A stretch of DNA of 64,000 bases, from assembly GCF_020217465.1 (NCBI RefSeq), contig NZ_CP084115.1, positions 2,480,001-2,544,000 on the forward strand. Reading direction: 5' to 3'. The notes under the pieces are model-generated. The model was not told the origin of the DNA, did not search any database, and saw nothing but the letters and a program-made list of their open reading frames with translations. This DNA is from Cobetia amphilecti. GTDB lineage: Bacteria > Pseudomonadota > Gammaproteobacteria > Pseudomonadales > Halomonadaceae. A program made the position numbers and the translations under genes. Positions 1 through 64,000 of this stretch are shown here, one piece after another; the stretch's first letter is position 1, and each line of letters starts with the position of its first letter.

Positions 1-657
1 GTGATCGATCAGCGCCTCGACGGAATCCTTGTCACCCTGCACCACGTTGAAGACGCCATCCGGCAGGCCCGCCTGCTTGAGCAGGTCCGCCATCATCAGC
101 GAGGCACTAGGATCCAGCGGGCTCGGCTTGAGCACGAAACTGTTGCCTGCCGCAATGGCGACCGGGAACATCCACATCGGCACCATTACTGGGAAGTTGA
201 ACGGCGTGATGCCGGCGACGACGCCCAGCGGCTGGCGCATGGTCCAGTTGTCGATGCCAGTGCTGACCTGATCGGTGAAGTCACCCTTGAGCAGCTGCGG
301 GATACCGCAGGCAAATTCGACGATATCGATGCCACGTGCCACTTCGCCCTGGGCGTCAGTGAACACCTTGCCGTGCTCGCGGGTGATCGCTTCCGCCAGT
401 TCGTCCTTGTGCTCGTTGAGCAGCGCGAGGAACTTGAACATCACCCGGGCACGACGAATCGGCGGCGTGTCAGCCCAGGCCGGGAAAGCGGCGTCGGCAG
501 CAGCCACGGCGGCATCGACATCACTGTTGCGTGCCAGCGCGACCTGACCGGTCACCTTGCCGGTGGCCGGATTGAAGACATCCTGAGTGGCGCTGGAATC
601 GCCTCGGGTCACCTGGCCGTTGATGAAATGGTGAATGGCGTTGGTTGCTGTCGTCAT
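1..657 (-). CDS. mmsA: Methylmalonate-semialdehyde dehydrogenase (CoA-acylating), N-terminal 219 residues, runs off window
   Basis: I translated this from the minus strand; it is open from the ATG at 657 to the left edge. The enzyme oxidises methylmalonate or malonate semialdehyde to propionyl- or acetyl-CoA in valine and inositol catabolism, in the cytosol. Visible are the aldehyde dehydrogenase N-terminal NAD-binding region with [16 protein letters not shown] at about 145-160, typical of the MmsA branch, and the cofactor lysine in FVLKPSP (about 174-180). The catalytic cysteine would lie beyond the edge; the family is about 500 residues. It diverges from a LysR gene, a common arrangement for a catabolic operon and its regulator. 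Family assignment is strong; exact substrate is inferred from the MmsA-like motif. Confidence 0.9.
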
Positions 658-1111
658 GGTGCTGATCTCCGCTGGCGGTGTTTTATAGGAATAAGCCTGT
701 GTAATGCACATGTCTGGCGCTGAAGGTCCTTCGCTTGGTCAATGTCGAACGAGGACATGCCATCAGCAGGTGTTCATGAAATTACGCCGCCACGCGCAGG
801 GTGCAATTGAGTAATTCTTGGATGAGATATAACGATCGCTGATATCCGATTTCGATCGAAAACTGCTCCACTCCCCTCGAGAGCGAGAGCAATAATTAAT
901 CGATTATAATCAATAGGTTACAACAAAAAATAAGGAAGGAGTTCCGACAGCGGCAGGTGATTCGATCACGAAGCCTGTCCCGGGTGAACACGGCTTACCG
1001 CGACCAATGGCTAATAGGTGGCAGAGAAGGCATTCAGGCCACAATGCGTGATGCAGGGCCATCAGCACACGTCTCGCCGGCCAGAAAATGCTAAACACAT
1101 GGATGCCACTG
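658..1111. promoter_or_regulatory. Divergent intergenic region between mmsA and the LysR gene
   Basis: About 450 bases without a convincing gene. It holds a perfect 12-base palindrome, TTTCGATCGAAA (850-861), and an imperfect 16-base dyad, ATCGATTATAATCAAT (899-914), within an AT-rich stretch. LysR-type regulators bind AT-rich dyads in such divergent promoters, so these are candidate operators. The promoter hexamers themselves could not be fixed with confidence. Confidence 0.4.
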
Positions 1112-2008
1112 ATGCAGGATCTGTCCCGACTCAATGCCTTTGTCACCGTGGCGCGCACCGGTAGCGTGTCGCGAGCGGCGCAGGCGTTGCACCTCACCCA
1201 GCCCGCGATCAGCCTCAAGCTCAAGCAATTGCAGGAAGGCCTGGGATTGAGCCTGTTCGAGCGTCACCCCCATGGCCTGTTGTTGACGGCTGATGGCCAG
1301 GCCTTGCTGCCCAGTGCCGAGAAGACCTTGGCAAGCGCGCGTGGCTTCGAGCAGGCCGCCGCGGCACTGCACAGCACGGTGCGCGGCAAGCTGCGCATCG
1401 GCACCATCGTCGACCCGGAATTCATCCGTCTGGGCAGCTTGCTTCGCCATCTACTGGAGCGGGCACCCAATCTGGAAACGGAACTCCACCACGGCATGAG
1501 CGGCTGCGTCCTCAAGGCGTTGCGCCAGAATGAGCTGGAAATCGGCTTCTACCTCGCTCCCCCCGGAGAAGGCCCACGCGATGACTCCCTCTGTTATCGT
1601 GAGCTGGCATTCTTCGACTATTTCATTCTCGCCCCCACCGGCTGGTCAGCGCGCCTGACGGAGACTGACTGGCCTTCCCTGGCCGCCCTGCCGTGGATCG
1701 TGACGCCTGAGAATTCCGTCCACTCACGTCTGCTGGCGCATGCCATGCGCGACAGTCAGTGCACCCCTCACCGCGTGGCACAGGTGGACCAGGAAGTCTG
1801 CATGCTGGACCTGGTACGTGCCGGCGTCGGACTGACACTGGCTCGCGATGTATTGGCGCTGGCCGAGCGTCAGGAACGAGGCCTCAATATCGTGCCGGAT
1901 ACCCGCCTGCCCTGCGCTTTGAGTGTGGTCTGGCGTCACGACAAGCAACATGACCCCTGTGTCGAAGCCGCCCTGCAAAGTCTCGAAGAGGTCTGGCCAT
2001 CTGAATAA
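1112..2008 (+). CDS. LysR-family transcriptional regulator
   Basis: A 298-residue protein with the standard LysR layout: an N-terminal winged helix-turn-helix (first ~60 residues, including GSVSRAAQALHLTQPAISLK) and a periplasmic-binding-protein-like effector domain from about residue 85 to the end. Length is normal for the family. Two in-frame ATGs lie further upstream (1088 and 1103); 1112 was chosen because it places the HTH at the usual distance from the N-terminus. It diverges from mmsA, so it probably controls that catabolic gene or operon, although the ligand cannot be told from sequence. Confidence 0.85.
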   Translation: MQDLSRLNAFVTVARTGSVSRAAQALHLTQPAISLKLKQLQEGLGLSLFERHPHGLLLTADGQALLPSAEKTLASARGFEQAAAALHSTVRGKLRIGTIVDPEFIRLGSLLRHLLERAPNLETELHHGMSGCVLKALRQNELEIGFYLAPPGEGPRDDSLCYRELAFFDYFILAPTGWSARLTETDWPSLAALPWIVTPENSVHSRLLAHAMRDSQCTPHRVAQVDQEVCMLDLVRAGVGLTLARDVLALAERQERGLNIVPDTRLPCALSVVWRHDKQHDPCVEAALQSLEEVWPSE

Positions 2009-2277
2009 GGGCGCTGGCCTCCCGAGATCGGTCAGCAAGCTTCACACTGAGCAGCGAGGCCGGTGTACGTTCCCATGTTCTCCATTCCTGCAGCACACTC
2101 GAAAGCGCCAGAGCTCTAGTGTCAGGGCACGGGGCTACTCCGTTGGCGCGAGATGGATTATTCTAGTCGTGATACTGGTTAAAGCCGCATGTCCCGCCAG
2201 AGGCCAAGGGAAGACCCCTTCTCATGCGCTATCGAAGTATCTCCAGATGGCAGCACTTCGAATCACAAGGTAACACA

Positions 2278-2646
2278 ATGATAGATTTCAATAATAAAGG
2301 CTTTTTTAAACTCAAACAGAACGATGAATATGCCGAACGCGTCAGTGACCTGCTGATTGATGGCGAAGAAATCATTTCAGCTTATAAATCAATGCGTGAT
2401 GGAGTCGTGTTTACCAACAAGCGTATTATTGCTGTCAATGTTCAAGGATTGACAGGCAGCAAGAAAGATTTCACCACTCTCCCTTACAAGAAGATCGAAA
2501 CCTATTCCATCGAAACTTCCGGCACCTTTGATCTTGATTCAGAGCTCACGATCTACTTCTCGGCACTCGGTACGGTGAAATTTGAATTTACCGGCAAGAC
2601 ACGGCTCACCGAAATCTCGCAAGTCATCACCACCTATGTGTGTTGA
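2278..2646 (+). CDS. Bacterial PH-domain protein (bPH_1-like)
   Basis: A 122-residue soluble protein. The central part, with GVVFTNKRIIAVNVQG followed by the YKKIETYSIET strand and a C-terminal helix, is the pattern of the bacterial pleckstrin-homology domain family PF08000. The start at 2278 is preceded by AAGGT at a suitable distance; an upstream in-frame ATG at 2224 lacks this. Bacterial PH domains of this type are small soluble proteins of unknown function, so no role is proposed. Base composition is somewhat more AT-rich than its neighbours. Confidence 0.75.
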   Translation: MIDFNNKGFFKLKQNDEYAERVSDLLIDGEEIISAYKSMRDGVVFTNKRIIAVNVQGLTGSKKDFTTLPYKKIETYSIETSGTFDLDSELTIYFSALGTVKFEFTGKTRLTEISQVITTYVC

Positions 2647-2696
2647 TTCCCTGCTGCTTCAGATGTGAATTCCTTTGATCAAACGGGGTTATCCAG

Positions 2697-3050
2697 ATGA
2701 GTGACATATCAGTCGAGCAATTCGAAGAAAACATGAAACGCGAACTCGACAAGTTCGTGCGCACTACCAACAGAACCGCCAGCTCCACCTCCCGTGACAC
2801 CCCCCCTCGCGCGCGTCCTGAAGCCCCACGCGCCCGAGAGACCACCACCCCCCTCAAAGGGCTGAGGGTGACGCTTGGCGTCAAGCAGAAGCGACTGGCA
2901 TTGGAAGAACCCTTCACGGTGCAGACCGACAGCATCTCGCGAATGGAAGCGCGCATTCATGCCGAGAAAGCGGCACGCAAGGCTGGCTGGAAGATCATCA
3001 GCCACGTGATCGACTGGAATGATACCGAGCGAGAGCCCGACGTTCGCTGA
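2697..3050 (+). CDS. Hypothetical protein, charged, 117 residues
   Basis: I do not recognise this protein. It has a short acidic N-terminal helix, a proline/arginine/threonine-rich low-complexity linker (about 25-55), and a folded-looking C-terminal part (about 55-110) rich in lysine and arginine. There is no signal peptide or membrane segment. It follows the PH-domain gene by 50 bases on the same strand and may be co-transcribed. Coding potential is supported by the codon pattern and an unbroken frame in GC-rich DNA. Confidence 0.55.
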   Translation: MSDISVEQFEENMKRELDKFVRTTNRTASSTSRDTPPRARPEAPRARETTTPLKGLRVTLGVKQKRLALEEPFTVQTDSISRMEARIHAEKAARKAGWKIISHVIDWNDTEREPDVR

Positions 3051-3170
3051 CGACGCGCCAGCCACGGTCATCAAATATTCCGCTAACCCATATCGAGATT
3101 ACCGAAAGGCAATCACGCCTTGGGCGGCATAGGCTCTGTAGACACACTCATCGTCTAGAGGGGTCTGCGC

Positions 3171-3347
3171 ATGAAATACTTCGATTTATTGTTCTCGTTG
3201 ATCGCCGCGGTACTGGTGTCTGCACTACTCCCCTTTGAGGTGGAACAAGGCAATCGTTCTACCCCACAAGCGCCGCATGAACGTTCTATTCTGATGATGG
3301 AGGGCATACTGAAGGAGAATGAGGGCAACGAGTCGGTTGACGCATGA
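3171..3347 (+). CDS. Small single-pass membrane peptide, 58 residues (candidate)
   Basis: A short open frame begins at an ATG preceded by a GAGGGG Shine-Dalgarno-like sequence. The N-terminus (KYFDLLFSLIAAVLVSALL) is a clear hydrophobic segment, followed by a short polar tail of about 38 residues. It could be a small membrane-anchored or secreted peptide. No family is recognised, and the evidence is only the ribosome-binding site and the hydrophobic pattern. Confidence 0.35.
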   Translation: MKYFDLLFSLIAAVLVSALLPFEVEQGNRSTPQAPHERSILMMEGILKENEGNESVDA

Positions 3348-3470
3348 GCCACCGTCACTGAATTATCGCGATAGGGAGTCGATTTGCGGCGCAAACGAAC
3401 AATCCCGTCAAGCTCCTCGATATTCTCCCGCAGTACGCGCGTGCCCAGCGACGTCACTTGAGGAGGCCGA

Positions 3471-4034
3471 ATGGCGGACATACAACTACGTATTGAATTG
3501 GTGGACACGGATCCCCTGGTCTGGCGTCGAGTCGTCGTGCCAGAAACGATCAATCTGCACCGACTACACGAACTCATTCAGGACGTGATGGGGTGGGAGG
3601 AGCGACACCTTTACGAGTTTGAGTGTGGCGGCCGCTACTACGCTGAACCCGACGACTTCAGCGAACGCTCCATTACCATGTCCCGAAACGCCAAGCTGAA
3701 GACCCTGGTGAAGCGGGCCAAGGAAAATGTCTTCCATTATCTCTATGATTTTGGCGATGACTGGAAACATCGCATCATCATCGAGGCAACAGGGATGGAG
3801 GCAATATCCCCTTGTCCAAGATGGCTGGATGGCGCCATGGCATGCCCCCCGGAGGATATCGGTGGCGTGCATGGGTATTCTGCCCTGAAAGCCGCCAGCG
3901 CCGGCGAGCAGGATCCACATGGACACGAGCTACTTCAGATGCTGGGGGAAGACTTCTCACCGGAGGCGCTGGATGAGGAGGCCATTGAAGAGAGCCTCCT
4001 CCCCTTCCAGGCGGGCTTCAATCGCATGGCATGA
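3471..4034 (+). CDS. Plasmid pRiA4b ORF-3-like family protein
   Basis: A 187-residue protein of the PRiA4_ORF3 family (PF07929), recognised by IELVDTDPLVWRRVVVP at the N-terminus, the LHELIQDVMGWEERHLYEF segment, and YDFGDDWKHRIIIE in the middle, then PPEDIGGVHGY. The start has a strong AGGAGG site seven bases upstream. The family is widespread, often linked to plasmids and mobile elements (also called IS1096 passenger-like), and its function is unknown. There are no other mobile-element remnants next to it here. Confidence 0.85.
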   Translation: MADIQLRIELVDTDPLVWRRVVVPETINLHRLHELIQDVMGWEERHLYEFECGGRYYAEPDDFSERSITMSRNAKLKTLVKRAKENVFHYLYDFGDDWKHRIIIEATGMEAISPCPRWLDGAMACPPEDIGGVHGYSALKAASAGEQDPHGHELLQMLGEDFSPEALDEEAIEESLLPFQAGFNRMA

Positions 4035-4127
4035 CTCAAGAGACAATAGCGGCCCTTATTGAAGGTGGGTCGGCAAATCAAGCGCTTGCGCACTGCCTAG
4101 GTGACGCGTTCCCCCCCCCAATACACG

Positions 4128-4163
4128 ACAATACCCCGCCCTGGCGACAGGTCGGGGCATTGT
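4128..4163. terminator. Hairpin between convergent genes
   Basis: An inverted repeat with arms ACAATACCCCG and CGGGGCATTGT (one mismatch) lies between the pRiA4b-like gene and the convergent DUF938 gene. Its position suits a bidirectional terminator, but there is no uridine-rich tail on either side, so the function is uncertain. Confidence 0.35.
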
Positions 4164-4228
4164 CGTAGTGAAAGGATCACATGAGGTGAACTCACCCCCT
4201 CTGACGGCCCGCTGAGCACCGTCGCCAG

Positions 4229-4897
4229 CTAACGGCGAAAGACCACACTCAGATTGTTCGCCGGCATCTCGATCACCTTGTCGAGGTTCAGGCCGTTGCG
4301 CTCCGCTTCCTCGATGACCGCTTCCAGATCACGCACGCCCCATAGCGGATTGCGGCTTCTGAGCTGCACGTCAAAGGCTTCGTTGCTCGGCGCCGTGTGT
4401 TGACCTTCCCGCTTGTAGGGGCCGTAGAGATACAGCACGCCATCCTTCGGGAGACGGCGACCAGCCTGCAACGTCAGCTCGGACGTGACCCGCCACGGCG
4501 AGATGTGGAGCAGATTGATCGCCACCAGCGCATCGCAGGTCACTTCCGGCCACTCGGACAGCACATCCAGCGTGATCGGCGCCTTGAGGTTGGGCAAGGC
4601 GGCCTCGGCGCGCCAGTCAGCGATGGATTCCAGTGCTCGCGGGCTGGCATCGCTGGGCTGCCACGCCATATGAGGCAAGCCGTGGGCGAAATGCACCGCA
4701 TGCTCGCCGCTGCCACTGGCCAGTTCCAGCACCTGACGCCGCTGTGCCAGCACGTCACGCAGGACATCGAGAATCACGTCACGATTGCGGGCGACCGCCG
4801 GACTGGCGAGACGCTGACTGTGCGCCAGCTCGACATCCTTCTGAGATGATTGCGACGTCGCGCTTGGCAAGTCATCGGGTAACTCGGGGGTGGCCAT
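4229..4897 (-). CDS. DUF938 family SAM-dependent methyltransferase-like protein
   Basis: A 222-residue protein with the class I methyltransferase motif I VLELASGSGEHAVHFA (about 57-72) and the acidic post-motif region with QPSDASPRALESI; the C-terminal part LYGPYKREGQHTAPSN is characteristic of DUF938 (PF06080). It is predicted cytosolic. The substrate is not known for the family. It is transcribed alone on the minus strand, separated by a terminator from the upstream glycosyltransferase genes. Confidence 0.85.
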   Translation of the reverse strand: MATPELPDDLPSATSQSSQKDVELAHSQRLASPAVARNRDVILDVLRDVLAQRRQVLELASGSGEHAVHFAHGLPHMAWQPSDASPRALESIADWRAEAALPNLKAPITLDVLSEWPEVTCDALVAINLLHISPWRVTSELTLQAGRRLPKDGVLYLYGPYKREGQHTAPSNEAFDVQLRSRNPLWGVRDLEAVIEEAERNGLNLDKVIEMPANNLSVVFRR

Positions 4898-4957
4898 GCA
4901 GCACTCCTTTCAACAGGGCAAATGACTCAGAACGCAAGGGAGGTAAAGATCATAACA

Positions 4958-4988
4958 AAGCGCCGAACCCCTGAGGGGCGCGGCGCTT
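4958..4988 (-). terminator. Rho-independent terminator after the glycosyltransferase gene at 5081-6127
   Basis: Read on the minus strand, an AAGCGCCG/CGGCGCTT stem with an inner CCCCT/AGGGG stem is followed by TTGTTATGATC. It lies 92 bases after the stop of the glycosyltransferase and before the DUF938 gene. Confidence 0.65.
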
Positions 4989-5080
4989 GAGCAAACCGTG
5001 ACTGGGTCGGGCTTTGCGGTCAGGCTCTCTCGTTCGGGCCTTTTAGTAAGGGCTATCTGAAGCAGGCCACATGAACGACT

Positions 5081-6127
5081 CTAGCGGACACGCGCCACCG
5101 TGGAACGTGCGCGCCAGAAATCCAGCACCCGTAGTGGATCGCCCACTTCATGCGCCTTGTGTTGCGCATTGTGCGCCATGGCACGCGTCGCATCACGATC
5201 GCCCAGCAGGCGCTCGAGAGCGGCAGTCCATTCTGCCGGGTCATCCCCCACCAACAGGCCATCGACGCCGTCCTCGATCAACTCGACATAGGGCGCCCGA
5301 CGACTATAGATGCCCACCCCACCCATGCGGGTGATATCGAGAAACCGCAGCCAGGAGGCGGCGCGGTTGTCAGAGTTTTCCATCAAGGGCGCCAGGCCGA
5401 TGGCAATCCGACGCCGCGAGCAATAATCCTGGAAGCCCTCCCAGCTGACGGCCTCCATCGTCTTGAGGCGGGGAATGTCGCTGAGTGCCAGCGGTAGATG
5501 GCGCCCCATCATCAGCTCCACCTCACTGTCGGAATGCCGCGTCTGGATATCGCGCAACACGGGGGCCAGCGCCACGATATCGTCACGATGTGACAGAGTG
5601 CCGTGAAAGCCGATGCACCAATCGCTCTGCTCGAGATGGTGAAGATCCGGCAGCTTGCCAGTCAGTGGCGGCGTCAGCAGGCTGACTTTGGGGTGCAGGC
5701 TCGCCAGAGCGGCCTCCAGCTGCTCGCTGACCACGACGATTTCATCCGCCAGCGTGAACAGTCGCTGCTGCAATTGGGCAGCCTCAGAGCCTGCTTCAGG
5801 GGTAGAGTTGCCCTCCTCCGCTGCCAACGACCCAGGCGAATACAGATGATCGACGAGGTAACAGATACGACCGAGCTGCTCACGATGTGCTTCCAGCATC
5901 TCGATCCATTCCCGCCCCAGGCTCCGCGCGATCAGCAGGCAGGCGCCTGTGAGGCGTGCCTGGGCAAGCTTGGGGGAGAACTTCCAGCGGCGGGTTTCAA
6001 AACGCTCGACACGTGTGCCTTCCTTGCGCAGCGCGGCCATGGCTGGCAAGAAGAAGTAGATATCTTCCAGCGCTAGGGCTTCATCACTGAGTACGATCCA
6101 TCGAGGAGTAGTCGGGAAGGCAGTCAT
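5081..6127 (-). CDS. Glycosyltransferase-like protein (paralogue of the 6419-7453 gene)
   Basis: A 348-residue soluble protein with a GT-B-like layout. The C-terminal half carries GGVGIYSRRAPY and GVDGLLVGDDPAEWT, which resemble the nucleotide-sugar binding end of GT4/GT1 enzymes. It is a clear paralogue of the next gene upstream (shared GGVGIYSRRAPY, GLLVGDDPA, MMGRH, and the IARSLG/IVRSLG segment). The start at 6127 begins with MTAFPTTPRW; a further upstream in-frame codon would add eight residues but overlaps poorer sequence. It probably adds a sugar to the surface polysaccharide made by this locus; donor and acceptor are unknown. Confidence 0.7.
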   Translation of the reverse strand: MTAFPTTPRWIVLSDEALALEDIYFFLPAMAALRKEGTRVERFETRRWKFSPKLAQARLTGACLLIARSLGREWIEMLEAHREQLGRICYLVDHLYSPGSLAAEEGNSTPEAGSEAAQLQQRLFTLADEIVVVSEQLEAALASLHPKVSLLTPPLTGKLPDLHHLEQSDWCIGFHGTLSHRDDIVALAPVLRDIQTRHSDSEVELMMGRHLPLALSDIPRLKTMEAVSWEGFQDYCSRRRIAIGLAPLMENSDNRAASWLRFLDITRMGGVGIYSRRAPYVELIEDGVDGLLVGDDPAEWTAALERLLGDRDATRAMAHNAQHKAHEVGDPLRVLDFWRARSTVARVR

Positions 6128-6365
6128 GTCAGTCTCCTTTACTCGAGGCATTCATGGTCCCGGCACGTTCGGCGTCACCGCCAAACAAGCGCGAGCGAGA
6201 GAACACACTGACTCTGGGACGCTTACTTTGAGCTTAATGATTTCTGGGCATCACACCACTCAAATTTTGCTGATGTGTAGCGGATGTAATCAACGTGTTA
6301 CCTGCGTTGGGCGCTGGATCGTCGCTGGCAGTGCCCGATTGGACGGCCCCAAGACCAGAAACGAC

Positions 6366-6393
6366 AAGGCCCGCAGGGTAAGCTGCGGGCCTT
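6366..6393 (-). terminator. Rho-independent terminator after the 6419-7453 gene
   Basis: On the minus strand an AAGGCCCGCAG/CTGCGGGCCTT perfect 11-bp stem with a six-base loop is followed by GTCGTTTCTGG. It lies 26 bases after the stop codon. Confidence 0.75.
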
Positions 6394-6418
6394 GAGGGTT
6401 GGGATCATCTCGCTCAAG

Positions 6419-7453
6419 TCAGCGCGAACGCCAGAAGATCGTACACGCCTCTACAGCGCCAATATCTCGGGCTTTCTGCAATGCCCGCTCTGCCATGGTC
6501 TGCGTGGCGACTGGGTCAGCCAGCAATTGCTCGAGCGCCGCCTGCCAATCAGCAGGATCATCCCCCACAAGCAAACCATCGACACCATGTTCGACGATGT
6601 CGGTATAAGGTGCCCTGCGGCTGTAGATGCCGACGCCGCCCATCGCCGTGATGTCGAGGAACTTGATCCAGGACTTGCCGCGATTGAAGGGGGTCTCGAG
6701 CAAGGGGGCCAGGCCGATCTGGATACGGCGTGTTGCCTGGTACTGCTGGAAAGCCTTCCACGGCAGAGCCTCCGGAGTCTCCAGCCGTGCGATAGCGCAA
6801 AATGATTCAGGCACGTGCCGCCCCATCATGATCTCGAGGCGTGCCTGGGGATGTGAGGCCATCACTGGCGTGAGTGCTGGCGCCAGATGCGCGATGTCAT
6901 CGCGATGCGCACGGGTACCGTGGTAGCCGATGGTCCAGTCAGACGGTGTGAAATCGGCCAGCTCAGTTTCTGGCGTCAGCATTGGCGGTGTCAGCAGCGA
7001 GACATTGGCATGCTCCCGCCCAAGCTGGGCCACCAGCGCCTCACAACAGGCCACTACCTCATCCGCGAGCGCAAGCAGTGCGGGCTGACGCATCGCCAGA
7101 CCGCTCAGACGCGCGACATAGGCGGCAGGCAATCCATCGGTACGGGTCACGGCGCCAAGATCATCGTCGATCAGATAGACGATACGTCCGAAGCGCTCAC
7201 GATGACGTTCGAGGAGGCGCACCCAGCGCTCGCCCAGTGACCGTACGATCAGCAGATTGGCGCCTGCCAGGCGCCGCAATGCCCATCCCGTCGGCAGGTG
7301 GTAGCGGCGTGTATCGAAACGCTCGACGATGGCCCCCTGCTGGCGAAGAGCAGGTGCGGCTGACTCTAGAAAGTAGATATCTTCGGTGGGTCGAGCACCA
7401 TCGCTGAGAACGACCCACCGCACACCTGCCAAGGGTGAAGCTTCAGCCGACAT
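6419..7453 (-). CDS. Glycosyltransferase-like protein (paralogue of the 5081-6127 gene)
   Basis: A 344-residue paralogue of its downstream neighbour with the same C-terminal landmarks (GGVGIYSRRAPY, GVDGLLVGDDPA), so both come from one duplication. There is no membrane segment. Its ATG overlaps the stop codon of the PhyH-type gene by one base (TGATG), implying translational coupling. A role in assembling the locus polysaccharide is inferred from context only. Confidence 0.7.
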   Translation of the reverse strand: MSAEASPLAGVRWVVLSDGARPTEDIYFLESAAPALRQQGAIVERFDTRRYHLPTGWALRRLAGANLLIVRSLGERWVRLLERHRERFGRIVYLIDDDLGAVTRTDGLPAAYVARLSGLAMRQPALLALADEVVACCEALVAQLGREHANVSLLTPPMLTPETELADFTPSDWTIGYHGTRAHRDDIAHLAPALTPVMASHPQARLEIMMGRHVPESFCAIARLETPEALPWKAFQQYQATRRIQIGLAPLLETPFNRGKSWIKFLDITAMGGVGIYSRRAPYTDIVEHGVDGLLVGDDPADWQAALEQLLADPVATQTMAERALQKARDIGAVEACTIFWRSR

Positions 7454-8505
7454 CAGGACGGGTCCTGCGCACGCGAGGAGTCACGTGTCACGACATGCCA
7501 GGAAGACTCGACACCACGCGCTGCGGCAAGCTTGTCATCACTCGCCCGCTCCGCCTTGAGCACACGATACTGCAGGCGATTGAGCCATTCGCCGCCCAGC
7601 CCCGGCAACGGCAGGAAGGGTGTCGTGCGACTCATTCCCCACAGCGCCAGACGCGAACTGCCCGCCTCGGCAGGGCCACGGCCGTGCATGCCGAAAGTAT
7701 CCGCGATCAACAGCGTGTTGGCAGGCACCTTGAACAGCGTGGGCGCATTGAGACCGAAGCGAGCCAGTGCGCCTTCATCGACCCGGAAGGACCCTCGCTG
7801 GGTATAGCGATTGGCATGCTCACGAGCCGTCAGGCTCATGTGATATTCCCAATCCAGTCGGCCCTTGTTCAACTGCGTGGACTGAGGCACGAACATGAAA
7901 GGCCCGTTGCGCTCGCTCACCTCCTCCAAGTAAAGCCAGAACTTCATGGTCGGCTGGAAGGTATCCACGTGCAGGGACTTCTGCGGGTCGGCCTCATCAC
8001 TCTCGCGGGCGCCATTGAACACCTTCTCGAGATGCACGATGGGCAGGCGACGATGGCCGGCGCAGAAACGCAGCAGACGCTTGAGCTGCGGGTCAGCCAG
8101 CACTTGCCGAGCCACCGGCAGCTCGCTCAGGGTCTCCGGGTCCAGCAATACGCGATGCGTGCGAGTATCCCCCTGACAACACTCACGTACCTCACCGGGA
8201 CCGTGATCATGCACGGTTTCAAGCTCTGCCCTGAGCCGCGCGAACAGCTCTGGCGACAGGAAGTTCTGCTTGAGCAGGTAGCCATCACGCAGGTAAGCCT
8301 CACGCTCGTCCCTAGGCACACCACGGCTGAGCATGGCCATCCGCCAACGCATGACCCGAGACGCTGCCCTCACCCGCCAGACATGCAGTCCACGACGATT
8401 CAGACGCTCACTTCCGATCAGCGGATTGGCGATGAAAGACTTGGCACCAGTGAATAGCGCAAGGCTCCACAGGGGAGCCTTGAGCAGAAATCGTGAGCGG
8501 GACAT
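7453..8505 (-). CDS. Phytanoyl-CoA dioxygenase (PhyH) family protein
   Basis: A 350-residue putative Fe(II)/2-oxoglutarate-dependent oxygenase. The iron-binding triad is visible as H179 and D181 in LHVDTFQP and H274 in FGMHGRG, with R276 as the likely 2-oxoglutarate-binding residue. The first ~65 residues are basic and partly hydrophobic and do not match the core. It sits between glycosyltransferase genes and is translationally coupled to the one downstream, so it may hydroxylate a sugar or lipid component of the surface polymer; this is inference. Related PhyH proteins occur in several polysaccharide clusters. Confidence 0.8.
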   Translation of the reverse strand: MSRSRFLLKAPLWSLALFTGAKSFIANPLIGSERLNRRGLHVWRVRAASRVMRWRMAMLSRGVPRDEREAYLRDGYLLKQNFLSPELFARLRAELETVHDHGPGEVRECCQGDTRTHRVLLDPETLSELPVARQVLADPQLKRLLRFCAGHRRLPIVHLEKVFNGARESDEADPQKSLHVDTFQPTMKFWLYLEEVSERNGPFMFVPQSTQLNKGRLDWEYHMSLTAREHANRYTQRGSFRVDEGALARFGLNAPTLFKVPANTLLIADTFGMHGRGPAEAGSSRLALWGMSRTTPFLPLPGLGGEWLNRLQYRVLKAERASDDKLAAARGVESSWHVVTRDSSRAQDPS

Positions 8506-8566
8506 GGCGTTCCTTGCGAGACGGTGTTCAATAGGCAGCTACAGGCATGACGGGACGGCACTCTGC

Positions 8567-10933
8567 TCAGCGTAACGAAAAGTCTTCGTGGACGAGAGTC
8601 AGGTTGGGGTTGTAGGCCGGATCATTATCCAGCTGCTCAGCCCAGGTAGTGCGCATGTACTCACATTCAGAGAGCCAGCGTGCTCGCTTCTTCGGCGTAT
8701 CATCAGCCCCCCTCGAGATGGATTCGTGATGATACAGCTCTGCATAGGGCGTCCACAGATTTCGGTATCCCGCTTCTCGCACCTTGAGACATAGGTCTAC
8801 ATCGTTGTACGCCACGGCGAGCTTTTCTTCATTGAGGCCGTTGACCTCATCAAAGACCGAACGTCTCAACAGCAGACAGGCTGCGGTAACTGCGGACAGA
8901 TTCTGGGTAGATTTCAGTCGTCCCTGAAAACCATCTTCATCACGGTTGAAGAAGCGGTGGGCATGTCCGGCAATGCTTCCAAGACCCAAGATCACGCCAG
9001 CATGCTGAATCGTGCCATTGGGATAATAAAGCTTGGCGCCGACACAGCCGATGTCAGGACGACAGACCTGCGACACCATTTCCGTCAGCCATTCACCGTT
9101 CATTGGCTCGATGTCATTGTTGACCAACCCGATGATATCGCCACGTGCCTCGCGGGCACCGAAATTGTTGATCGCTGAATAATTGAAAGGCTCGTCCCAG
9201 TGCAGTACTCGTACGCGCTCATCACGTGCGGCAACTTCGCGCATATAGCCATGTGTCTGCGGACAAGTGCTTTGATTGTCGAGAATCAACAGCTCGAAAT
9301 GCCGATACTCGGTATGTGCAAGGATGGCATCGACACACGGCTTGAGAATCTCTATCCCGTCCCGAGTGGGGACCAGCAACGATACCAAGGGTTGTGATTC
9401 CGGCAATTGCCATCTCACGCGGACGTTCTCTCCGGTCCCGCCATTGGCCTCTAACAGCACCTTGCCAGGTTCAGCGACAGCCGCGACATCATGGCGTGCA
9501 AGGTAGTCGCTCACACGCTCCAGATGCCGTGTCCCCCAGCTTCCTTGGTCGGTCACTGTCAAAGAAAGATGATCGTCGGGAACATGCACCAGTACCTGAG
9601 AAACGCGCCATATCAGGGACTGGTGGCTCTTACGGGTCGACTCGATCATCTCCAGCGCCAACTGATGGATGAGATCAGTAGCCGTGGCCATCAGGTTATC
9701 CTCTACCTCGAGAGAGTCCCGACAGGCTTGCCACTGCTCACGAGACCACAGCCCCAGATGCCCGAGATAAGGTGTGGAAAGCAGCAGATCCGGGTTCCAG
9801 CCAGGCTTGAAGTTCGGTGAGTGACGATGTCCGTCGCCATCAATGCGGTCTTCATCGCAATACAGGAAACCGGCCTGCGGTTTTTCCTTCACCAGCCACG
9901 CAAAGCACGTCAGCGTATCAGCAGACAGGGTCGCGCCCGTCGTCATCAACCCGACCCAATCCCCCACTGCCGCACTGTTGATATCCGTCAGCGGATCCGT
10001 GAAGCGTCCAGTGGCTCGCTCGGGCTCTGCCAACAACGTGATTCGCTCATCACTCGCGCAGCAGGCAGCCAGCCAATCGTGCTTCTTCACAGTCTTGTCC
10101 GAGGTAGACACCACCAGCTGCCACCGCGGATGAGTCTGCGCGATCAGGCTTTGCAGGCTATCGCCGAAAGCTTCCCTGTCGATATCTTCGTTGACGATCA
10201 TCCCAAGGCTGAACACCATGTCGGAGGTAATCTCCGGCGCGATACGGTCGGCCACCTTCGCATTCACGAGGCCTTGCCCCAGTGACTCGACCACATCAAT
10301 CCACTTAGCGTAATCAGTTATATTGCAGGGATTGAAATGCAAAAATGTCGAATCATAGTAATCTAGCGCTATTTCTTTCCATGTTAGTCGCTGTATGTGA
10401 GCTTCATGATCGAGTAACATTAGTATTTCTTTCTTCCCTAATCCTCTACAAACACGATGATTAGTGGATAATCGCTGTAATAATCGGTCTTTCGCAAAGC
10501 GTGGTGTCAGCCATACCAGTCTGAAATGTTTGAGACGGAACGTGCCATGACTATTGATGGGACATAACGTAATACGACGCACACCACGAGGGACACGCAG
10601 CATGCGACGCGTAATCTTGCCTGCTCTCAGCGGCAGCTCCACCGTATGAATTCGATCGTCCGTTTCAAAAGTGATGACCGCCGCAGCCCCCGTGACTGAG
10701 CGCTCCATGTCTATCTCGACCATGTTCCAGCCTGGCAACGGTCGAGGCCCCTCCCAGAGAAAGGCGGGCGTACTGGAGAGTGAGCGCCATTCCCCATTAT
10801 TAAGACGCTCAAGGTCACTATCGATTCTCAGGTAACGCGGTACGCGGATATGCAGGGGAAGTGAAAGAAAGGTAGGAGCTTTGGCAGTGGAGGACTGAAG
10901 CTGTGATCCTTCCAGAAATGGTATTGTCGGCAA
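8567..10933 (-). CDS. Large glycosyltransferase with tandem GT2 domains
   Basis: A 788-residue protein. Residues ~1-150 form a beta-rich region of unknown type; ~240-440 is a degenerate GT2 domain (SLQSLIAQTHPRWQLVVS, with YCDEDRI as the acidic motif); ~520-770 is a second, well conserved GT-A domain (VSLLVPTRDG, LILDNQS, VNNDIEP, and the LLLRRSVFDEVNGL region). The start appears to be TTG at 10933, preceded by GGAAGA; the nearest ATG (10946) is in another frame. Tandem GT2 enzymes of this sort often add two sugars of a repeat unit. It begins the GC-rich block on the right of which an AT-rich island starts. Confidence 0.75.
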   Translation of the reverse strand: MPTIPFLEGSQLQSSTAKAPTFLSLPLHIRVPRYLRIDSDLERLNNGEWRSLSSTPAFLWEGPRPLPGWNMVEIDMERSVTGAAAVITFETDDRIHTVELPLRAGKITRRMLRVPRGVRRITLCPINSHGTFRLKHFRLVWLTPRFAKDRLLQRLSTNHRVCRGLGKKEILMLLDHEAHIQRLTWKEIALDYYDSTFLHFNPCNITDYAKWIDVVESLGQGLVNAKVADRIAPEITSDMVFSLGMIVNEDIDREAFGDSLQSLIAQTHPRWQLVVSTSDKTVKKHDWLAACCASDERITLLAEPERATGRFTDPLTDINSAAVGDWVGLMTTGATLSADTLTCFAWLVKEKPQAGFLYCDEDRIDGDGHRHSPNFKPGWNPDLLLSTPYLGHLGLWSREQWQACRDSLEVEDNLMATATDLIHQLALEMIESTRKSHQSLIWRVSQVLVHVPDDHLSLTVTDQGSWGTRHLERVSDYLARHDVAAVAEPGKVLLEANGGTGENVRVRWQLPESQPLVSLLVPTRDGIEILKPCVDAILAHTEYRHFELLILDNQSTCPQTHGYMREVAARDERVRVLHWDEPFNYSAINNFGAREARGDIIGLVNNDIEPMNGEWLTEMVSQVCRPDIGCVGAKLYYPNGTIQHAGVILGLGSIAGHAHRFFNRDEDGFQGRLKSTQNLSAVTAACLLLRRSVFDEVNGLNEEKLAVAYNDVDLCLKVREAGYRNLWTPYAELYHHESISRGADDTPKKRARWLSECEYMRTTWAEQLDNDPAYNPNLTLVHEDFSLR

Positions 10934-11049
10934 AACTTTCTTCCATTAGAGGTAACAGATGACAGAAACAATTCATGTCGAACGACTATATGATTAAAAA
11001 TCGCCCGCTACTTTAGATAAAGCTAGTAACTGCATCGTCTGGGAGAGCA

Positions 11050-12453
11050 TTAGTGTACAGAAATATCAGGATCATTCATCTTCTCCAAGACCGATTTCTT
11101 GTGTACGATACGTCGTTTAATTTTCTTAATCCCTTCCCCCCCTGGGCGAGCTTCCAAGGCCTTATCAAGCAGTAACAAGGCATCATCCAAGAGCCCATGT
11201 TGCTCAAAATAGACACCCAGTTCTCGAAGGCGATCAGCTTCCTTCCTCTTGCCACTCGCAATGATACCGCGGGTGCGAGCACTCAATCCTTGAAGTGGTA
11301 CTGGCTCCTCAAAGGGGATACCAAGTAAGTCAAGCAATTTCAGAAAAGTATAGCCTTGGTTGCCCTCTTTATATTGTGTCCAAGCTGCTTTTCTGATGGC
11401 ATCAAGCTCCTTAGAATATTGATCCTCAAGATAGGCCAGTGGCCGATAGGGGTTGGTAACATCCGCCGTAAAACTATCTTTCGCAGGTTGAGGTGGGAAC
11501 AATATTTTTCGATCAAGAGACGGGAATCTCTTCAAAGCCGGCTCCATCGCCGAGAGAAATTTCGCATTAATGTCCTTGTAGAGTACAGCCGGAATATCCT
11601 GACTCCCAATAGAGCCTTCATCAGGATGGAGATCTGAATACTCTTGCAAAGCCCAGTCAATCTGCTGACCAACTGCAGAGGGGAGCCTAGCAAGCACTGT
11701 ATTAAAGATACGCTTAAGCTCTAGCGCAGACCGCACATAGCTGCGATTAGTAATCTTTCTTTCAGGAAGCAGTGCAAATATCTCTGATGTCGGAACTCCC
11801 AGCTCTTCCAGAAAGGTTGCTTCAATCTGTCGTGTATTTTCTGCAGGCTTCTGGTAGGTAAGAAAATGGCAGTTATCATCTCCAAAAGCATCAGCCCACT
11901 GAAGCAGTGGACCACCCGATAGATTACTGGGATTGCTGTTCTGAAGAACGGGGACAAGTTGACTGTAGAAACTTCGTGAGTATCCATGACGCTTGATCCC
12001 TTGGTTGTAGTTCCCCAAAAGATAGTCTACAGGTGCACGAACAAAGGCAATTACGCGAATAGCGTCAGGAGACAACCGCAATCTTTCGTGAAGTAATCTC
12101 GCCACTGACTCTAATTGATAAAAAAAAGACTCTGATGATAATACAAGTATTAGACCTTTCTTTCGAGCATGGTTAAGCCATTTCTGAAGCTGCATCTCCG
12201 CCCTGTCTATATCACCTTCGCTTAATGCCACAGATAATTGGCTATGCCCGCCCGATATCCCATTCTTATCTATGTTATGTTCAGGGTAATAATAACCAAT
12301 TCTTTCAATAGATTTTCGAGAACTTAGCATATAACGCTGTATTGCTGAAGAACCTGCCTTAGGTGATCCAATATGAATAACCAAATCCAAAGGTGGAGTA
12401 TTATGTGCAGATAATCTTGAAGATAAGTTGAATACCTTACGTATAATTTTCAT
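11050..12453 (-). CDS. Sulfotransferase-like protein with C-terminal TPR-type tail
   Basis: A 467-residue protein. The N-terminus has VIHIGSPKAGSSAIQ (about 25-39), the 5'-phosphosulfate-binding loop of PAPS-dependent sulfotransferases; the 3'-phosphate region is probably VIAFVRAPVDYLLGNYNQ (about 130-150). The last ~60 residues (LRELGVYFEQHGLLDDALLL through RPGG) form a TPR-like helical hairpin also present in the sulfotransferase-like gene at 14575. It lies in an AT-rich stretch. It probably transfers sulfate to a sugar of the capsule; the acceptor is unknown. Confidence 0.65.
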   Translation of the reverse strand: MKIIRKVFNLSSRLSAHNTPPLDLVIHIGSPKAGSSAIQRYMLSSRKSIERIGYYYPEHNIDKNGISGGHSQLSVALSEGDIDRAEMQLQKWLNHARKKGLILVLSSESFFYQLESVARLLHERLRLSPDAIRVIAFVRAPVDYLLGNYNQGIKRHGYSRSFYSQLVPVLQNSNPSNLSGGPLLQWADAFGDDNCHFLTYQKPAENTRQIEATFLEELGVPTSEIFALLPERKITNRSYVRSALELKRIFNTVLARLPSAVGQQIDWALQEYSDLHPDEGSIGSQDIPAVLYKDINAKFLSAMEPALKRFPSLDRKILFPPQPAKDSFTADVTNPYRPLAYLEDQYSKELDAIRKAAWTQYKEGNQGYTFLKLLDLLGIPFEEPVPLQGLSARTRGIIASGKRKEADRLRELGVYFEQHGLLDDALLLLDKALEARPGGEGIKKIKRRIVHKKSVLEKMNDPDISVH

Positions 12454-12482
12454 GTAGCATTAAAATCTCGACATTGCTTAAA

Positions 12483-13466
12483 TCAGCCTAAGGTATCAGC
12501 AAATAGATTCTTTGAAACCTTTTTCACAGTAACATCATCTGGATTCGACCTGATATATACTTCAACCTCGGAAGCTTTAGCATACACATCACCTCTTGCC
12601 GCATCAATCATTTTAGAAACCTCACAAAAATCAATAAACATATTCTGCGACTTCAAATAGCAATCATGACGATCATAATTAAAATTAGTTTTTATTTCAT
12701 TTTCAACCATGCCTGAAGAAAAATATCCAGGTCTATTATTTTTCAAAGATCCTTTCTGTCCAGCTCTACCTTTCAAAAGAGCCGCCATATACTCTATTCT
12801 GGACCTATACATTCGATGAATTACAAACGAGGGTTTCGAATAGCATAAGTCTTTATTTAAAGCCTGCGGTTTATCTTCGGACATAACCAAGGGGTTATGA
12901 TCTGCATCATAGCATGAGGCGTTTTTGAATTCAGGGAAGTGAACCCTCAGGCTTTTTATTGCTAAATCAGTACGGAACAATGTTTTGCATAACCTATGAA
13001 TATAATATTCACCATCCGATGCAATAGAGCTGAACTCTTGAGGTCGTGCAAGCTCACAATGCCAATTAAAAGCAATAGCATCAGCATCAATGTGTATATG
13101 ATCCTTAATTTTTGAACCGAAATCCGCAGGCACCCAAAATTCATCTACATCTAAATACATGAGGAAGTCTACATTATTCATTCTACAATAATTTAGATCT
13201 TTTGCATAACAGATTTTCTGTAGCCCTTTATTTATATTATCTGGACATAGATCTATCCAGTCTGCAATTTCATAAGTAACACCTTTGTACTTCTGAGCGA
13301 TCTTAGAAAGTATATCTACTGTTTGATCTTCACTTCTATTAACATAAATATGTATTTGGTCAAAACCGAAATAAAGATGGTGATGGACCCACTGAGCAAT
13401 ATAAGGAGCTTCATCTTTGGCTATAGCTGCAATCCTTACGTTCTTGCGCTTATCAATATTACGCAT
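12483..13466 (-). CDS. Glycosyltransferase family 2-like (DVDEFW type), copy 1
   Basis: A 327-residue protein of the Glyco_tranf_2_4/GT92-like type: it starts with RIAAIAKDEAPYIAQWVHHH, has the FGFDQIHIYVNRSEDQT segment and the metal-binding DVDEFW motif (about 110), and ends with a basic HRMYRS region. The start at 13466 has AAAGG upstream; a GTG further out would add nine residues. It is strongly AT-rich compared with the rfb and kps genes. It shares the whole layout with the next gene, so the pair arose by duplication. Confidence 0.75.
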   Translation of the reverse strand: MRNIDKRKNVRIAAIAKDEAPYIAQWVHHHLYFGFDQIHIYVNRSEDQTVDILSKIAQKYKGVTYEIADWIDLCPDNINKGLQKICYAKDLNYCRMNNVDFLMYLDVDEFWVPADFGSKIKDHIHIDADAIAFNWHCELARPQEFSSIASDGEYYIHRLCKTLFRTDLAIKSLRVHFPEFKNASCYDADHNPLVMSEDKPQALNKDLCYSKPSFVIHRMYRSRIEYMAALLKGRAGQKGSLKNNRPGYFSSGMVENEIKTNFNYDRHDCYLKSQNMFIDFCEVSKMIDAARGDVYAKASEVEVYIRSNPDDVTVKKVSKNLFADTLG

Positions 13467-13551
13467 AAACCTTTTACCCTTATTTGTAAACACCGATACT
13501 ATTAAGCCCTTAATAAAATATCAAGGGCTCAAAACAAATTGTTAAAACCTC

Positions 13552-14556
13552 TTATAATATGGTAAGGCCATTAGCAACTTTAATTGCTTCAGAATCACCT
13601 TTAGCTACAAGTTTTTTTAGTATCTCTATTGACTTTATTGACTTTAGCTTAATAGATTCTATATCGTCATTAATATATGAACCGACATCTAAATCAGTAA
13701 TAGCGGTATAACGAGAGCTCATATAATCGAGATAATTATTTTTTGGCCAATCAAAATATCTATTAATTTTATCCCAGTTGTGTGGCTTGTATCCTGGGCG
13801 ATTCGTTTTAATTGACAGGGGTTGAGATGGTCTACCTCTCAGCAATAAAGCGGTATATTCAATTTCCGATCTAAACATACGATGAACAATATATGCCTTC
13901 TTTGGTCTTCGCATTGCATTAGTAGTGTGTTGATTTATAGTCTTATCAAATTCAATACGCTTACCATTCGCATCAATCGGAGCACAGTTATTATCATATA
14001 TAGGTACATGAACTCTGACATTCTTAATATCAGCATAATTGATAGGAGTAATAGTTTTCACCAACGGAGGAATAAAATATCCATGTTGATTTTCCAAAAA
14101 ACTGAAAGGTACACTCTTACCAACTTCACAGTGCCATTGGAAACAGATTGGTTGACAACTATCAGAACTAGTCTTCTTTAAAAAATCTTTTATAGATGTT
14201 TTAAAGTCATTGGGAATCCAATATTCATCCACATCTATGCACAACCACCAGTCAATATGTTTCTCCAAGGAAAGGCTAAGGTCTTTTGCATATGCGATGT
14301 TTTGTAATTTACTGGAGACTTGTACATCACAGTAATCTAACCAATCTATAGTTTCATAAGTAACCTGTGGGTATTTTTCGCTTACTTTCTGTAGGATAGA
14401 TAAGGAGTTATCTGTAGTACGATTCACATAGATATGTATTTGATCAAACCCAAAGTATAAATGATGATAAATCCAGTCTACAAGATAGGGCCCTTCATCT
14501 TTAGCAATAGCACAAATACGAACAACTGCACTGTTAGTAAAGTCGTTATCTTTCAT
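13552..14556 (-). CDS. Glycosyltransferase family 2-like (DVDEYW type), copy 2
   Basis: A 334-residue paralogue of the neighbouring gene: RICAIAKDEGPYLVDWIYHH at the N-terminus, FGFDQIHIYVNRTTDNS, DVDEYW as metal-binding motif, and YIVHRMFRSEIEYTALLLRG near the C-terminus. It is AT-rich like its neighbours. Probable function is transfer of one sugar during capsule repeat assembly; no donor can be named. Confidence 0.75.
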   Translation of the reverse strand: MKDNDFTNSAVVRICAIAKDEGPYLVDWIYHHLYFGFDQIHIYVNRTTDNSLSILQKVSEKYPQVTYETIDWLDYCDVQVSSKLQNIAYAKDLSLSLEKHIDWWLCIDVDEYWIPNDFKTSIKDFLKKTSSDSCQPICFQWHCEVGKSVPFSFLENQHGYFIPPLVKTITPINYADIKNVRVHVPIYDNNCAPIDANGKRIEFDKTINQHTTNAMRRPKKAYIVHRMFRSEIEYTALLLRGRPSQPLSIKTNRPGYKPHNWDKINRYFDWPKNNYLDYMSSRYTAITDLDVGSYINDDIESIKLKSIKSIEILKKLVAKGDSEAIKVANGLTIL

Positions 14557-14574
14557 AGCTATACTCCAAGAATT

Positions 14575-15321
14575 CTATTTCTCGACTTTACGTTTGATTT
14601 CCGAATATTTATCGTTGATAGTTTTACCTCCAGGCCGTATCTTTTTTGCTTCTATAATAAGCTCCAATGCGACCGCAGGCCTCTTATCTTCAAAGTAAAT
14701 TGCCAAGTCTCGTAAAATATCTGCATTTTTTTCCGGATTTTTTATAACTTTTTTATTTTTAGTTTTATGTCTATGCTTCCATTTACTTGCATCAGCTTCG
14801 ATGCCGTTATTATTTAGAAAGCTAATTAAGGTGTCATTATTCATCGTATCAATATTAAAATACAGGAATCGAGGATTACCAATAAACAGCTTTAATACAT
14901 TAGAAGTATGTTTTTCATAATCCATGCCCCACCTGCTTATAACAGCATCTATATCATGACCGCCTTCATCTGAGACCCGTTTTAAGTATGAGCCTTCGTC
15001 ATGATTAATTCTACTTCTAAGCCATGCGTTTTTATTTCGAGTATTAAATATAAACAATGCTTTGGGATATTGCTCTATCAGTTGTTCTATCAACTCCATA
15101 GCTACATACCGAAATACACCATTACCTTCGTAATGCTCCATATCTGTGAATACATCGTAATGTTCCAACCCACTTAACAATGGTTGACCAAGATTATGAT
15201 TGTCAAAGATTCTCTTTGATACTTCACCATGTTCCCAGTGCGCTGCATTAAAGCCATTCTCTTTGAAGAACCAGTATAAAGACCCTGTACCAGCTTTGTT
15301 GAAACCTATTTGAAAAATCAT
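14575..15321 (-). CDS. Sulfotransferase-family protein with C-terminal TPR-type tail
   Basis: A 248-residue protein starting at the ATG at 15321 (a GTG three codons upstream is also open). The N-terminus MIFQIGFNKAGTGSLYWFF carries a KAGTGS phosphosulfate-binding loop. ALFIFNTRNKNAWLRSRINH fits the 3'-phosphate-binding strand-helix. The last ~50 residues (ILRDLAIYFEDKRPAVALEL, then RPGG) match the tail of the gene at 11050. It is AT-rich. It probably modifies the surface polysaccharide with sulfate. Confidence 0.7.
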   Translation of the reverse strand: MIFQIGFNKAGTGSLYWFFKENGFNAAHWEHGEVSKRIFDNHNLGQPLLSGLEHYDVFTDMEHYEGNGVFRYVAMELIEQLIEQYPKALFIFNTRNKNAWLRSRINHDEGSYLKRVSDEGGHDIDAVISRWGMDYEKHTSNVLKLFIGNPRFLYFNIDTMNNDTLISFLNNNGIEADASKWKHRHKTKNKKVIKNPEKNADILRDLAIYFEDKRPAVALELIIEAKKIRPGGKTINDKYSEIKRKVEK

Positions 15322-15330
15322 AAACAGCAC

Positions 15331-15529
15331 CTATATAATTTTTAAAATTAGTTATTTAATGAGTAATATAGCTTTAATCAAAGATAGGCACAAGAGCACT
15401 GAACAATTATAAAAGCTTGTGCGCTTAATTACGCTTACCCAAATCATATTTTACAGTTATTTCTTTGTAGCAATATAATCTATATTTAATCTTTCCTAGT
15501 GCGACTAAAAGAGTTTTTGTAATATAAAA
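15331..15529. other. AT-rich intergenic stretch
   Basis: About 200 bases of AT-rich sequence between two sulfotransferase-like genes on the same strand. No gene, clear promoter or hairpin terminator was recognised. It marks the border between the AT-rich island on the left and the GC-rich genes on the right. Confidence 0.5.
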
Positions 15530-16465
15530 TTATCCTAGGTCCTCCATCGAGAGTTGGTCTACTGGCAACACCTTGATCGGCTGATAGCCAGACTTGTTGA
15601 GGCTCTCGGCCGGTAGACCGAACCACTCGATCAGCTTCTGGTTACCTTGCTTGAAGTGGGCATCAAAGGCCTGCTGCTCCGCGACCGTGAACAGCACATG
15701 CTTATCCTGCTCGGCATCCAGTGCCTTCGACAGGGAGATGATCTTGTCCCGGCGGCGCGCGAATTCCGCATTGCCCATCTGGCCACGGCCGAATCGCTGC
15801 ACCAGCGGCAGACAACGTGTCGGGAGCGAGGGGTTGATGATGGCAGTCTCATCGGCCTGGTTGGCACCTGCACGATACGCGATGCCGAAAGATGCCAGGA
15901 AGTCCTGTACTACCTTGCGACTATAGGGAATGACGGACAGGTTCTCTCCGCCGACGTGCCTTTCCCACTGACGAACATGATTCAGATAGTTCAGCCAGCT
16001 CACATTGCGCATGGCGAGGGTGAACAGAGACGCCTCGTAGCGGATATTGGGGTCTTTCACCAGCTGATTGAACAGCGACAGCAGCAACTCGGACTGCGGG
16101 CGCACCGTGAAGATGACCTTGACCGTCTCGAAGTACTCAGCGACGAATTCCTTGAAGCGCGGATTGTTGAAATACATCGGCGACAGCTCGGAAGACAGCA
16201 GCACGCTGGGGGCCGGGCTGGCCTGCATCTCGACTCGGAGCTTCTCGAGGGCATCGGCGGGTGACATGTCACTCTGATAGGCGCCACTGCCTTTGAATGA
16301 TAAGGCGAACGGATGGTGGGAATGGTCAGGCCATTGCAGCGATTGCGGGTAGAGAATCCCCTTGGCCAGGAAATCCTCGTGCTGCGCCTGAATCTGCGAT
16401 TGAACCGCAGAAGTCCCCGTCTTGGACCAGCCGACATGAAGGTACAGTGTGTCTTTTTTCATCAT
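15530..16465 (-). CDS. Sulfotransferase-like protein
   Basis: A 311-residue protein. LYLHVGWSKTGTSAVQSQI (about 7-25) is the phosphosulfate-binding loop; VKVIFTVRPQSELLLSLFNQ (about 115-135) has the Arg and later Ser of the 3'-phosphate site. There is no signal peptide or membrane segment. Its ATG overlaps the upstream stop codon as ATGA, so it is translationally coupled to the RgpF/HAD gene. Unlike the other sulfotransferases here it is GC-rich. Confidence 0.7.
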   Translation of the reverse strand: MMKKDTLYLHVGWSKTGTSAVQSQIQAQHEDFLAKGILYPQSLQWPDHSHHPFALSFKGSGAYQSDMSPADALEKLRVEMQASPAPSVLLSSELSPMYFNNPRFKEFVAEYFETVKVIFTVRPQSELLLSLFNQLVKDPNIRYEASLFTLAMRNVSWLNYLNHVRQWERHVGGENLSVIPYSRKVVQDFLASFGIAYRAGANQADETAIINPSLPTRCLPLVQRFGRGQMGNAEFARRRDKIISLSKALDAEQDKHVLFTVAEQQAFDAHFKQGNQKLIEWFGLPAESLNKSGYQPIKVLPVDQLSMEDLG

Positions 16466-18387
16466 TCACCAATAAACGGGTTGCGGCCGATCTGGCTTAC
16501 CAGAGCGCCCCATTTCAGAATCTGGACTTCATCAAGTGCCTCATCGCCCCTCAGGACGTCCGGCATTCCGAGGGCGCGCCACTTGTCCATTGGATGAAGA
16601 ATATGGAAGGTCGCCAGGCCCATGTCGCCTGGGCGCTGTGCATCGGCCACGACATTGTCACCGATATGCAGATGTCGACGGCCTTCCTCGCGCGCGAGGT
16701 CTTCCTTGACCATCGCCCACATGATGCCGCTATCCTTGCGCTTGCCTTCCTCACTGGAGACCATCAGGCGATAGGCTGCGGCAATACCTGCCTTGCGTAA
16801 CATCAGACCGACCTGGTCACGCGTGTAGTAGGTGTCGGAGATGACCCACAGTACATGTCCTGCAGAGCCGAGATGATTGAACAGCTCCACCATCTCGTCC
16901 TTGGGCTGGATCATCGCGAGATCCAATTCGAACTCACGCTTCATCCATCCCTGCGCGACATCCTTGCTGACCTTGTACACATCCGCCAATTCGTCATAGA
17001 TGGCGTCGATGCGGATATCGCCCTGGAAGCTGGCACGCTTGCGAAGCGTGAATTCAGCCTCGTTGCGCGTCTTCACGAAATCATGAGCTGAGGAGGCGAT
17101 GCCCTGCTCCACCAGCCACTTGCCCAACTTCAGCTTGGCATAATCCGGTACGGTGAATTCGCGACGAACCAGCGTATCGAAGACATCGAAGCTGATGATC
17201 TGATGCGCCTGGATGGCAGGCATGTGCTGTTCGATGGAACCGTGGTAGCTCGCGGTGATGTAGCTCTGGTCAACCGTAAAATCGCCACCGGACGGATAAT
17301 AGAAGAACTGACGGTAGCCCAGGTTTTCCGCCTGAGCGCCGAGAATACGTTCAAGCGCATGCAGCTTGGAGCCATCGTTGGGCAGGGGTTCATCGGGGAA
17401 GTCTTCGTATTTCCAGCCCTTGCCGATGATGCCCTCAAGCGCCTGTGGGCGCGCCCAGAACATGCCGCCTGCGGGATAGCTCAGGAAGTCGCTGACATGA
17501 TCGATCTCCAGCGCCTGCTGCCACTCGCGCATGAAGCCCTTGTTCATGGTCTGGTGATTCACCCAGCTGGGCATCATCCAGAATGTCGTCGGGTAATAGA
17601 TACCGAGCGTCTCGTCAGCAGCGAAGGCATTGAGCGCGCGCTTGACGACGGACTTGTCACTCAGCAGAAATTCAGTGAGGTAATCGGCCCATTGGGTCTG
17701 TTCCCGTCCTGAATACAGTGACTTCTTGGAGTGCAGGTGGCAGAACAGGTCATACTGCGCAAGCACATCGCCATACTCGACCAGCAGCGGACCGAAGTTG
17801 CGCCCACGATTTGGCACGTGACGAATCTCGACATGTCTGACGCAGCCATGCTTCTCGAACGTCTTGCGTGCCAGGGATTCATTCACCCCCTTGGCAAGCG
17901 TCAGCAGGACATCCACCTGGATTGGCATGTCATCCAGCGCATGGGCGAAACGCTCCAGAAAATCCTCGTAGAAGACATGCAGACAGACCGCCATCTTCAA
18001 TTGGCTGGCTGCCTCGGTGAGCGTGGTATCCAGTGGCATACGCGCTTGAGGAACCCAGCGCGGGGTCAGGGGCACATGCTGGCGCCCTTCCTGCTTGCCA
18101 TTTTTCAGATAATGGAACAGCGGGCTCTGCTGGTCGTAAAACACGTCCATGTACATACGATGGTAGCTTTCACCATCGAATGCCGGTGAAGGGTGAATCG
18201 GCGCGAAGCGTGACTTGTGGAGATAATCCTTGAAGGCATGTGCCGGTGAGGAGAATTTCTGACCGTAGCGCTGCTGATACCAGCTGGCATCGAACAGCCC
18301 CAGGGTTTCGGCTTGCTCGAATTCCCGCCGCTGCGCCTTGGTAAGAGATGCGGAGTTTCGTTTGGTAAAGACATTGAACGGTTTCAT
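16462..18387 (-). CDS. Rhamnan-synthesis F (RgpF)-like glycosyltransferase fused to a HAD hydrolase domain
   Basis: A 641-residue fusion. Residues ~25-110 contain the FDASWYQQRYGQ and FDGESYHRMYMD type repeats that often precede these enzymes; ~130-385 is an RgpF-like domain (PF05045), with HVPNRGRNFGPLLVEYGD and FCHLHSKKS; ~395-600 is a HAD phosphatase-like domain with nucleophile motif ISFDVFDTLVRR, then WVISDTYY and HIGDNVVAD. RgpF proteins act in rhamnose-rich polysaccharide assembly, consistent with the rfb genes immediately upstream. The protein is coupled to the downstream sulfotransferase. The COG5610 family normally continues after the HAD domain into a region that here is encoded by the separate upstream gene. 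Confidence 0.8.
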   Translation of the reverse strand: MKPFNVFTKRNSASLTKAQRREFEQAETLGLFDASWYQQRYGQKFSSPAHAFKDYLHKSRFAPIHPSPAFDGESYHRMYMDVFYDQQSPLFHYLKNGKQEGRQHVPLTPRWVPQARMPLDTTLTEAASQLKMAVCLHVFYEDFLERFAHALDDMPIQVDVLLTLAKGVNESLARKTFEKHGCVRHVEIRHVPNRGRNFGPLLVEYGDVLAQYDLFCHLHSKKSLYSGREQTQWADYLTEFLLSDKSVVKRALNAFAADETLGIYYPTTFWMMPSWVNHQTMNKGFMREWQQALEIDHVSDFLSYPAGGMFWARPQALEGIIGKGWKYEDFPDEPLPNDGSKLHALERILGAQAENLGYRQFFYYPSGGDFTVDQSYITASYHGSIEQHMPAIQAHQIISFDVFDTLVRREFTVPDYAKLKLGKWLVEQGIASSAHDFVKTRNEAEFTLRKRASFQGDIRIDAIYDELADVYKVSKDVAQGWMKREFELDLAMIQPKDEMVELFNHLGSAGHVLWVISDTYYTRDQVGLMLRKAGIAAAYRLMVSSEEGKRKDSGIMWAMVKEDLAREEGRRHLHIGDNVVADAQRPGDMGLATFHILHPMDKWRALGMPDVLRGDEALDEVQILKWGALVSQIGRNPFIGE

Positions 18388-18399
18388 GACAGCTCTCGA

Positions 18400-19446
18400 T
18401 CAGATGTTGAAAAGGGCCAACGGGTTCAAGATGCCATTGCCCGAAAAATCATCGTCGACGAAGAACAGATGCCACGCGCATTGCGGAATGGCCCCCTGTC
18501 GCGTCGCGAAGTTTTCATACATCTGCTCCACCTCTTCCGGCGTGAAGCTGACCCCCGCCGCCAACCACCCCGCCACCTGCTCGATGGCGCCATCGAAGAC
18601 TTCCAGCATGTCCTGGAAGTGACGCTGCGTCGCCGCCTGGCGGCCATAGCAGAATTCGAAGCCACCATCGCTGTCCTGACGCACATCCACCACCTGTCCA
18701 TGCGGCGCCGTCATCAGCGATTCGAACAGCAACGAGCGATCCAGCATCTGATAACCGTCGCCCCAGCTGACTCCCTCACGGAAGACACCGGCGAGATTGG
18801 CTGTCGCCCCGCCCTGCAAGGACTTGCCTGGCTTGGTTGCCACATAGTAGAGCCCGAAGGTCTCGCGCTGCATCATGCGGGTCAGCAACTTCTGGATCGT
18901 GCCCGAATAGCCCAGGTCCAGCATGAGCGGCGCAGGCCCGTCCGTCAGGCCCAATGTCTTCAGGTAGGCCATCACGCCCTGCCTTGTCGGTGCCACCAGA
19001 ACTTTCAATTGCTCAAGATGAGGCGTCAGCCACTTGACGACCTGATCCTGCTGTTCGGGTAGCTTGACATGCATCTGCAGCAATTCCGCTGGCAGAACAC
19101 TGAGCGCCTCATGCACCTGAAGCCCGAAGCGCTTGCGCATCAGGTCCAGCATGCCGCCTTCGAAGTCATTGCCCAGCGCCAGCGGCCACAGGAATTTCTC
19201 ACCGAGATTGGCCCTGAACAGCAGTGTACGAGAGACCTTGAGATACCGCGGCGAGTGCTCGAAGGTCACCAGGTTGCGTGCCTGAAGTTGGGTCAAAAGA
19301 CGCTCGAAGCACCAGCCCTCACGGGCCAGACATACCGGTACTCGTCCCGCACCTTGCGCTTCCACTGCCTTTGCATACACCAGGAAGGCCGGTCCCATGA
19401 AACTGGCACCGAATTCCCTGAGTGCCTGACGAGTATTCTTCATCAT
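18400..19446 (-). CDS. COG5610 C-terminal-like protein of polysaccharide clusters
   Basis: A 348-residue protein with GPAFLVYAKAVEAQG, VPVCLAREGWCFERLL and LMLDLGYSGTIQKLL segments that resemble the region after the HAD domain in COG5610 proteins. The biochemical role of that region is not established. It lies 12 bases upstream of the RgpF/HAD gene, so the two products probably work together. The family call rests on remembered motif similarity, not a search. Confidence 0.55.
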   Translation of the reverse strand: MMKNTRQALREFGASFMGPAFLVYAKAVEAQGAGRVPVCLAREGWCFERLLTQLQARNLVTFEHSPRYLKVSRTLLFRANLGEKFLWPLALGNDFEGGMLDLMRKRFGLQVHEALSVLPAELLQMHVKLPEQQDQVVKWLTPHLEQLKVLVAPTRQGVMAYLKTLGLTDGPAPLMLDLGYSGTIQKLLTRMMQRETFGLYYVATKPGKSLQGGATANLAGVFREGVSWGDGYQMLDRSLLFESLMTAPHGQVVDVRQDSDGGFEFCYGRQAATQRHFQDMLEVFDGAIEQVAGWLAAGVSFTPEEVEQMYENFATRQGAIPQCAWHLFFVDDDFSGNGILNPLALFNI

Positions 19447-19506
19447 TTCACCAATCCATTAGCCTGCGAGCTGAAGATTTTCCTGACTGGCATGATGCCA
19501 TTCAGG

Positions 19507-20055
19507 TCATTCAAAGACAGCGACCGACTCGAAAGATTCACCGGCTTCATCCTTGCCCGAGAGCAGCGGCGCTTCGCCATTCACCAGCGGCCACTCGACA
19601 CCCACACTGGGGTCATTCCATTTCAGGGAGTATTCATCACCCGGCGCATAATAATCCGTGCACTTGTACTGGAATTCCGCTGATTCGCTGATGACATAGA
19701 AGCCATGAGCGAATCCCGGCGGTACCCACAGCATCTGCTGATTGTCTTCACTCAGAAAGGCGCCAACCCACTGACCGAACGTCGGGCTGCTCTTGCGCAT
19801 GTCGACGGCTACATCAAATACTTCGCCCTGAGTGACACGTACCAGCTTGCCCTGCGGCTGATTCAGCTGGTAGTGCAAGCCACGCAGGATGCCCTGACGG
19901 GATTTGCTGTGGTTGTCCTGCACGAAGGTGTAATCACCGCAGTGCTCGACGAATTCGCTCTGGCGAAAGGTCTCCATGAAGAAGCCGCGCTCGTCTCCGA
20001 ATTTTTGCGGGGTCAGCAGCACGACATCCGGGATGGCGAGTTTTTCGAAATTCAT
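19507..20055 (-). CDS. rfbC: dTDP-4-dehydrorhamnose 3,5-epimerase
   Basis: A 182-residue cupin-fold enzyme, the normal length. It converts dTDP-4-keto-6-deoxy-glucose to dTDP-4-keto-L-rhamnose. Visible are the KFGDERGFFMETF start, the GILRGLHYQ segment with catalytic His61, VAVDMR.SSPTFGQW, and the C-terminal YKCTDYYAPGDEYSLKWNDP. It is separated from rfbA by 260 bases containing a terminator-like hairpin, so it may be transcribed partly on its own. Confidence 0.95.
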   Translation of the reverse strand: MNFEKLAIPDVVLLTPQKFGDERGFFMETFRQSEFVEHCGDYTFVQDNHSKSRQGILRGLHYQLNQPQGKLVRVTQGEVFDVAVDMRKSSPTFGQWVGAFLSEDNQQMLWVPPGFAHGFYVISESAEFQYKCTDYYAPGDEYSLKWNDPSVGVEWPLVNGEAPLLSGKDEAGESFESVAVFE

Positions 20056-20181
20056 GCGGGAATTGCTCCTTGTAGGGGACAGATATCACTTCAACGATCA
20101 CAAGACTCGATGCCCTGCCGACTCGGGGCACGGCAAGACTCAACCTTGATAACGCACAGGCGTGGCGGGCCATCATGAAAA

Positions 20182-20220
20182 TTCCCGCAGTCCTCGCCAT
20201 GTTCGCGATGACTGCGGGAA
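20182..20220 (-). terminator. Terminator-like hairpin between rfbA and rfbC
   Basis: On the minus strand the arms TTCCCGCAGTC and GACTGCGGGAA pair perfectly around a 17-base loop and are followed by TTTTCATG. It lies 96 bases after the rfbA stop, inside what otherwise looks like a continuous rfb transcription unit. Confidence 0.6.
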
Positions 20221-20315
20221 AACCAGTACGTTAGCATTAGCTTCAATGCATGCGTACCCAGCAACAGCGCCCGCTCTCGAGTTTCGAGCTCAGATGTCGA
20301 ACTCAGGTGTCGAGC

Positions 20316-21206
20316 TCAGTAGTTGCCGCGGCGCTTGTCGTCCAGACGCTTCAACAAATACTGGCCGTAACCGGTCTTCTTGAGTGCGGTGCCTTGCTCT
20401 TCGAGCTGCTCGTCGCTGATCCAGCCGTTGGTCCAGGCGATTTCCTCGAGACATGCCACCTTCAAGCCCTGGCGGTGCTCGATGGTTTGCACGTACTGGC
20501 CAGCTTCCAGCAGGCTGTCGTGGGTGCCGGTATCCAGCCAGGCGAAACCACGACCCAGTCGCTCGACACGCAGGTCACCGCGTTCCAGATAGGCATTGTT
20601 GACGCTGGTAATTTCCAGCTCACCACGCTCGGAAGGCTCGACGGACTTCGCGATCTCGACCACATCGTTGTCATAGAAGTAGAGGCCTGTCACCGCATAG
20701 GGCGACTTGGGCTTCAGTGGCTTCTCCTCGATGGAGATGGCCTTGCCGTCTTCATCGAACTCCACCACGCCGAAGCGCTCCGGGTCCTGCACGAGGTAAC
20801 CGAAGACGGTCGCGCCGCTCGGCTGATTCGCGGCACGCTTCAGCTGATCAGAGAAGTGCTGACCGTGGAAGATGTTGTCACCCAGCACCAGGCAGACCGG
20901 GTCATCACCGATGAACTCCTCACCGATGATGAAGGCCTGGGCCAGGCCATCCGGACTCGGCTGCACGGCATACTCGAAACGCACGCCATACTGCTCGCCG
21001 TTGCCCAGCAGCTTTTCATATTGCGGCAGATCTTCCGGAGTTGAGATGATCAGGATTTCGCGGATGCCGGCCAGCATCAGAACAGAGACCGGATAGAAGA
21101 TCATCGGCTTGTCATAGATCGGCAGCAGCTGCTTGGAAACACCGCGAGTGATCGGATGCAGTCGTGTACCGGAACCACCGGCGAGGATGATGCCCTTGCG
21201 CGCCAT
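20316..21206 (-). CDS. rfbA: Glucose-1-phosphate thymidylyltransferase
   Basis: A 296-residue nucleotidyltransferase that makes dTDP-glucose from dTTP and glucose-1-phosphate. The N-terminus [20 protein letters not shown] is the signature loop; [29 protein letters not shown] and [13 protein letters not shown] follow in the expected order. Length is normal. First enzyme of the dTDP-L-rhamnose pathway encoded by the rfbB-D-A-C block. Confidence 0.96.
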
Positions 21207-21315
21207 ATCAAAAGTCCTTGTCGTATCGACGTGTAGCGTTTCATTCGAAGAAGATCAGGTGCTGCGGGATGCCACAAACTGAAGATGACCTGCCCATGTG
21301 ACAGAGACCGCTGGC

Positions 21316-22212
21316 TCAGCGATCCAGATGTTCCTTGAGCGTCAGCGCCAGCTGAGACTGCCAGTCAGGCAGCTCGAGACCAAGTGCCGACTCGAGTTTC
21401 CCCAGCGCAAGACGGGAATTTAGTGGGCGTGTCGCCGGTGTCGGGTATTCCGCTGTCGGGATGCCACCCAGCGTCTGTGGATCGATCGCCAGCGTTTCGC
21501 CCTGCGCGATAGCCAGACGGAAAATGGACTGGGCGAAACCATGCCAGCTGGTGGTGCCCTGCGGCGCCAGGTGATAAAGCCCAGAGTCGATCCGTTGGCG
21601 CAGTGCTTCACAGGTAAGCTGGGCAATCAGGCGCGCAGGAGTCGGCGCACCGATCTGATCATTGACGATGTTCAGCACGTCGCGATCACGCCCCAGCTTG
21701 AGCATCGTCTTCATGAAGTTGTTGCCACGGGCGGCATACACCCAACTAGTGCGGAGCACTAGATGACGACAATCACTGGCCAGCACCGCCTCATCACCAG
21801 CCAGCTTGCTCTCGCCATAGACAGACAGCGGCGCCGTCGGGCTGTCTTCACGCCAGGCCTGGTCACCATCTCCGGGATAGACATAGTCCGAGGAGTAGTG
21901 CACCAGTGTAGCGCCCAGTGCGCTAGCCTTTTCTGCCAGCAATGCCGGCAGCTCGGCATTGAGACGCATGGCACCCTCGCGCTCCTCTTCTGCCTTGTCG
22001 ACGGCCGTCCAGGCCGCTGCATTGAGGATCAGCTGGGGCTGGTAGGTGTCAATCAGTACGGCGACAGCGTCAAGATCACTGGCATCAACGTCGCTGCGGC
22101 GCGGCGCATGCACCTCACCGAAGGGAGCGAAGCTGCGTTGCAACTCAAACCCGACCTGGCCATTGCCACCCAGAATCAGAATGCGTCCAAAGCGTTGGGA
22201 AGTCGTCATCAT
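21316..22212 (-). CDS. rfbD: dTDP-4-dehydrorhamnose reductase
   Basis: A 298-residue extended SDR. RILILGGNGQVGFELQRSF is the NADPH-binding loop; SSDYVYPGD and the YGESKLAGD catalytic Tyr-Lys pair are present, as is RTSWVYAARGNNFMKTML. It carries out the last step to dTDP-L-rhamnose. Its ATG overlaps the rfbB stop codon by one base (TGATG). An in-frame second ATG lies one codon later. Confidence 0.95.
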   Translation of the reverse strand: MMTTSQRFGRILILGGNGQVGFELQRSFAPFGEVHAPRRSDVDASDLDAVAVLIDTYQPQLILNAAAWTAVDKAEEEREGAMRLNAELPALLAEKASALGATLVHYSSDYVYPGDGDQAWREDSPTAPLSVYGESKLAGDEAVLASDCRHLVLRTSWVYAARGNNFMKTMLKLGRDRDVLNIVNDQIGAPTPARLIAQLTCEALRQRIDSGLYHLAPQGTTSWHGFAQSIFRLAIAQGETLAIDPQTLGGIPTAEYPTPATRPLNSRLALGKLESALGLELPDWQSQLALTLKEHLDR

Positions 22213-23291
22213 CAGCTCCCGGTACCCAGACGTTCACCACGGTAGCTGCCATCCTGCACGCGCTGCCACCAGCTCTCATTGGCCAGATACCACTCGACCG
22301 TCTTGCGCAGGCCTGTCTCAAAGGTTTCCTGCGGCACCCAGCCCAGCTCGCGTTCGATCTTGGCGGCATCGATGGCATAGCGCACATCGTGGCCAGGGCG
22401 ATCCGTCACGTAGCTGATCAGGTCTTCGTACTTGGCAATGTCCGCGGGCTTCTCGGGGACCAGCTCTTCCAACAGTGCACAGAGTGTCTTGACGACTTCG
22501 ATGTTCTGCTTCTCGTTATGGCCGCCAATGTTGTACGTCTCGGCGATCTTCCCTTCGGTGGCAACCTTGATCAGCGCACGGGCATGGTCTTCCACGTACA
22601 GCCAGTCACGTACCTGCTTACCATCGCCATACACCGGCAGCGCCTTGCCCGCCAGAGCATTCAGGATCATCAGCGGGATGAGCTTCTCGGGGAAGTGGTA
22701 CGGGCCATAATTGTTGGAGCAATTGGTGACCAAGGTCGGCAGGCCATAGGTACGCTGCCAAGCACGCACGAGGTGATCCGAACTCGCCTTACTGGCAGAG
22801 TACGGTGAACTCGGCGCATACGGTGTCGTCTCGGTGAAGAGATCTTCCGGCCCTTCCAGATCGCCATACACTTCATCAGTGGAGATGTGGTGGAAACGGA
22901 AACCGGCAGCCCTCTCGGCATCTGTCTCCTTCAAGCCCTTCCAATACTGACGTGCAGCTTCCAACAGCTGATAGGTACCAACGATGTTCGTCTCGATGAA
23001 ATCCGCCGGGCCATCGATGGAGCGATCCACGTGGCTCTCGGCCGCCAGGTGCATCACGATATCCGGCTGGAATTCCGCGAAGACAGCCTTTATCTTCTCG
23101 CCGTCGCAGATATCGGCCTGCACGAAGTGATAGCGCTCGGAATCCGCGACTTCCGCCACGGATTCGAGGTTACCGGCGTAGGTCAGCGCATCGAGGTTGA
23201 TGACAGTATGTTGGGTAGATCGGATCAGCTCACGGACGACCGCAGAGCCGATGAAGCCGGCACCACCGGTCACAAGAAATGTTTTACTCAT
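22212..23291 (-). CDS. rfbB: dTDP-glucose 4,6-dehydratase
   Basis: A 359-residue extended [21 protein letters not shown] binds [27 protein letters not shown] and the [10 protein letters not shown] catalytic motif are in order. It makes dTDP-4-keto-6-deoxy-glucose, the second step to dTDP-rhamnose. It is the first gene after the ops element at 23321-23334, so it heads an RfaH-type regulated transcription unit. Confidence 0.96.
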
Positions 23292-23320
23292 AGAAGATTT
23301 TTGCCAGGGATTTAAATAAA

Positions 23321-23334
23321 GGCACGCTACCGCC
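23321..23334 (-). promoter_or_regulatory. ops / JUMPstart element upstream of rfbB
   Basis: The minus strand reads GGCGGTAGCGTGCC. The first part matches the core ops sequence (GGCGGTAGCG followed by TG) that pauses RNA polymerase and recruits RfaH in enterobacterial capsule, LPS and hemolysin operons. It lies 30 bases before the rfbB start codon, the expected leader position and orientation. The identical 14 bases occur again at the start of kpsD. Confidence 0.75.
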
Positions 23335-23353
23335 TCCCAATATCATGGGAGGC
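23332..23353 (-). promoter_or_regulatory. Hairpin abutting the ops element
   Basis: On the minus strand the arms GCCTCCCA and TGGGAGGC pair perfectly around six bases, and the 3' arm runs into the ops core (the shared GGC). JUMPstart leaders often carry stem-loops just before ops. It may also end transcription from manC, although no uridine tail follows. Confidence 0.5.
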
Positions 23354-23395
23354 AGCCTTGCATGCGAAGAATGAAATTTAATCCAAGTTTGCCTG

Positions 23396-23426
23396 ATACT
23401 AATGAAATGGGCATACATCTTGTCAA
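23396..23426 (-). promoter_or_regulatory. Possible sigma-70 promoter for the rfb unit
   Basis: On the minus strand a perfect TTGACA is followed after 19 bases by TAGTAT, upstream of the ops leader of rfbB. The spacing is longer than the optimal 17, so this is a weak prediction; its value is the location in the 195-base gap between manC and rfbB. Confidence 0.4.
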
Positions 23427-23486
23427 TCAAAGACTAACATGGCTGTCATGGGCTTTGCTTCAGACTCAGGACTTTTCAACATTGAC

Positions 23487-24920
23487 TCAACAACGTCCGT
23501 AACTGTCCTCGAATCGGATGATATCGTCTTCACCAAGGTACTCACCACTCTGCACTTCGATCATCACCAATGGAATGATCCCTGGATTTTCGAGTCGGTG
23601 TCGATTGCCTGCGGGGATATAGGTCGATTCATTGATACGTAGCAGGATGTCATTCTCTCCATTTACCACCTTGGCGGTGCCGCTCACGACAATCCAGTGT
23701 TCACTGCGATGATGATGCATTTGCAAGGAGAGAGAGGCGCCCGGCTTGACGACAATACGCTTCATCTTGAAGCGCTCACCCTCCTCTAGCACGGTATAGG
23801 TCCCCCAGGGACGATGCACCGTTACATGATGTTGATGCAGTTCTCCTCCCCGTACCTTGAGCCGTTGGACGATCTTCTTCACATCCTGGCTCTGGTCCTT
23901 GTGAGCGACCAGCAACGCATCAGGAGTATCCACGATCACCAGGTCCTGAACACCGACTGTGGCTATCATTCGCTTGTCACTACGAATATAACAGTTATAG
24001 GTGTTTTCCAGTTCTGCTTCGCCGGTCACACGGTTACCTGACGGGTCAGGCACCGTGAGCTCCGCCATCGCTAGCCAAGAGCCGATATCACTCCAGCCCA
24101 ACTCGCAGGGCACCACTGCGACTCGTGCTGATTTCTCCATCAATGCATAATCGATGGAGTCATCCACCACAGGCCCGAAAGTCTTGGCACATAACCGAGT
24201 GACACTGCAGCCGTCAATTTCACTCGGCTCGGCCGAATCTAATGACCTTTTTACGCTGCTGAGTAGCTCCGATGCATGAGTTGCCAACTCTTCCAGCAAG
24301 GTACCGACACGGAAACAGAACATACCTGCATTCCAAAGATGGCGCCCACCAGCCAGATACTGCTCGGCAGCATCACGATCTGGTTTCTCAACAAAGCGCT
24401 CTACGCTCATCGCCTGACCGTCAGTGACATGGCTACCATCGCCGACTTCGATATAACCGAAACCAGTTTCAGCATGGGTAGGCCGGATACCGTAGGTCAC
24501 AAGCTGCCCTTCGGCAGCAGCTATGGCAGCACTAGCCGTGGCTTGGGCAAAAGCCACTTCATTCTGAATCAAATGGTCGGCTGGCAGCACCATCATCAGT
24601 GCCTCATCGCCATAGCGTTGCTGAAGCTCCAGCGCTGCAGCAGCTACCGCAGGCGCAGTATTGCGCCCAAACGGCTCCAATATGTAGTGCATCGGCTGAC
24701 TGGGGGATAACTCCCGGTAATCATCTTCAGTGCGGAAGAACAAATCACGATTAGTGACAGTTGTGACACTTTCTACATCAATGGCGGCCACCCCTCGCAA
24801 ATAGGTCTTCTGCAGCAATGAATAGCCGTCTTCCATACGGATAAAAGGTTTCGGCTGGGCTTCGCGAGAAACCGGCCAAAGACGCGAGCCGGTACCACCA
24901 GCGATGATCACGATATGCAT
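23487..24920 (-). CDS. manC: Mannose-1-phosphate guanylyltransferase / mannose-6-phosphate isomerase
   Basis: A 477-residue bifunctional enzyme of normal length. The N-terminal nucleotidyltransferase domain shows IAGGTGSRLWPVSREAQPKP, LPADHLI and FVEKPD; the C-terminal cupin isomerase domain (about 350-477) shows RPWGTYTVLEEGERFKMKRI and LQMHHHRSEHWIVVSG. It supplies GDP-mannose. The ATG at 24920 overlaps the stop codon of the upstream sulfotransferase gene (TGATG). No gmd or fcl is visible here, so mannose itself, or a product made elsewhere, is used. Also called cpsB, algA or xanB in other loci. Confidence 0.93.
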   Translation of the reverse strand: MHIVIIAGGTGSRLWPVSREAQPKPFIRMEDGYSLLQKTYLRGVAAIDVESVTTVTNRDLFFRTEDDYRELSPSQPMHYILEPFGRNTAPAVAAAALELQQRYGDEALMMVLPADHLIQNEVAFAQATASAAIAAAEGQLVTYGIRPTHAETGFGYIEVGDGSHVTDGQAMSVERFVEKPDRDAAEQYLAGGRHLWNAGMFCFRVGTLLEELATHASELLSSVKRSLDSAEPSEIDGCSVTRLCAKTFGPVVDDSIDYALMEKSARVAVVPCELGWSDIGSWLAMAELTVPDPSGNRVTGEAELENTYNCYIRSDKRMIATVGVQDLVIVDTPDALLVAHKDQSQDVKKIVQRLKVRGGELHQHHVTVHRPWGTYTVLEEGERFKMKRIVVKPGASLSLQMHHHRSEHWIVVSGTAKVVNGENDILLRINESTYIPAGNRHRLENPGIIPLVMIEVQSGEYLGEDDIIRFEDSYGRC

Positions 24921-25801
24921 CAATAATACCTCTCGATTATACTTAGATAATAGCTAGAATCGTAAGTAGGAATATTGCTCAGCGGCTCAAAGTTAAGACT
25001 TAAATTAGTTAGTATCCAAGCAACTTGGTCATTGACATTTTCTTTAAATGCAAAGCCGTATTTATCATAAATGCAAAGTGGAGGGCCTGATATACTTGCT
25101 GCCTGATCCACTATTTGTTTTTCCGGCACCTTTAGACCATTAATTGAATTGTAGTGACTTAAAAAAATAGCACCATCCAATGACATAGACTTATTTAGTC
25201 TATTAATTTTATTAGACTCAATAGGAAAGTTTATATCTTCTTGTATAATTGAGGATAAACAGCTTATAAAGTCATAATATATATCAAAGCTACCTTCAAG
25301 AAATCTACGGCGTACAATAGCACCATTTTCAAACACTTGAGCTAATCGAGAGAATATTGAAGAGTAATAAACAGGTAATGTCGGAGACATTAGATCATCT
25401 AAAGTCCTACCCTTTTTTAACATCTCTTGGATAGACGAAATAGATATATAATAGGGATGCCTAATATAAACAACAATAGTTATATAAAAACCTCTGTCAT
25501 AAAAATAATCTTTAAAGCCTAGCCACTCATCCACAGAATAAGAACTAAAAAACTCTGAGGATATGATACCTTTTTGCTTAATGAAGAGTTTTAGCAAAAA
25601 GTCTTCAACAACTGATATCTCATCATCGCTGCATGTAAATCTTTTAGAAAAAAATCTAAATAAGCTTAGATCATTTACTTGTCTTGAAATGGCAAAATGA
25701 TTATACAAGTTGAAGCTTGAATTCTCAGAGTCAAACAGGGAATTTTGTATTGTGGTTGTTCCTGTTTTAGGAGGACCAATATGTACAATCAACTGTCCCA
25801 T
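24920..25801 (-). CDS. Sulfotransferase-like protein
   Basis: A 293-residue protein in AT-rich DNA. The first residues LIVHIGPPKTGTTTIQNSLF form a canonical phosphosulfate-binding loop; ITIVVYIRHPYYISISSIQE (about 105-125) fits the 3'-phosphate site with Arg and Ser. It has no membrane segment. It is translationally coupled to manC downstream and follows a DSDEF-type glycosyltransferase, so a role in modifying the capsule is likely. Confidence 0.7.
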   Translation of the reverse strand: MGQLIVHIGPPKTGTTTIQNSLFDSENSSFNLYNHFAISRQVNDLSLFRFFSKRFTCSDDEISVVEDFLLKLFIKQKGIISSEFFSSYSVDEWLGFKDYFYDRGFYITIVVYIRHPYYISISSIQEMLKKGRTLDDLMSPTLPVYYSSIFSRLAQVFENGAIVRRRFLEGSFDIYYDFISCLSSIIQEDINFPIESNKINRLNKSMSLDGAIFLSHYNSINGLKVPEKQIVDQAASISGPPLCIYDKYGFAFKENVNDQVAWILTNLSLNFEPLSNIPTYDSSYYLSIIERYY

Positions 25802-25802
25802 A

Positions 25803-27035
25803 TTAAGTTATCTCGTAATTGAAGCTAATGATATCAGCAGGAGTCTTAAATGATATTTCTGCAATATATCTAATTTGTACTTCGCCTGTGTTGGATGTAT
25901 AATCTTTATCGGCGCTTAGCACTAATCTTTGAGTAAATTCATAGCTCGATACTAACTTTCTATTCACATCCGAATCTTGTGCAAATAAATTTAAACCTAT
26001 TAAAACGTCTTGATTCAAATCATGCTGATTAGCAAAGAATCTTAAAGACTTAGAGTTAGTGATTGCATAAGTCACATCTAAAAATATTTTCTTCCCCGAA
26101 AATAGTATCCATTCCTTACGGCTATTTTTTATAAGGTTATTCTCCATATCTGCAAGAAATTCATTATATATCTTCTCAATAAAATTCGAGTATACTGACT
26201 CATTAGAATCAACAATTTCTTGGTTATCTTTTATTACAGGATATCCAATTGTTAGCCTATGAAAATAGAAAGAATTATTTAGTGCAATTATGGTGCGTTT
26301 ATCTTGTTTCTTCAGCACTTCAACTAATTCATGATCAGAGTTTATTTTTATATTACTGAGCAAGTTTATATTTCCCGAAACTCTACTCGAGAGCATATTA
26401 TAAAATCTTGCACGATTGTGACCGCCATTGATAGATCTAAAATTACTTAAGTGATGAATAACTCCTATTCTGGCATTACTCACTTTACTATTCGGAAGTT
26501 TTTTTACTCTTTCACTATTGGGCACCATTAAAAACATTGAATCTACAATTTCTTCAACTGTAGCATTATTCCTGTTAACAAATACGGCTTTATTCGGAGG
26601 GGATTTAATACCTTTTGCTTGTCCAATTTTATCTTTTGTAAAGTATAACGGAAAAGAACAGTTTCCAATAACTAATTCCGGAGAATTATAAAACTCGTCC
26701 AATAAATCTATATCAATATCAAAAAACTCGTCACTATCAATATTCATTATATTATCATATTTAGCCTGAGTAATACCAAATTTCCTTTTTTCTGTTTCAT
26801 TTAGCCAAGTCCCATTGTAATATTTATAACTTATCCCAGATCGATCGAGGATATCTATTAATTCTTTTTTATCTTCAGTTTCGTAAGGTAAGACACCAAG
26901 ATGTTCAAATATTGGTGCAACCCAATCATAAGCACCATCGACTACAACAATCTCGTCTACATAATTTTTTACAGATTCTAAAGAATATTCTAACAAGGAG
27001 TGATCATTATGAATGATCAAAATAGCAGAAATCAT
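25803..27035 (-). CDS. Glycosyltransferase family 2-like (DSDEFF type)
   Basis: A 410-residue protein. The N-terminus MISAILIIHNDHSLLEYSLE and IVVVDGAYDW form the GT-A nucleotide-binding start; NIMNIDSDEFFDIDI (about 95-110) is the metal-binding motif. The C-terminal ~170 residues do not match a family I know. The start at 27035 was chosen because GAGGTG lies just upstream; an ATG at 27056 would overlap the preceding gene. AT-rich like its neighbours. Confidence 0.65.
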   Translation of the reverse strand: MISAILIIHNDHSLLEYSLESVKNYVDEIVVVDGAYDWVAPIFEHLGVLPYETEDKKELIDILDRSGISYKYYNGTWLNETEKRKFGITQAKYDNIMNIDSDEFFDIDIDLLDEFYNSPELVIGNCSFPLYFTKDKIGQAKGIKSPPNKAVFVNRNNATVEEIVDSMFLMVPNSERVKKLPNSKVSNARIGVIHHLSNFRSINGGHNRARFYNMLSSRVSGNINLLSNIKINSDHELVEVLKKQDKRTIIALNNSFYFHRLTIGYPVIKDNQEIVDSNESVYSNFIEKIYNEFLADMENNLIKNSRKEWILFSGKKIFLDVTYAITNSKSLRFFANQHDLNQDVLIGLNLFAQDSDVNRKLVSSYEFTQRLVLSADKDYTSNTGEVQIRYIAEISFKTPADIISFNYEIT

Positions 27036-27036
27036 A

Positions 27037-27747
27037 TTACACCTCATAAATATCATTTTTTGTTACAACTTTTCTTCCCAACAATATTTTATTGCTCAAG
27101 GCTTCAAAACCTTCTATAAAATCATTAGGATTACTATAATTATCTAAGTGCATTAAAGGTAAATCGTAATTCCACCATTTTATTTCTAATAATCTTTTTA
27201 TAATATATTCATCAAACCTATACTTAATTAGTTTCCCTGGGTTACCAACTACTATTCCGTATGGAGGTACATCTTTAGTAACTAAAGTACCTGCCCCGAT
27301 AATAGCGCCATCGCCGACTGTTATACCATTTACGATAGTTACATTTCTACCGATCCATACATCATTACCTATAACAGTGTTAGTCTTAACTCCCTCCCTA
27401 TTGATTTTATTACAGGCCTTATGTAGTAAACCTATGCTATTTAACACATTATTACCAAATATGTTACTTAGGTCGTTATATTGAAATGGGTGTGTAGAGA
27501 GCCAGGTCGTTGGATGATTGGGTTGTAAACAGCAAAAATTTTGCCCTATCGAACAATACCTGCCTATAATACAATTAAAAATAAAACCATCGTGCATATA
27601 GGTATAAGCCCCAACCGATATGGAGTTAACAAGGTTTGCCCCTCCAATTTTAACTGGTGGCTCTAAATTAAATTTTTTAAGCTTTTTCAGATTTTCTGGA
27701 TTAGAGATATTCAAGCCTAAAGAGGCAAATCTATCTTTAATATTCAT
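27037..27747 (-). CDS. CatB-related O-acetyltransferase (left-handed beta-helix)
   Basis: A 236-residue hexapeptide-repeat acyltransferase. NHPTTWLSTHPF contains the catalytic histidine of the CatB/Vat group, and NDVWIGRNVTIVNGITVGDG through GTLVTKDVPPYGIVVGNPGK is the trimeric beta-helix core. It should transfer acetyl from acetyl-CoA to a sugar hydroxyl, in this setting a component of the polysaccharide. Its start overlaps the end of the upstream sulfotransferase gene by 11 bases. AT-rich. Confidence 0.85.
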   Translation of the reverse strand: MNIKDRFASLGLNISNPENLKKLKKFNLEPPVKIGGANLVNSISVGAYTYMHDGFIFNCIIGRYCSIGQNFCCLQPNHPTTWLSTHPFQYNDLSNIFGNNVLNSIGLLHKACNKINREGVKTNTVIGNDVWIGRNVTIVNGITVGDGAIIGAGTLVTKDVPPYGIVVGNPGKLIKYRFDEYIIKRLLEIKWWNYDLPLMHLDNYSNPNDFIEGFEALSNKILLGRKVVTKNDIYEV

Positions 27748-28480
27748 CGCGAACCTTTTTAATTACCTGTCTATAAAGGCCAAAAGGAGCCGTCTCACAT
27801 ATTAATTGTATTGCAGTATCATCTAAACGTCGTACTCTCGATTCCTTCAAACTCTCAGATTGCTTGACCATATCTGAAAAGCTGCATATATTATCTTCAT
27901 TAACAGGAAGGTCAATGAACTTGTAGAGCTTTTCAAGATTACAATTATTATCTTGATCATTAAAAAAATCTTCAAATATAACAGGCTTAATGCGTGTATC
28001 ATTGCTGAATTCATCTATTACTTTTAACATATCTCTCCAGTCTTGAATTGCCGAAGCAGTTCTTTTATCACGACTCCACGAATCATCATTTTTATTGGCT
28101 GCTCTTGCTTCATAAGATGCAGCGATATCGAAAATATTCCTGATCATAATAACTATTTTAGCTTCTGGAATAGAAGCTAAAGTTCTTTCAATGTATTTAT
28201 ATAGAAGAGGTATTTTATCACCTACAACTTCATATCCATTAAAATTTTTTTCAATTCTGTCGTAGTAATTATTGAAAGAAGAAAGATCATTATAAAACGT
28301 ATCGCCTTTTTCATAAGTTAAAAATCTATCTTTAACAAATAAATTTTTGGTCAAAGGTTTCTCGAAGAATAAATTCCCATAACGCTCTACTCCTAAACAA
28401 ATTCTATTATCTGAAGTTAATAGACGCCACATTGCAGTAGTGCCTGACCTAGGAGTCCCACAAACAAATAAATACTTCAT
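27737..28480 (-). CDS. Sulfotransferase family protein
   Basis: A 247-residue enzyme with the clearest sulfotransferase signature in the window: KYLFVCGTPRSGTTAMWRLL at the N-terminus (5'-phosphosulfate loop) and AKIVIMIRNIFDIAASYEAR (about 110-130) as the 3'-phosphate site with Arg and Ser. The start at 28480 puts the loop at the N-terminus as usual; an upstream in-frame codon at 28531 adds 17 unlikely residues. It heads the AT-rich block 24.9-28.5 kb. Confidence 0.8.
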   Translation of the reverse strand: MKYLFVCGTPRSGTTAMWRLLTSDNRICLGVERYGNLFFEKPLTKNLFVKDRFLTYEKGDTFYNDLSSFNNYYDRIEKNFNGYEVVGDKIPLLYKYIERTLASIPEAKIVIMIRNIFDIAASYEARAANKNDDSWSRDKRTASAIQDWRDMLKVIDEFSNDTRIKPVIFEDFFNDQDNNCNLEKLYKFIDLPVNEDNICSFSDMVKQSESLKESRVRRLDDTAIQLICETAPFGLYRQVIKKVRDEY

Positions 28481-28792
28481 TGACAACCTCGCTCTGGATA
28501 GATCATTTAGACAAAAAATCAATGCATACAATATTTGCTTTTAAATACTAACTCAAGCCATTGTAATGTTTGTTGTCACTATGCCTCCTTTCTATAATTA
28601 ATATTGATATTAATAATGCTGCTAGAATTAGCACATGTTTATATAACGCATTGTGCTAATATCAAGCCACTAGCTATCGGGTTCCACCTGATTTACTTAG
28701 CTTTCAACTAAATACAGAATGATGAAAAATACAATTAATTTCTTGTAATTAATCGATAGAAGAATAGCAATAAAAAATAAAATATCTAAAAA
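28481..28792. other. AT-rich intergenic region between two surface-polysaccharide genes
   Basis: About 310 bases, very AT-rich, with no open frame that looks coding. It probably contains the promoter of the downstream sulfotransferase-acetyltransferase block on the minus strand, but no clear hexamers, hairpin or ops element was identified. Confidence 0.5.
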
Positions 28793-31642
28793 TCACGACA
28801 CTAAGCTTCTTTTTCGGTTAGGAGGGTACACACCAAGACTCTCGATCGCTTTAGCCATCCCCTGGATGCCAGTCTCAAAACTAAAGTTATTACGAGCCAA
28901 AGCTAAAGTATTATCACTCACTTTTTGCCATCGCTGTTCATCTTCATAAAGCTCAGCAATGGCCTCAACCCAAGCTTGTGGATCTTCAACAATCATGGCA
29001 CTGACACCATGTGATAGACCCGTGGCCTCTGCCGCTACGGGAGTCAACACTTGTGGTATCCCTGCAGACATAGCTTCCAGTACCTTTCCTTTGATACCCG
29101 CACCAGATAGTAAGGGTGCGACCATCACACGAGTACTTTCGAAAACATCGTCAAGGCTTTCAACGAAACCTTCAAGAATCACATCGTCAGAGGCATATTT
29201 TTCGAAGGAAGTAGGTATTGAACTACCATATATATGGAATGCAACACCCGGAAGGCGTTTACGCAATAGTGGCATGACTTTTTCAACAAAGAACTCCACC
29301 GCTTCTACATTAGGAATATGACGATATCCCCCAAGGAAGGCTATACCAGAGCGTGCTTCATAAGAGGTCTTATGTCCTCGGCCATCCAAGACCCATGGAC
29401 AAATATGCAAGTTATCAGCTTGCAAATTGTGACTTATGATTACGGCATGTTCAGTCGGATTGTAAGACAAAATACCATCAACTTGACGCATTAATGCCAA
29501 TTCACGATCTCTCGTTGCAAGCGGGCCAGATAAGTCTTTCTGCTTGGAAGCCAAGGCGGCACGTAATTCACGCAGGAAGTGAAGATCTGCGTTATTGAAG
29601 AGGACTTTCGCTGAGGTAAATTGCTTAACCGCCGAGAGGTGACGCTCTGCCACGTCATAGCGAGTAATATAGACAACATCGAACTCGTTACCGCGAGATT
29701 CAAGTACTTGATTAACCGAAGACTGGAATGGTGCGTAGAAACACTCTACGCCCATCTTTTGCAGGGAATCCGTATACTTCCCCATATGTGCCATATTCTC
29801 GGATACGAAACTGACTTTGAAGCCATTCGCCTGCAGCATGCGAATTTCTTGTATTGCAGCATACGAGCCAGCATCATGATCAGGCCGTGGTACAGCATAG
29901 TCAATCATCAGCACACGGTAGGCTACACCACGATCTTTATGGAATGGCACATTAGCGAATGAAGGTTGCCCGTTAGCCATGTAACTATCAACCCACTTGG
30001 CACGGAATTTGGGTGCATTGACCACCTGGTTCTTCTTGATGCCCTGGCTTTCATCACGCCCATTGCTCATGCCTTCAAAATGTACAACTACCGAATATGG
30101 TGCGTACACTGTTTTATAGCCATGATCACGAATCTTGAAGGCGAGATCAGTATCCTCATAGTACGCTGGTGCAAACTCGTCAGAGAACCCTCCAACTTCC
30201 TCCCAAACGTTCCGCGGTACCATCAACGAGGCACCGGAGAGATAATCCACCTGTCGAGCATAATTCCATTCAGGAGCCTGTGAATTACCTTGGTTGCCCA
30301 AATTCCATGGCTGCCCGTTACCCCACACGATGCCACCTGCTTCCTGGAGCTTGCCATCCGGATAGATAAGTTTAGAACCAACCATTCCAACACCTTCGAA
30401 TCGCTTGAAGGTGTCAATCATCTCATCTAACCAACCGCTAGTGACTTCAGTGTCATTGTTGAGCATGACAACATACGTCCCAGAAGCTTCCTTGACCGCC
30501 TTGTTGCAATTACGTAAGAATCCCAAGTTATGCTCATTTGTAATCACACGAACATTCTTAACAAGATCAGATAGCTCAATCGTCTTATCAGTAGAGCAAT
30601 CGTCAACAACGATAACTTCATAGGTAGCCTTGTTATGCGCTAGAATCAACGAGGCCAAGCTATGATATGTCAACGAAAATTTGTTATGCACTGGAATGAC
30701 AATTGTGGCATCAGGGGATTCCACTGCGGGAAGCGATAAAACAGGGTATTCTTTTCTGCCTTCATACCCCTCAATCATGACCTGATGCGCGACCATGATA
30801 TTTTTGACTAAATCTGGATTTTCTGAATTAGCCTGAATCTGACGTTGAAATGAATCGTAGCGATAGCCTGATGTACGCGACAATGCTGAATAGTTCAATT
30901 CTTTAGCGCTGGTTATCAGGTGCTCCCAAGGTGTGATGATACTCGGGAATACATCAACATAAGTCGCTTCCGCGTGGCACTCACCTAGTAATGTTATTGT
31001 CAATGCATGTAACTGACCATCACACAGAATTTTTGGAACAGGAATATTGAAAGCATATAGACCACTATCCTTTTTCACTGCACCGGACTGCCCTATTACC
31101 TGACCATTACTATCAAACAGGCTGAACCCCAAGTGATCACCATCCAGTACCGCGCCCCTCAGCTCCCCTTGCAAGTGCCCCCATTGCAATCCATGAAATT
31201 CAAAGCTGATAGATTCAGGGTAATTCAGAAGCAGTGGTACATCATTGATCGATCTACCGGTATCCGCCTCCATCAGCATTATAGAGAACTGCTCATTATC
31301 TATACCCTTTGTACTAGGTGACTTAATCTTCAGATCAAAAGCATGCCTTCCGTCACCTTTACCAGCTACGAGAAGATCATGTCGATAATTTTCAGCTACC
31401 GTCTCACCGAGTAGCTCGTTACCAGAGAATGCTTGTATCATTAGCCGTTTATCAGGTCTTGTTGGGTCATATGCCCACCCATGAATTGATCCACCTTCTA
31501 TACTATCGATAAATGATTGAATCATTCCAGTTCCGGCTACATCAATAATATCTACATCTGAAGTATATTTTCCTTCATTATCAACACTTTCAACCTGCTC
31601 TGCCAGTTCACTTTCGAAAGTTCCATTATCGAAGTTTTTCAT
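28793..31642 (-). CDS. Bifunctional glycosyltransferase: GT2 plus GT4 domains with N-terminal accessory region
   Basis: A 949-residue protein. About 45-230 holds two beta-rich segments, one with GGSIHGWAYDPTRPDK, of unknown role. About 305-545 is a GT2 domain (ATIVIPVHNKFSLTYHSLAS, EVIVVDDCSTD, VMLNNDTEV, and YYEDTDLAFKIRDHGY). About 575-930 is a GT-B domain of GT4 type (GIAFLGGYRHIPNVEAVEFF, then PLLSGAGIKGKVLEAMSAGI). It probably adds two consecutive sugars. The start at 31642 has GGGG eight bases upstream; an ATG five codons earlier has no such site. It follows kpsE by 40 bases. Confidence 0.85.
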   Translation of the reverse strand: MKNFDNGTFESELAEQVESVDNEGKYTSDVDIIDVAGTGMIQSFIDSIEGGSIHGWAYDPTRPDKRLMIQAFSGNELLGETVAENYRHDLLVAGKGDGRHAFDLKIKSPSTKGIDNEQFSIMLMEADTGRSINDVPLLLNYPESISFEFHGLQWGHLQGELRGAVLDGDHLGFSLFDSNGQVIGQSGAVKKDSGLYAFNIPVPKILCDGQLHALTITLLGECHAEATYVDVFPSIITPWEHLITSAKELNYSALSRTSGYRYDSFQRQIQANSENPDLVKNIMVAHQVMIEGYEGRKEYPVLSLPAVESPDATIVIPVHNKFSLTYHSLASLILAHNKATYEVIVVDDCSTDKTIELSDLVKNVRVITNEHNLGFLRNCNKAVKEASGTYVVMLNNDTEVTSGWLDEMIDTFKRFEGVGMVGSKLIYPDGKLQEAGGIVWGNGQPWNLGNQGNSQAPEWNYARQVDYLSGASLMVPRNVWEEVGGFSDEFAPAYYEDTDLAFKIRDHGYKTVYAPYSVVVHFEGMSNGRDESQGIKKNQVVNAPKFRAKWVDSYMANGQPSFANVPFHKDRGVAYRVLMIDYAVPRPDHDAGSYAAIQEIRMLQANGFKVSFVSENMAHMGKYTDSLQKMGVECFYAPFQSSVNQVLESRGNEFDVVYITRYDVAERHLSAVKQFTSAKVLFNNADLHFLRELRAALASKQKDLSGPLATRDRELALMRQVDGILSYNPTEHAVIISHNLQADNLHICPWVLDGRGHKTSYEARSGIAFLGGYRHIPNVEAVEFFVEKVMPLLRKRLPGVAFHIYGSSIPTSFEKYASDDVILEGFVESLDDVFESTRVMVAPLLSGAGIKGKVLEAMSAGIPQVLTPVAAEATGLSHGVSAMIVEDPQAWVEAIAELYEDEQRWQKVSDNTLALARNNFSFETGIQGMAKAIESLGVYPPNRKRSLVS

Positions 31643-31682
31643 TTCAAACCCCTGCATTTTAATTATGGCGTTACGACTAATA

Positions 31683-32768
31683 TCAGTCTCGATGATCTTT
31701 TACGATCATGACTAACATACTGAAGATGAAGCCGAGGAAGATCATGACCAGTCCGAAGATGGTCACGTTATAAAGACGTTCCGGCTGTTCCGGGTATTCC
31801 GGCAAGATCGGGCTTTGCAGAACACTGACCTGCTTGAGCTTGCGTGCTGCTTCAATCCTGGTATTTTCCAGCGCTGCCAAGGCATTCGAGTAGGTCTGTT
31901 TGGCAAAGTCGGCGCGTAGCTGCAATGTCTCGTACTGGCTGGAGACACTGTTGAGCGCATTGCCGGACTGGCGTGCCAGGCGTTCCTTCTCCAGATCAAT
32001 CTGCTTCTTGAGGGCGTTGATCTCGCTTTCGACACGCACCATCTCGCTGGAACGCTGGCTCTGGTAGCTCCCCAAAGCACTTTTGCGTGCCTTGTAGGTG
32101 GCCAGCTGGGCTTCAAGTGAAGAGACCACAGTGTTCAGACTTTCCACTGTCTGGGTCGGAGAGACCAGCCCGTTTCTGTTCTGGTAATCCAGCAGGTCCT
32201 GCCGGGATTGCTCGAAGTTGTCTTCCAGCAGAGAGACCTGCTTGTCGAGGAATTCCACCTGGTCTTCCGCAAGTCGCTGCCCCATCTCGTTCATGTGACG
32301 TTCGCCTTCCTCGAGCAGCAGCTGGGCGAACTTCTGAGCGAATTCCGGTGTCCAGGCCTGTACCTCGACATTCAACACACCGGAGTACTCATCCATTTCC
32401 ACCGAGATGCGCTTCAGGTAGTAGTCGTGGAGTTCCTCGATCGGTGCATCGGCATCGCCCAGGCGGGCAAAGATGTCACCGTGCTGGCTGTAGTGAGATC
32501 GAAAATCGAGCTTTTCCTGTACCTTCTTGAGCATATCCACGCTCATCAGGTACTCGCGGAGCAGCAAGAGGTCACTGTCAGTCTGGCTACCGGACAGCAG
32601 CGAGCCGAAGCTGACTTCACTGGCAGCGCTGACCTGCGGACTTTCCAACACCACTGTCGCCTTGGAGACGTAGCGGTCGTCCGCCCATACCAGCCAATAG
32701 AAGCCGACGAGCACAATGGACAGCAGAACGACGGCCCATTGCGGATAGCGTTTGATAAATGAGGTCAT
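31683..32768 (-). CDS. kpsE: Capsule polysaccharide export inner-membrane/periplasmic protein
   Basis: A 361-residue polysaccharide co-polymerase-like protein of the KpsE/CtrB/BexC group. It has one transmembrane helix near the N-terminus (WAVVLLSIVLVGFYWLVW), a long periplasmic coiled-coil region (about 150-300) and a second helix at the C-terminus (NVTIFGLVMIFLGFIFSMLV). With KpsD it forms the periplasmic path from the ABC transporter to the outer membrane. It is encoded 132 bases after kpsT. Confidence 0.88.
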   Translation of the reverse strand: MTSFIKRYPQWAVVLLSIVLVGFYWLVWADDRYVSKATVVLESPQVSAASEVSFGSLLSGSQTDSDLLLLREYLMSVDMLKKVQEKLDFRSHYSQHGDIFARLGDADAPIEELHDYYLKRISVEMDEYSGVLNVEVQAWTPEFAQKFAQLLLEEGERHMNEMGQRLAEDQVEFLDKQVSLLEDNFEQSRQDLLDYQNRNGLVSPTQTVESLNTVVSSLEAQLATYKARKSALGSYQSQRSSEMVRVESEINALKKQIDLEKERLARQSGNALNSVSSQYETLQLRADFAKQTYSNALAALENTRIEAARKLKQVSVLQSPILPEYPEQPERLYNVTIFGLVMIFLGFIFSMLVMIVKDHRD

Positions 32769-32900
32769 GCGTATTCCCGTAGAAGGCGCTCACCGAGTGC
32801 ACCGGCGGCAATGATGTGAAATCGATGGGAGTCGTGTGATGCGTGCGCTGAGAGCGACGGGTGTTGAACGTTGTTGAGCGGCCCTTGCACAAGGCGAGAG

Positions 32901-33809
32901 TCACTCGCCTTGTGCATCTTCGGTGATGCGCGAAGCCCTTTCCTGGCGAGATTGGATTTCCTCACGCACTTCCCGCAGTGCTTCCCGTGCGGCCCGCAGG
33001 GCATCACCGTAAGGTTTCTTCTCGCGCGGCGGCAACGTTTCCGCAGCTTCCCGAGCCAGCTTGGCATCCTCCATCACGGCGCGACGTTCCTTGCGCAGCT
33101 TCTGCAAGGCCGGTAGCGTCATATTGTCGAGCTGAGGGCCATCGCTATCCGCGTGATAGGCCTTGATGGCGTCATGAATATTGTCATACCAGTAGGCCTG
33201 TCCCTCTTTCAGGTAGATACCTGCCTGACATAGCTCCTTCAAGATGCCTTCCCCATGCGAGACCATGATGAGACTGGCCTGGCCGACCTTGTCCTTGAAG
33301 GCCTTGGAGGCCTTGGCCTTGAAGGAGCGATCCCCCACCGCCGTCGCCTCATCAGAGAGGTAGACATCGAAATCGAAGGCCAGGGACAGCCCGAAGTTGA
33401 GACGCGAGCGCATACCAGAGGAGTAGGTACGAATCGGCTCATCGAACGCCGAGCCAATCTCGGCGAAGTCCTGCACACGTTCGATGATGCTGTTGATGTC
33501 GTATTCCGTGCCATGCATGCGCGCGACGAACTTGACGTTCTGGCGCCCTGTCATGCTGCTCTGCAGGCCTGCGGCGAGACCTATCGGCCAAGACACCTTG
33601 GAGTGGCGTATCACTCGCCCCTTCTGGGGGGTATCCATGCCGGCAATCAAGCGCAACAGGGTAGATTTCCCTGCGCCATTGGCCCCCACCAACCCGACAC
33701 TGACGCCTGTCGGAATGGTGAGATTGATATCCTTCAGCACCCAGTGATCATCACTCTGACTGTAGTGCGAGTGGTAATAGCGCTTTGAGAGGTTCTGAAT
33801 TTCAATCAT
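32901..33809 (-). CDS. kpsT: Capsule ABC transporter, ATP-binding protein with extra C-terminal coiled coil
   Basis: A 302-residue ATPase. Walker A is GLVGANGAGKSTLLRLIAG (about 48-66); the signature TYSSGMRSRLNFGLSLAFD and Walker B region VYLSDEATAVGD follow. KpsT homologues are about 220 residues; here an additional ~80 residues, rich in Ala, Arg and Glu (for example LRKERRAVMEDAKLAREA), form a predicted coiled coil. The start at 33809 overlaps the kpsM stop as ATGA. It powers export of the lipid-linked polymer through KpsM. Confidence 0.93.
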   Translation of the reverse strand: MIEIQNLSKRYYHSHYSQSDDHWVLKDINLTIPTGVSVGLVGANGAGKSTLLRLIAGMDTPQKGRVIRHSKVSWPIGLAAGLQSSMTGRQNVKFVARMHGTEYDINSIIERVQDFAEIGSAFDEPIRTYSSGMRSRLNFGLSLAFDFDVYLSDEATAVGDRSFKAKASKAFKDKVGQASLIMVSHGEGILKELCQAGIYLKEGQAYWYDNIHDAIKAYHADSDGPQLDNMTLPALQKLRKERRAVMEDAKLAREAAETLPPREKKPYGDALRAAREALREVREEIQSRQERASRITEDAQGE

Positions 33810-34672
33810 TGGCTTTTCAGACGCTCCTTGAATCGCACATGCATCAACAGCCCCAGCGCGAGGGAAGACAATGTCCATGCCCAGAAGTAGGTCAGGCTGG
33901 TGCCATGTACCACCTGATAACCGTCAAAGAAGCCGTGACGGATATATTCGAGACCGTGGACGATGGGGTTGAGCATCAGGTATTCCAGCAGGTAATGCGG
34001 CAGTTGGTTGAGCGGCATGATGACGCCGGACAGAATCAGCAGCGGCATGTTGAGCATGCGGATGATCTTGCTCACCTCTGGGACCAGTGTGCCCAGTACG
34101 GACGTCACTAGCCCGAGTCCAAGCCCGAACAACCAAAGTGACAACCAGCCGCCGATGGCCTGAAAACCGTTGTCAGGACGGAAGTCTGTACCCAGCATCA
34201 GTCCACCCAACATAAACAGCAGGAAGATGAGGGTCCTAATCAAGCCGTCAAGTGCATTGCGAACGAAGACTCCATCGACAGGATGTACTTGCCGGTAAGC
34301 AAACAGTGCCTTGTTGGCATTGATGGCGCCCAGGCCCTGCATCATCCCCTCACGGATCAGGAAGAAGCCCATCATGCCGACCAGCATCCAGGGGATGAAG
34401 GGAGCATTGACGATAAGCTTGTCACCCCGGATGAAGCTGCGTATGCCGATCATCAGGAGCAAGAACATTGCAGGCTCGGCAATCATCCAGAACCAGCCCA
34501 TGCGGTCGGTCATGGTACGGCCGATGGCTTCGCGCATGAACATGGCAAACCAGACACTACGCGTCACGGCCCAGGCGGAGCGGGCCTTGGGCCCGCTCTT
34601 CTTGTCGCCAGATGGGCGTTCAGATGGTGTGTTCATCTCACCGCTCATGTCATCGTTCATGTCACTGGCCAT
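33806..34672 (-). CDS. kpsM: Capsule ABC transporter permease
   Basis: A 288-residue membrane protein of the ABC-2 type, with six predicted transmembrane segments from about residue 60 to the end and the LNPIVHGLEYIRHGFFDGY region typical of KpsM/BexB. The first ~35 residues are Met- and Asp-rich and probably cytoplasmic. Translational coupling to kpsT (ATGA) and two-base spacing from kpsD make a kpsDMT unit. Group 2/3 capsules use this transporter, in place of a Wzx/Wzy system, which is not seen here. Confidence 0.92.
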   Translation of the reverse strand: MASDMNDDMSGEMNTPSERPSGDKKSGPKARSAWAVTRSVWFAMFMREAIGRTMTDRMGWFWMIAEPAMFLLLMIGIRSFIRGDKLIVNAPFIPWMLVGMMGFFLIREGMMQGLGAINANKALFAYRQVHPVDGVFVRNALDGLIRTLIFLLFMLGGLMLGTDFRPDNGFQAIGGWLSLWLFGLGLGLVTSVLGTLVPEVSKIIRMLNMPLLILSGVIMPLNQLPHYLLEYLMLNPIVHGLEYIRHGFFDGYQVVHGTSLTYFWAWTLSSLALGLLMHVRFKERLKSQ

Positions 34673-34674
34673 GA

Positions 34675-36390
34675 TCAGAGGTCTATCGCGACTTTGGTGG
34701 CGACGGCGACCTGATAAAGAATCTGCGTGATGCTGGTGGCCAGCTGCAGGTTCTTTGTCGGCGGTTCCGGCAGTACCAGAATCTGATCACCCGAGCGCAG
34801 CTCGACTTCCTCGGCACGACGCACGGCACCGTTCTGGCGCACGACCAGGATCTGGCCCTCATCCGCGTGCTGCGTGAAGCCACCGGCGCTGTTGATATAG
34901 TCCATCACCGTCATGCCCTGGGTGTAGACCATGGCCTGAGGCACCACGACTTCGCCGCTGATCAACAGGGAATCGCTGATTTCCGGAATGGTGATGACAT
35001 CGCCATCCTGCAGACGCACATCGGCGATGTTGCCGTCTTCACGTGCCACGACCAGTCGTCCAGTCGGCTCTTCCTTCTTCGCCTGCTCGACGAACTTCTC
35101 GATCATCTCGGCTTCCTGGACACGAAGCTCGGACTCTTCGGTGGTCGAGGAAGACGCGCCGAGATAGGTGGCCTGAAGACGCTTGAGACTGTCCTGCAGT
35201 GCCTGCGCCTGCTGTTCCTTGACGCTCTCACGGCGGATGGAAACGCTCTGGTAATCGGTCAGTCCTTTCGGCACCCCGACGGCATTGAGCAGTTCGCCCA
35301 AGTGGGCATCGCGCGGCAGTGCATAGCGTGACGGGCCATAGAAGCTGCCTTCCAGCTGCACGACAATCGTCTCATCACGCTGGTCGGCACTGAACAGCAC
35401 TTCATCCCCTGCGCGCACGTCAGCAGCGCGGAATTCCGTCACCGGCAGATAGCGCGAGATGGGGCCGTCGGGACGTGAGCCACGCAGCAGCACGTGAGAG
35501 ACACCTGACTTGAGGCGCGCCAGGTTCAGGACGTCTTCGCCACTCAGGCGCGAGTCGGTGAGCTCATAGCGATAATCACGCTCGACATCCCCGACCACGC
35601 TGATCGCCGGGCCACGCTCCTCGACGACGACGGTATCGCCATCGCGGAACTGCGGACGAGCAATCTCGCCGTTGATCAGGAAGTCATACAGATCAACCGT
35701 ATTGATGACGCGGCCATTGCGCTTGATCTTGATGTTGCGGTAGCTGCCCAGCGCCTGGTCGATACCGCCGGCCTGATCCAGGAAATACAGCATGGAATCA
35801 TTCGGTGTGCCGGCATAACGCCCCGGATTCTCGACATATCCGGTGACGAAGACACCCACCGGCTGCACGCCCTGCAGGTTGGTATAGACACTGACGTTCT
35901 CGGGATACACCTCTTGAATGGCGCTGCGTACCTTGCCATCCAGCTGGGCATTGGTGGTGCCCTGCACCTTCACCGGGCCGATGCCCGGCAGGAAGATGTT
36001 GCCCTGCGCATCCACCGGCAGCACGGATTCGATCTCGACCCCACCCCACACCCGCAGGGTGATCTGATCACCCGGCTTGATGGTGTAGCTACTGTTGAGG
36101 CCATCGGCCATCATGCCGCGGAAACCACCACTGAAGAGGTTTTCGCCGAACGGCGGCAGAGAGTCCGGGTCGGTCTGCTGTTGAGACGTCAGCGGGCCAT
36201 AGGTGCCACTGCGCCAGTCGGCACGCGCCTTGTCTTCCACGCTGTCCGTCTTCTGCGGAATGCTGGAAGCCTGGTCGCCACTGGACAGGATGGAGCCACT
36301 GTCCAGCCCGACCGCCATGGCAGGGCTGGCGTTCAGGCACGCTACCGCCACCAGGCACCCGGCCCGGAGCAAGAATCTGGAAATTGTCAT
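34675..36390 (-). CDS. kpsD: Polysaccharide export outer-membrane protein with SLBB domains
   Basis: A 571-residue protein with a signal peptide (about 1-26, ending ASPAMA), a poly-export domain at about 115-200 (IKPGDQITLRVWGGVEIESV) and several SLBB-type domains (GYVENPGRYAGTPNDSMLYF; LEGSFYGPSRYALPRDAHLG; SGEVVVPQAMVYTQGMTVMD). Length is that of KpsD. The start at 36390 gives the signal peptide and has GAGGGG upstream; the frame extends further but without a signal-like start. The codons for the signal peptide contain an exact copy of the ops element. Confidence 0.92.
   Translation of the reverse strand: MTISRFLLRAGCLVAVACLNASPAMAVGLDSGSILSSGDQASSIPQKTDSVEDKARADWRSGTYGPLTSQQQTDPDSLPPFGENLFSGGFRGMMADGLNSSYTIKPGDQITLRVWGGVEIESVLPVDAQGNIFLPGIGPVKVQGTTNAQLDGKVRSAIQEVYPENVSVYTNLQGVQPVGVFVTGYVENPGRYAGTPNDSMLYFLDQAGGIDQALGSYRNIKIKRNGRVINTVDLYDFLINGEIARPQFRDGDTVVVEERGPAISVVGDVERDYRYELTDSRLSGEDVLNLARLKSGVSHVLLRGSRPDGPISRYLPVTEFRAADVRAGDEVLFSADQRDETIVVQLEGSFYGPSRYALPRDAHLGELLNAVGVPKGLTDYQSVSIRRESVKEQQAQALQDSLKRLQATYLGASSSTTEESELRVQEAEMIEKFVEQAKKEEPTGRLVVAREDGNIADVRLQDGDVITIPEISDSLLISGEVVVPQAMVYTQGMTVMDYINSAGGFTQHADEGQILVVRQNGAVRRAEEVELRSGDQILVLPEPPTKNLQLATSITQILYQVAVATKVAIDL
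36336..36349 (-). promoter_or_regulatory. Second ops-like element, inside the signal-peptide codons of kpsD
   Basis: The minus strand reads GGCGGTAGCGTGCC, identical over 14 bases to the element before rfbB and in the same orientation relative to the transcription unit. It spans codons 14 to 19 of kpsD. If real it would act on polymerase after initiation of kpsD translation. The match could also be chance constrained by the coding of V-A-V-A-C. Confidence 0.45.
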
Positions 36391-36530
36391 CGGGCTAGGC
36401 CCCTCGTAGTGCTGAAATGGTGCAGTGTTGATCAGGAATGTCAGTGCCAATCATGCCAGCCTGCCCCTGTTGTAGTCGGTTCACGCTGAGCCCGAGGTGG
36501 ACCTGTCAGCGGGAAGGTGCCGCAAGCGCA

Positions 36531-36959
36531 TCAGCGCGCCTCTTCCAGCAGACCGGTAACCAGTCGCTGGGTCACCCAGGTGCCCTCGCCGGCCTTGCCG
36601 TCATTGCTGGTACGGCAGGCCAGCTCCTTGCTCGGCAGGTCACGGTTGTTGGAGACCGTCAGCTCGCGGCAGATGCGTCCACTGGCCGCGAAGTAGCGCT
36701 CATGGGCGACCACTTCGACATTGCTGCCCCAAGGGCTGGTCGGCACGGCGATCACGCCACCGAGTGCGGCGCTGTCGAGAAACGATGAGACATCGGCCGG
36801 AAGAACCGCCGCGCCGGTCAGATTGGCCAGATTGGTGCTGCCGGCACCGGTCGAGACCGGATAATCCGTGGCACACCCCGAGATGACGATGGCCAGTCCC
36901 GCGGCTGTCGCGAGGCGCGTGATGTTCGGCAGGCGCTGTTTGAATCGGGAGAAAGTCAT
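36531..36959 (-). CDS. Small outer-membrane-type lipoprotein (DVU3141-like)
   Basis: A 142-residue protein with an N-terminal signal ending in the lipobox ISGC (cysteine at about 28), so it should be lipid-anchored. The C-terminal part (SGRICRELTVSNN, then ACRTSNDGKAGEGTWVTQRL) resembles the C-terminal domain of 17-kDa-surface-antigen/DVU3141-like proteins. It lies between the sulfate-activation genes and kpsD, 62 bases after cysNC, with a terminator hairpin in between. It may be an accessory of the capsule export machinery. The start at 36959 was chosen over an upstream one that would precede the signal. Confidence 0.65.
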   Translation of the reverse strand: MTFSRFKQRLPNITRLATAAGLAIVISGCATDYPVSTGAGSTNLANLTGAAVLPADVSSFLDSAALGGVIAVPTSPWGSNVEVVAHERYFAASGRICRELTVSNNRDLPSKELACRTSNDGKAGEGTWVTQRLVTGLLEEAR

Positions 36960-36982
36960 ATGAAAGTCCTGAAACGGCAAAC

Positions 36983-37004
36983 GCCCCCGCCTTGCGGCGA
37001 GGGC
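36983..37004 (-). terminator. Hairpin terminator after cysNC
   Basis: On the minus strand GCCCTCGCC and GGCGGGGGC pair (one G-U wobble) around GCAA, followed by GTTTGCCGTTTC. It lies 17 bases after the cysNC stop and upstream of the lipoprotein gene, so it may partly separate the sulfate module from the export module. Confidence 0.6.
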
Positions 37005-37021
37005 TGATCGGCGTGAATGCA

Positions 37022-38941
37022 TCAACCGATGACGTTGTAGTGCTTGAGCTGATTGACCAGCTTGAGTGCGGTCTGCTCGAGGCTCAGTTCACCCGTGTTG
37101 ATCTCGATTTCCGGGTTCTCCGGCGCTTCATACGGCGAGCTGATGCCGGTGAAGTCGCTGATCTCACCGGCACGCGCCTTGCGGTACAGGCCCTTGGGAT
37201 CGCGCTCTTCGCAGACGCTGATCGGTGTATTGACGAAGACTTCGATGAACTCGTCAGTACCGACCATGTCACGCACGGTCTGGCGATCGGCCTGGAACGG
37301 CGAGATGAAGCTGACCAGGGTGATCATGCCGGCATCGACCATCAGCTTGGCAACTTCGCCGACACGACGGATGTTCTCGGCGCGGTCGTCTTCGCTGAAG
37401 CCAAGATCACCACACAGGCCGTGACGCACGTTGTCGCCGTCCAGCAGGTAGGTGTTGTAGCCCATGGCGAACAGCTGACGTTCCAGTGCATTGGCGGCGG
37501 TGGACTTGCCGGCACCGGACAGGCCGGTGAACCAGATGATGCACGGCTTCTGCTTGTTGCGATCGGCGCGGCGCTGCTTGTTGACCGCCATGTCGTGCCA
37601 CACGATGTTGCTGGCGCTCAGGGTCTCCTTGACCATGCCCGCACCGATGGTGATGTTGGACAGACGGTCAATGAACACGAAGCTGCCGGTGTGCGGTGAA
37701 CGCTGGTAGCTGTCCATGGCCAGCGGCTGGGTCAGTTCGACCTGCACGCGGGCGATGCCGTTGAGCGGGATGTTCTCCGCTTCGTTGCGCGCCATGGTGT
37801 TGACGTCGGTCTGGTGGATGATGCGACCGACGCGGCCGATGACACTGGACGTGCCGAGCTTGAGCTCGTATTCCTTGCCGACGATCAGCGGGTCCTCGTG
37901 CATCCACACCACGTCAGCGGTGAAGGCGGTACACGGCTCCAGATCGGAATCTTCGGCGACGATCATGTCGCCACGCGAGATATCGATCTCGTCGGTCAGG
38001 GTCAGCGTGACGGCCTGCCCCGGCCAGGCGATGTCGAGATCGCCATCGAAGGTGACGATGCGCTCGACGGTGGAGGTGCTGCCGGACGGGAGAACCTTGA
38101 TCTGCTGACCCGGTGAGACGGTACCGGCAGCCAGGGTGCCGCAGTAGCCACGGAAGTTGAGGTTCGGGCGGTTGACGTACTGCACCGGGAAGCGCAGGTC
38201 GGTCAGGTTGCTGTCCTCGGTGACATCGACGGTCTCGAGGATGTCCATCAGCGGACGCGCCTCGTAGGTGTCGGCATCGTCGTACCACGGGGTGTGCTCG
38301 CTGATGGAGACGACGTTGTCGCCTTCCAGCGCGGACAGCGGCACGAAGCGGATATCCGGGACCTCCAGATCCTTGGCGAACTCCTTGTAGTCCGCGACGA
38401 TCTCGTCGAAACGTTCCTGGGAATAGTCGACGATATCCATCTTGTTGACCGCGACCACCAGGTGCTGGATTCCCAGCAGCGAGCAGATGTAGCTGTGACG
38501 ACGGGTCTGGGTCTGCACGCCATAACGCGCATCGATCAGGATGATCGCCAGGCTCGCGGTGGACGCCCCGGTCGCCATGTTGCGGGTGTACTGCTCGTGC
38601 CCCGGGGTATCGGCGATGATGAACTTGCGCTTGTCGGTCGAGAAGTAGCGGTAGGCAACATCGATGGTGATGCCCTGCTCACGCTCGGACTGCAGGCCAT
38701 CGACCAGCAGCGCCAGATCGACCTTGCCGGTGGTGCCGCTCTTCTTGGAATCGCGGGTGATGGCGGCCAGCTGATCTTCATAGATCATCTTGGAGTCGTG
38801 GAGCAGACGACCGATCAGGGTCGACTTGCCGTCATCCACGCTGCCGCAGGTGATGAAACGCAGCAGGTCTTTCTGCTCGTGTTCTTTGAGATAGGCTTCG
38901 ATATTTTCCGCGATCATCGTCGACTGGTGTGACACTGTCAT
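37022..38941 (-). CDS. cysNC: Sulfate adenylyltransferase large subunit fused to adenylylsulfate kinase
   Basis: A 639-residue fusion. The N-terminal ~430 residues are the GTPase subunit CysN ([41 protein letters not shown]), and the C-terminal ~190 residues are APS kinase CysC ([20 protein letters not shown], then [10 protein letters not shown]). With CysD it makes APS and then PAPS, the sulfate donor for sulfotransferases. The upstream cysD lies 165 bases away. Being next to the capsule export genes and sulfotransferases suggests a supply for sulfation rather than only for cysteine synthesis. Confidence 0.95.
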
Positions 38942-39106
38942 TCTCCCTGAACGAGGCCTGTCCGGCGCGAGCGTCTTGTGGCGTATGAGCCGCGACGCTT
39001 CCAGCGCTGAGGACGCCCCTCATCCTGTCAATTTCGTTGAGTCTTGCTTGCCTTGAAGCATGCCATCGCCGTTGCTGGCGACGGAGCCGGATACCTGGCG
39101 CGTGGC

Positions 39107-40048
39107 CTAGAAATAACCTTCGCGCTTCTTCTTCTCCATCGAGCCTGCCTGGTCGTGATCGATGGCACGCCCGGAGCGCTCGCTGGTACGCGTCAGCAGC
39201 ATTTCCTGGATGATTTCCGGCAGGGTCGCGGCGGTGGATTCCACAGCACCGGTCAGCGGGTAGCAGCCCAGGGTGCGGAAACGCACGGACTTCATCTCCG
39301 GCACTTCGCCTTCCTTGAGCGGCAGACGATCGTCGTCGACCATGATGTCGAGGCCGTCACGCTTCACCACCGGACGCACGGCGGAGTAATAGAGCGGCAC
39401 GATCTTGATGGATTCGAGATAGATGTACTGCCAGATGTCCAGCTCGGTCCAGTTGGAGAGCGGGAAGACGCGGATGGACTCACCCTTGTTGATCTTGGAG
39501 TTGTAGATGTTCCACAGCTCCGGACGCTGATTCTTGGGGTCCCAGCGATGGTACTGGTCACGGAAGGAGTAGACGCGCTCCTTGGCGCGTGAAGCTTCCT
39601 CGTCACGACGTGCGCCACCGAAGGCGGCATCGAAGCCGTGCTTGTCGAGTGCCTGCTTGAGACCAGCGGTCTTCATGATGTCGGTGTACTTGGCGCTGCC
39701 GTGATCGAACGGGTTGATGCCCGCCTCGACGCCTTCCTGGTTGATGTGCTCGATCAACTCCATGCCGACTTCCGCGGCCATCTCGTCGCGGAACTTGATC
39801 ATTTCCTGGAATTTCCAGGTGGTGTTGACATGCATCAGCGGGAACGGCGGGACGCCCGGCGCAAAGGCCTTGCGCGCCAGGTGCAGCATGACGGCGGAAT
39901 CCTTGCCGATGGAATACAGCATGACCGGATTGGCAAATTCCGCTGCCACTTCACGGATGATGTGAATGGATTCGGCCTCAAGCTGCTTGAGGTGGGTCTG
40001 ACGTTCCGGTGTGATGCCGAGCTTGTCGGCCGTAGATGATGCAGTCAT
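39107..40048 (-). CDS. cysD: Sulfate adenylyltransferase subunit 2
   Basis: A 313-residue enzyme of the PAPS reductase/ATP-PPase fold. The pyrophosphatase loop [35 protein letters not shown], and [17 protein letters not shown] (the C-terminal pattern [15 protein letters not shown]) are characteristic of CysD. It adenylates sulfate together with the GTP-driven CysN part of CysNC. Length is normal. Confidence 0.96.
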
Positions 40049-40208
40049 TACAGGTTCCTTGAGATCACTCTGCTAGTTGTCCTTATCCTCTCCGCACACG
40101 CTGAGACACGAAACTCGCTGCGAAGAGAACATAGTATCTTTGACACGAGACTGACATCTTCTGGCGTCAGTCCCGTGACGCTTGCCTACCCTCTGTCTAG
40201 CGCCTGGT

Positions 40209-41057
40209 TCATGCCCAGGGAGCGGCCGGCGTGGCACAGACGATGAAATAGGGGTTGAGCACGCTGTCATGCTGGTTGTAACGCAGTGCCTGACGGGTCT
40301 CGGCATTCAGCACCTGGCCACCCGCGGCTTCGACCACCGCATGCGCGGCACCGGTATCCCATTCACAGGTCGGGCCGAGGCGCGGGTAGAGGTCTGCCGC
40401 CCCTTCCGCCACCAGGCACAGCTTCAGTGAACTGCCCATGGCGACGATATCGCAGGCAGCGAAGTCGGCGACGAACGCCTTGAATTCTTCGGTCTGGTGA
40501 GAGCGACTCCCGACGATGCGCCAGCTGTCGGTGCTGCTCGGCACGTCACTGACGGCGATGGCCTGACGCCCACCCTCGCCAACCTGCTTCTCGGCGATGG
40601 CGGCCTGGCCTTCGCCCTGCTGGGCACCGACGTAAAGCGTCTCGATGGCCGGCGCATAGACGACGCCCATGGTCGGCACGCCCTGCTCGATCAGCGCGAT
40701 GTTGACGGTGAATTCGCCATTGCGCTTGATGAATTCCTTGGTGCCATCCAGCGGATCGACCAGCCAGTAACGCGTCCAGTCACTGCGCACGTCCCAGCTG
40801 ATGTCCGCGTCTTCCTCGGATAGGATCGGTGTGGCGCCGAATTCGGCGTCCATGGCCTTCAGACCGTCGACGATGACGGCGTGCGCTGCACGGTCTGCCG
40901 TGGTCAGCGGGGAATCATCCGACTTCATGTCGACCGTGAAGTCTCCGCTCTCGTAGATCTCCATGATGGCAGCGCCCGCCTTGCGAGCAATGGCCTCCAA
41001 CGCATTCAACATGGCGCGTGTCGTGCTGTCGGTCGTGCTCACTGTCGTATCCGTCAT
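40209..41057 (-). CDS. cysQ: 3'(2'),5'-bisphosphate nucleotidase
   Basis: A 282-residue inositol-monophosphatase-fold enzyme. Metal-binding motifs are visible as PILSEEDADI and YWLVDPLDGTKEFI, and GPTCEWDTGAAHAVVEAAGG near the C-terminus. It hydrolyses PAP, the by-product of sulfotransferases, to AMP. The start at 41057 (MTDTTVST) is chosen; an upstream extension would add an unlikely hydrophobic leader. It sits between the SLC13 permease and cysD, fitting a sulfation-support module. Confidence 0.93.
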   Translation of the reverse strand: MTDTTVSTTDSTTRAMLNALEAIARKAGAAIMEIYESGDFTVDMKSDDSPLTTADRAAHAVIVDGLKAMDAEFGATPILSEEDADISWDVRSDWTRYWLVDPLDGTKEFIKRNGEFTVNIALIEQGVPTMGVVYAPAIETLYVGAQQGEGQAAIAEKQVGEGGRQAIAVSDVPSSTDSWRIVGSRSHQTEEFKAFVADFAACDIVAMGSSLKLCLVAEGAADLYPRLGPTCEWDTGAAHAVVEAAGGQVLNAETRQALRYNQHDSVLNPYFIVCATPAAPWA

Positions 41058-41163
41058 GTGCCTTCCTGTCAGTGTGAATTCGCCAGCCAGGCTGGCGATG
41101 TAAAGGGTAACGCTCGCCAGCGGCTGCCAGACGAAGCAGAGCATGGTTTAGCCCGTCAATGAC

Positions 41164-42942
41164 TCAGCCCGAGAAGGGCCAGATCAGCGGAATCAGAGCG
41201 ACCGAGGTGACACCGACGATGATGCTCATCGGCAAACCGACCTTCATGTAATCGGACACCTTGTAGCCCCCCGGGCCCATCACCATCAGGTTGGTCTGAT
41301 AGCCCAGCGGGGTAAGGAAACTGGCCGAGGCCGCGAACATGATGGCAATCGCATAGGGCATCAATGAGACCCCCAGCTGCTCGCTGACCGCCATAGCGAT
41401 CGGAAACATCAACACGGCGGCGGCGTTGTTGGTGATGATCTCGGTAAATAGCGTCGTGGTGAGATAGACGAGTGCCAGCATCAACAGCGGCGAGCCGCCG
41501 CCCAGCTGCATGAGCTGGTCCGCCACCATCTGGGCCGCATCGCTGTCGGTCATCGCCTGCCCCAGCCCCAGGGCAGCGGCAATGACGACCAGCACGCTGC
41601 CATCGATGCTGGCACGCGCCTGCGAGGCCGGGAGGCAACCGGTGAAGACCATCAGAATGGCGGCCGCCACGGCCGCCTCGACCAGTTCGGCCATGCCCGC
41701 CAGGTGCGTGATGATCATCAGGCTAATGATGGCGAGTGCGATGGGCGCCTTGGTGAGGTTGGGCATGCCATTGCCATCCAGCGTGCTGACCAGCAGGAAT
41801 TCGCGGTTATAGCGATGCAGGCGCGTGAAATCGGCAGCGGCTTCCAGCAACAGGGTGTCACCGGGGCGCAGCACGATGTCACCGACCTTGCTGTTGATGC
41901 GCTCACCATCACGTGACACGGCGAGAATCACGGATTGGTAGCGGGTACGAAAGCGAGCTTCACGCACGTTCATGCCGACGACGGGGGAGCTAGGGGCGAT
42001 GACGGCCTCGACCATGCGGCGTTGGTGATGATCCAGGTCCAGGCCTGCGGCGTCGCTTTCCAGCCCGCGGAAAACACGCACTTCATGCGCCGTGTCCGCG
42101 ACACCGACAAAGATGAGGCGATCACCGGACTGGAGGATGGTGTCAGGGCCGACCATGGACAGCAGCTTGCCGGAGCGCTCTATCTCGGCCAGATAGCCGA
42201 ATTGAAGACTGCGCAGCCCCGCCTCTTCGATGCTCTTGTCGTGCAGCGGCCCCTTATCGGCCACTCGCATGGCCACCGAATACTCGCGCCCATTGCCAAG
42301 CTGTTCGACCAGCCCCTTGCGCTGGGGGAGGAAACGCCAGCCGATCAGCACCATCCACAGGGTGCCGATGATCAGCACAGGCACGCCTAGCGCAGAGATA
42401 TCAAAGATGCCGAGCCCGGGCAGGTTGGCCTGGGACTGCAGCAGGCCGTCGACGACCAGATTGGTACTGGTGCCGATCAGGGTGCAGGTACCGCCAAGGA
42501 TGGCGGCATAGCTCATAGGCATCAGCAGACGCGAAGGCGAGATTTTCATGCGCGCGCACCAGCCCTGAACCAGGCCAATGAAGAGTGCGACGACGGGGGT
42601 GTTGTTCAAAAAGGCGCTAAGCAGCGAGGTGATCGGCATCAGGCGTGCCAATGCTGAAGAAGGAGAGCTGGGGCGCCCGAGCAGACGTTCGAGCATCCAG
42701 CGCAGCGCCCCGGTTTCCTGAACGCCGGCGGCGACCACGAAAAGTGCGCCGATGGTCATGATGCCCGGATTGGCGAATCCGGCCAGGAAGGTCGCCGGAG
42801 AAATGACGCCCAGCAGAATCAACGACACGGCAGCGGCCATCATCAGCCACTCCGCCGGCCAACGATTCCAGACAAGCCCTGCCAACACTCCTACCGTCAC
42901 CACCAGGGTGACAAAAGCATCCATGTGCTGCGCGATTTCCAT
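41164..42942 (-). CDS. SLC13 (DASS)-family permease with two TrkA-C domains, probable sulfate transporter
   Basis: A 592-residue membrane protein. Transmembrane segments occupy about 1-190 and 395-592; between them two RCK-C-like domains (about 205-290 and 295-380; for example SGDRLIFVGVADTAHEVRVF and RPGDTLLLEAAADFTRLHRY). SLDPs of this layout (SLC13 with TrkA-C) include sulfate transporters in marine and halophilic bacteria, and the next three genes activate sulfate. NNTPVVALFIGLVQGW and NNAAAVLMFPIAM are the paired re-entrant SNT-like motifs. The ion it carries is inferred from context. Confidence 0.85.
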   Translation of the reverse strand: MEIAQHMDAFVTLVVTVGVLAGLVWNRWPAEWLMMAAAVSLILLGVISPATFLAGFANPGIMTIGALFVVAAGVQETGALRWMLERLLGRPSSPSSALARLMPITSLLSAFLNNTPVVALFIGLVQGWCARMKISPSRLLMPMSYAAILGGTCTLIGTSTNLVVDGLLQSQANLPGLGIFDISALGVPVLIIGTLWMVLIGWRFLPQRKGLVEQLGNGREYSVAMRVADKGPLHDKSIEEAGLRSLQFGYLAEIERSGKLLSMVGPDTILQSGDRLIFVGVADTAHEVRVFRGLESDAAGLDLDHHQRRMVEAVIAPSSPVVGMNVREARFRTRYQSVILAVSRDGERINSKVGDIVLRPGDTLLLEAAADFTRLHRYNREFLLVSTLDGNGMPNLTKAPIALAIISLMIITHLAGMAELVEAAVAAAILMVFTGCLPASQARASIDGSVLVVIAAALGLGQAMTDSDAAQMVADQLMQLGGGSPLLMLALVYLTTTLFTEIITNNAAAVLMFPIAMAVSEQLGVSLMPYAIAIMFAASASFLTPLGYQTNLMVMGPGGYKVSDYMKVGLPMSIIVGVTSVALIPLIWPFSG

Positions 42943-43331
42943 CTACTAGCGTTCCCTTGGCGTCCTGCCGCTTCTTCTGGTCAAGCCCTGCGCTTCACGT
43001 TCACATGAAGCTCAAGCATTAATGAAAATGCATCGCAGAGCGTGGCACTTTAGCAGTAAAGCTATTACTGCTAAAGCATGCAGTGAAAAAGCTGACAAAC
43101 AAAATAAAGCACAGGTTAATCATTTGCCTGCTACCAATATCGCGAGCAAAGACTTGATTGAATTCGTTCGTCACTTTGCGTACTTTCCCTATTTGCGGAC
43201 TCTGAGTCAACGGTCTCACACGACACTCTCACCAGGCGTGCGGAGCATCACGAGTAAGCAGTCACTTTTCTTATCTGAAACGGACACCCTGCATGCTGAA
43301 GGCGGCAATGAACCAAGGATGGGGGCTTATC
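42943..43331. promoter_or_regulatory. Divergent intergenic region between the SLC13 and kpsC genes
   Basis: About 390 bases that must hold the promoters of both divergent units. It contains a perfect 12-bp inverted repeat with five-base spacer (43048-43076, see separate entry), and a weaker one, GCTTCA-8-TGAAGC (42992-43011). A 122-codon open frame over 43022-43390 runs here but overlaps the kpsC start and has no family look, so it was not called. Confidence 0.5.
43048..43076. repeat. Perfect 12-bp inverted repeat upstream of kpsC
   Basis: Arms CTTTAGCAGTAA and TTACTGCTAAAG, separated by AGCTA. It is symmetrical and lies between two divergent promoters, so it could be an operator for a dimeric regulator; as RNA it would form a 12-bp hairpin without a uridine tail. 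Confidence 0.75.
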
Positions 43332-45707
43332 ATGCGTGCTCTGCCCTGCGCCTCTCACGCTCGGCACGGATCAGCAGATGTCACGAATGACGCGACCTCT
43401 GGGGCATCGCTCTGTTTTTCTTCAGGTATTTATCGCCAACCACTTCTTGCCTGCTTCATTCCCGAGTTGCTGCCACTGACAAGAGGGCGTACACCCCTTT
43501 CATGTCAGAACAATGACAACTCGCTCACCTTCAAGAATTTATCTTTCGCTGCCAGGCGACGTGCCCCGACAGGTACACTGAGCAAAAAAAATGTAGGAAA
43601 AGAACAACAACCGGCAGCGAGCGAGGCTGATTCTTTGCCAGAACTCGGGGCATCGAAAGGGATAAATACTGCGCCAGAATTCACGGGCCAGAAATCCTCG
43701 ACAAACATCATCCGTGTCGTCGGTTGGGGACATAAACCCACGGCGAAACGTGCGCGCCAATATGCGCTTGAACATGGATTTCCCTACGTTGCATTGGAGG
43801 ATGGTTTCCTGCGTTCTCTGACCCTGGCAAGCGCCGGTTACCCTGGCATGGCGATGGTGGTCGATCATCAGGGCATCTATTACGATGCGCGCCAACCGAG
43901 TGATCTCGAGCAACTGATCAAGGAAGCGCCGACGCGTCAGGGTGAGGCGTTGTTGGCGCGCGCGCGCGCGGCTCTCGAAAGCCTGCGCATGCATCGCTTG
44001 AGCAAGTACAACCATGCACCAGAGCGCAAGCTACCAGCCCGAAAGCCTGGCATGCAGCGACTTCTCATCGTGGATCAGACCGCCGAGGATGCGTCTGTCA
44101 TGGGCGGCATGGCCAACCGGGAGACTTTCCTTGCCATGCTGAGGGAGGCCTGTGCCATCGAGGGAGCCGAGGTGTGGGTCAAGGTGCATCCGGATGTGAT
44201 AGCCGGCAAGAAACGCGGCTACCTGCTGGAAGAGGCACGCAAGCTTGGCTGCACGCTGCTGAGTGACGACATCAACCCCTGGTGCCTGTTTGAACAGGTC
44301 GATGGCGTCCACGTCGTGACCAGCCAGCTTGGGTTCGAGGCCTTGATAGCAGGCCTGCCGGTGACCTGCCACGGTATGCCGTTCTATGCCGGCTGGGGCC
44401 TGACGGATGATCGCCAGCAATGTCCGCGCCGAGGCGAGTCACGCACGCTTGAGCAGGTGTTTGCCGCGGCCTATCTCGAATACAGCCGTTATGCCAATCC
44501 CTATACCCAGCAGGCCGCGGCGCTCGAAGAGATCATTCAACTACTTGCAGACCAGAAGCGAATGGCTACCAGGCTGGCAGGACACTGGATAGCGCCGGGG
44601 TACTCGCGCTGGAAGCGTAATTTCCTGCCCGGCTTCCTGGGGCCCTTGGCGCACTGCGACTTCGTCAAAAGCGATGCCATCGCACTGCAAAAGCTGCAAA
44701 AGACAGCTGGTGTCACCATCGCGCATGATCCGCAAGCGATGTCGCAGCGCAAACAACAGGCACCGCACCCTACCCGGGTGCTGAGCTGGGCGAGCCGAAC
44801 CACAGCAGAGCTGGAAGCCTCTGTCATTGCACAAGGGGGCGCTCTGTGGCGAATCGAGGACGGTTTCTTGCGCTCAGTCGGCCTGGGGGTGGATCTCACG
44901 CGGCCACTTTCGCTGATCCTCGACCCGCTCGGCATGCATTTTGACGCCAGTCGCTCAAGCGCACTGGAGCAGTGGTTGATGCATCATGATTTCACCGATG
45001 CCGAGTTAGGCCGCGCACGCCAATTACGCGAGCGCCTGATCACGTTGGGACTGAGCAAGTACAATTCGGAAGGTGATGAATTGCCGGACCTTCGTGCGAT
45101 GGCCAAGGGCCGTGACGTGATATTGGTCGTCGGCCAGGTGGAGTCAGATGCCTCGATACGCCATGCGTGCCCCGGGATACGCACCAATCAGGCTTTGCTT
45201 GAGGCGGCGCGGAAATTGCACCCTGAAAGCTACGTGATCTATAAACCGCATCCCGACGTTGTCACAGGCGGGCGTAGTGGCGAGGTGGCGACTGAAGGCG
45301 GGACGTGCGATCTCGAATTGACCACCGGCAATATCAGTCGGTTATTTGAGCAGGTGGATCATGTACACACGCTCTGCTCGCTCGCCGGCTTTGAAGCCCT
45401 GATACGAGGTGTGCCCGTCACGACCCATGGCCTGCCCTTCTATGCTGGCTGGGGGCTGACTCATGACCTTGTCGAGTGCCCAAGACGAACTCGGCACTTG
45501 AGTGTGGATGCCCTGGTGGCTGGCGCTCTGATCGAGTATCCCGTGTATGTGGCCCCTGAGCACGGTCACTTATGCAATGCCGAGACAGTCGTCACGATCC
45601 TGGAACAACAACGTGACAAGCTTCGCAGAGGCACCTCGAAGCCTGCATTGCCTTGGAAAACCCGTCTTTATCGAGGCTATCGCGCCTTACTCATCGGGAA
45701 GCATTGA
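43332..45707 (+). CDS. kpsC: Capsule polysaccharide Kdo-linker glycosyltransferase (dual beta-Kdo transferase)
   Basis: A 791-residue protein that is internally duplicated: the first half shows VALEDGFLRSLTLASAGYPG and GLPVTCHGMPFYAGWGLT, the second IEDGFLRSVGLG and GVPVTTHGLPFYAGWGLT. KpsC adds alternating beta-2,4 and beta-2,7 Kdo residues to the glycerolipid in group 2 capsules. The start at 43332 is preceded by AAGGATGGGGG; earlier ATGs at 43293 and 43308 extend the N-terminus without similarity to the family. The next gene kpsS follows after three bases. The homologue in Burkholderia is wcbA. Confidence 0.9.
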   Translation: MRALPCASHARHGSADVTNDATSGASLCFSSGIYRQPLLACFIPELLPLTRGRTPLSCQNNDNSLTFKNLSFAARRRAPTGTLSKKNVGKEQQPAASEADSLPELGASKGINTAPEFTGQKSSTNIIRVVGWGHKPTAKRARQYALEHGFPYVALEDGFLRSLTLASAGYPGMAMVVDHQGIYYDARQPSDLEQLIKEAPTRQGEALLARARAALESLRMHRLSKYNHAPERKLPARKPGMQRLLIVDQTAEDASVMGGMANRETFLAMLREACAIEGAEVWVKVHPDVIAGKKRGYLLEEARKLGCTLLSDDINPWCLFEQVDGVHVVTSQLGFEALIAGLPVTCHGMPFYAGWGLTDDRQQCPRRGESRTLEQVFAAAYLEYSRYANPYTQQAAALEEIIQLLADQKRMATRLAGHWIAPGYSRWKRNFLPGFLGPLAHCDFVKSDAIALQKLQKTAGVTIAHDPQAMSQRKQQAPHPTRVLSWASRTTAELEASVIAQGGALWRIEDGFLRSVGLGVDLTRPLSLILDPLGMHFDASRSSALEQWLMHHDFTDAELGRARQLRERLITLGLSKYNSEGDELPDLRAMAKGRDVILVVGQVESDASIRHACPGIRTNQALLEAARKLHPESYVIYKPHPDVVTGGRSGEVATEGGTCDLELTTGNISRLFEQVDHVHTLCSLAGFEALIRGVPVTTHGLPFYAGWGLTHDLVECPRRTRHLSVDALVAGALIEYPVYVAPEHGHLCNAETVVTILEQQRDKLRRGTSKPALPWKTRLYRGYRALLIGKH

Positions 45708-45710
45708 ATC

Positions 45711-47204
45711 ATGTTACATGGACGTCTGGCATTGCCTTTCACCACTTCAGCTTCCGCCCTCATGCCCGCGGACACTCGCGCGCAAGAGAGCCTTGGGGAA
45801 CAAGGCCTCTCACCGGCAACCTCCGTGGCTAGCGCGGTCGAAAAACTGCGCCAGCTCAAGATGTCGGATGATGCCGTCCTGACACGACCGCCAGTTCAGC
45901 CCGACGTCTCGCGTGGTGCTGAATTGCACACTCCGGGGCATCCACCCTCTGCTCACATTCGACCGGGCGGCGGCCGCCGGCGCGTCTTCATGTTGCTGCA
46001 GGGGGTGTGCTCGCCCTTCTTCCTGCACCTGGCGAAAAAGCTCAAGCAGGATGGCCATGAGGTCATCAAGGTCAACTTCAACAGCGGCGACAGCTTCTAC
46101 TGGCGCCACGACAAGGCGTATGCCTATCGCGGCAAGCTCGAGAACCTCGGTGACTGGATCGCCGAACTCTGGCGCAAGCATCACGTCACGGATCAGGTGC
46201 TGTTCGGCGACCGACGCCCGGTACATCGTGATGCCGTGCTCAAGGCGGAATATCTCGGCATCCGTACCCACGTGTTCGAGGAGGGCTACTTCCGCCCCTA
46301 CTGGGTGACACTGGAGCGCGAAGGCGTCAATGGCCACTCCCTGCTGCCACGCGACCCTGACTGGTTCCGTGAGGCAGGCAGACACCTCGAAGATGCCCCC
46401 ACGCCGCAGCGTTTCAAGGCGCCTTTCAGTGAGCGTGCGCGCCACGACATCACCTATCACCTGGCGGGCGCGGCCAATCCGCTGCTGTTCCCGCGCTACC
46501 GCCCGCACAGCATTCACGCCGTGCAGGAATACGCGGGCTATGCGACACGACTGCCCTTGATGCGCTGGTACAAGCGGCGTGACGCCAAGCGTATCGATCA
46601 GCTGATGGGCAGTGGCGCGCCCTACTACATGCTGCCGCTGCAGCTGAATACCGATGCCCAGATACGCCACCACTCGCGCTTCGCCAACATGCAGGAAGTC
46701 ATCCAGCGAGTGATGAAGAGCTTCGCCCTGAATGCGCCACGCGGTGCCCGCCTGGTGATCAAGAACCACCCCCTCGACATGGGGCTGGTGGATTACCCGG
46801 GACTGATTCGCTCATTGGAGCGCCGCTACGACCTGATCGGGCGTATCGTCTATCTGGAGAGCGGCAATCTGGAGAAGCTGCTGCAGCAGGCCAAGGGCAT
46901 GATCACGGTCAACAGCACGACCGGCAACGTGGCGCTGCAGTATCGCTGCCCGACCTTCTGCATGGGTGACCCGATCTTCAACTTGCCGGGCCTGACCTTC
47001 CAGGGTTCGCTGCATGATTTCTGGACCCAGGGCCAGCGCCCCGACACCACGCTCTTCCGACATTTCCGCAATACGGTGATTCATACCGTGCAGCTCAATG
47101 GCGGCTTCTACTGCAAGCCGGGCATGCAACTGGCCGTGTTGGGCGCCTCCAAGATACTGTGTGCCGAACGCTCGCCGCTGGAGAACATGTTGAGCCGCTG
47201 CTGA
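45711..47204 (+). CDS. kpsS: Capsule polysaccharide initiating Kdo transferase
   Basis: A 497-residue protein. From about residue 88 onward it follows KpsS: VFMLLQGVCSPFFLHLAKKL, the LFGDRRPVHRDAV and FEEGYFRPYWVTLEREGVNG segments, LVIKNHPLDMGLVDYPGLIR and ITVNSTTGNVALQYRCPTF. KpsS places the first Kdo on phosphatidylglycerol. The N-terminal ~85 residues are low complexity and absent from E. coli KpsS. It is only three bases from the kpsC stop. Confidence 0.9.
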   Translation: MLHGRLALPFTTSASALMPADTRAQESLGEQGLSPATSVASAVEKLRQLKMSDDAVLTRPPVQPDVSRGAELHTPGHPPSAHIRPGGGRRRVFMLLQGVCSPFFLHLAKKLKQDGHEVIKVNFNSGDSFYWRHDKAYAYRGKLENLGDWIAELWRKHHVTDQVLFGDRRPVHRDAVLKAEYLGIRTHVFEEGYFRPYWVTLEREGVNGHSLLPRDPDWFREAGRHLEDAPTPQRFKAPFSERARHDITYHLAGAANPLLFPRYRPHSIHAVQEYAGYATRLPLMRWYKRRDAKRIDQLMGSGAPYYMLPLQLNTDAQIRHHSRFANMQEVIQRVMKSFALNAPRGARLVIKNHPLDMGLVDYPGLIRSLERRYDLIGRIVYLESGNLEKLLQQAKGMITVNSTTGNVALQYRCPTFCMGDPIFNLPGLTFQGSLHDFWTQGQRPDTTLFRHFRNTVIHTVQLNGGFYCKPGMQLAVLGASKILCAERSPLENMLSRC

Positions 47205-47336
47205 ACATGCAAAAAGACTGCTGGACCACGCAATAACGGTGAGACACGCCAATGATGGCAGCCTCTCTCACCCGACCATAACGAGAAACGCAAGGGAACT
47301 GCCGACCTTCGGTGTCGGGATTCAAGGAGACCAAAG

Positions 47337-48221
47337 ATGACGGCCATGCCCCCCCAGCAGCCAGAGCCCACCGACGCTGAACGCGACGCTGGCACTCACC
47401 GAGCGGATAGCCGACCTGCAGAGAGCGACGCCAGTGCGAAAGCCGCCCAGGATGCCAGCCGCCTGCGACGCGTCCTGATCACCGGTGCCACGGGCGAGAT
47501 CGGCGGTGCCCTGGCACGCGCCTACGCCGAGACGGGCACCACGCTGATTCTCACCGGCCGCAAGCAGCGCAAGCTCGATGCGATCGCCAACGACTGCCGC
47601 AAGCTGGGCGCCGAGGTGGAATGCACGGTACTCAACCTGTGTGATGAAGAGACCCTGTTCACCTGGCTGGATGAAGTCTGCGCGCGCGGCGTGCCGGATA
47701 TCGCCATCGCCAATGCCGGTATGAACACCGATATCGGCCCCCAGGGCAACGGAGAGCGCTGGGAGGATTCACGCCGCCTGCTGCAGACCAACGTGATCGG
47801 CACGCTGGGCATGGCTCACCATCTGGCCATGGCGATGAAGCAGCGCGGCAGTGGTCAGCTGGTACTGCTCAGCTCCCTCGCGGCCTGGCATGGCCTGGCA
47901 TTGACGCCCAGCTACAGCGGCAGCAAGGCGGCAGTCAAGGCGTATGGCGAAGGCCTGCGCAGCTGGCTCAGACCCCATGGCGTGGGTGTCACCGTCGTCA
48001 TGCCCGGCTATGTCACCTCGCCGATGTGTGAGGCCATGCCAGGGCCCAAGCCCTTCGAGATGCCACCCGAGAAGGCCGCACGCCGCATTCTCAAGGGTGC
48101 AGCGCGTAACCGGGCGCGTATCAGCTTCCCCTTCCCGCTCAACTTCGGGTGCTGGTGGTTGAGTGTCCTGCCCGCCGGAATCTCCCAGCGCCTGCTCGGG
48201 TGGTTCAATTACACTCATTGA
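47337..48221 (+). CDS. Short-chain dehydrogenase/reductase of the capsule-lipid module (WcbP-like)
   Basis: A 294-residue classical SDR. After a ~45-residue charged leader, RVLITGATGEIGGALARAYA is the NAD(P)-binding loop, ANAGMN follows, and SSLAAWHGLALTPSYSGSKA with YSGSK is the catalytic motif. A C-terminal hydrophobic segment (CWWLSVLPAGISQRLLGWF) may attach it to the membrane. AAGGAG lies seven bases before the ATG. It sits between KpsS and the LTA-synthase-like/PKS genes, as wcbP does in Burkholderia capsule loci, so it may reduce a keto-lipid intermediate. Confidence 0.8.
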   Translation: MTAMPPQQPEPTDAERDAGTHRADSRPAESDASAKAAQDASRLRRVLITGATGEIGGALARAYAETGTTLILTGRKQRKLDAIANDCRKLGAEVECTVLNLCDEETLFTWLDEVCARGVPDIAIANAGMNTDIGPQGNGERWEDSRRLLQTNVIGTLGMAHHLAMAMKQRGSGQLVLLSSLAAWHGLALTPSYSGSKAAVKAYGEGLRSWLRPHGVGVTVVMPGYVTSPMCEAMPGPKPFEMPPEKAARRILKGAARNRARISFPFPLNFGCWWLSVLPAGISQRLLGWFNYTH

Positions 48222-48583
48222 TCGGGGCCTGCGTCTTCGTGAACCGTGAACCTAAGCCGTGAACCGTGAGCCGGCCCGCCATGCGCAGTAGGCGATTGCT
48301 CAGCGTTTTTCCATTGTCATGACAATGAGTTAGCGTAATACCCCATCACCTGCCACTGGAGTACATCGTGCAGGATTGATAAGGAAGACAGTGGCGGGAA
48401 CGCCATATCGACAGTTGAACACGCAGGAACGATCAGGATCTGGACACCAGAGCGCCTGAAAATACTGCGGCGAGGGGCCGACTTGTCACACCCCTGGCCG
48501 CCATGGATCTTGATCAGGGTCGAGTACTCGACCGGACACTACACAGCCCCTGCGACGGCAGAGGCTAACGAGGTCGGCATTAC
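48222..48583. promoter_or_regulatory. Intergenic region before the LTA-synthase-like gene
   Basis: About 360 bases. It contains a perfect 16-base palindrome, CATTGTCATGACAATG (48312-48327), and a short direct repeat (GTGAACCGTGA near 48239 and 48262). The palindrome suggests an operator controlling the LTA-synthase-like and PKS genes as a separate unit. No gene is evident. Confidence 0.5.
48312..48327. promoter_or_regulatory. Perfect 16-bp palindrome, candidate operator
   Basis: CATTGTCATGACAATG is exactly self-complementary. It is followed by AGTTAGCGTAATACC, in which TAATAC could serve as a -10. Located 257 bases before the LTA-synthase-like gene. Confidence 0.5.
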
Positions 48584-50335
48584 ATGGAGTTTGTCATTGC
48601 GTTTGTGTCTTTCATGGCCGGGCCACTGCTGGTCGGCCTCGGGTTGACGCTGGGGCTTGAGCATCTGCTGCTGAAACAGATGACGACACCGCCAGCCGCA
48701 TTCTGGCGTCGCCCCGTCAGCGCCAGGCTGGCACATGTCGGGTACTGGTGCGCCAGCTGGTCACTGTGCACCTTGATCACCCAGCGCCCCTGGTTCTCGC
48801 TGATCGTCGTCAATGCGCTGTGGCTGGTGGTGCTGCAGGTCAGCCACACCAAGTACGTGTCGCTGCGCGAACCCTTCCTCAGCCAGGACTTCGAGTACTT
48901 CACCGACGCCATCAAGCACCCGCGCCTGTACATCCCCTTCTTCGGCATCGGGCTGACCATCGCCGCGACCACGGCCGGGGCACTGGCGATCGGTCTGGGA
49001 CTCTGGCTCGAGCCCGCGCTGGGCTTCTCCGCCGCCTACTCAGGCAACGCCGCTGTGTGGCTGGTGCCATTGATCAGCCTACTGATCGGCGCGAGCGTCT
49101 TGACCTACGCCTTGGGCAACCGTCTGGCCAGCAAGGTAATGCTGGTCCCCGAGTTCGACCTGAGCGAGCTGGGCATGGTGGCCTACCTGCTGGCCTATGC
49201 GCGGCTGGCGCGTCGCCCGCTGACGCCGCTGCGCAACCCCTTGGAGGAGTCACAGCGCGAGCTCGACGCCACCTTGCGCGAACTCGATGATGAAGATGCG
49301 ACCAAGGCACTGCCCCATGTGGTCAGCGTGCAGAGCGAATCCTTCTTCGATGCCCGCCGCGTCTACCCCCGGGTACGTGACGATTTGCTGCCGAACCTGG
49401 ACCGCTGCCACTTCACCGCCCTGGCCCAGGGGCTGCCGTGTGGTCGCCTGGCCGTGCCGGCCTGGGGCGCCAATACCGTGCGCACCGAAACCGCCTTCCT
49501 GACGGGCCTGACCGCCGAAGAGCTCGGCGTGCACCAGTTCAACCCCTACCATCAGCTGGCGCGTCGCGCCGTGCCCAATCTGGCCGCCAGCTACAAGGCA
49601 ATGGGCTATCGCACGCTGTGCATCCATCCCTATCCCGGTACCTTCTATCTGCGCAACCAGGTGCTGAAACAGCTCGGTTTCGATGAATTCCTCGACATCG
49701 CCCACTTCAGCGATGCCGACAAGAGTGGCCAGTACATCAGCGATGCCGCCGTGGCCGCCAAGGTCGAAGACTGCCTGCTGGAAGCCGGCGACACGCCGTT
49801 GTTCATCCAGGTGATCACCATGGAGAATCACGGCCCGCTGCATCTGGAAACCTTCGACAGCGCACGTCTGGCGGAGTGGTATGACGGAGACCTGCCGGAG
49901 AACTGTCAGGAACTGGGCATCTATCTGCGTCATCTGGTGAATGCCGACGCGATGATCGATCAGCTCACCACCGCGCTGGCGCGACTGCCACGCGGCGGGC
50001 TGCTGTGTTTCTATGGAGACCATGTGCCGATCATGCCCGAGGTCTATACGACCCTGGGTGAGCCCAATGGCGTGACCGACAGTTTCATCTGGTCCAGCGC
50101 CCTGCCGGAGTCCGACGACACCGCCCGCCAGACCATGGCGGCCGTGCGCGACAAGGACCCGGAGTTGATGGAGTGGGCCCTCGACTGCGAAGGGCCTTTC
50201 AAGACTGACGAGCAATGCCGCAAGGGCGACCCGCGCGTCATCAATATCGATACATTAGGAAGTGCGCTGCTGAAGGCGACCGCGAAACATGCTCGCCACA
50301 GTGCCGTGACTCAGAAGTTCAGGAGCTTGTCATGA
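48584..50335 (+). CDS. LTA-synthase-family membrane phosphotransferase/sulfatase-fold protein (WcbQ-like)
   Basis: A 583-residue protein. Residues ~1-190 contain several transmembrane helices (for example AFVSFMAGPLLVGLGLTLGL and LVPLISLLIGASVLTYALGN). Residues ~240-530 form an alkaline-phosphatase-fold domain with WGANTVRTETAFLTGL (probable catalytic Thr or Ser), HPYPGTFYLRN, TMENHGPLH and FYGDHVPIMP. The catalytic domain is thus of the LtaS/phosphoethanolamine-transferase type, facing the periplasm in known members. It overlaps the PKS start as ATGA. In Burkholderia capsule loci the equivalent position is wcbQ. Substrate is unknown; transfer of a phospho-alcohol group to the polymer or lipid is possible. 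Confidence 0.8.
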   Translation: MEFVIAFVSFMAGPLLVGLGLTLGLEHLLLKQMTTPPAAFWRRPVSARLAHVGYWCASWSLCTLITQRPWFSLIVVNALWLVVLQVSHTKYVSLREPFLSQDFEYFTDAIKHPRLYIPFFGIGLTIAATTAGALAIGLGLWLEPALGFSAAYSGNAAVWLVPLISLLIGASVLTYALGNRLASKVMLVPEFDLSELGMVAYLLAYARLARRPLTPLRNPLEESQRELDATLRELDDEDATKALPHVVSVQSESFFDARRVYPRVRDDLLPNLDRCHFTALAQGLPCGRLAVPAWGANTVRTETAFLTGLTAEELGVHQFNPYHQLARRAVPNLAASYKAMGYRTLCIHPYPGTFYLRNQVLKQLGFDEFLDIAHFSDADKSGQYISDAAVAAKVEDCLLEAGDTPLFIQVITMENHGPLHLETFDSARLAEWYDGDLPENCQELGIYLRHLVNADAMIDQLTTALARLPRGGLLCFYGDHVPIMPEVYTTLGEPNGVTDSFIWSSALPESDDTARQTMAAVRDKDPELMEWALDCEGPFKTDEQCRKGDPRVINIDTLGSALLKATAKHARHSAVTQKFRSLS

Positions 50336-53300
50336 CCCGACGCGTTGCCATCATCGGCGCAGCCAGCCGTTTCCCCGGCACCACTCAGGCCACCCTGTGG
50401 GACGACCTCCTGGCCGGCAAGGACATGGTGACCGAAGTCGCCGACGACCGCTGGAGCAAGGAATCTCTCTCGCACCCGGACAAGAAAGCGCCGGGCATGA
50501 GCTATAGCTTCGCCGCAGGTTCACTGGGCGACATCACGGGCTTTGACCCCGCCTTCTTCGGCATCAGCCCGCGCGAAGCCGCCAGCATGGACCCTCAGCA
50601 ACGCATGCTGCTGGAGATGAGCTGGGAAGCCATCGAGCACGCCGGCATCCCGGCCGAGAAGATGCGCGGCTCACGCTGTGGTGTCTTCATGGGCATCGCG
50701 AGCCTGGATTATTCCTATCGCATGGCGGATGACCTCAGCGCCATCGGCCCGAATACCGCGACCGGCAATACCTCCAGCGTGGCCTCCAACCGCCTGTCGT
50801 ATGCCTTCGACCTGCATGGCCCGAGCCTGTCACTGGATACCGCCTGCTCTTCTTCAATGGTCGCCTTCCATCAGGCCTGCCAGTCGATCAGAAGCGGCGA
50901 GACCGACATGGCGCTGACCGGCGGCATCAGTCTGCACCTGCATCCCTACGGCTTCCTGATCTTCTCCAAGGCCACGATGCTGTCGAAGACCGGCCGCTGT
51001 CAGGTATTCGATGAGGCTGGCGACGGCTATGCGCGCTCCGAGGGCGGCGGCGTCTTCCTGCTCAAGGATCTCGATCAGGCCATCGCCGATGGCGATCGCA
51101 TTCTCGCCGTGGTGGCCTCTTCCGTGGTCAATACCGATGGCTACAAGTCCGGGCTGACCGTGCCCAACCCGTCGGCGCAGATCCAGTTGATGGAACAGGC
51201 CTGCGAGCAGGCCGGCATCAGGCCGGACGAGATCGACTATCTCGAGGCCCACGGCACCGGCACCGCGGTCGGTGACCCGCTGGAAACCCGCGCCATCGGC
51301 GCCGCCATCGGCCAGAAGCGCTCCAGCCCGCTGCCGATCGGCTCGATCAAGAGCAACATGGGTCACCTGGAAACCGCCTCTGGCGTGGCCGGTCTGGCCA
51401 AGGCACTGGGCGTGATCACGCACCGTGAAGTGCCGGCGACGATCAAGATCCAGCGTCTGAATCCGAAGATTCGTACCGACGAGTGGAATCTGGATATCGT
51501 CACCCAGCCGCGCAAGCTCAAGGCGGAAGGTCGCCTGGTCGTCGGCGTCAACTCCTTCGGCTTCGGTGGCGCCAATGCCCACGTGCTGTTGGAAAGCGCT
51601 CCCGAACAATCGGTAGCGCAACCGAACACTGGAGATGAACAGACGCCGCCGCTGCGCCTGAGCGCCCGTTCCCCACAGGCGCTCAAGCAATCCGCACTGG
51701 AACTGGCAGGGCACCTGCGTGAGCTCGCCGCCCACGACATGGCGCCCAGCCTCTACGATCTCGCCTGGCAGCTGGCTGCCCGCCGCGAGCACCATGTGCA
51801 TGGCGCCCTGCTCAACGCAGATAACTTCACCACCCTGCTTGAGGACCTCGACACCCTCGGCAGCGAAGGGGATCTCGGCGACCATCCGCGCATCACTCTG
51901 GCGGACCGTCTGCCGGCATTACCGAGCGTCAGCGACAATGGTGCTTCACCGCGTGCCACGACGAATGCCCCGGCTCCCGCACAGGAGCGCGGCCCGGTGT
52001 TCGTGTATTCCGGCAATGGCTGCCAGTGGACCGGCATGGGTCGTGCCCTGATGGAAGAATCCCCCAGCGTGCGCGCCTGCCTGGAGCGCCTCGATGCCGC
52101 CTTCCGTGACTTCAATGGCTTCGAGTTGCTCAAGGAGCTGGACGGCAGCCTGAGCGAGAAAGGCGAAAATCGTCTGGACGCCACCGAGATCGCCCAGCCG
52201 ACTCTGTTCGCGCTGCAGGTCGCGGTCACCGAGTGGCTGATCGAGCGTGGTATCCGTCCTGCTGCCGTCACCGGTCACAGTGTCGGCGAAGTCGCTGCCG
52301 CCTGGGCGAGTGGCGCGCTGACGCTTGGGCAGGCCACCCGCGTCATCTTCCAGCGCAGCTACCACCAGGGGCGCACCCGTGGCACCGGCGCAATGATGGC
52401 CGTCGGCCTGGGCGAGTGCGAGATGCGCGAATGGCTGGAGCAGCCACAATGGGCCTCGCTGTCACTGGCCGGCATCAATGGCCCGCGCGGCACCACCTTG
52501 GCCGGCGAGCGTGAGCTGCTGGAAGCGTTGAGCAAGGAGCTCTCCGCCCAGGGCACCTTCGCAAGAGTGCTGGGGCTGGATTACGCCTTCCACAGCCCGG
52601 CGATGGACCCGATCAAGCCCGGCCTGCTCGAATCCCTCGACGGCCTGACGCCCCGCGCCACCCATACCCCGTTCATCTCCACCGTCACCGGCAGCGTCAT
52701 TGCCGGCGAGCAGCTGGATGCACGCTACTGGTGGGAGAACATCCGTCAGCCGGTCATGTTCGAGGCCGCCGTCACCTCACTGGTCAACTGGCACTCCGAG
52801 ACGGAAGAGAACGCTGCCCTCGGCCGCCATCGCCTGCTGGTCGAGATCGGCGCGCACCCGATCCTGCGCAGCTACCTGAACGATATCCTCAAGGCGCGCA
52901 GTGAAGAAGCGCCCGCCGGCCAGGTACTCGCCAGTCTCGACCGTCGCCATGCCGGGCTAGATGCCTTGGAGCATCTGCACGGTCGCGTGCTGCTCTCCGG
53001 CGCCGTCGACATCACCGGCCTGTTCCCGGTCGCCGGTCAGTTCGTCGAGCTGCCAAGCTACCCGTGGCAACGCATCCCATGCTGGATCCAGACCACCAGC
53101 GAAAGCCAGCGTCTGCTGGATCGTCATTACGTACATCCGCTGCTCGGCTATCGTCTCGCCCAGCAACGCCTGACCTGGGAAGCCCAGCTCGACACCCAGA
53201 AGGTCGCTTGGCTGGCCGATCACCAGGTCGGCGATAGTGCCGTCTTCCCGGGGGCCGGCTATCTGGAGCAATGCTTGGCCGCCGCCCACGAATGGCAGGC

Positions 53301-56300
53301 CGCCAGCGCCGATGCTGACAACCTGCCCGACGTGCTGGATCTGGAAGACTTCGAGATTCGCGCCCCGCTGCTGCTCGATGACAGCACGCTGCGTCTGACC
53401 CGCCTGTCGCTGGACAGCGCCAATGGCGCCATGCGTCTGGAGAGTCGTGAGACACGCGCGGAAGATGCCGACAAGTGGAACCTGCACGCCGTGGCGCGCG
53501 CCTTCACCGCCACCCGTGGACGCCTGCTGGAGCGAGTCGCCCCGGTCATGCCGACTCGCGCCGCCGATCTCGGGCGCGATGAGCACGTGGCCGCTGCCGC
53601 GCAACTCGGCCTGCATTACGGCCCGCATTTCCGCGCCGCCGAGCAGATCTGGGTCGACGCGGGCGCCGACCATCACGCACCGGGCACTGCGCGTCCGCAG
53701 GTGCTGGCCCGTTTCTCGTTGACCGAGGAAATGGCCAGCCAGGACACCGACTTCCACCTGCACCCGGGCGTGCTCGACAGCGCCTTCCAGCTGTTCATTC
53801 CGCTGCTGGGCGTGCTCAAGGGTCAAATGGCGGCCAGCAATGGCATGGCCTTCGTGCCGGTGCGTGTCGGTCGCCTGCAGGTGCGTGAGCAGGTACGCGC
53901 CTCGCAGACCGTCACCGCGCGTGTCGTGCTGCGCTCGCGTGGCCCGCACTCTCTGTGTGCTGACTTCGAGCTGTTCGATGCCGAAGGCCGCGCCGTGGCA
54001 GTTGCCGAAGAGGCCCGCTTCCGCGCCGTGCGCCTGGGACGTGATGGCACGGCGCATCTGGATTATCTGGATATCGAACTGACTGCCGCACCGCACCCGC
54101 TCACCCAGCCGTCCACGCCGATGTTGGACCTCGCAGGACTGGTGCATGACGCCATGCAGGCGTCAGAGGCTGCCGATGGCAGTGAGGATGGTGAGGCGAA
54201 TGTTGGTGAGAACATTGCTGAGAGCGACGCGGCCGCCAGCGCACAGACGCTGCTGGCTGACAGCCAATGCTTCCGCGATGAGCTGGAGCCGCTGCTCGAC
54301 AGCCTGATGCTCGCCAGCGTCCACGAGACCCTGCTGCGTCACGCCGCGCCGGGTGACCCGGAGCTGGCCCACCTGGATCACGAGGCGCTGTCGCGCTGGC
54401 AGCGCCGCTGTCCGCTGTTCAGCCGTGCCCTGCTCGACTGGGCCGAGTCACAAGGCCTCACGGAAGCACTCGATAGCGGCGACTGGCAGATCAACTCGCT
54501 GGATCTGCCCGCCGCCAATGACATCTGGCAGCTGCTGGTACGTGACTATCCGGGCCAGTTCCCGCTGACGCATGCCGCCGGTCGCCTGCACCTGCACCTG
54601 GATGAATGGCTCAACCGCGGCATGCCGTTGGACGGCGCTCAGTTAGAATGGACTCAGTTGGAGGGTGCCGCTGATGAAGCGGTAGCAGACCGCGAGGCGC
54701 TGCTCTCGACGGATGCCAGTGCCGCACTGGAACATCTGCGCCAGCCGCTGATCCCGACGCTGCTCAAGACGGCGGTCGGCAATGCTGGCTGGCAGTGGTT
54801 GAGCACACAGCTCGATCAACGCATCAGCAGCGCGCTTGCCGCCCTACCGGCCGGCCAGCGCCTCGCCGTGCTGGAATTGGGGGCCGGCGGCCCCTGGCTG
54901 GGCCAGCGTCTCGCGACACTGCGCGAGGCGGATGCACGCAACGGGCGCTTCGCAGCGCTGGATTACCGCTTCGTGGCCGCAAGTAACGGTGCCCTCAGTG
55001 AAGCCAATCGCCTGCAGGATGACTTGCCGCTGATCGACGTGATCACGGGCGAGGCCTTCCAGGACACTGCCACGACCCGCAAGGCTCAGCTCGCCATCGT
55101 GCATCTGGACTTCGAGGCACCGTCACAGGCGCGTGAGCTGCTGACAGCGCTCATCGCCCGTCTGGCACCCGGTGCGCAGCTGCTACTGTGCGGCTGTGAA
55201 CCGGCGGCCTGGGCCGGGCCGATTCTGGCCCTCGATGATGGTGAGCAGCTGCGCAGTCATCCGGGCATCGCTCAATGGCAGCGTCTCCTGACCCAGCTGG
55301 GCCTCGACATCGAATCGGCAGCGCCTGCCAGCGATAATCAGGGTACTGAAACATCAGGCGCTTGGTGGCTGTCCGCGACGCTTGCCGCTCAGGCGCCGCT
55401 TGCGGAAGTTGCTGAGGGCCAGACCCCAGCAAGTGGATCAGTGGAAAGCGAAGTAGTGGCAAGCCAAGCCGCCACGCCCTCGATCGCGTTGCTGGATAGC
55501 CCGCAGGCACCGGCAGATCAAGCACTGCTGACGCGCTTGAGCGACTCGCTGACCGCACGTGGACATCAGGTCAACCATCAGCGCCTGTCAGACAATCTGC
55601 CCGCCGATGTATCGGCATTGTTCGAGCAGTTGGACGGCGTTGATCACCTGATCGCACTGCCTAGCGCTGCGGCGACATATGAACAGAACGGTACGGATCA
55701 CACCAACACCTTCCAGTGCGCACGCCAACAGCTGCTGACACAGGTCGCTCAGGCCTTTGACAGCGCACAGGAGCAGGACGACAGCCACCTCGCCCCGACC
55801 CTGTGGGTGCTGACACATGACGTGGCGACGCTGTGGCAGACAGATGGCGCCCCCGCAGCGGCTCCACCGGCGGATGCGGCCAGCTGGGGCTTTGCGCGCA
55901 GTCTGGCCAACGAGAGCCAGTCGCTGGCCATTCGCCTGCTGGATACGCCGACGCTTGGGCACGACACCGTCAACACACCGGCCTTGATGGACGCGCTGGT
56001 GCAGGAATTCGAAGCGCCGGACCACGAACAGGAAGTGGTGCTGGATGCCAATGGCGCACGCTTCGCGACACGTCTGCGTCAGGTAGCGGCGCCTCAGCAG
56101 ACCGCTGGTGGCGAAAGCTCCCTCTCGCAGACCTCAGGTGCTCAGACATCAGCCTCTACAGCTCCAGGCACTCAACGCTACGGCGTCAGCCTCGGCTTCA
56201 GCCAGCCCGGTCAATTGCGCAATCTGGAGTGGCAGCCACGGATTCTGCCCGCCGTGGCAGCCGGTGAAGTCGAAGTGCGGGTCGAGGCGACCGGTCTCAA

Positions 56301-58521
56301 CTTCCGCGATGTCATGTATACCCTCGGCCTGCTGTCGGATGAAGCCATCGAACACGGCTTCTCCGGCCCAAGCCTGGGACTCGAGTTCTCTGGCATCGTC
56401 ACTCAGGCCGGCGCCAATGCCGAATTCAAGGTCGGCGAGCGCGTGGTCGGCTTCGGCCCAGCCAGCTTCTCCGACCGTCTAGTGATTGCAGATACGGCGC
56501 TGGCCCATGTGCCCCACGGCGTCAGCCTGGAAGCCGCGGCGACCATCCCGACCACCTTCTTCACTGTCTACTACGCGCTCAAGCATCTGGCGCGGTTGGA
56601 AGAAGGCGAGAAGGTGCTGATTCACGGCGCCGCCGGCGGCGTGGGCATCGCGGCATTGCAGATCGCTGAGTGGCTGGGCGCCGAGGTATTCGCGACCGTC
56701 GGCTCACCGGCCAAGCGTGACTTCCTCGCGCTGATGGGCATCAGCAACATCTATGATTCGCGCAGCCACGGCTTCGCCGAGGATATCCTCGCGGACCTCG
56801 CCGCGCGCCAGCAGCGCGATCCATCCGTCGATGCGCGTGGTGTCGATGTGGTGCTCAACTCGCTGGCCGGTGAAGCCATCGCCCAGAACCTGCGCGTGCT
56901 CAAGCCGTTCGGACGTTTCTGTGAGCTGGGCAAGCGCGACTTCTACGAAAACACCCCGATGGGGCTGCGCCCGTTCCGCAATAACCTCAGCTACTTCGGC
57001 ATCGATTCCGATCAGCTGATGAAGGAATGCCCGGGCCTGACCACGCGCCTGTTCCGCGAGATGATGGCACTGTTCGAGGACGGCACCCTGGCACCGCTGC
57101 CCTACACCACCTTCGATTCCAGTCAGGTGGTCGAGGCCTTCCGCTACATGCAACAGGCCCGCCAGATCGGCAAGGTCGTCGTCACTCAGCGCGTCGCCGA
57201 ACACGCCGCGGAGCAAGCAAGTACGGGGGCAAGTGCAATGCCCCATCAGCGCGACGCGCTAGCGGCCAATCAAAAGACACTGACGATCGACCCGGCGGGC
57301 AGCTATCTGGTCACCGGCGGTCTGGGCGGCTTTGGCCTGCGCAGCGCCGAATGGCTGGCCGCGATGGGCGCGCGTGAACTGGTACTGCTCGGGCGCTCCG
57401 GCGCGGCCAGTGAAGAAGCACAGCAAGGCGTCGCGCGTCTCGAGGCCCGGGGCGTGAACGTGCATGCGCTGGCCTGTGATGTCGCCGATGACGTCGCGTT
57501 ATCAAAGGTGTTCGCACGCTTCGGCAAGTCTGCTGACGCCGATGGCATCGCACCGCTCAAGGGCATCATCCATGCCGCCGCGGTGATCGATGATGCGCTG
57601 ATTCGCCATCTCGATGCTGAGCGCATTCAGCGCGTGATGACGCCGAAACTGGAAGGTGCACGCCTGCTGGATCGCCTGAGTGCCGAGCACGCGCTGGACT
57701 TCTTCGTACTCTACTCCTCGGCCACCACTCTGTTCGGCAACCCGGGACAGAGCGTCTACGTGGCGGCCAACCACTGGCTGGAAGGGCTCGCCGCCAACCG
57801 TCGTGCACGTGGCCTGCCTGCCACCTGCGCGCGCTGGGGCGCGATCGAGGATGCCGGCTTCCTGGCACGCAACGAGAAGACCCGCGAAGCGCTCAAAAAT
57901 CGCCTCGGCGGTGATGCGCTGATGGCAGATCACGCGCTGACCTGTCTCGGCGAGATGATCAGCGCGGATCAGAACGCCCAGGCATTCGGCCTGCCAGGAC
58001 GCTCATTGGGCGTGCTGGAACTGGACTGGGGTGCGCTTGCGCGCTTCCTGCCGACCGCCGCCACGCCCCGCTTCGAGGAAATCTCCCGCCGCGCCGGTGA
58101 GGATGACAAAAGCCAGGCGCAGCAGGATGATATCGCCGCGGCACTGGCGGACCTGTCCGGTGAAGCGCTGCAGACCGCCATCGTCGAGATTCTCAAGGGC
58201 GAGCTGAGCAAGATTCTGTTGATCGACGCCAGCGCCATCGACGTCAACAAGAGCGTCTACGACATGGGCTTCGACTCGCTGATGGGGGTCGAGCTGATGA
58301 CGGCGGTCGAGGCGCGCTTGGGGATCAGCATTCCGGTGATGATGATCAGTGAAGCCGCCACTCTGTGGCGCCTCGCGGAGCGCCTGATGCACAAGATGGG
58401 CAGTACCGACGGCGAGGAAGCCGAAAGCAGCGCCGAAGATCAGGCCATGGCACAGCTGGTGAAGCAGCATGGCGGAGAGACGGCCACGCTGACAGAGCGG
58501 GGGGAAATGGTCAGCAAGTAG
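50332..58521 (+). CDS. Type I polyketide/fatty-acid synthase (WcbR-like), KS-AT-DH-(cMT)-ER-KR-ACP
   Basis: A 2729-residue single-module iterative-type synthase. KS: Cys172 in DTACSSS, His307 in EAHGTGT, His345 in SNMGHLE. AT: Ser650 in GHSVGEV. DH: His964 in LADHQVGDSAVFPGAGYLE and Asp1149 in GVLDSAF. A weak methyltransferase-like region around 1515 (LELGAGGPWL). ER about 1960-2290 (LNFRDVMYTLGLL at 1989; AAGGVGIAALQIA near 2099). KR about 2320-2500, Tyr2476. ACP with Ser2649 in GFDSL. All reductive domains are present, so the product should be a fully reduced acyl chain. There is no thioesterase. Coupled by ATGA to the upstream LTA-synthase-like gene. Confidence 0.95.
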   Translation: MTRRVAIIGAASRFPGTTQATLWDDLLAGKDMVTEVADDRWSKESLSHPDKKAPGMSYSFAAGSLGDITGFDPAFFGISPREAASMDPQQRMLLEMSWEAIEHAGIPAEKMRGSRCGVFMGIASLDYSYRMADDLSAIGPNTATGNTSSVASNRLSYAFDLHGPSLSLDTACSSSMVAFHQACQSIRSGETDMALTGGISLHLHPYGFLIFSKATMLSKTGRCQVFDEAGDGYARSEGGGVFLLKDLDQAIADGDRILAVVASSVVNTDGYKSGLTVPNPSAQIQLMEQACEQAGIRPDEIDYLEAHGTGTAVGDPLETRAIGAAIGQKRSSPLPIGSIKSNMGHLETASGVAGLAKALGVITHREVPATIKIQRLNPKIRTDEWNLDIVTQPRKLKAEGRLVVGVNSFGFGGANAHVLLESAPEQSVAQPNTGDEQTPPLRLSARSPQALKQSALELAGHLRELAAHDMAPSLYDLAWQLAARREHHVHGALLNADNFTTLLEDLDTLGSEGDLGDHPRITLADRLPALPSVSDNGASPRATTNAPAPAQERGPVFVYSGNGCQWTGMGRALMEESPSVRACLERLDAAFRDFNGFELLKELDGSLSEKGENRLDATEIAQPTLFALQVAVTEWLIERGIRPAAVTGHSVGEVAAAWASGALTLGQATRVIFQRSYHQGRTRGTGAMMAVGLGECEMREWLEQPQWASLSLAGINGPRGTTLAGERELLEALSKELSAQGTFARVLGLDYAFHSPAMDPIKPGLLESLDGLTPRATHTPFISTVTGSVIAGEQLDARYWWENIRQPVMFEAAVTSLVNWHSETEENAALGRHRLLVEIGAHPILRSYLNDILKARSEEAPAGQVLASLDRRHAGLDALEHLHGRVLLSGAVDITGLFPVAGQFVELPSYPWQRIPCWIQTTSESQRLLDRHYVHPLLGYRLAQQRLTWEAQLDTQKVAWLADHQVGDSAVFPGAGYLEQCLAAAHEWQAASADADNLPDVLDLEDFEIRAPLLLDDSTLRLTRLSLDSANGAMRLESRETRAEDADKWNLHAVARAFTATRGRLLERVAPVMPTRAADLGRDEHVAAAAQLGLHYGPHFRAAEQIWVDAGADHHAPGTARPQVLARFSLTEEMASQDTDFHLHPGVLDSAFQLFIPLLGVLKGQMAASNGMAFVPVRVGRLQVREQVRASQTVTARVVLRSRGPHSLCADFELFDAEGRAVAVAEEARFRAVRLGRDGTAHLDYLDIELTAAPHPLTQPSTPMLDLAGLVHDAMQASEAADGSEDGEANVGENIAESDAAASAQTLLADSQCFRDELEPLLDSLMLASVHETLLRHAAPGDPELAHLDHEALSRWQRRCPLFSRALLDWAESQGLTEALDSGDWQINSLDLPAANDIWQLLVRDYPGQFPLTHAAGRLHLHLDEWLNRGMPLDGAQLEWTQLEGAADEAVADREALLSTDASAALEHLRQPLIPTLLKTAVGNAGWQWLSTQLDQRISSALAALPAGQRLAVLELGAGGPWLGQRLATLREADARNGRFAALDYRFVAASNGALSEANRLQDDLPLIDVITGEAFQDTATTRKAQLAIVHLDFEAPSQARELLTALIARLAPGAQLLLCGCEPAAWAGPILALDDGEQLRSHPGIAQWQRLLTQLGLDIESAAPASDNQGTETSGAWWLSATLAAQAPLAEVAEGQTPASGSVESEVVASQAATPSIALLDSPQAPADQALLTRLSDSLTARGHQVNHQRLSDNLPADVSALFEQLDGVDHLIALPSAAATYEQNGTDHTNTFQCARQQLLTQVAQAFDSAQEQDDSHLAPTLWVLTHDVATLWQTDGAPAAAPPADAASWGFARSLANESQSLAIRLLDTPTLGHDTVNTPALMDALVQEFEAPDHEQEVVLDANGARFATRLRQVAAPQQTAGGESSLSQTSGAQTSASTAPGTQRYGVSLGFSQPGQLRNLEWQPRILPAVAAGEVEVRVEATGLNFRDVMYTLGLLSDEAIEHGFSGPSLGLEFSGIVTQAGANAEFKVGERVVGFGPASFSDRLVIADTALAHVPHGVSLEAAATIPTTFFTVYYALKHLARLEEGEKVLIHGAAGGVGIAALQIAEWLGAEVFATVGSPAKRDFLALMGISNIYDSRSHGFAEDILADLAARQQRDPSVDARGVDVVLNSLAGEAIAQNLRVLKPFGRFCELGKRDFYENTPMGLRPFRNNLSYFGIDSDQLMKECPGLTTRLFREMMALFEDGTLAPLPYTTFDSSQVVEAFRYMQQARQIGKVVVTQRVAEHAAEQASTGASAMPHQRDALAANQKTLTIDPAGSYLVTGGLGGFGLRSAEWLAAMGARELVLLGRSGAASEEAQQGVARLEARGVNVHALACDVADDVALSKVFARFGKSADADGIAPLKGIIHAAAVIDDALIRHLDAERIQRVMTPKLEGARLLDRLSAEHALDFFVLYSSATTLFGNPGQSVYVAANHWLEGLAANRRARGLPATCARWGAIEDAGFLARNEKTREALKNRLGGDALMADHALTCLGEMISADQNAQAFGLPGRSLGVLELDWGALARFLPTAATPRFEEISRRAGEDDKSQAQQDDIAAALADLSGEALQTAIVEILKGELSKILLIDASAIDVNKSVYDMGFDSLMGVELMTAVEARLGISIPVMMISEAATLWRLAERLMHKMGSTDGEEAESSAEDQAMAQLVKQHGGETATLTERGEMVSK

Positions 58522-58536
58522 TTAAACGCCAACTAC

Positions 58537-58576
58537 ACGGCAAGGCACCGGATTCCTGGCGCCTTGCCGTTTTTTC
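58537..58576 (+). terminator. Strong rho-independent terminator after the PKS gene
   Basis: ACGGCAAGGC and GCCTTGCCGT pair perfectly around a 14-base loop and are followed by TTTTT. It lies 15 bases after the PKS stop and marks the end of the kpsC-to-PKS region. Confidence 0.9.
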
Positions 58577-58620
58577 ATAGTGGGATCGACAAGGTCACAT
58601 CCTTGAATACCAACTTGCCT

Positions 58621-59016
58621 CTAGAGGTGGGAGGAAAGCTTGCCTGACCTCTGGAAGCGTCGCAAGGTCGTCAGACTTATCTTCTTCCCATGGTTTGCTT
58701 CAAAGTAGAATTGTACTTTGACCAGATCATGATCATGTTCGTGAAATAACGCTGCTATTTGCCCCATATCCTTATCCGAAAATCTTGGAGGACGCCCAGG
58801 CCTCCGTTTGTCTCTCAGAAGCCCTAGCCTCTCAACCCTCCACTTTTCCTTCCACTTAATGATCGATTCCCGGCTAACGCCTAGCCTGATTGCCACGGTC
58901 TTATCATCATTCCCCTCGTCTATCATTAGCAATGCAGCAGCTCGTAATGCCTCCCTTCGCCCTTTCTTCTGTTGGGCAAACTCACGCAATATCACCCGCT
59001 CATTCGTGTCTAGCAT
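58621..59016 (-). CDS. Helix-turn-helix protein related to the N-terminal part of IS630-type transposases
   Basis: A 131-residue protein with a homeodomain-like HTH (DKTVAIRLGVSRESIIKWKE), then the RDKRRPGRPPRFSD basic linker and a second winged-helix-like part ending SLTTLRRFQRSGK. This is how IS630-family transposases start, but no DDE catalytic domain follows in any frame. It is either a truncated transposase remnant or a free-standing DNA-binding protein. The start at 59016 has AGGAAG upstream; longer in-frame starts exist to 59079. It is oriented against the PKS operon. Confidence 0.65.
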   Translation of the reverse strand: MLDTNERVILREFAQQKKGRREALRAAALLMIDEGNDDKTVAIRLGVSRESIIKWKEKWRVERLGLLRDKRRPGRPPRFSDKDMGQIAALFHEHDHDLVKVQFYFEANHGKKISLTTLRRFQRSGKLSSHL

Positions 59017-59079
59017 GGCCGCTTCCTGTTGGTGTACCGACATCTCCTTCTGCAGGATCAAACCTAAATCCAACATCAA

Positions 59080-59523
59080 TATGTACGCCCCAATATTTTA
59101 GCCTCCGCCAATCATGCTTGGTATAGCCTCACCTTAAATAATCTTTCTACTACTAAAGCTTATTTTTTATTGACCATATAATCAAAAAATCAACATAGTC
59201 GTTTATTCGTCGTTGAACACCTTCCCAAGAAAATAATGGCACCAAGTATTAGAGCTAATTATTTGGTCTAATACAAAAAACATGAGTTAAGAAATGTCAA
59301 CACCGCCTCACAAAAACCAAAACACACCTAAACATACAACAAAGAAACAAAAATCCTTTCAAAAACACGATATGTAACTTTAAGATACTACTCGTATACA
59401 ATTAGAGCATAAATACTCAAAATTTAAGAACTCCTATAAACTATTAGTAAACGATGGTGACTATCTATCTCTGAAAAATGTACAAGCAACAAGCATCAAT
59501 CAAGAAAAGTCCTGTAGTACTGA
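59080..59523. other. AT-rich non-coding stretch left of the IS element
   Basis: About 440 bases, strongly AT-rich compared with both flanks. No gene, RNA or hairpin was recognised. It probably contains decayed mobile or intergenic DNA. It ends at the CTGA target-site copy bordering the IS. Confidence 0.5.
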
Positions 59524-61240
59524 CCCCGGCTTATTCATGAGGCCGACCTGAAAACGAAGATGGCGAGTGGTTTTCTCTTGTAGAATCAGGATGTTCCTGC
59601 CAGAACACGATTCAAGAGGACCACTCGCCATGGGTGAAACCCTAACGACCTGGACGCCCTCATGCAACGGCTCTGTCCGTGTCGAGCTGAGCGGCCACCG
59701 CACCACCAGCGACAGCGGCGCATTGTTGCTGCGCGAAGCCCTCGACAGCAGTGGCGTGATCGAGGCGCTCGAAGATAACCTGGTCGATCCGCGCCATCCG
59801 CTGCGTATTCGCCACTCGCTGGCCAGCCAGATACGCACCTTGGTGCTGCAGCGGGCGATGGGGTGGATCGATCTCAGCGATACCGACACGCTGCGCCGTG
59901 ATCCGCTCTGGCAGCTGGCCTGCAGTGATGCGCGCGGCATGACGCCACTGGTCCAGGATAGGCCGTCCCAAGCCACGCTGTCGCGGCTGCTGACCTGCCT
60001 TGGACACAACGACAACATCGATGCCGTGCATGAAGGTCTGCTGCGGCTGGTGGCCTGGCGCCTGACCTCGCTGAAGAACGGCGAGCGTCCCAAGCAGCTG
60101 ACGCTAGACATCGACGGCCTGCCGATTGAGGTCCATGGGCACCAGGGCGGTTCCGCTTATCATGGCCTTTACGGTACGCGGATCTATTCGCCGCTGGTCG
60201 CCTCGTTGGCCGAAACTGGCGACATGGTCGGCGGCCTGCTGCGCGAGGGCAACGCCGGCCCCGCCGAGAACGCTGATACGTGGATCCCGCACCTGGTGAA
60301 GCGGCTTAACGAGAGCACCGGCGCCCAGGTTCGGGTGCGTATCGACGCTGGCTTCACCGACAACGACACGCTGGAGGCGCTGGAGAAGCGCAGCATCGAG
60401 TACCTGGGCCGGCTGCGCAGCCACAAGGGCTTGCAGGCGCTGGCAGCGCCCTACCTGAAGCGGCCACGCGGCCGGCCACCTGAGCAGCCTCGGGAGTGGT
60501 GCCACGACCTTGAATACCAGGCCGGTACCTGGCCAACGCCACGACGCGTGGTGCTGGTGGTTCAGGAACGCCCCGATGACCTGCTGCTGCATGCCTTCTT
60601 CCTGGTCACCAACCTCGGCAAGTTCGACTGGCCGCCCGAGAAGATCCTGGCACTCTATCGCAAGCGCGGCAGCGCCGAAGCGCACATGGGCGAGGTGAAG
60701 TCGGCGCTCGACGTGCATCTCTCGTCGACCGATCGCGGTGCCTCCACCGTCCAGGACGTGATGGCCCGCAATGAGGTGAGCCTGTTGCTGAGTCTCTACG
60801 CCTATCAGGTTCTGCATGGCCTTCGCTGCTTGCTGGGGCGCCAGACCCGGCAGGGTTGGAGCCTGAGCCGGATGCGTGAACAGGTGCTCAAGGTGGCGGC
60901 GACGCTCTCGCTGCACGCTCGGCGCATCACCGTTCACCTCGGCGATGCGGCTGATAAATGGTGGCCTGCCTTGCTGAAGGGGCTGCCGAAGCTGACCGCG
61001 CTCAGCTGACGTTCGGCGCAACCACCATAGCTTCAAGAATCGAGCGATCGCAGCGACGGTCGACGATGACGGCTGCTTTAACGGCGTGATTAATTCCTGA
61101 ACGTTATATAGATACGACAGAAGAGCAGCATTTGGGCATGATTCAGCGGGCCGTTACGGCGTAGATAGCGCCCCTGGTGCGAGAACCCAACGGCCAGCCA
61201 CTTCAAGCCGCCCGATCAGGGCACTCGTGAATAAGGCGGG
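59524..61240 (+). mobile_element. IS1380-type insertion sequence, apparently intact
   Basis: Imperfect inverted repeats bound the element: the left end begins CCCCGGCTTATTCATGAGG, the right end read inwards begins CCCGCCTTATTCACGAGTG, with one gap and four mismatches. A CTGA copy flanks each side (59520-59523 and 61241-61244), compatible with a 4-base target duplication. It carries a single full-length transposase gene. The ends were set by eye and could shift by one or two bases. Confidence 0.75.
59630..61009 (+). CDS. IS1380-family transposase
   Basis: A 459-residue DDE transposase. TTSDSGALLLREALDSSG at the start, then LTLDIDGLPIEVHGHQGG with the first Asp, VRIDAGFTDNDTLEALEKR with the second, and YRKRGSAEAHMGEVKSALDV with the Glu are the expected catalytic regions. 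Length is normal and the frame is undisrupted. The ATG at 59630 (MGETLTTWTPSC) follows AAGAGGA; the frame is open further left but without a suitable start. Confidence 0.88.
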   Translation: MGETLTTWTPSCNGSVRVELSGHRTTSDSGALLLREALDSSGVIEALEDNLVDPRHPLRIRHSLASQIRTLVLQRAMGWIDLSDTDTLRRDPLWQLACSDARGMTPLVQDRPSQATLSRLLTCLGHNDNIDAVHEGLLRLVAWRLTSLKNGERPKQLTLDIDGLPIEVHGHQGGSAYHGLYGTRIYSPLVASLAETGDMVGGLLREGNAGPAENADTWIPHLVKRLNESTGAQVRVRIDAGFTDNDTLEALEKRSIEYLGRLRSHKGLQALAAPYLKRPRGRPPEQPREWCHDLEYQAGTWPTPRRVVLVVQERPDDLLLHAFFLVTNLGKFDWPPEKILALYRKRGSAEAHMGEVKSALDVHLSSTDRGASTVQDVMARNEVSLLLSLYAYQVLHGLRCLLGRQTRQGWSLSRMREQVLKVAATLSLHARRITVHLGDAADKWWPALLKGLPKLTALS

Positions 61241-61313
61241 CTGACTTAGATCAATATTTATGATTCGCCTACAAGAGGGGTTCTGTAAGAAAAAAATCAA
61301 GGGAGCACTATCC
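61241..61313. promoter_or_regulatory. Short leader between the IS element and the giant adhesin gene
   Basis: Seventy-three bases remain of the original upstream region of the adhesin gene after the IS insertion. It contains the ribosome-binding site AAGGGAG and an AT-rich stretch with possible -10 TATTTA, but no clear -35. Confidence 0.4.
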
Positions 61314-64000
61314 ATGCCAGTCAATGCGAAGGTTGCAAACCATAGTGGACTTGGACTGCAAGATACCGTTCTTCAGCAGATAACCGAGGTCCGCCTCAAC
61401 GAAGCATCAGACGTCTCGTTGGACATCACGCCACAAGATGTCGCAAGTCTTTCTCGCTCCGGTGATGACCTGGTTTTGACGTTGCAGAATGGTGAAGTAA
61501 TCACCTTGGATGGCTTCTATATTGATCCGCAGGAACAAAGCCACCTGTACTTGGAAGGTGATGAGTTTGCGGGCGATATCTATCGTATTGACATGGCAAG
61601 CACTTCGCCGGGCAACGTTCCCTATGAAGCGATCCCCGTCGAAAACACTATCGAGTCCGCTGTGTTGGGAGCCCCCTTCAGTGCGGCGGGCACTACCTTA
61701 GCGGCACTGGGTGTCATCGGGGCTACCGGTTTGATGCTAGGGGGCGTGAACTCGGACGGTGGAGATGACGAGGACCCAAACACGTCAGCCTCCCCCGATG
61801 CTCCGATCATCAGCTCAGCCGCTGACAATGTTGAACCTAGCACCGGAGAGCTCGAGTCCGGTTCCGATACCAACGACACGACTCCGACGCTGATAGGCAC
61901 TGCTGGCGCCGGTAGCTCTGTTGCCATTTATGACGGGAACACCCTGCTTGATACCGTCGAGGCTGATGGCGATGGTAACTGGGCTCTGGAATTTACCGCC
62001 CCCTTGACCGAAGGGGAACACAGCTTGACGGCAGTGGCGACAGACCCCGAGGGCAATATAAGTGATACTTCCGACGCATTCATTATCACTATCGATACCC
62101 TGTCCCCTGATGCACCCGAGCTGGAAAATACTGATGGCACCACCCTCACCGGTACCGGAGAGCCGGGTGCGACCGTCGAGATCACTGATGGCAATGGCAA
62201 CCCGGTCGCCACCACTGAGGTGGGCGAGGATGGCACCTTCTCGGTCGATCTCGATCCGATGCCGGAAGACGGCACCGAACTGACCGCTACCGCGACTGAT
62301 CCGGCCGGCAACACAAGTGGTCCGTCCAACCCCGTCATCGTCGATACCGCCACTGATACCACCCCGCCGGCGGCAGGCGAGAACAGCATTGCCTTCGGCG
62401 ATGGTGGCGATGGCTTCCTGAATGCCGACGAGATTGGCAACGTCACCCTGTCCGGCACCATCGAAGACGGCTTGGACAGCAGCAACGTCCAGCTGGTGAT
62501 CAACGATGGCGCAGGAGGCTCCGTCACCGTCGACACCGCTGATATCACGGTCGACGGCACAATCCTGACAGTCGCTGGCCAGGACCTGTCCGGTCTGGCC
62601 GAAGGTGAGCTGACCGCGACACTGACCGTCACTGACGACAGCAATAACGCGGCTGAATTCACGGCTGACAGCGTCAAAGACACCGTCACCGACACGCCGA
62701 CCCTGAACGACACCGATGGCACTACCCTCTCCGGTACCGGTGAGCCAGGTGCGACCATCGACATCACCGATGGCAATGGCAACCCGGTCGCCACCACTGA
62801 GGTGGGCGAGGATGGCACCTTCTCGGTCAAGCTCGATCCGACGCCGGAAGACGGCACCGAACTGACGGCCACCGCGACTGATCCGGCTGGCAACACCAGT
62901 GGTCCGTCCAACCCCGTCACGGTCGATAGCAACACCGACACCACCCCGCCGGCGGAAGGCGAGAACAGTATCGCCTTCGGCGATGGTGGCGACGGTTTCC
63001 TGAATGCTGACGAGATCGGTAACGTCACCCTGTCCGGCACCATCGAAGATGGCCTGGACAGCAACAACGTCCAGCTGGTGATCACCGATGGCGAAGGTGG
63101 CTCCGTCACCGTCGACCCCGCCGATATCACGGTCGATGGCACGCTTCTGACTGTCGCTGGCCAGGACCTGTCTGACCTCGCCGAGGGCGAGCTGACCGCC
63201 ACCCTGACGGTCACTGACAATGCCGACAACGACAACAGCTTCACAGCGGATAGCATCAAAGACACCATTGCGCCGGACGCCCCCATACTCGAGCCGACCG
63301 ATGGCACCACCCTCGCCGGTACCGGTGAGCCGGGGGCGTCCGTCGAAATCACCGATGGCGACGGCAATGTCGTCGATATCGTCGACGTGGAAGATGACGG
63401 TAACTTCGAAGTCACGCTCGACCCGGCGCTGGAAGACGGCACCGAGCTGACCGCCACCGCGACTGACCCGGCAGGTAACGCCAGTGGTCCGTCCAACCCG
63501 GTCGTCGTCGATACCGCAACTGACACTACCCCGCCGGCAGAGGGCGACAACAGCATCGCCTTCACCGATGGTGGGGATGGCTTCCTGAGTGCCAACGAGA
63601 TCGATAGCGTCACGCTGTCCGGTACTGTCGAGGAAGGCCTGGACAGCAGCAACGTCCAGCTGGTCATCACCGATGGCGAAGGTGGCTCCGTCACCGTCGA
63701 CCCCGCCGATATCACGGTCGATGGCACGCTTCTGACTGTCGCTGGCCAGGACCTGTCTGACCTCGCCGAGGGCGAGCTGACCGCCACCCTGACGGTCACT
63801 GACAATGCCGGCAATGACAACAGCTTCACAGCGGATAGCATCAAAGACACCATTGCGCCGGACGCCCCCATACTCGAGCCGACCGATGGCACCACCCTCG
63901 CCGGTACCGGTGAGCCGGGGGCGTCCGTCGAAATCACCGATGGCGACGGCAATGTCGTCGATATCGTCGACGTGGAAGATGACGGTAACTTCGAAGTCAC
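61314..64000 (+). CDS. BapA/RTX-like giant surface adhesin, N-terminal 895 residues, runs off window
   Basis: Translated by eye from the ATG at 61314, with AAGGGAG upstream, and open to the right edge. Residues ~1-110 resemble the BapA-prefix domain of type I secreted adhesins. A small-residue-rich hydrophobic stretch (SAAGTTLAALGVIGATGLML, about 122-142) and an acidic Ser/Asp linker follow. From about residue 270 there are alternating Ig-like domains of two types: one with GTGEPGATVEITDGNGNPVA (bacterial Ig, Big_6-like) and one with GGDGFLNADEIGNVTLSGT. The two together form a 195-residue repeat. Such proteins mediate biofilm formation and surface attachment; a secretion system is not visible here. 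The full length cannot be known. Confidence 0.9.
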   Translation, partial: MPVNAKVANHSGLGLQDTVLQQITEVRLNEASDVSLDITPQDVASLSRSGDDLVLTLQNGEVITLDGFYIDPQEQSHLYLEGDEFAGDIYRIDMASTSPGNVPYEAIPVENTIESAVLGAPFSAAGTTLAALGVIGATGLMLGGVNSDGGDDEDPNTSASPDAPIISSAADNVEPSTGELESGSDTNDTTPTLIGTAGAGSSVAIYDGNTLLDTVEADGDGNWALEFTAPLTEGEHSLTAVATDPEGNISDTSDAFIITIDTLSPDAPELENTDGTTLTGTGEPGATVEITDGNGNPVATTEVGEDGTFSVDLDPMPEDGTELTATATDPAGNTSGPSNPVIVDTATDTTPPAAGENSIAFGDGGDGFLNADEIGNVTLSGTIEDGLDSSNVQLVINDGAGGSVTVDTADITVDGTILTVAGQDLSGLAEGELTATLTVTDDSNNAAEFTADSVKDTVTDTPTLNDTDGTTLSGTGEPGATIDITDGNGNPVATTEVGEDGTFSVKLDPTPEDGTELTATATDPAGNTSGPSNPVTVDSNTDTTPPAEGENSIAFGDGGDGFLNADEIGNVTLSGTIEDGLDSNNVQLVITDGEGGSVTVDPADITVDGTLLTVAGQDLSDLAEGELTATLTVTDNADNDNSFTADSIKDTIAPDAPILEPTDGTTLAGTGEPGASVEITDGDGNVVDIVDVEDDGNFEVTLDPALEDGTELTATATDPAGNASGPSNPVVVDTATDTTPPAEGDNSIAFTDGGDGFLSANEIDSVTLSGTVEEGLDSSNVQLVITDGEGGSVTVDPADITVDGTLLTVAGQDLSDLAEGELTATLTVTDNAGNDNSFTADSIKDTIAPDAPILEPTDGTTLAGTGEPGASVEITDGDGNVVDIVDVEDDGNFEV
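62133..64000 (+). repeat. Tandem repeats of 582-585 bp in the adhesin gene
   Basis: The landmark GATGGCAC recurs at 62133, 62715, 63300 and 63885, i.e. spacing 582, 585 and 585 bases (194-195 codons). Copies 3 and 4 are almost identical at the DNA level over the visible part; copies 1 and 2 are more diverged. The array continues past the edge. Confidence 0.9.

Follow-up and report, generated by a model that had tools for sequence, protein, structure and literature searches.

A group 3-type capsule locus in Cobetia amphilecti, predicted to make a sulfated rhamnose/mannose polymer, contains the only APS kinase gene detected in the genome

Results

Organization of the capsule locus

The stretch of Cobetia amphilecti DNA that we analysed (64,000 nucleotides of contig NZ_CP084115.1, here called the window) very probably contains a group 3-type capsule locus that relies on an ABC transporter and specifies a sulfated polymer of rhamnose and mannose, a locus of the kind found in Cobetia marina KMM 1449. 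Both the locus type and a sulfated capsule with a structure solved by NMR are already known for Cobetia from the available text of Kokoulin et al. 2025 (PMC11766843). We add that the cysNC gene of the capsule locus is the sole APS kinase gene detected in this genome.

All genes named in an earlier note on this DNA are real open reading frames (ORFs) at the coordinates given for them (Table 1). The SLC13-cysQ-cysD-cysNC genes run on along the minus strand into a DUF5061 gene, which overlaps cysNC by 4 bp, and then into kpsD-M-T-E. The sulfate genes thus adjoin the export genes on the same strand, as had been noticed, with kpsC-kpsS on the plus strand, opposite to them. Group 2 capsule loci consist of kpsFEDUCS and kpsMT regions. 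The earlier label of a group 2-type capsule had to be dropped: the order here is kpsDMTE, and kpsF- and kpsU-type family matches were absent among the scanned window ORFs. The kpsM/kpsT ABC transporter is present with kpsD and kpsE, the four genes are contiguous, and kpsCS stand apart from them as a unit of opposite orientation. This is the arrangement by which group 3 is defined in the available text of PMC11766843. Pfam matches support KpsM, KpsT, KpsD, KpsC and KpsS, the last two being the families that would make the poly-Kdo linker expected on a lipid at the reducing end of a group 3 capsule; KpsE, with Wzz and GNVR matches below the cut-off, is named from its place and its conservation.

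Table 1. Features of the capsule locus and its surroundings; sulfotransferases are named by their first position.
Feature	Coordinates	Strand	Evidence
Glycosyltransferase family 2 protein, 788 aa	8567..10933	-	PF00535 73.5 bits
Predicted sulfotransferase 11050, TPR-like C-terminus	11050..12453	-	Phosphosulfate loop; TPR_16 weak
Two low-GC family-2-type glycosyltransferases	12483..14556	-	PF13704
Sulfotransferase 14575, low-GC (35%)	14575..15330	-	Sulfotransfer_4 31.9 bits, cut-off 22.8
Predicted sulfotransferase 15530	15530..16465	-	Loop LHVGWSKTGTS; Sulfotransfer_1 15.9 bits against cut-off 22, sub-threshold
rgpF-type rhamnosyltransferase	16462..18387	-	PF05045 166 bits
rmlC, rmlA, rmlD, rmlB (dTDP-L-rhamnose supply)	19507..23291	-	Family matches
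manC fusion (GDP-mannose supply)	23487..24923	-	PF00483 + PF01050
Predicted sulfotransferase 24920, low-GC (32%), near-orphan	24920..25801	-	Phosphosulfate loop
Sulfotransferase 27737, low-GC (32%)	27737..28531	-	Sulfotransfer_3 66 bits, cut-off 27
Bifunctional glycosyltransferase (family 2 + group 1)	28793..31657	-	PF00535 + PF13692
kpsE, inner-membrane chain-length/export protein	31683..32768	-	Wzz + GNVR below cut-off; conserved with kpsDMT
kpsT, ABC ATPase	32901..33878	-	PF00005 68.7 bits
kpsM, ABC-2 permease	33806..34672	-	PF01061 41.5 bits
kpsD, outer-membrane export protein	34675..36450	-	Poly_export + SLBB domains
DUF5061 (17 kDa common-antigen type) outer-membrane protein	36531..37025	-	PF16587 37.3 bits
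cysNC, ATP sulfurylase large subunit + APS kinase fusion, PAPS-making	37022..38941	-	NF004035 993.8 bits (cut-off 715); kinase P-loop GLSGAGKS
cysD, ATP sulfurylase small subunit	39107..40048	-	NF009214 528.8 bits (cut-off 413); PP-loop SIGKDS
cysQ, 3'-phosphoadenosine 5'-phosphate (PAP) phosphatase	40209..41144	-	TIGR01331 297.7 bits (cut-off 228.8); DPLDGT motif
SLC13/DASS-type permease with TrkA_C domains	41164..42942	-	CitMHS 288 bits; beside cysQ-cysD-cysNC
kpsC, Kdo-linker synthase	43293..45707	+	PF05159 283.6 bits, two stretches
kpsS, Kdo-linker synthase	45711..47204	+	PF05159 268.2 bits
LtaS/WcbQ-like protein	48584..50335	+	PF00884 111.6 bits; NCBIfam LtaS 2e-6, far below cut-off
Type I polyketide-synthase-like protein	50215..58521	+	Ketosynthase, acyltransferase, dehydratase, zinc-dehydrogenase, KR and carrier domains

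The rmlCADB genes, the rgpF-type gene and the manC fusion bear out the earlier suggestion of rhamnose- and mannose-derived sugars. By analogy with the role of WcbQ in the available text of PMC11766843, the LtaS/WcbQ-like protein may be a glycerol-phosphate transferase, and it is probably not a sulfatase. The polyketide-synthase-like protein probably belongs to the lipid-carrier operon, named wcb in the same text.

Predicted sulfate uptake and activation

The CysNC fusion, CysD and CysQ proposed earlier each score above their NCBIfam cut-offs; the kinase domain of CysNC is intact, with CysD and CysQ alongside. The permease is an SLC13-like protein by its CitMHS and TrkA_C domains. It falls below the cut-off of the NCBIfam DASS model (115 against 198.6), and we therefore infer its substrate, sulfate. 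Homologues of the permease (34-99% identity) occur in 50 of 118 APS-kinase neighbourhoods of the family, and DUF5061 homologues in 33 of the 118 loci.

Across the whole genome, PF01583 (APS kinase) had one match at E <= 0.001, the capsule CysNC. The idea that the capsule locus has its own sulfate supply thus holds for the APS kinase but has to be narrowed by a second cysD-cysN pair, which lies elsewhere in the genome and lacks a kinase domain. As no APS kinase was detected outside the capsule locus, we infer that PAPS is mainly a capsule precursor here. The cysD-cysNC-cysQ-SLC13 genes could instead be housekeeping genes of cysteine assimilation with capsule genes as mere neighbours. Under that reading the sole APS kinase found would have to serve cysteine synthesis, and CysH does align best with E. 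coli-type PAPS reductases, which need PAPS; its translation contains no Fe-S-type cysteine pair. However, a strong APS kinase match is missing from 50 of the 130 family genomes that have the same CysH (35 without any match and 15 with partial ones of 20-25 bits). Fourteen of these 50 were checked, and each retains CysD, CysH and a protein of the sulfite/nitrite-reductase family. Since so many CysH-bearing genomes lack a strong match, cysteine synthesis can probably do without PAPS. The second cysD-cysN pair and the presence of the module by kps genes in five genera also speak against a housekeeping role, which we regard as unlikely.

Five predicted sulfotransferases

PAPS-dependent sulfotransferases are marked by a 5'-phosphosulfate-binding loop motif near the N-terminus. 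A pattern for this loop, composed with the five proteins already in view, matched exactly these five among the 76 window ORFs of at least 150 aa, in keeping with the five PAPS-binding loops reported before. In 300 shuffles of the first 90 residues of these ORFs, the mean number of matches was 0.04 and the maximum 1. In the 118 family neighbourhoods, 27 of 2716 ORFs (~1%) matched, some of which are real sulfotransferases. That all five are sulfotransferases stands at two levels: 27737 and 14575 exceed a Pfam sulfotransferase cut-off, whereas 11050, 15530 and 24920 are assigned by profiles only.

Some of the five, above all 24920, might be other P-loop proteins. Neither 11050 nor 24920 has a Pfam sulfotransferase match, their structure models are poor (mean pLDDT of 51.8 and 36.1, respectively), and a fold search with the 11050 model produced guanylate kinases among its top hits and nothing at E <= 0.001. 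Against this, leave-one-out profiles, for which homologues were themselves retrieved through 24920 and 11050, recovered 11050 at 2e-33, 15530 at 5e-24 and 24920 at 4e-20. In the PDB, a joint profile of these three with six homologues matched sulfotransferases exclusively (26 of 26 matches with E up to 1, the best at 2.5e-8), and the loop lysine, an SxE motif and an arginine are kept in all nine aligned members. We therefore find it quite unlikely that these are other P-loop proteins and treat all five as predicted sulfotransferases.

Comparison with other Cobetia genomes

The gene for 15530 overlaps rgpF by 4 bp, and the pair, with RgpF 80-96% identical, is found in this genome and in three other Cobetia genomes (G030, G045 and G068). 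The same three contain homologues of 11050 that are 61-68% identical. No 15530 was found in the examined stretches of G006, where RgpF is absent, or of G057, where the RgpF match is only 32% identical. We place 15530 and 11050 in a rhamnose block that recurs in Cobetia, with 15530 as the best candidate for a rhamnose sulfotransferase. The three proteins in low-GC inserts, 14575, 24920 and 27737, were not found in the examined stretches of five other Cobetia genomes and probably add further sulfates. A homologue of 24920 was present in one other genome among 369 searched in the class.

G057 contains the cys-kps module, yet we found no sulfotransferase in the 116 kb around it (152 ORFs) and, in a genome-wide search for PF13469 alone, none of that type. 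Because of this genome, adjacency of cys and kps genes alone does not prove sulfation. Its variant cluster contains a pyruvyltransferase gene (PF04230).

Survey of the Halomonadaceae

The earlier note had called for a search for conserved adjacency. Of 67 kpsE genes, 33 had an APS kinase no more than 10 kb away; these came from 29 of the 151 genomes surveyed, and the PAPS module stands beside kps genes in five genera. Against our reading of the locus, CysNC accompanied kpsD in only 15 of 80 named kpsD loci (the best 80 of 144). In Fisher tests, which ignore shared descent, APS kinase was associated with PF13469 sulfotransferases in the 151 genomes (both in 58, sulfotransferase only in 6, kinase only in 33, neither in 54; p 1.4e-11) and with kpsE (both in 42, kpsE only in 10, kinase only in 49, neither in 50; p 2e-4). 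This family-wide evidence points to an accessory role of the APS kinase gene in Halomonadaceae, where it often lies beside capsule genes. A further point against our reading is that in Halomonas stenophila CECT 7744 no CysNC was found beside kpsD in the stretch examined; the exopolysaccharides of H. stenophila strains B100 and N12 are called sulphated in the available literature text.

The module might mainly supply another sulfated glycan, such as an O-antigen or a lipid-linked one, rather than the capsule. At least one further sulfotransferase lies outside the locus, at ~2.849 Mb beside glycosyltransferase-like genes, and for this reason PAPS may serve another glycan too. In addition, the published Cobetia clusters include an O-antigen region (PMC11766843, available text), and PF13469 and kpsE showed no association across the 151 genomes (both in 25, sulfotransferase only in 39, kpsE only in 27, neither in 60; p 0.39). 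However, the module and kpsDMTE follow each other on the same strand, where cysNC and the DUF5061 gene share 4 bp, the five sulfotransferases sit among rhamnose and mannose genes, and the capsule published for Cobetia also carries sulfate (PMC11766843, available text). A main role for another glycan is thus very improbable, and we retain the capsule as the main predicted destination.

Discussion

Gene content, gene order and comparative data back the proposal of the earlier note that one region encodes the uptake and activation of sulfate, its transfer, the removal of the by-product and the export of a sulfated surface polymer; this is also in print for Cobetia. In the predicted pathway, the SLC13 permease would take up sulfate, CysD-CysNC, whose families are clear, would make PAPS, the sulfotransferases would act in the cytoplasm and sulfate the hydroxyl groups of sugars, CysQ would clear PAP, and KpsMTED would export the chain built on a linker predicted to be made by KpsCS.

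For the Halomonadaceae as a whole, we give about even odds to a joint reading in which PAPS is a dedicated glycan precursor and APS kinase an optional cassette. The assimilatory CysH, though it lacks the Fe-S-type cysteine pair, would reduce APS directly, and PAPS would be no intermediate of cysteine synthesis. A cassette of cysD-cysNC, with or without cysQ-SLC13, would travel, and its place would often be directly upstream of DUF5061-kpsDMTE. Cobetia would retain this cassette but exchange the block of sugar and sulfotransferase genes beyond kpsE, and could in this way switch capsule sulfation.

Sulfated surface polysaccharides of Cobetia were mentioned in the earlier note; a chemically determined one is the capsule of KMM 1449, with the repeat ->4)-a-L-Rhap2S-(1->3)-b-D-Manp6PGro-(1-> (PMC11766843, available text for all comparisons in this paragraph); the capsule here is predicted from genes. 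Both loci have a kpsETMD operon with kpsSC opposite and cysNC-cysD-cysQ-sulfate permease between them, rmlBDAC beside a manC fusion, a sulfotransferase adjoining RgpF and rml, a SAM methyltransferase at the left boundary and a downstream wcb operon, of which the LtaS-like and PKS-like genes are identified here. Unlike KMM 1449, for which a pyruvyltransferase is listed in region 1, this locus had no match to PF04230 among the scanned window ORFs, and the exact capsule structure may therefore differ. The two genomes also differ in length (4,160,095 bp in KMM 1449 and 4,184,796 bp here).

In Vibrio sp. KMM 8419, too, cysC, cysN and cysD accompany sulfotransferases and a kps ABC transporter in a capsule locus, and its capsule contains sulfated rhamnose, as is predicted here. 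In contrast to our locus, its cysC, cysN and cysD are named as second copies, kpsC is missing and the kps genes are spread across several regions, according to the available text of PMC11641403. That text also states that little is known of sulfotransferases acting on the sugar residues of polysaccharides. Sulfated bacterial capsules have been sought as glycosaminoglycan-like polymers. The present analysis offers a concise assignment that lends itself to testing, with 15530 as candidate rhamnose sulfotransferase, together with the location of the genome's sole detected APS kinase in the capsule locus and the accessory status of this enzyme across the family. The rhizobial NodPQ-NodH system, which sulfates a signal oligosaccharide and not a capsule, is presumably a similar case of dedicated PAPS synthesis beside a sulfotransferase. 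Against a close match to the KMM 1449 capsule, the five predicted sulfotransferases of the present locus outnumber the single sulfate group reported in each KMM 1449 repeat (PMC11766843, available text).

Organization of the capsule locus

The source genome of Cobetia amphilecti is a single contig of 4,160,095 bases; the window covers positions 2,480,001 to 2,544,000, and the polysaccharide locus spans 8.5 to 58.5 kb of the window. The minus-strand genes are, in the order in which they are read, an SLC13-type permease gene, cysQ, cysD, cysNC (ATP sulfurylase large subunit fused to APS kinase), a gene for a DUF5061 lipoprotein, kpsD, kpsM, kpsT, kpsE and a gene for a bifunctional glycosyltransferase, followed by sugar, glycosyltransferase and sulfotransferase genes as far as position 8,567. 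The plus strand carries kpsC, kpsS and genes predicted to encode a short-chain dehydrogenase, an LtaS-like protein and a type I polyketide synthase, which presumably makes an unusual capsule lipid. There is an overlap of 4 bases between cysNC and the DUF5061 gene, and the gaps before cysNC and cysD are 165 and 160 bases. A promoter and terminator scan of the window from 30 to 48 kb gave sites no more numerous than in shuffled sequences. We considered the LtaS-like protein as a capsule-desulfating enzyme on the basis of its match to the Pfam family 'Sulfatase' and rejected this role, since its weak LtaS match and the role described for WcbQ (PMC11766843) fit better.

The earlier note had described this as a capsule locus in which sulfate genes and export genes lie together, and the order SLC13-cysQ-cysD-cysNC-DUF5061-kpsDMTE on one strand bears this out. 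The same cluster type has been published. The capsule isolated from Cobetia marina KMM 1449 has the structure ->4)-a-L-Rhap2S-(1->3)-b-D-Manp6PGro-(1-> (Kokoulin et al. 2025, PMC11766843). The sections of that paper used here describe a cluster with kpsETMD, kpsSC opposite, and cysNC-cysD-cysQ-sulfate permease in between, along with a wcb operon, rmlBDAC and a manC fusion, and report similar clusters in other Cobetia. They also report an HMBC contact from mannose H-1 to C-3 of rhamnose, yet the formula shows 4-linked rhamnose. The cluster is classed there as group III, and the label 'group 2-type' used in the earlier note is thus wrong. According to the relevant part of PMC11641403, a Vibrio strain likewise has cysC, cysN and cysD within its capsule locus. 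Given these publications, the sulfated capsule locus is already known in essentials for Cobetia; the original observation is real, was correctly read in essence, and is published for the genus.

Positions of features discussed in the text (window coordinates, unless a separate stretch is named by an L-number)
Feature	Position	Strand	Remark
Sulfotransferase ST11050	11050-12453		
Low-GC stretches	12483-15330; 24920-28531		
DUF5061 outer-membrane protein gene	36531-37025	minus	between cysNC and kpsD
Capsule cysD	39107-40048	minus	
LtaS-like protein gene	48584-50335	plus	
Type I polyketide synthase, 2,768 residues	50215-58521	plus	after LtaS-like gene
Chromosomal cysD	L007:4544-5557		
CysH	L008:6234-6884	minus	resembles PAPS reductase, without the cysteine pair of the Fe-S type
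Further sulfotransferase	L001:1315-2169		outside capsule locus, genome ~2.849 Mb
Genes beyond kpsE in Cobetia genome G057	L064:14475-19801; L276:118-3263		

The five predicted sulfotransferases

We searched with a pattern tuned on five window proteins and built on the motif of the 5'-phosphosulfate-binding loop. It picked exactly five of the 76 window ORFs of 150 aa or more, ST11050, ST14575, ST15530, ST24920 and ST27737 (named by start coordinate), in agreement with the five PAPS-loop proteins counted earlier. Shuffled sequences averaged 0.04 matches, and outside this locus the pattern hit 27 of 2716 ORFs from other loci. ST27737 and ST14575 exceed Pfam cut-offs. The other three group with six homologues from other genomes of the class into one family (an alignment of nine; alignment A3 does not include homologue loci L185, L187 and L188), in which three members match Sulfotransfer_1 and two match Sulfotransfer_3 (E up to 0.1). 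When the nine-member profile was compared with the PDB, all 26 sequences at E up to 1 were sulfotransferases, the best at 2.5e-8. A profile from the six outside homologues alone recovered ST11050, ST15530 and ST24920 at 4e-31, 1e-23 and 2e-17, with no further ORF among 138 under 0.01; because these homologues had been found via ST11050 and ST24920, the test is fully independent only for ST15530.

Single-sequence searches of the PDB returned no sulfotransferase for ST11050 or ST24920 and one, at 0.028, for ST15530. A search of the contigs of named genomes with ST24920 gave no match. Structure models of ST24920 and ST11050, for which the alignment input was only the five window sulfotransferases, were of low confidence. 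The fold search with the ST11050 model had no match at E <= 0.001, and sulfotransferases appeared only at ranks 23 and 31 among the best 50 of 906 matches, behind nucleotide kinases and TPR proteins; this search was given no weight in the classification. ST11050 also has a C-terminal helical extension (residues 401-460, pLDDT 71-93 by blocks) with weak TPR matches, which is absent from the six aligned outside homologues.

Variation of the locus among Cobetia genomes

Comparison with five other Cobetia genomes separated the sulfotransferases into two sets. Two units recur in G030, G045 and G068: ST15530-RgpF-18400-rmlCADB, as a block, and ST11050-GT8567, as a pair. Neither ST15530 nor ST11050 was found in the fetched stretches of G006 and G057, where RgpF had no match (G006) or a match of only 32% (G057). 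ST14575, ST24920 and ST27737 were not found in the fetched stretches of any of the five. These three lie in two stretches with 31-36% GC that carry glycosyltransferase and sulfotransferase genes; most of the remaining locus has 53-64%, and the genes at 11050 and 28793 have 44-45%. Recurrence and base composition together indicate that ST15530 and ST11050 are members of a recurring, predicted rhamnose block and that the other three look like recent arrivals. In place of these three, the other genomes have different loop-bearing ORFs; counting all such ORFs, the fetched stretches of G030, G045, G068, G006 and G057 contain four, three, four, one and none, respectively. The kpsD locus of Cobetia crustatorum JO1 (L190) matches at 95%.

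From its position, ST15530 would sulfate the rhamnose laid down by RgpF. The rhamnose of the KMM 1449 capsule carries its sulfate at position 2, which agrees with this, and a position-based argument for a rhamnose sulfotransferase is also made in the sections of PMC11766843 used here.

Association of PAPS synthesis with kps genes and sulfotransferases

The earlier note had proposed looking for the same adjacency in other genomes, and it recurs. The 151 Halomonadaceae genomes contain 67 kpsE homologues (one of them a broken copy), and 33 of the 67 have an APS kinase no more than 10 kb away; these 33 come from 29 genomes, which represent five genera. Conversely, 33 of 118 APS-kinase neighborhoods contain a KpsD homologue; this set leaves out the match of the source genome itself, matches below 26 bits and fragmentary ones in G043 and G121. 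CysNC occurs in 15 of 80 named kpsD loci (the best 80 of 144), in all 15 on the strand of DUF5061-kpsD and upstream of these genes. By title, all 15 among these best 80 of 144 are Halomonadaceae: Cobetia crustatorum; Salinicola salarius (two strains), S. socius, S. halimionae, S. aestuarinus, S. tamaricis, S. halophyticus, S. lusitanus and Salinicola sp. EAC73; and Halomonas nitroreducens, H. almeriensis, H. eurihalina, H. elongata 153B and H. litopenaei. No CysNC was found in the examined stretches, some partial, of kpsD loci titled otherwise (e.g. Zobellella, Oceanimonas, Marinobacterium). A DUF5061 homologue is present in 33 of the 118 neighborhoods and in 68 of the 80 kpsD loci (best 80 of 144), and this recurrence suggests that the protein may be an unrecognized component of capsule export.

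In the portion of PMC6268429 used here, the sulphate content of the exopolysaccharide (EPS) from H. almeriensis M8 is given as 1.4%, and the H. eurihalina H2-7 polymer is termed sulphated; these reports are not tied to kps genes, and the H. eurihalina locus compared here is from strain MS1, not H2-7. The EPS of H. stenophila is also termed sulphated there, and the fetched stretch of this species (L230) has no CysNC near kpsD.

Co-occurrence was counted across the 151 genomes, uncorrected for shared descent throughout. The sulfotransferase family PF13469 and APS kinase occur together in 58 genomes, PF13469 alone in 6, the kinase alone in 33 and neither in 54 (p 1.4e-11); the PF13469 set of 64 genomes includes two under the cut-off, and the profile is insensitive, having missed G030, where the loop pattern gives four candidates. 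The corresponding counts for kpsE and APS kinase are 42, 10, 49 and 50 (p 2e-4), a weaker association, and those for PF13469 and kpsE are 25, 39, 27 and 60 (p 0.39), which is no association. Family-wide, this pattern indicates that PAPS synthesis accompanies predicted sulfotransferases in general and that kps capsules are one use of it.

Counter-evidence comes from the Cobetia genome G057. It carries the cys-kps module, and neither pattern nor profile detected a sulfotransferase in 152 ORFs from six stretches (116 kb); the whole genome has no PF13469 match. Beyond kpsE are genes for a pyruvyltransferase and three families fitting Kdo synthesis. Judged by gene content, the module alone is thus no proof of a sulfated capsule. 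The source genome encodes one more predicted sulfotransferase away from the capsule locus; two ORFs next to it look glycosyltransferase-like from their translations, and a second glycan may therefore be sulfated besides the capsule.

Sulfate activation and CysH

The earlier note suggested that the locus carries its own sulfate supply. This holds for the kinase step, as the only APS kinase match in the whole source genome is the capsule CysNC, and not for the step before it, as elsewhere in the genome the gene for a second CysD precedes one for a CysN of 483 residues that lacks a kinase domain. We rejected the idea that each cys gene would reveal a dedicated pathway by its second copy: this genome has two cysD and two cysN, and the search for APS kinase gave no second one. 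The source genome has three PAPS_reduct matches, the two CysD and one CysH. CysH stays below every NCBIfam cut-off and adjoins a LysR-type-looking ORF that we read as a putative cysB.

With the line for a strong match set in this analysis at 150 bits, 91 of the 151 genomes have a strong match to APS kinase, counting the source genome's own match, which was added back for co-occurrence. By the Pfam cut-off the number is 105; the 15 genomes in between (14 of them over the cut-off for whole protein or frame) have only partial matches of 20-25 bits, in other frames. CysH of the same type occurs in 130 of the 151 genomes, and 50 of these 130 are without a strong APS kinase match (35 with none, 15 with partial matches of 20-25 bits). 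We checked 14 of the 50, 11 without any match and 3 with partial ones. All 14 have CysD, CysH and a strong match to the sulfite/nitrite reductase family, and 12 have exactly two PAPS_reduct matches, CysD and CysH. The simplest reading is that CysH of Halomonadaceae would use APS despite its likeness to PAPS reductases, in which case PAPS would be needed only for sulfation. A term search of the portion of PMC11766843 used here found no cysH and no statement on cys gene copy number, and searches of open-access literature on the wider family-level points found no paper that states them in its listing.

Between the capsule and chromosomal cysD of the source genome, 25 of 906 bases are different, and every difference falls on a third codon position; the cysN parts next to them share 78% identity. 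When six Cobetia genomes are compared, the cysD copies do not sort according to locus: over 300 codons, third-position differences number 13 to 69 within a genome and 13 to 83 between genomes (difference counts, with six of 18 cysD sequences, from three non-Cobetia genomes, left out). The near identity of the copies and their failure to separate by locus suggest repeated gene conversion.
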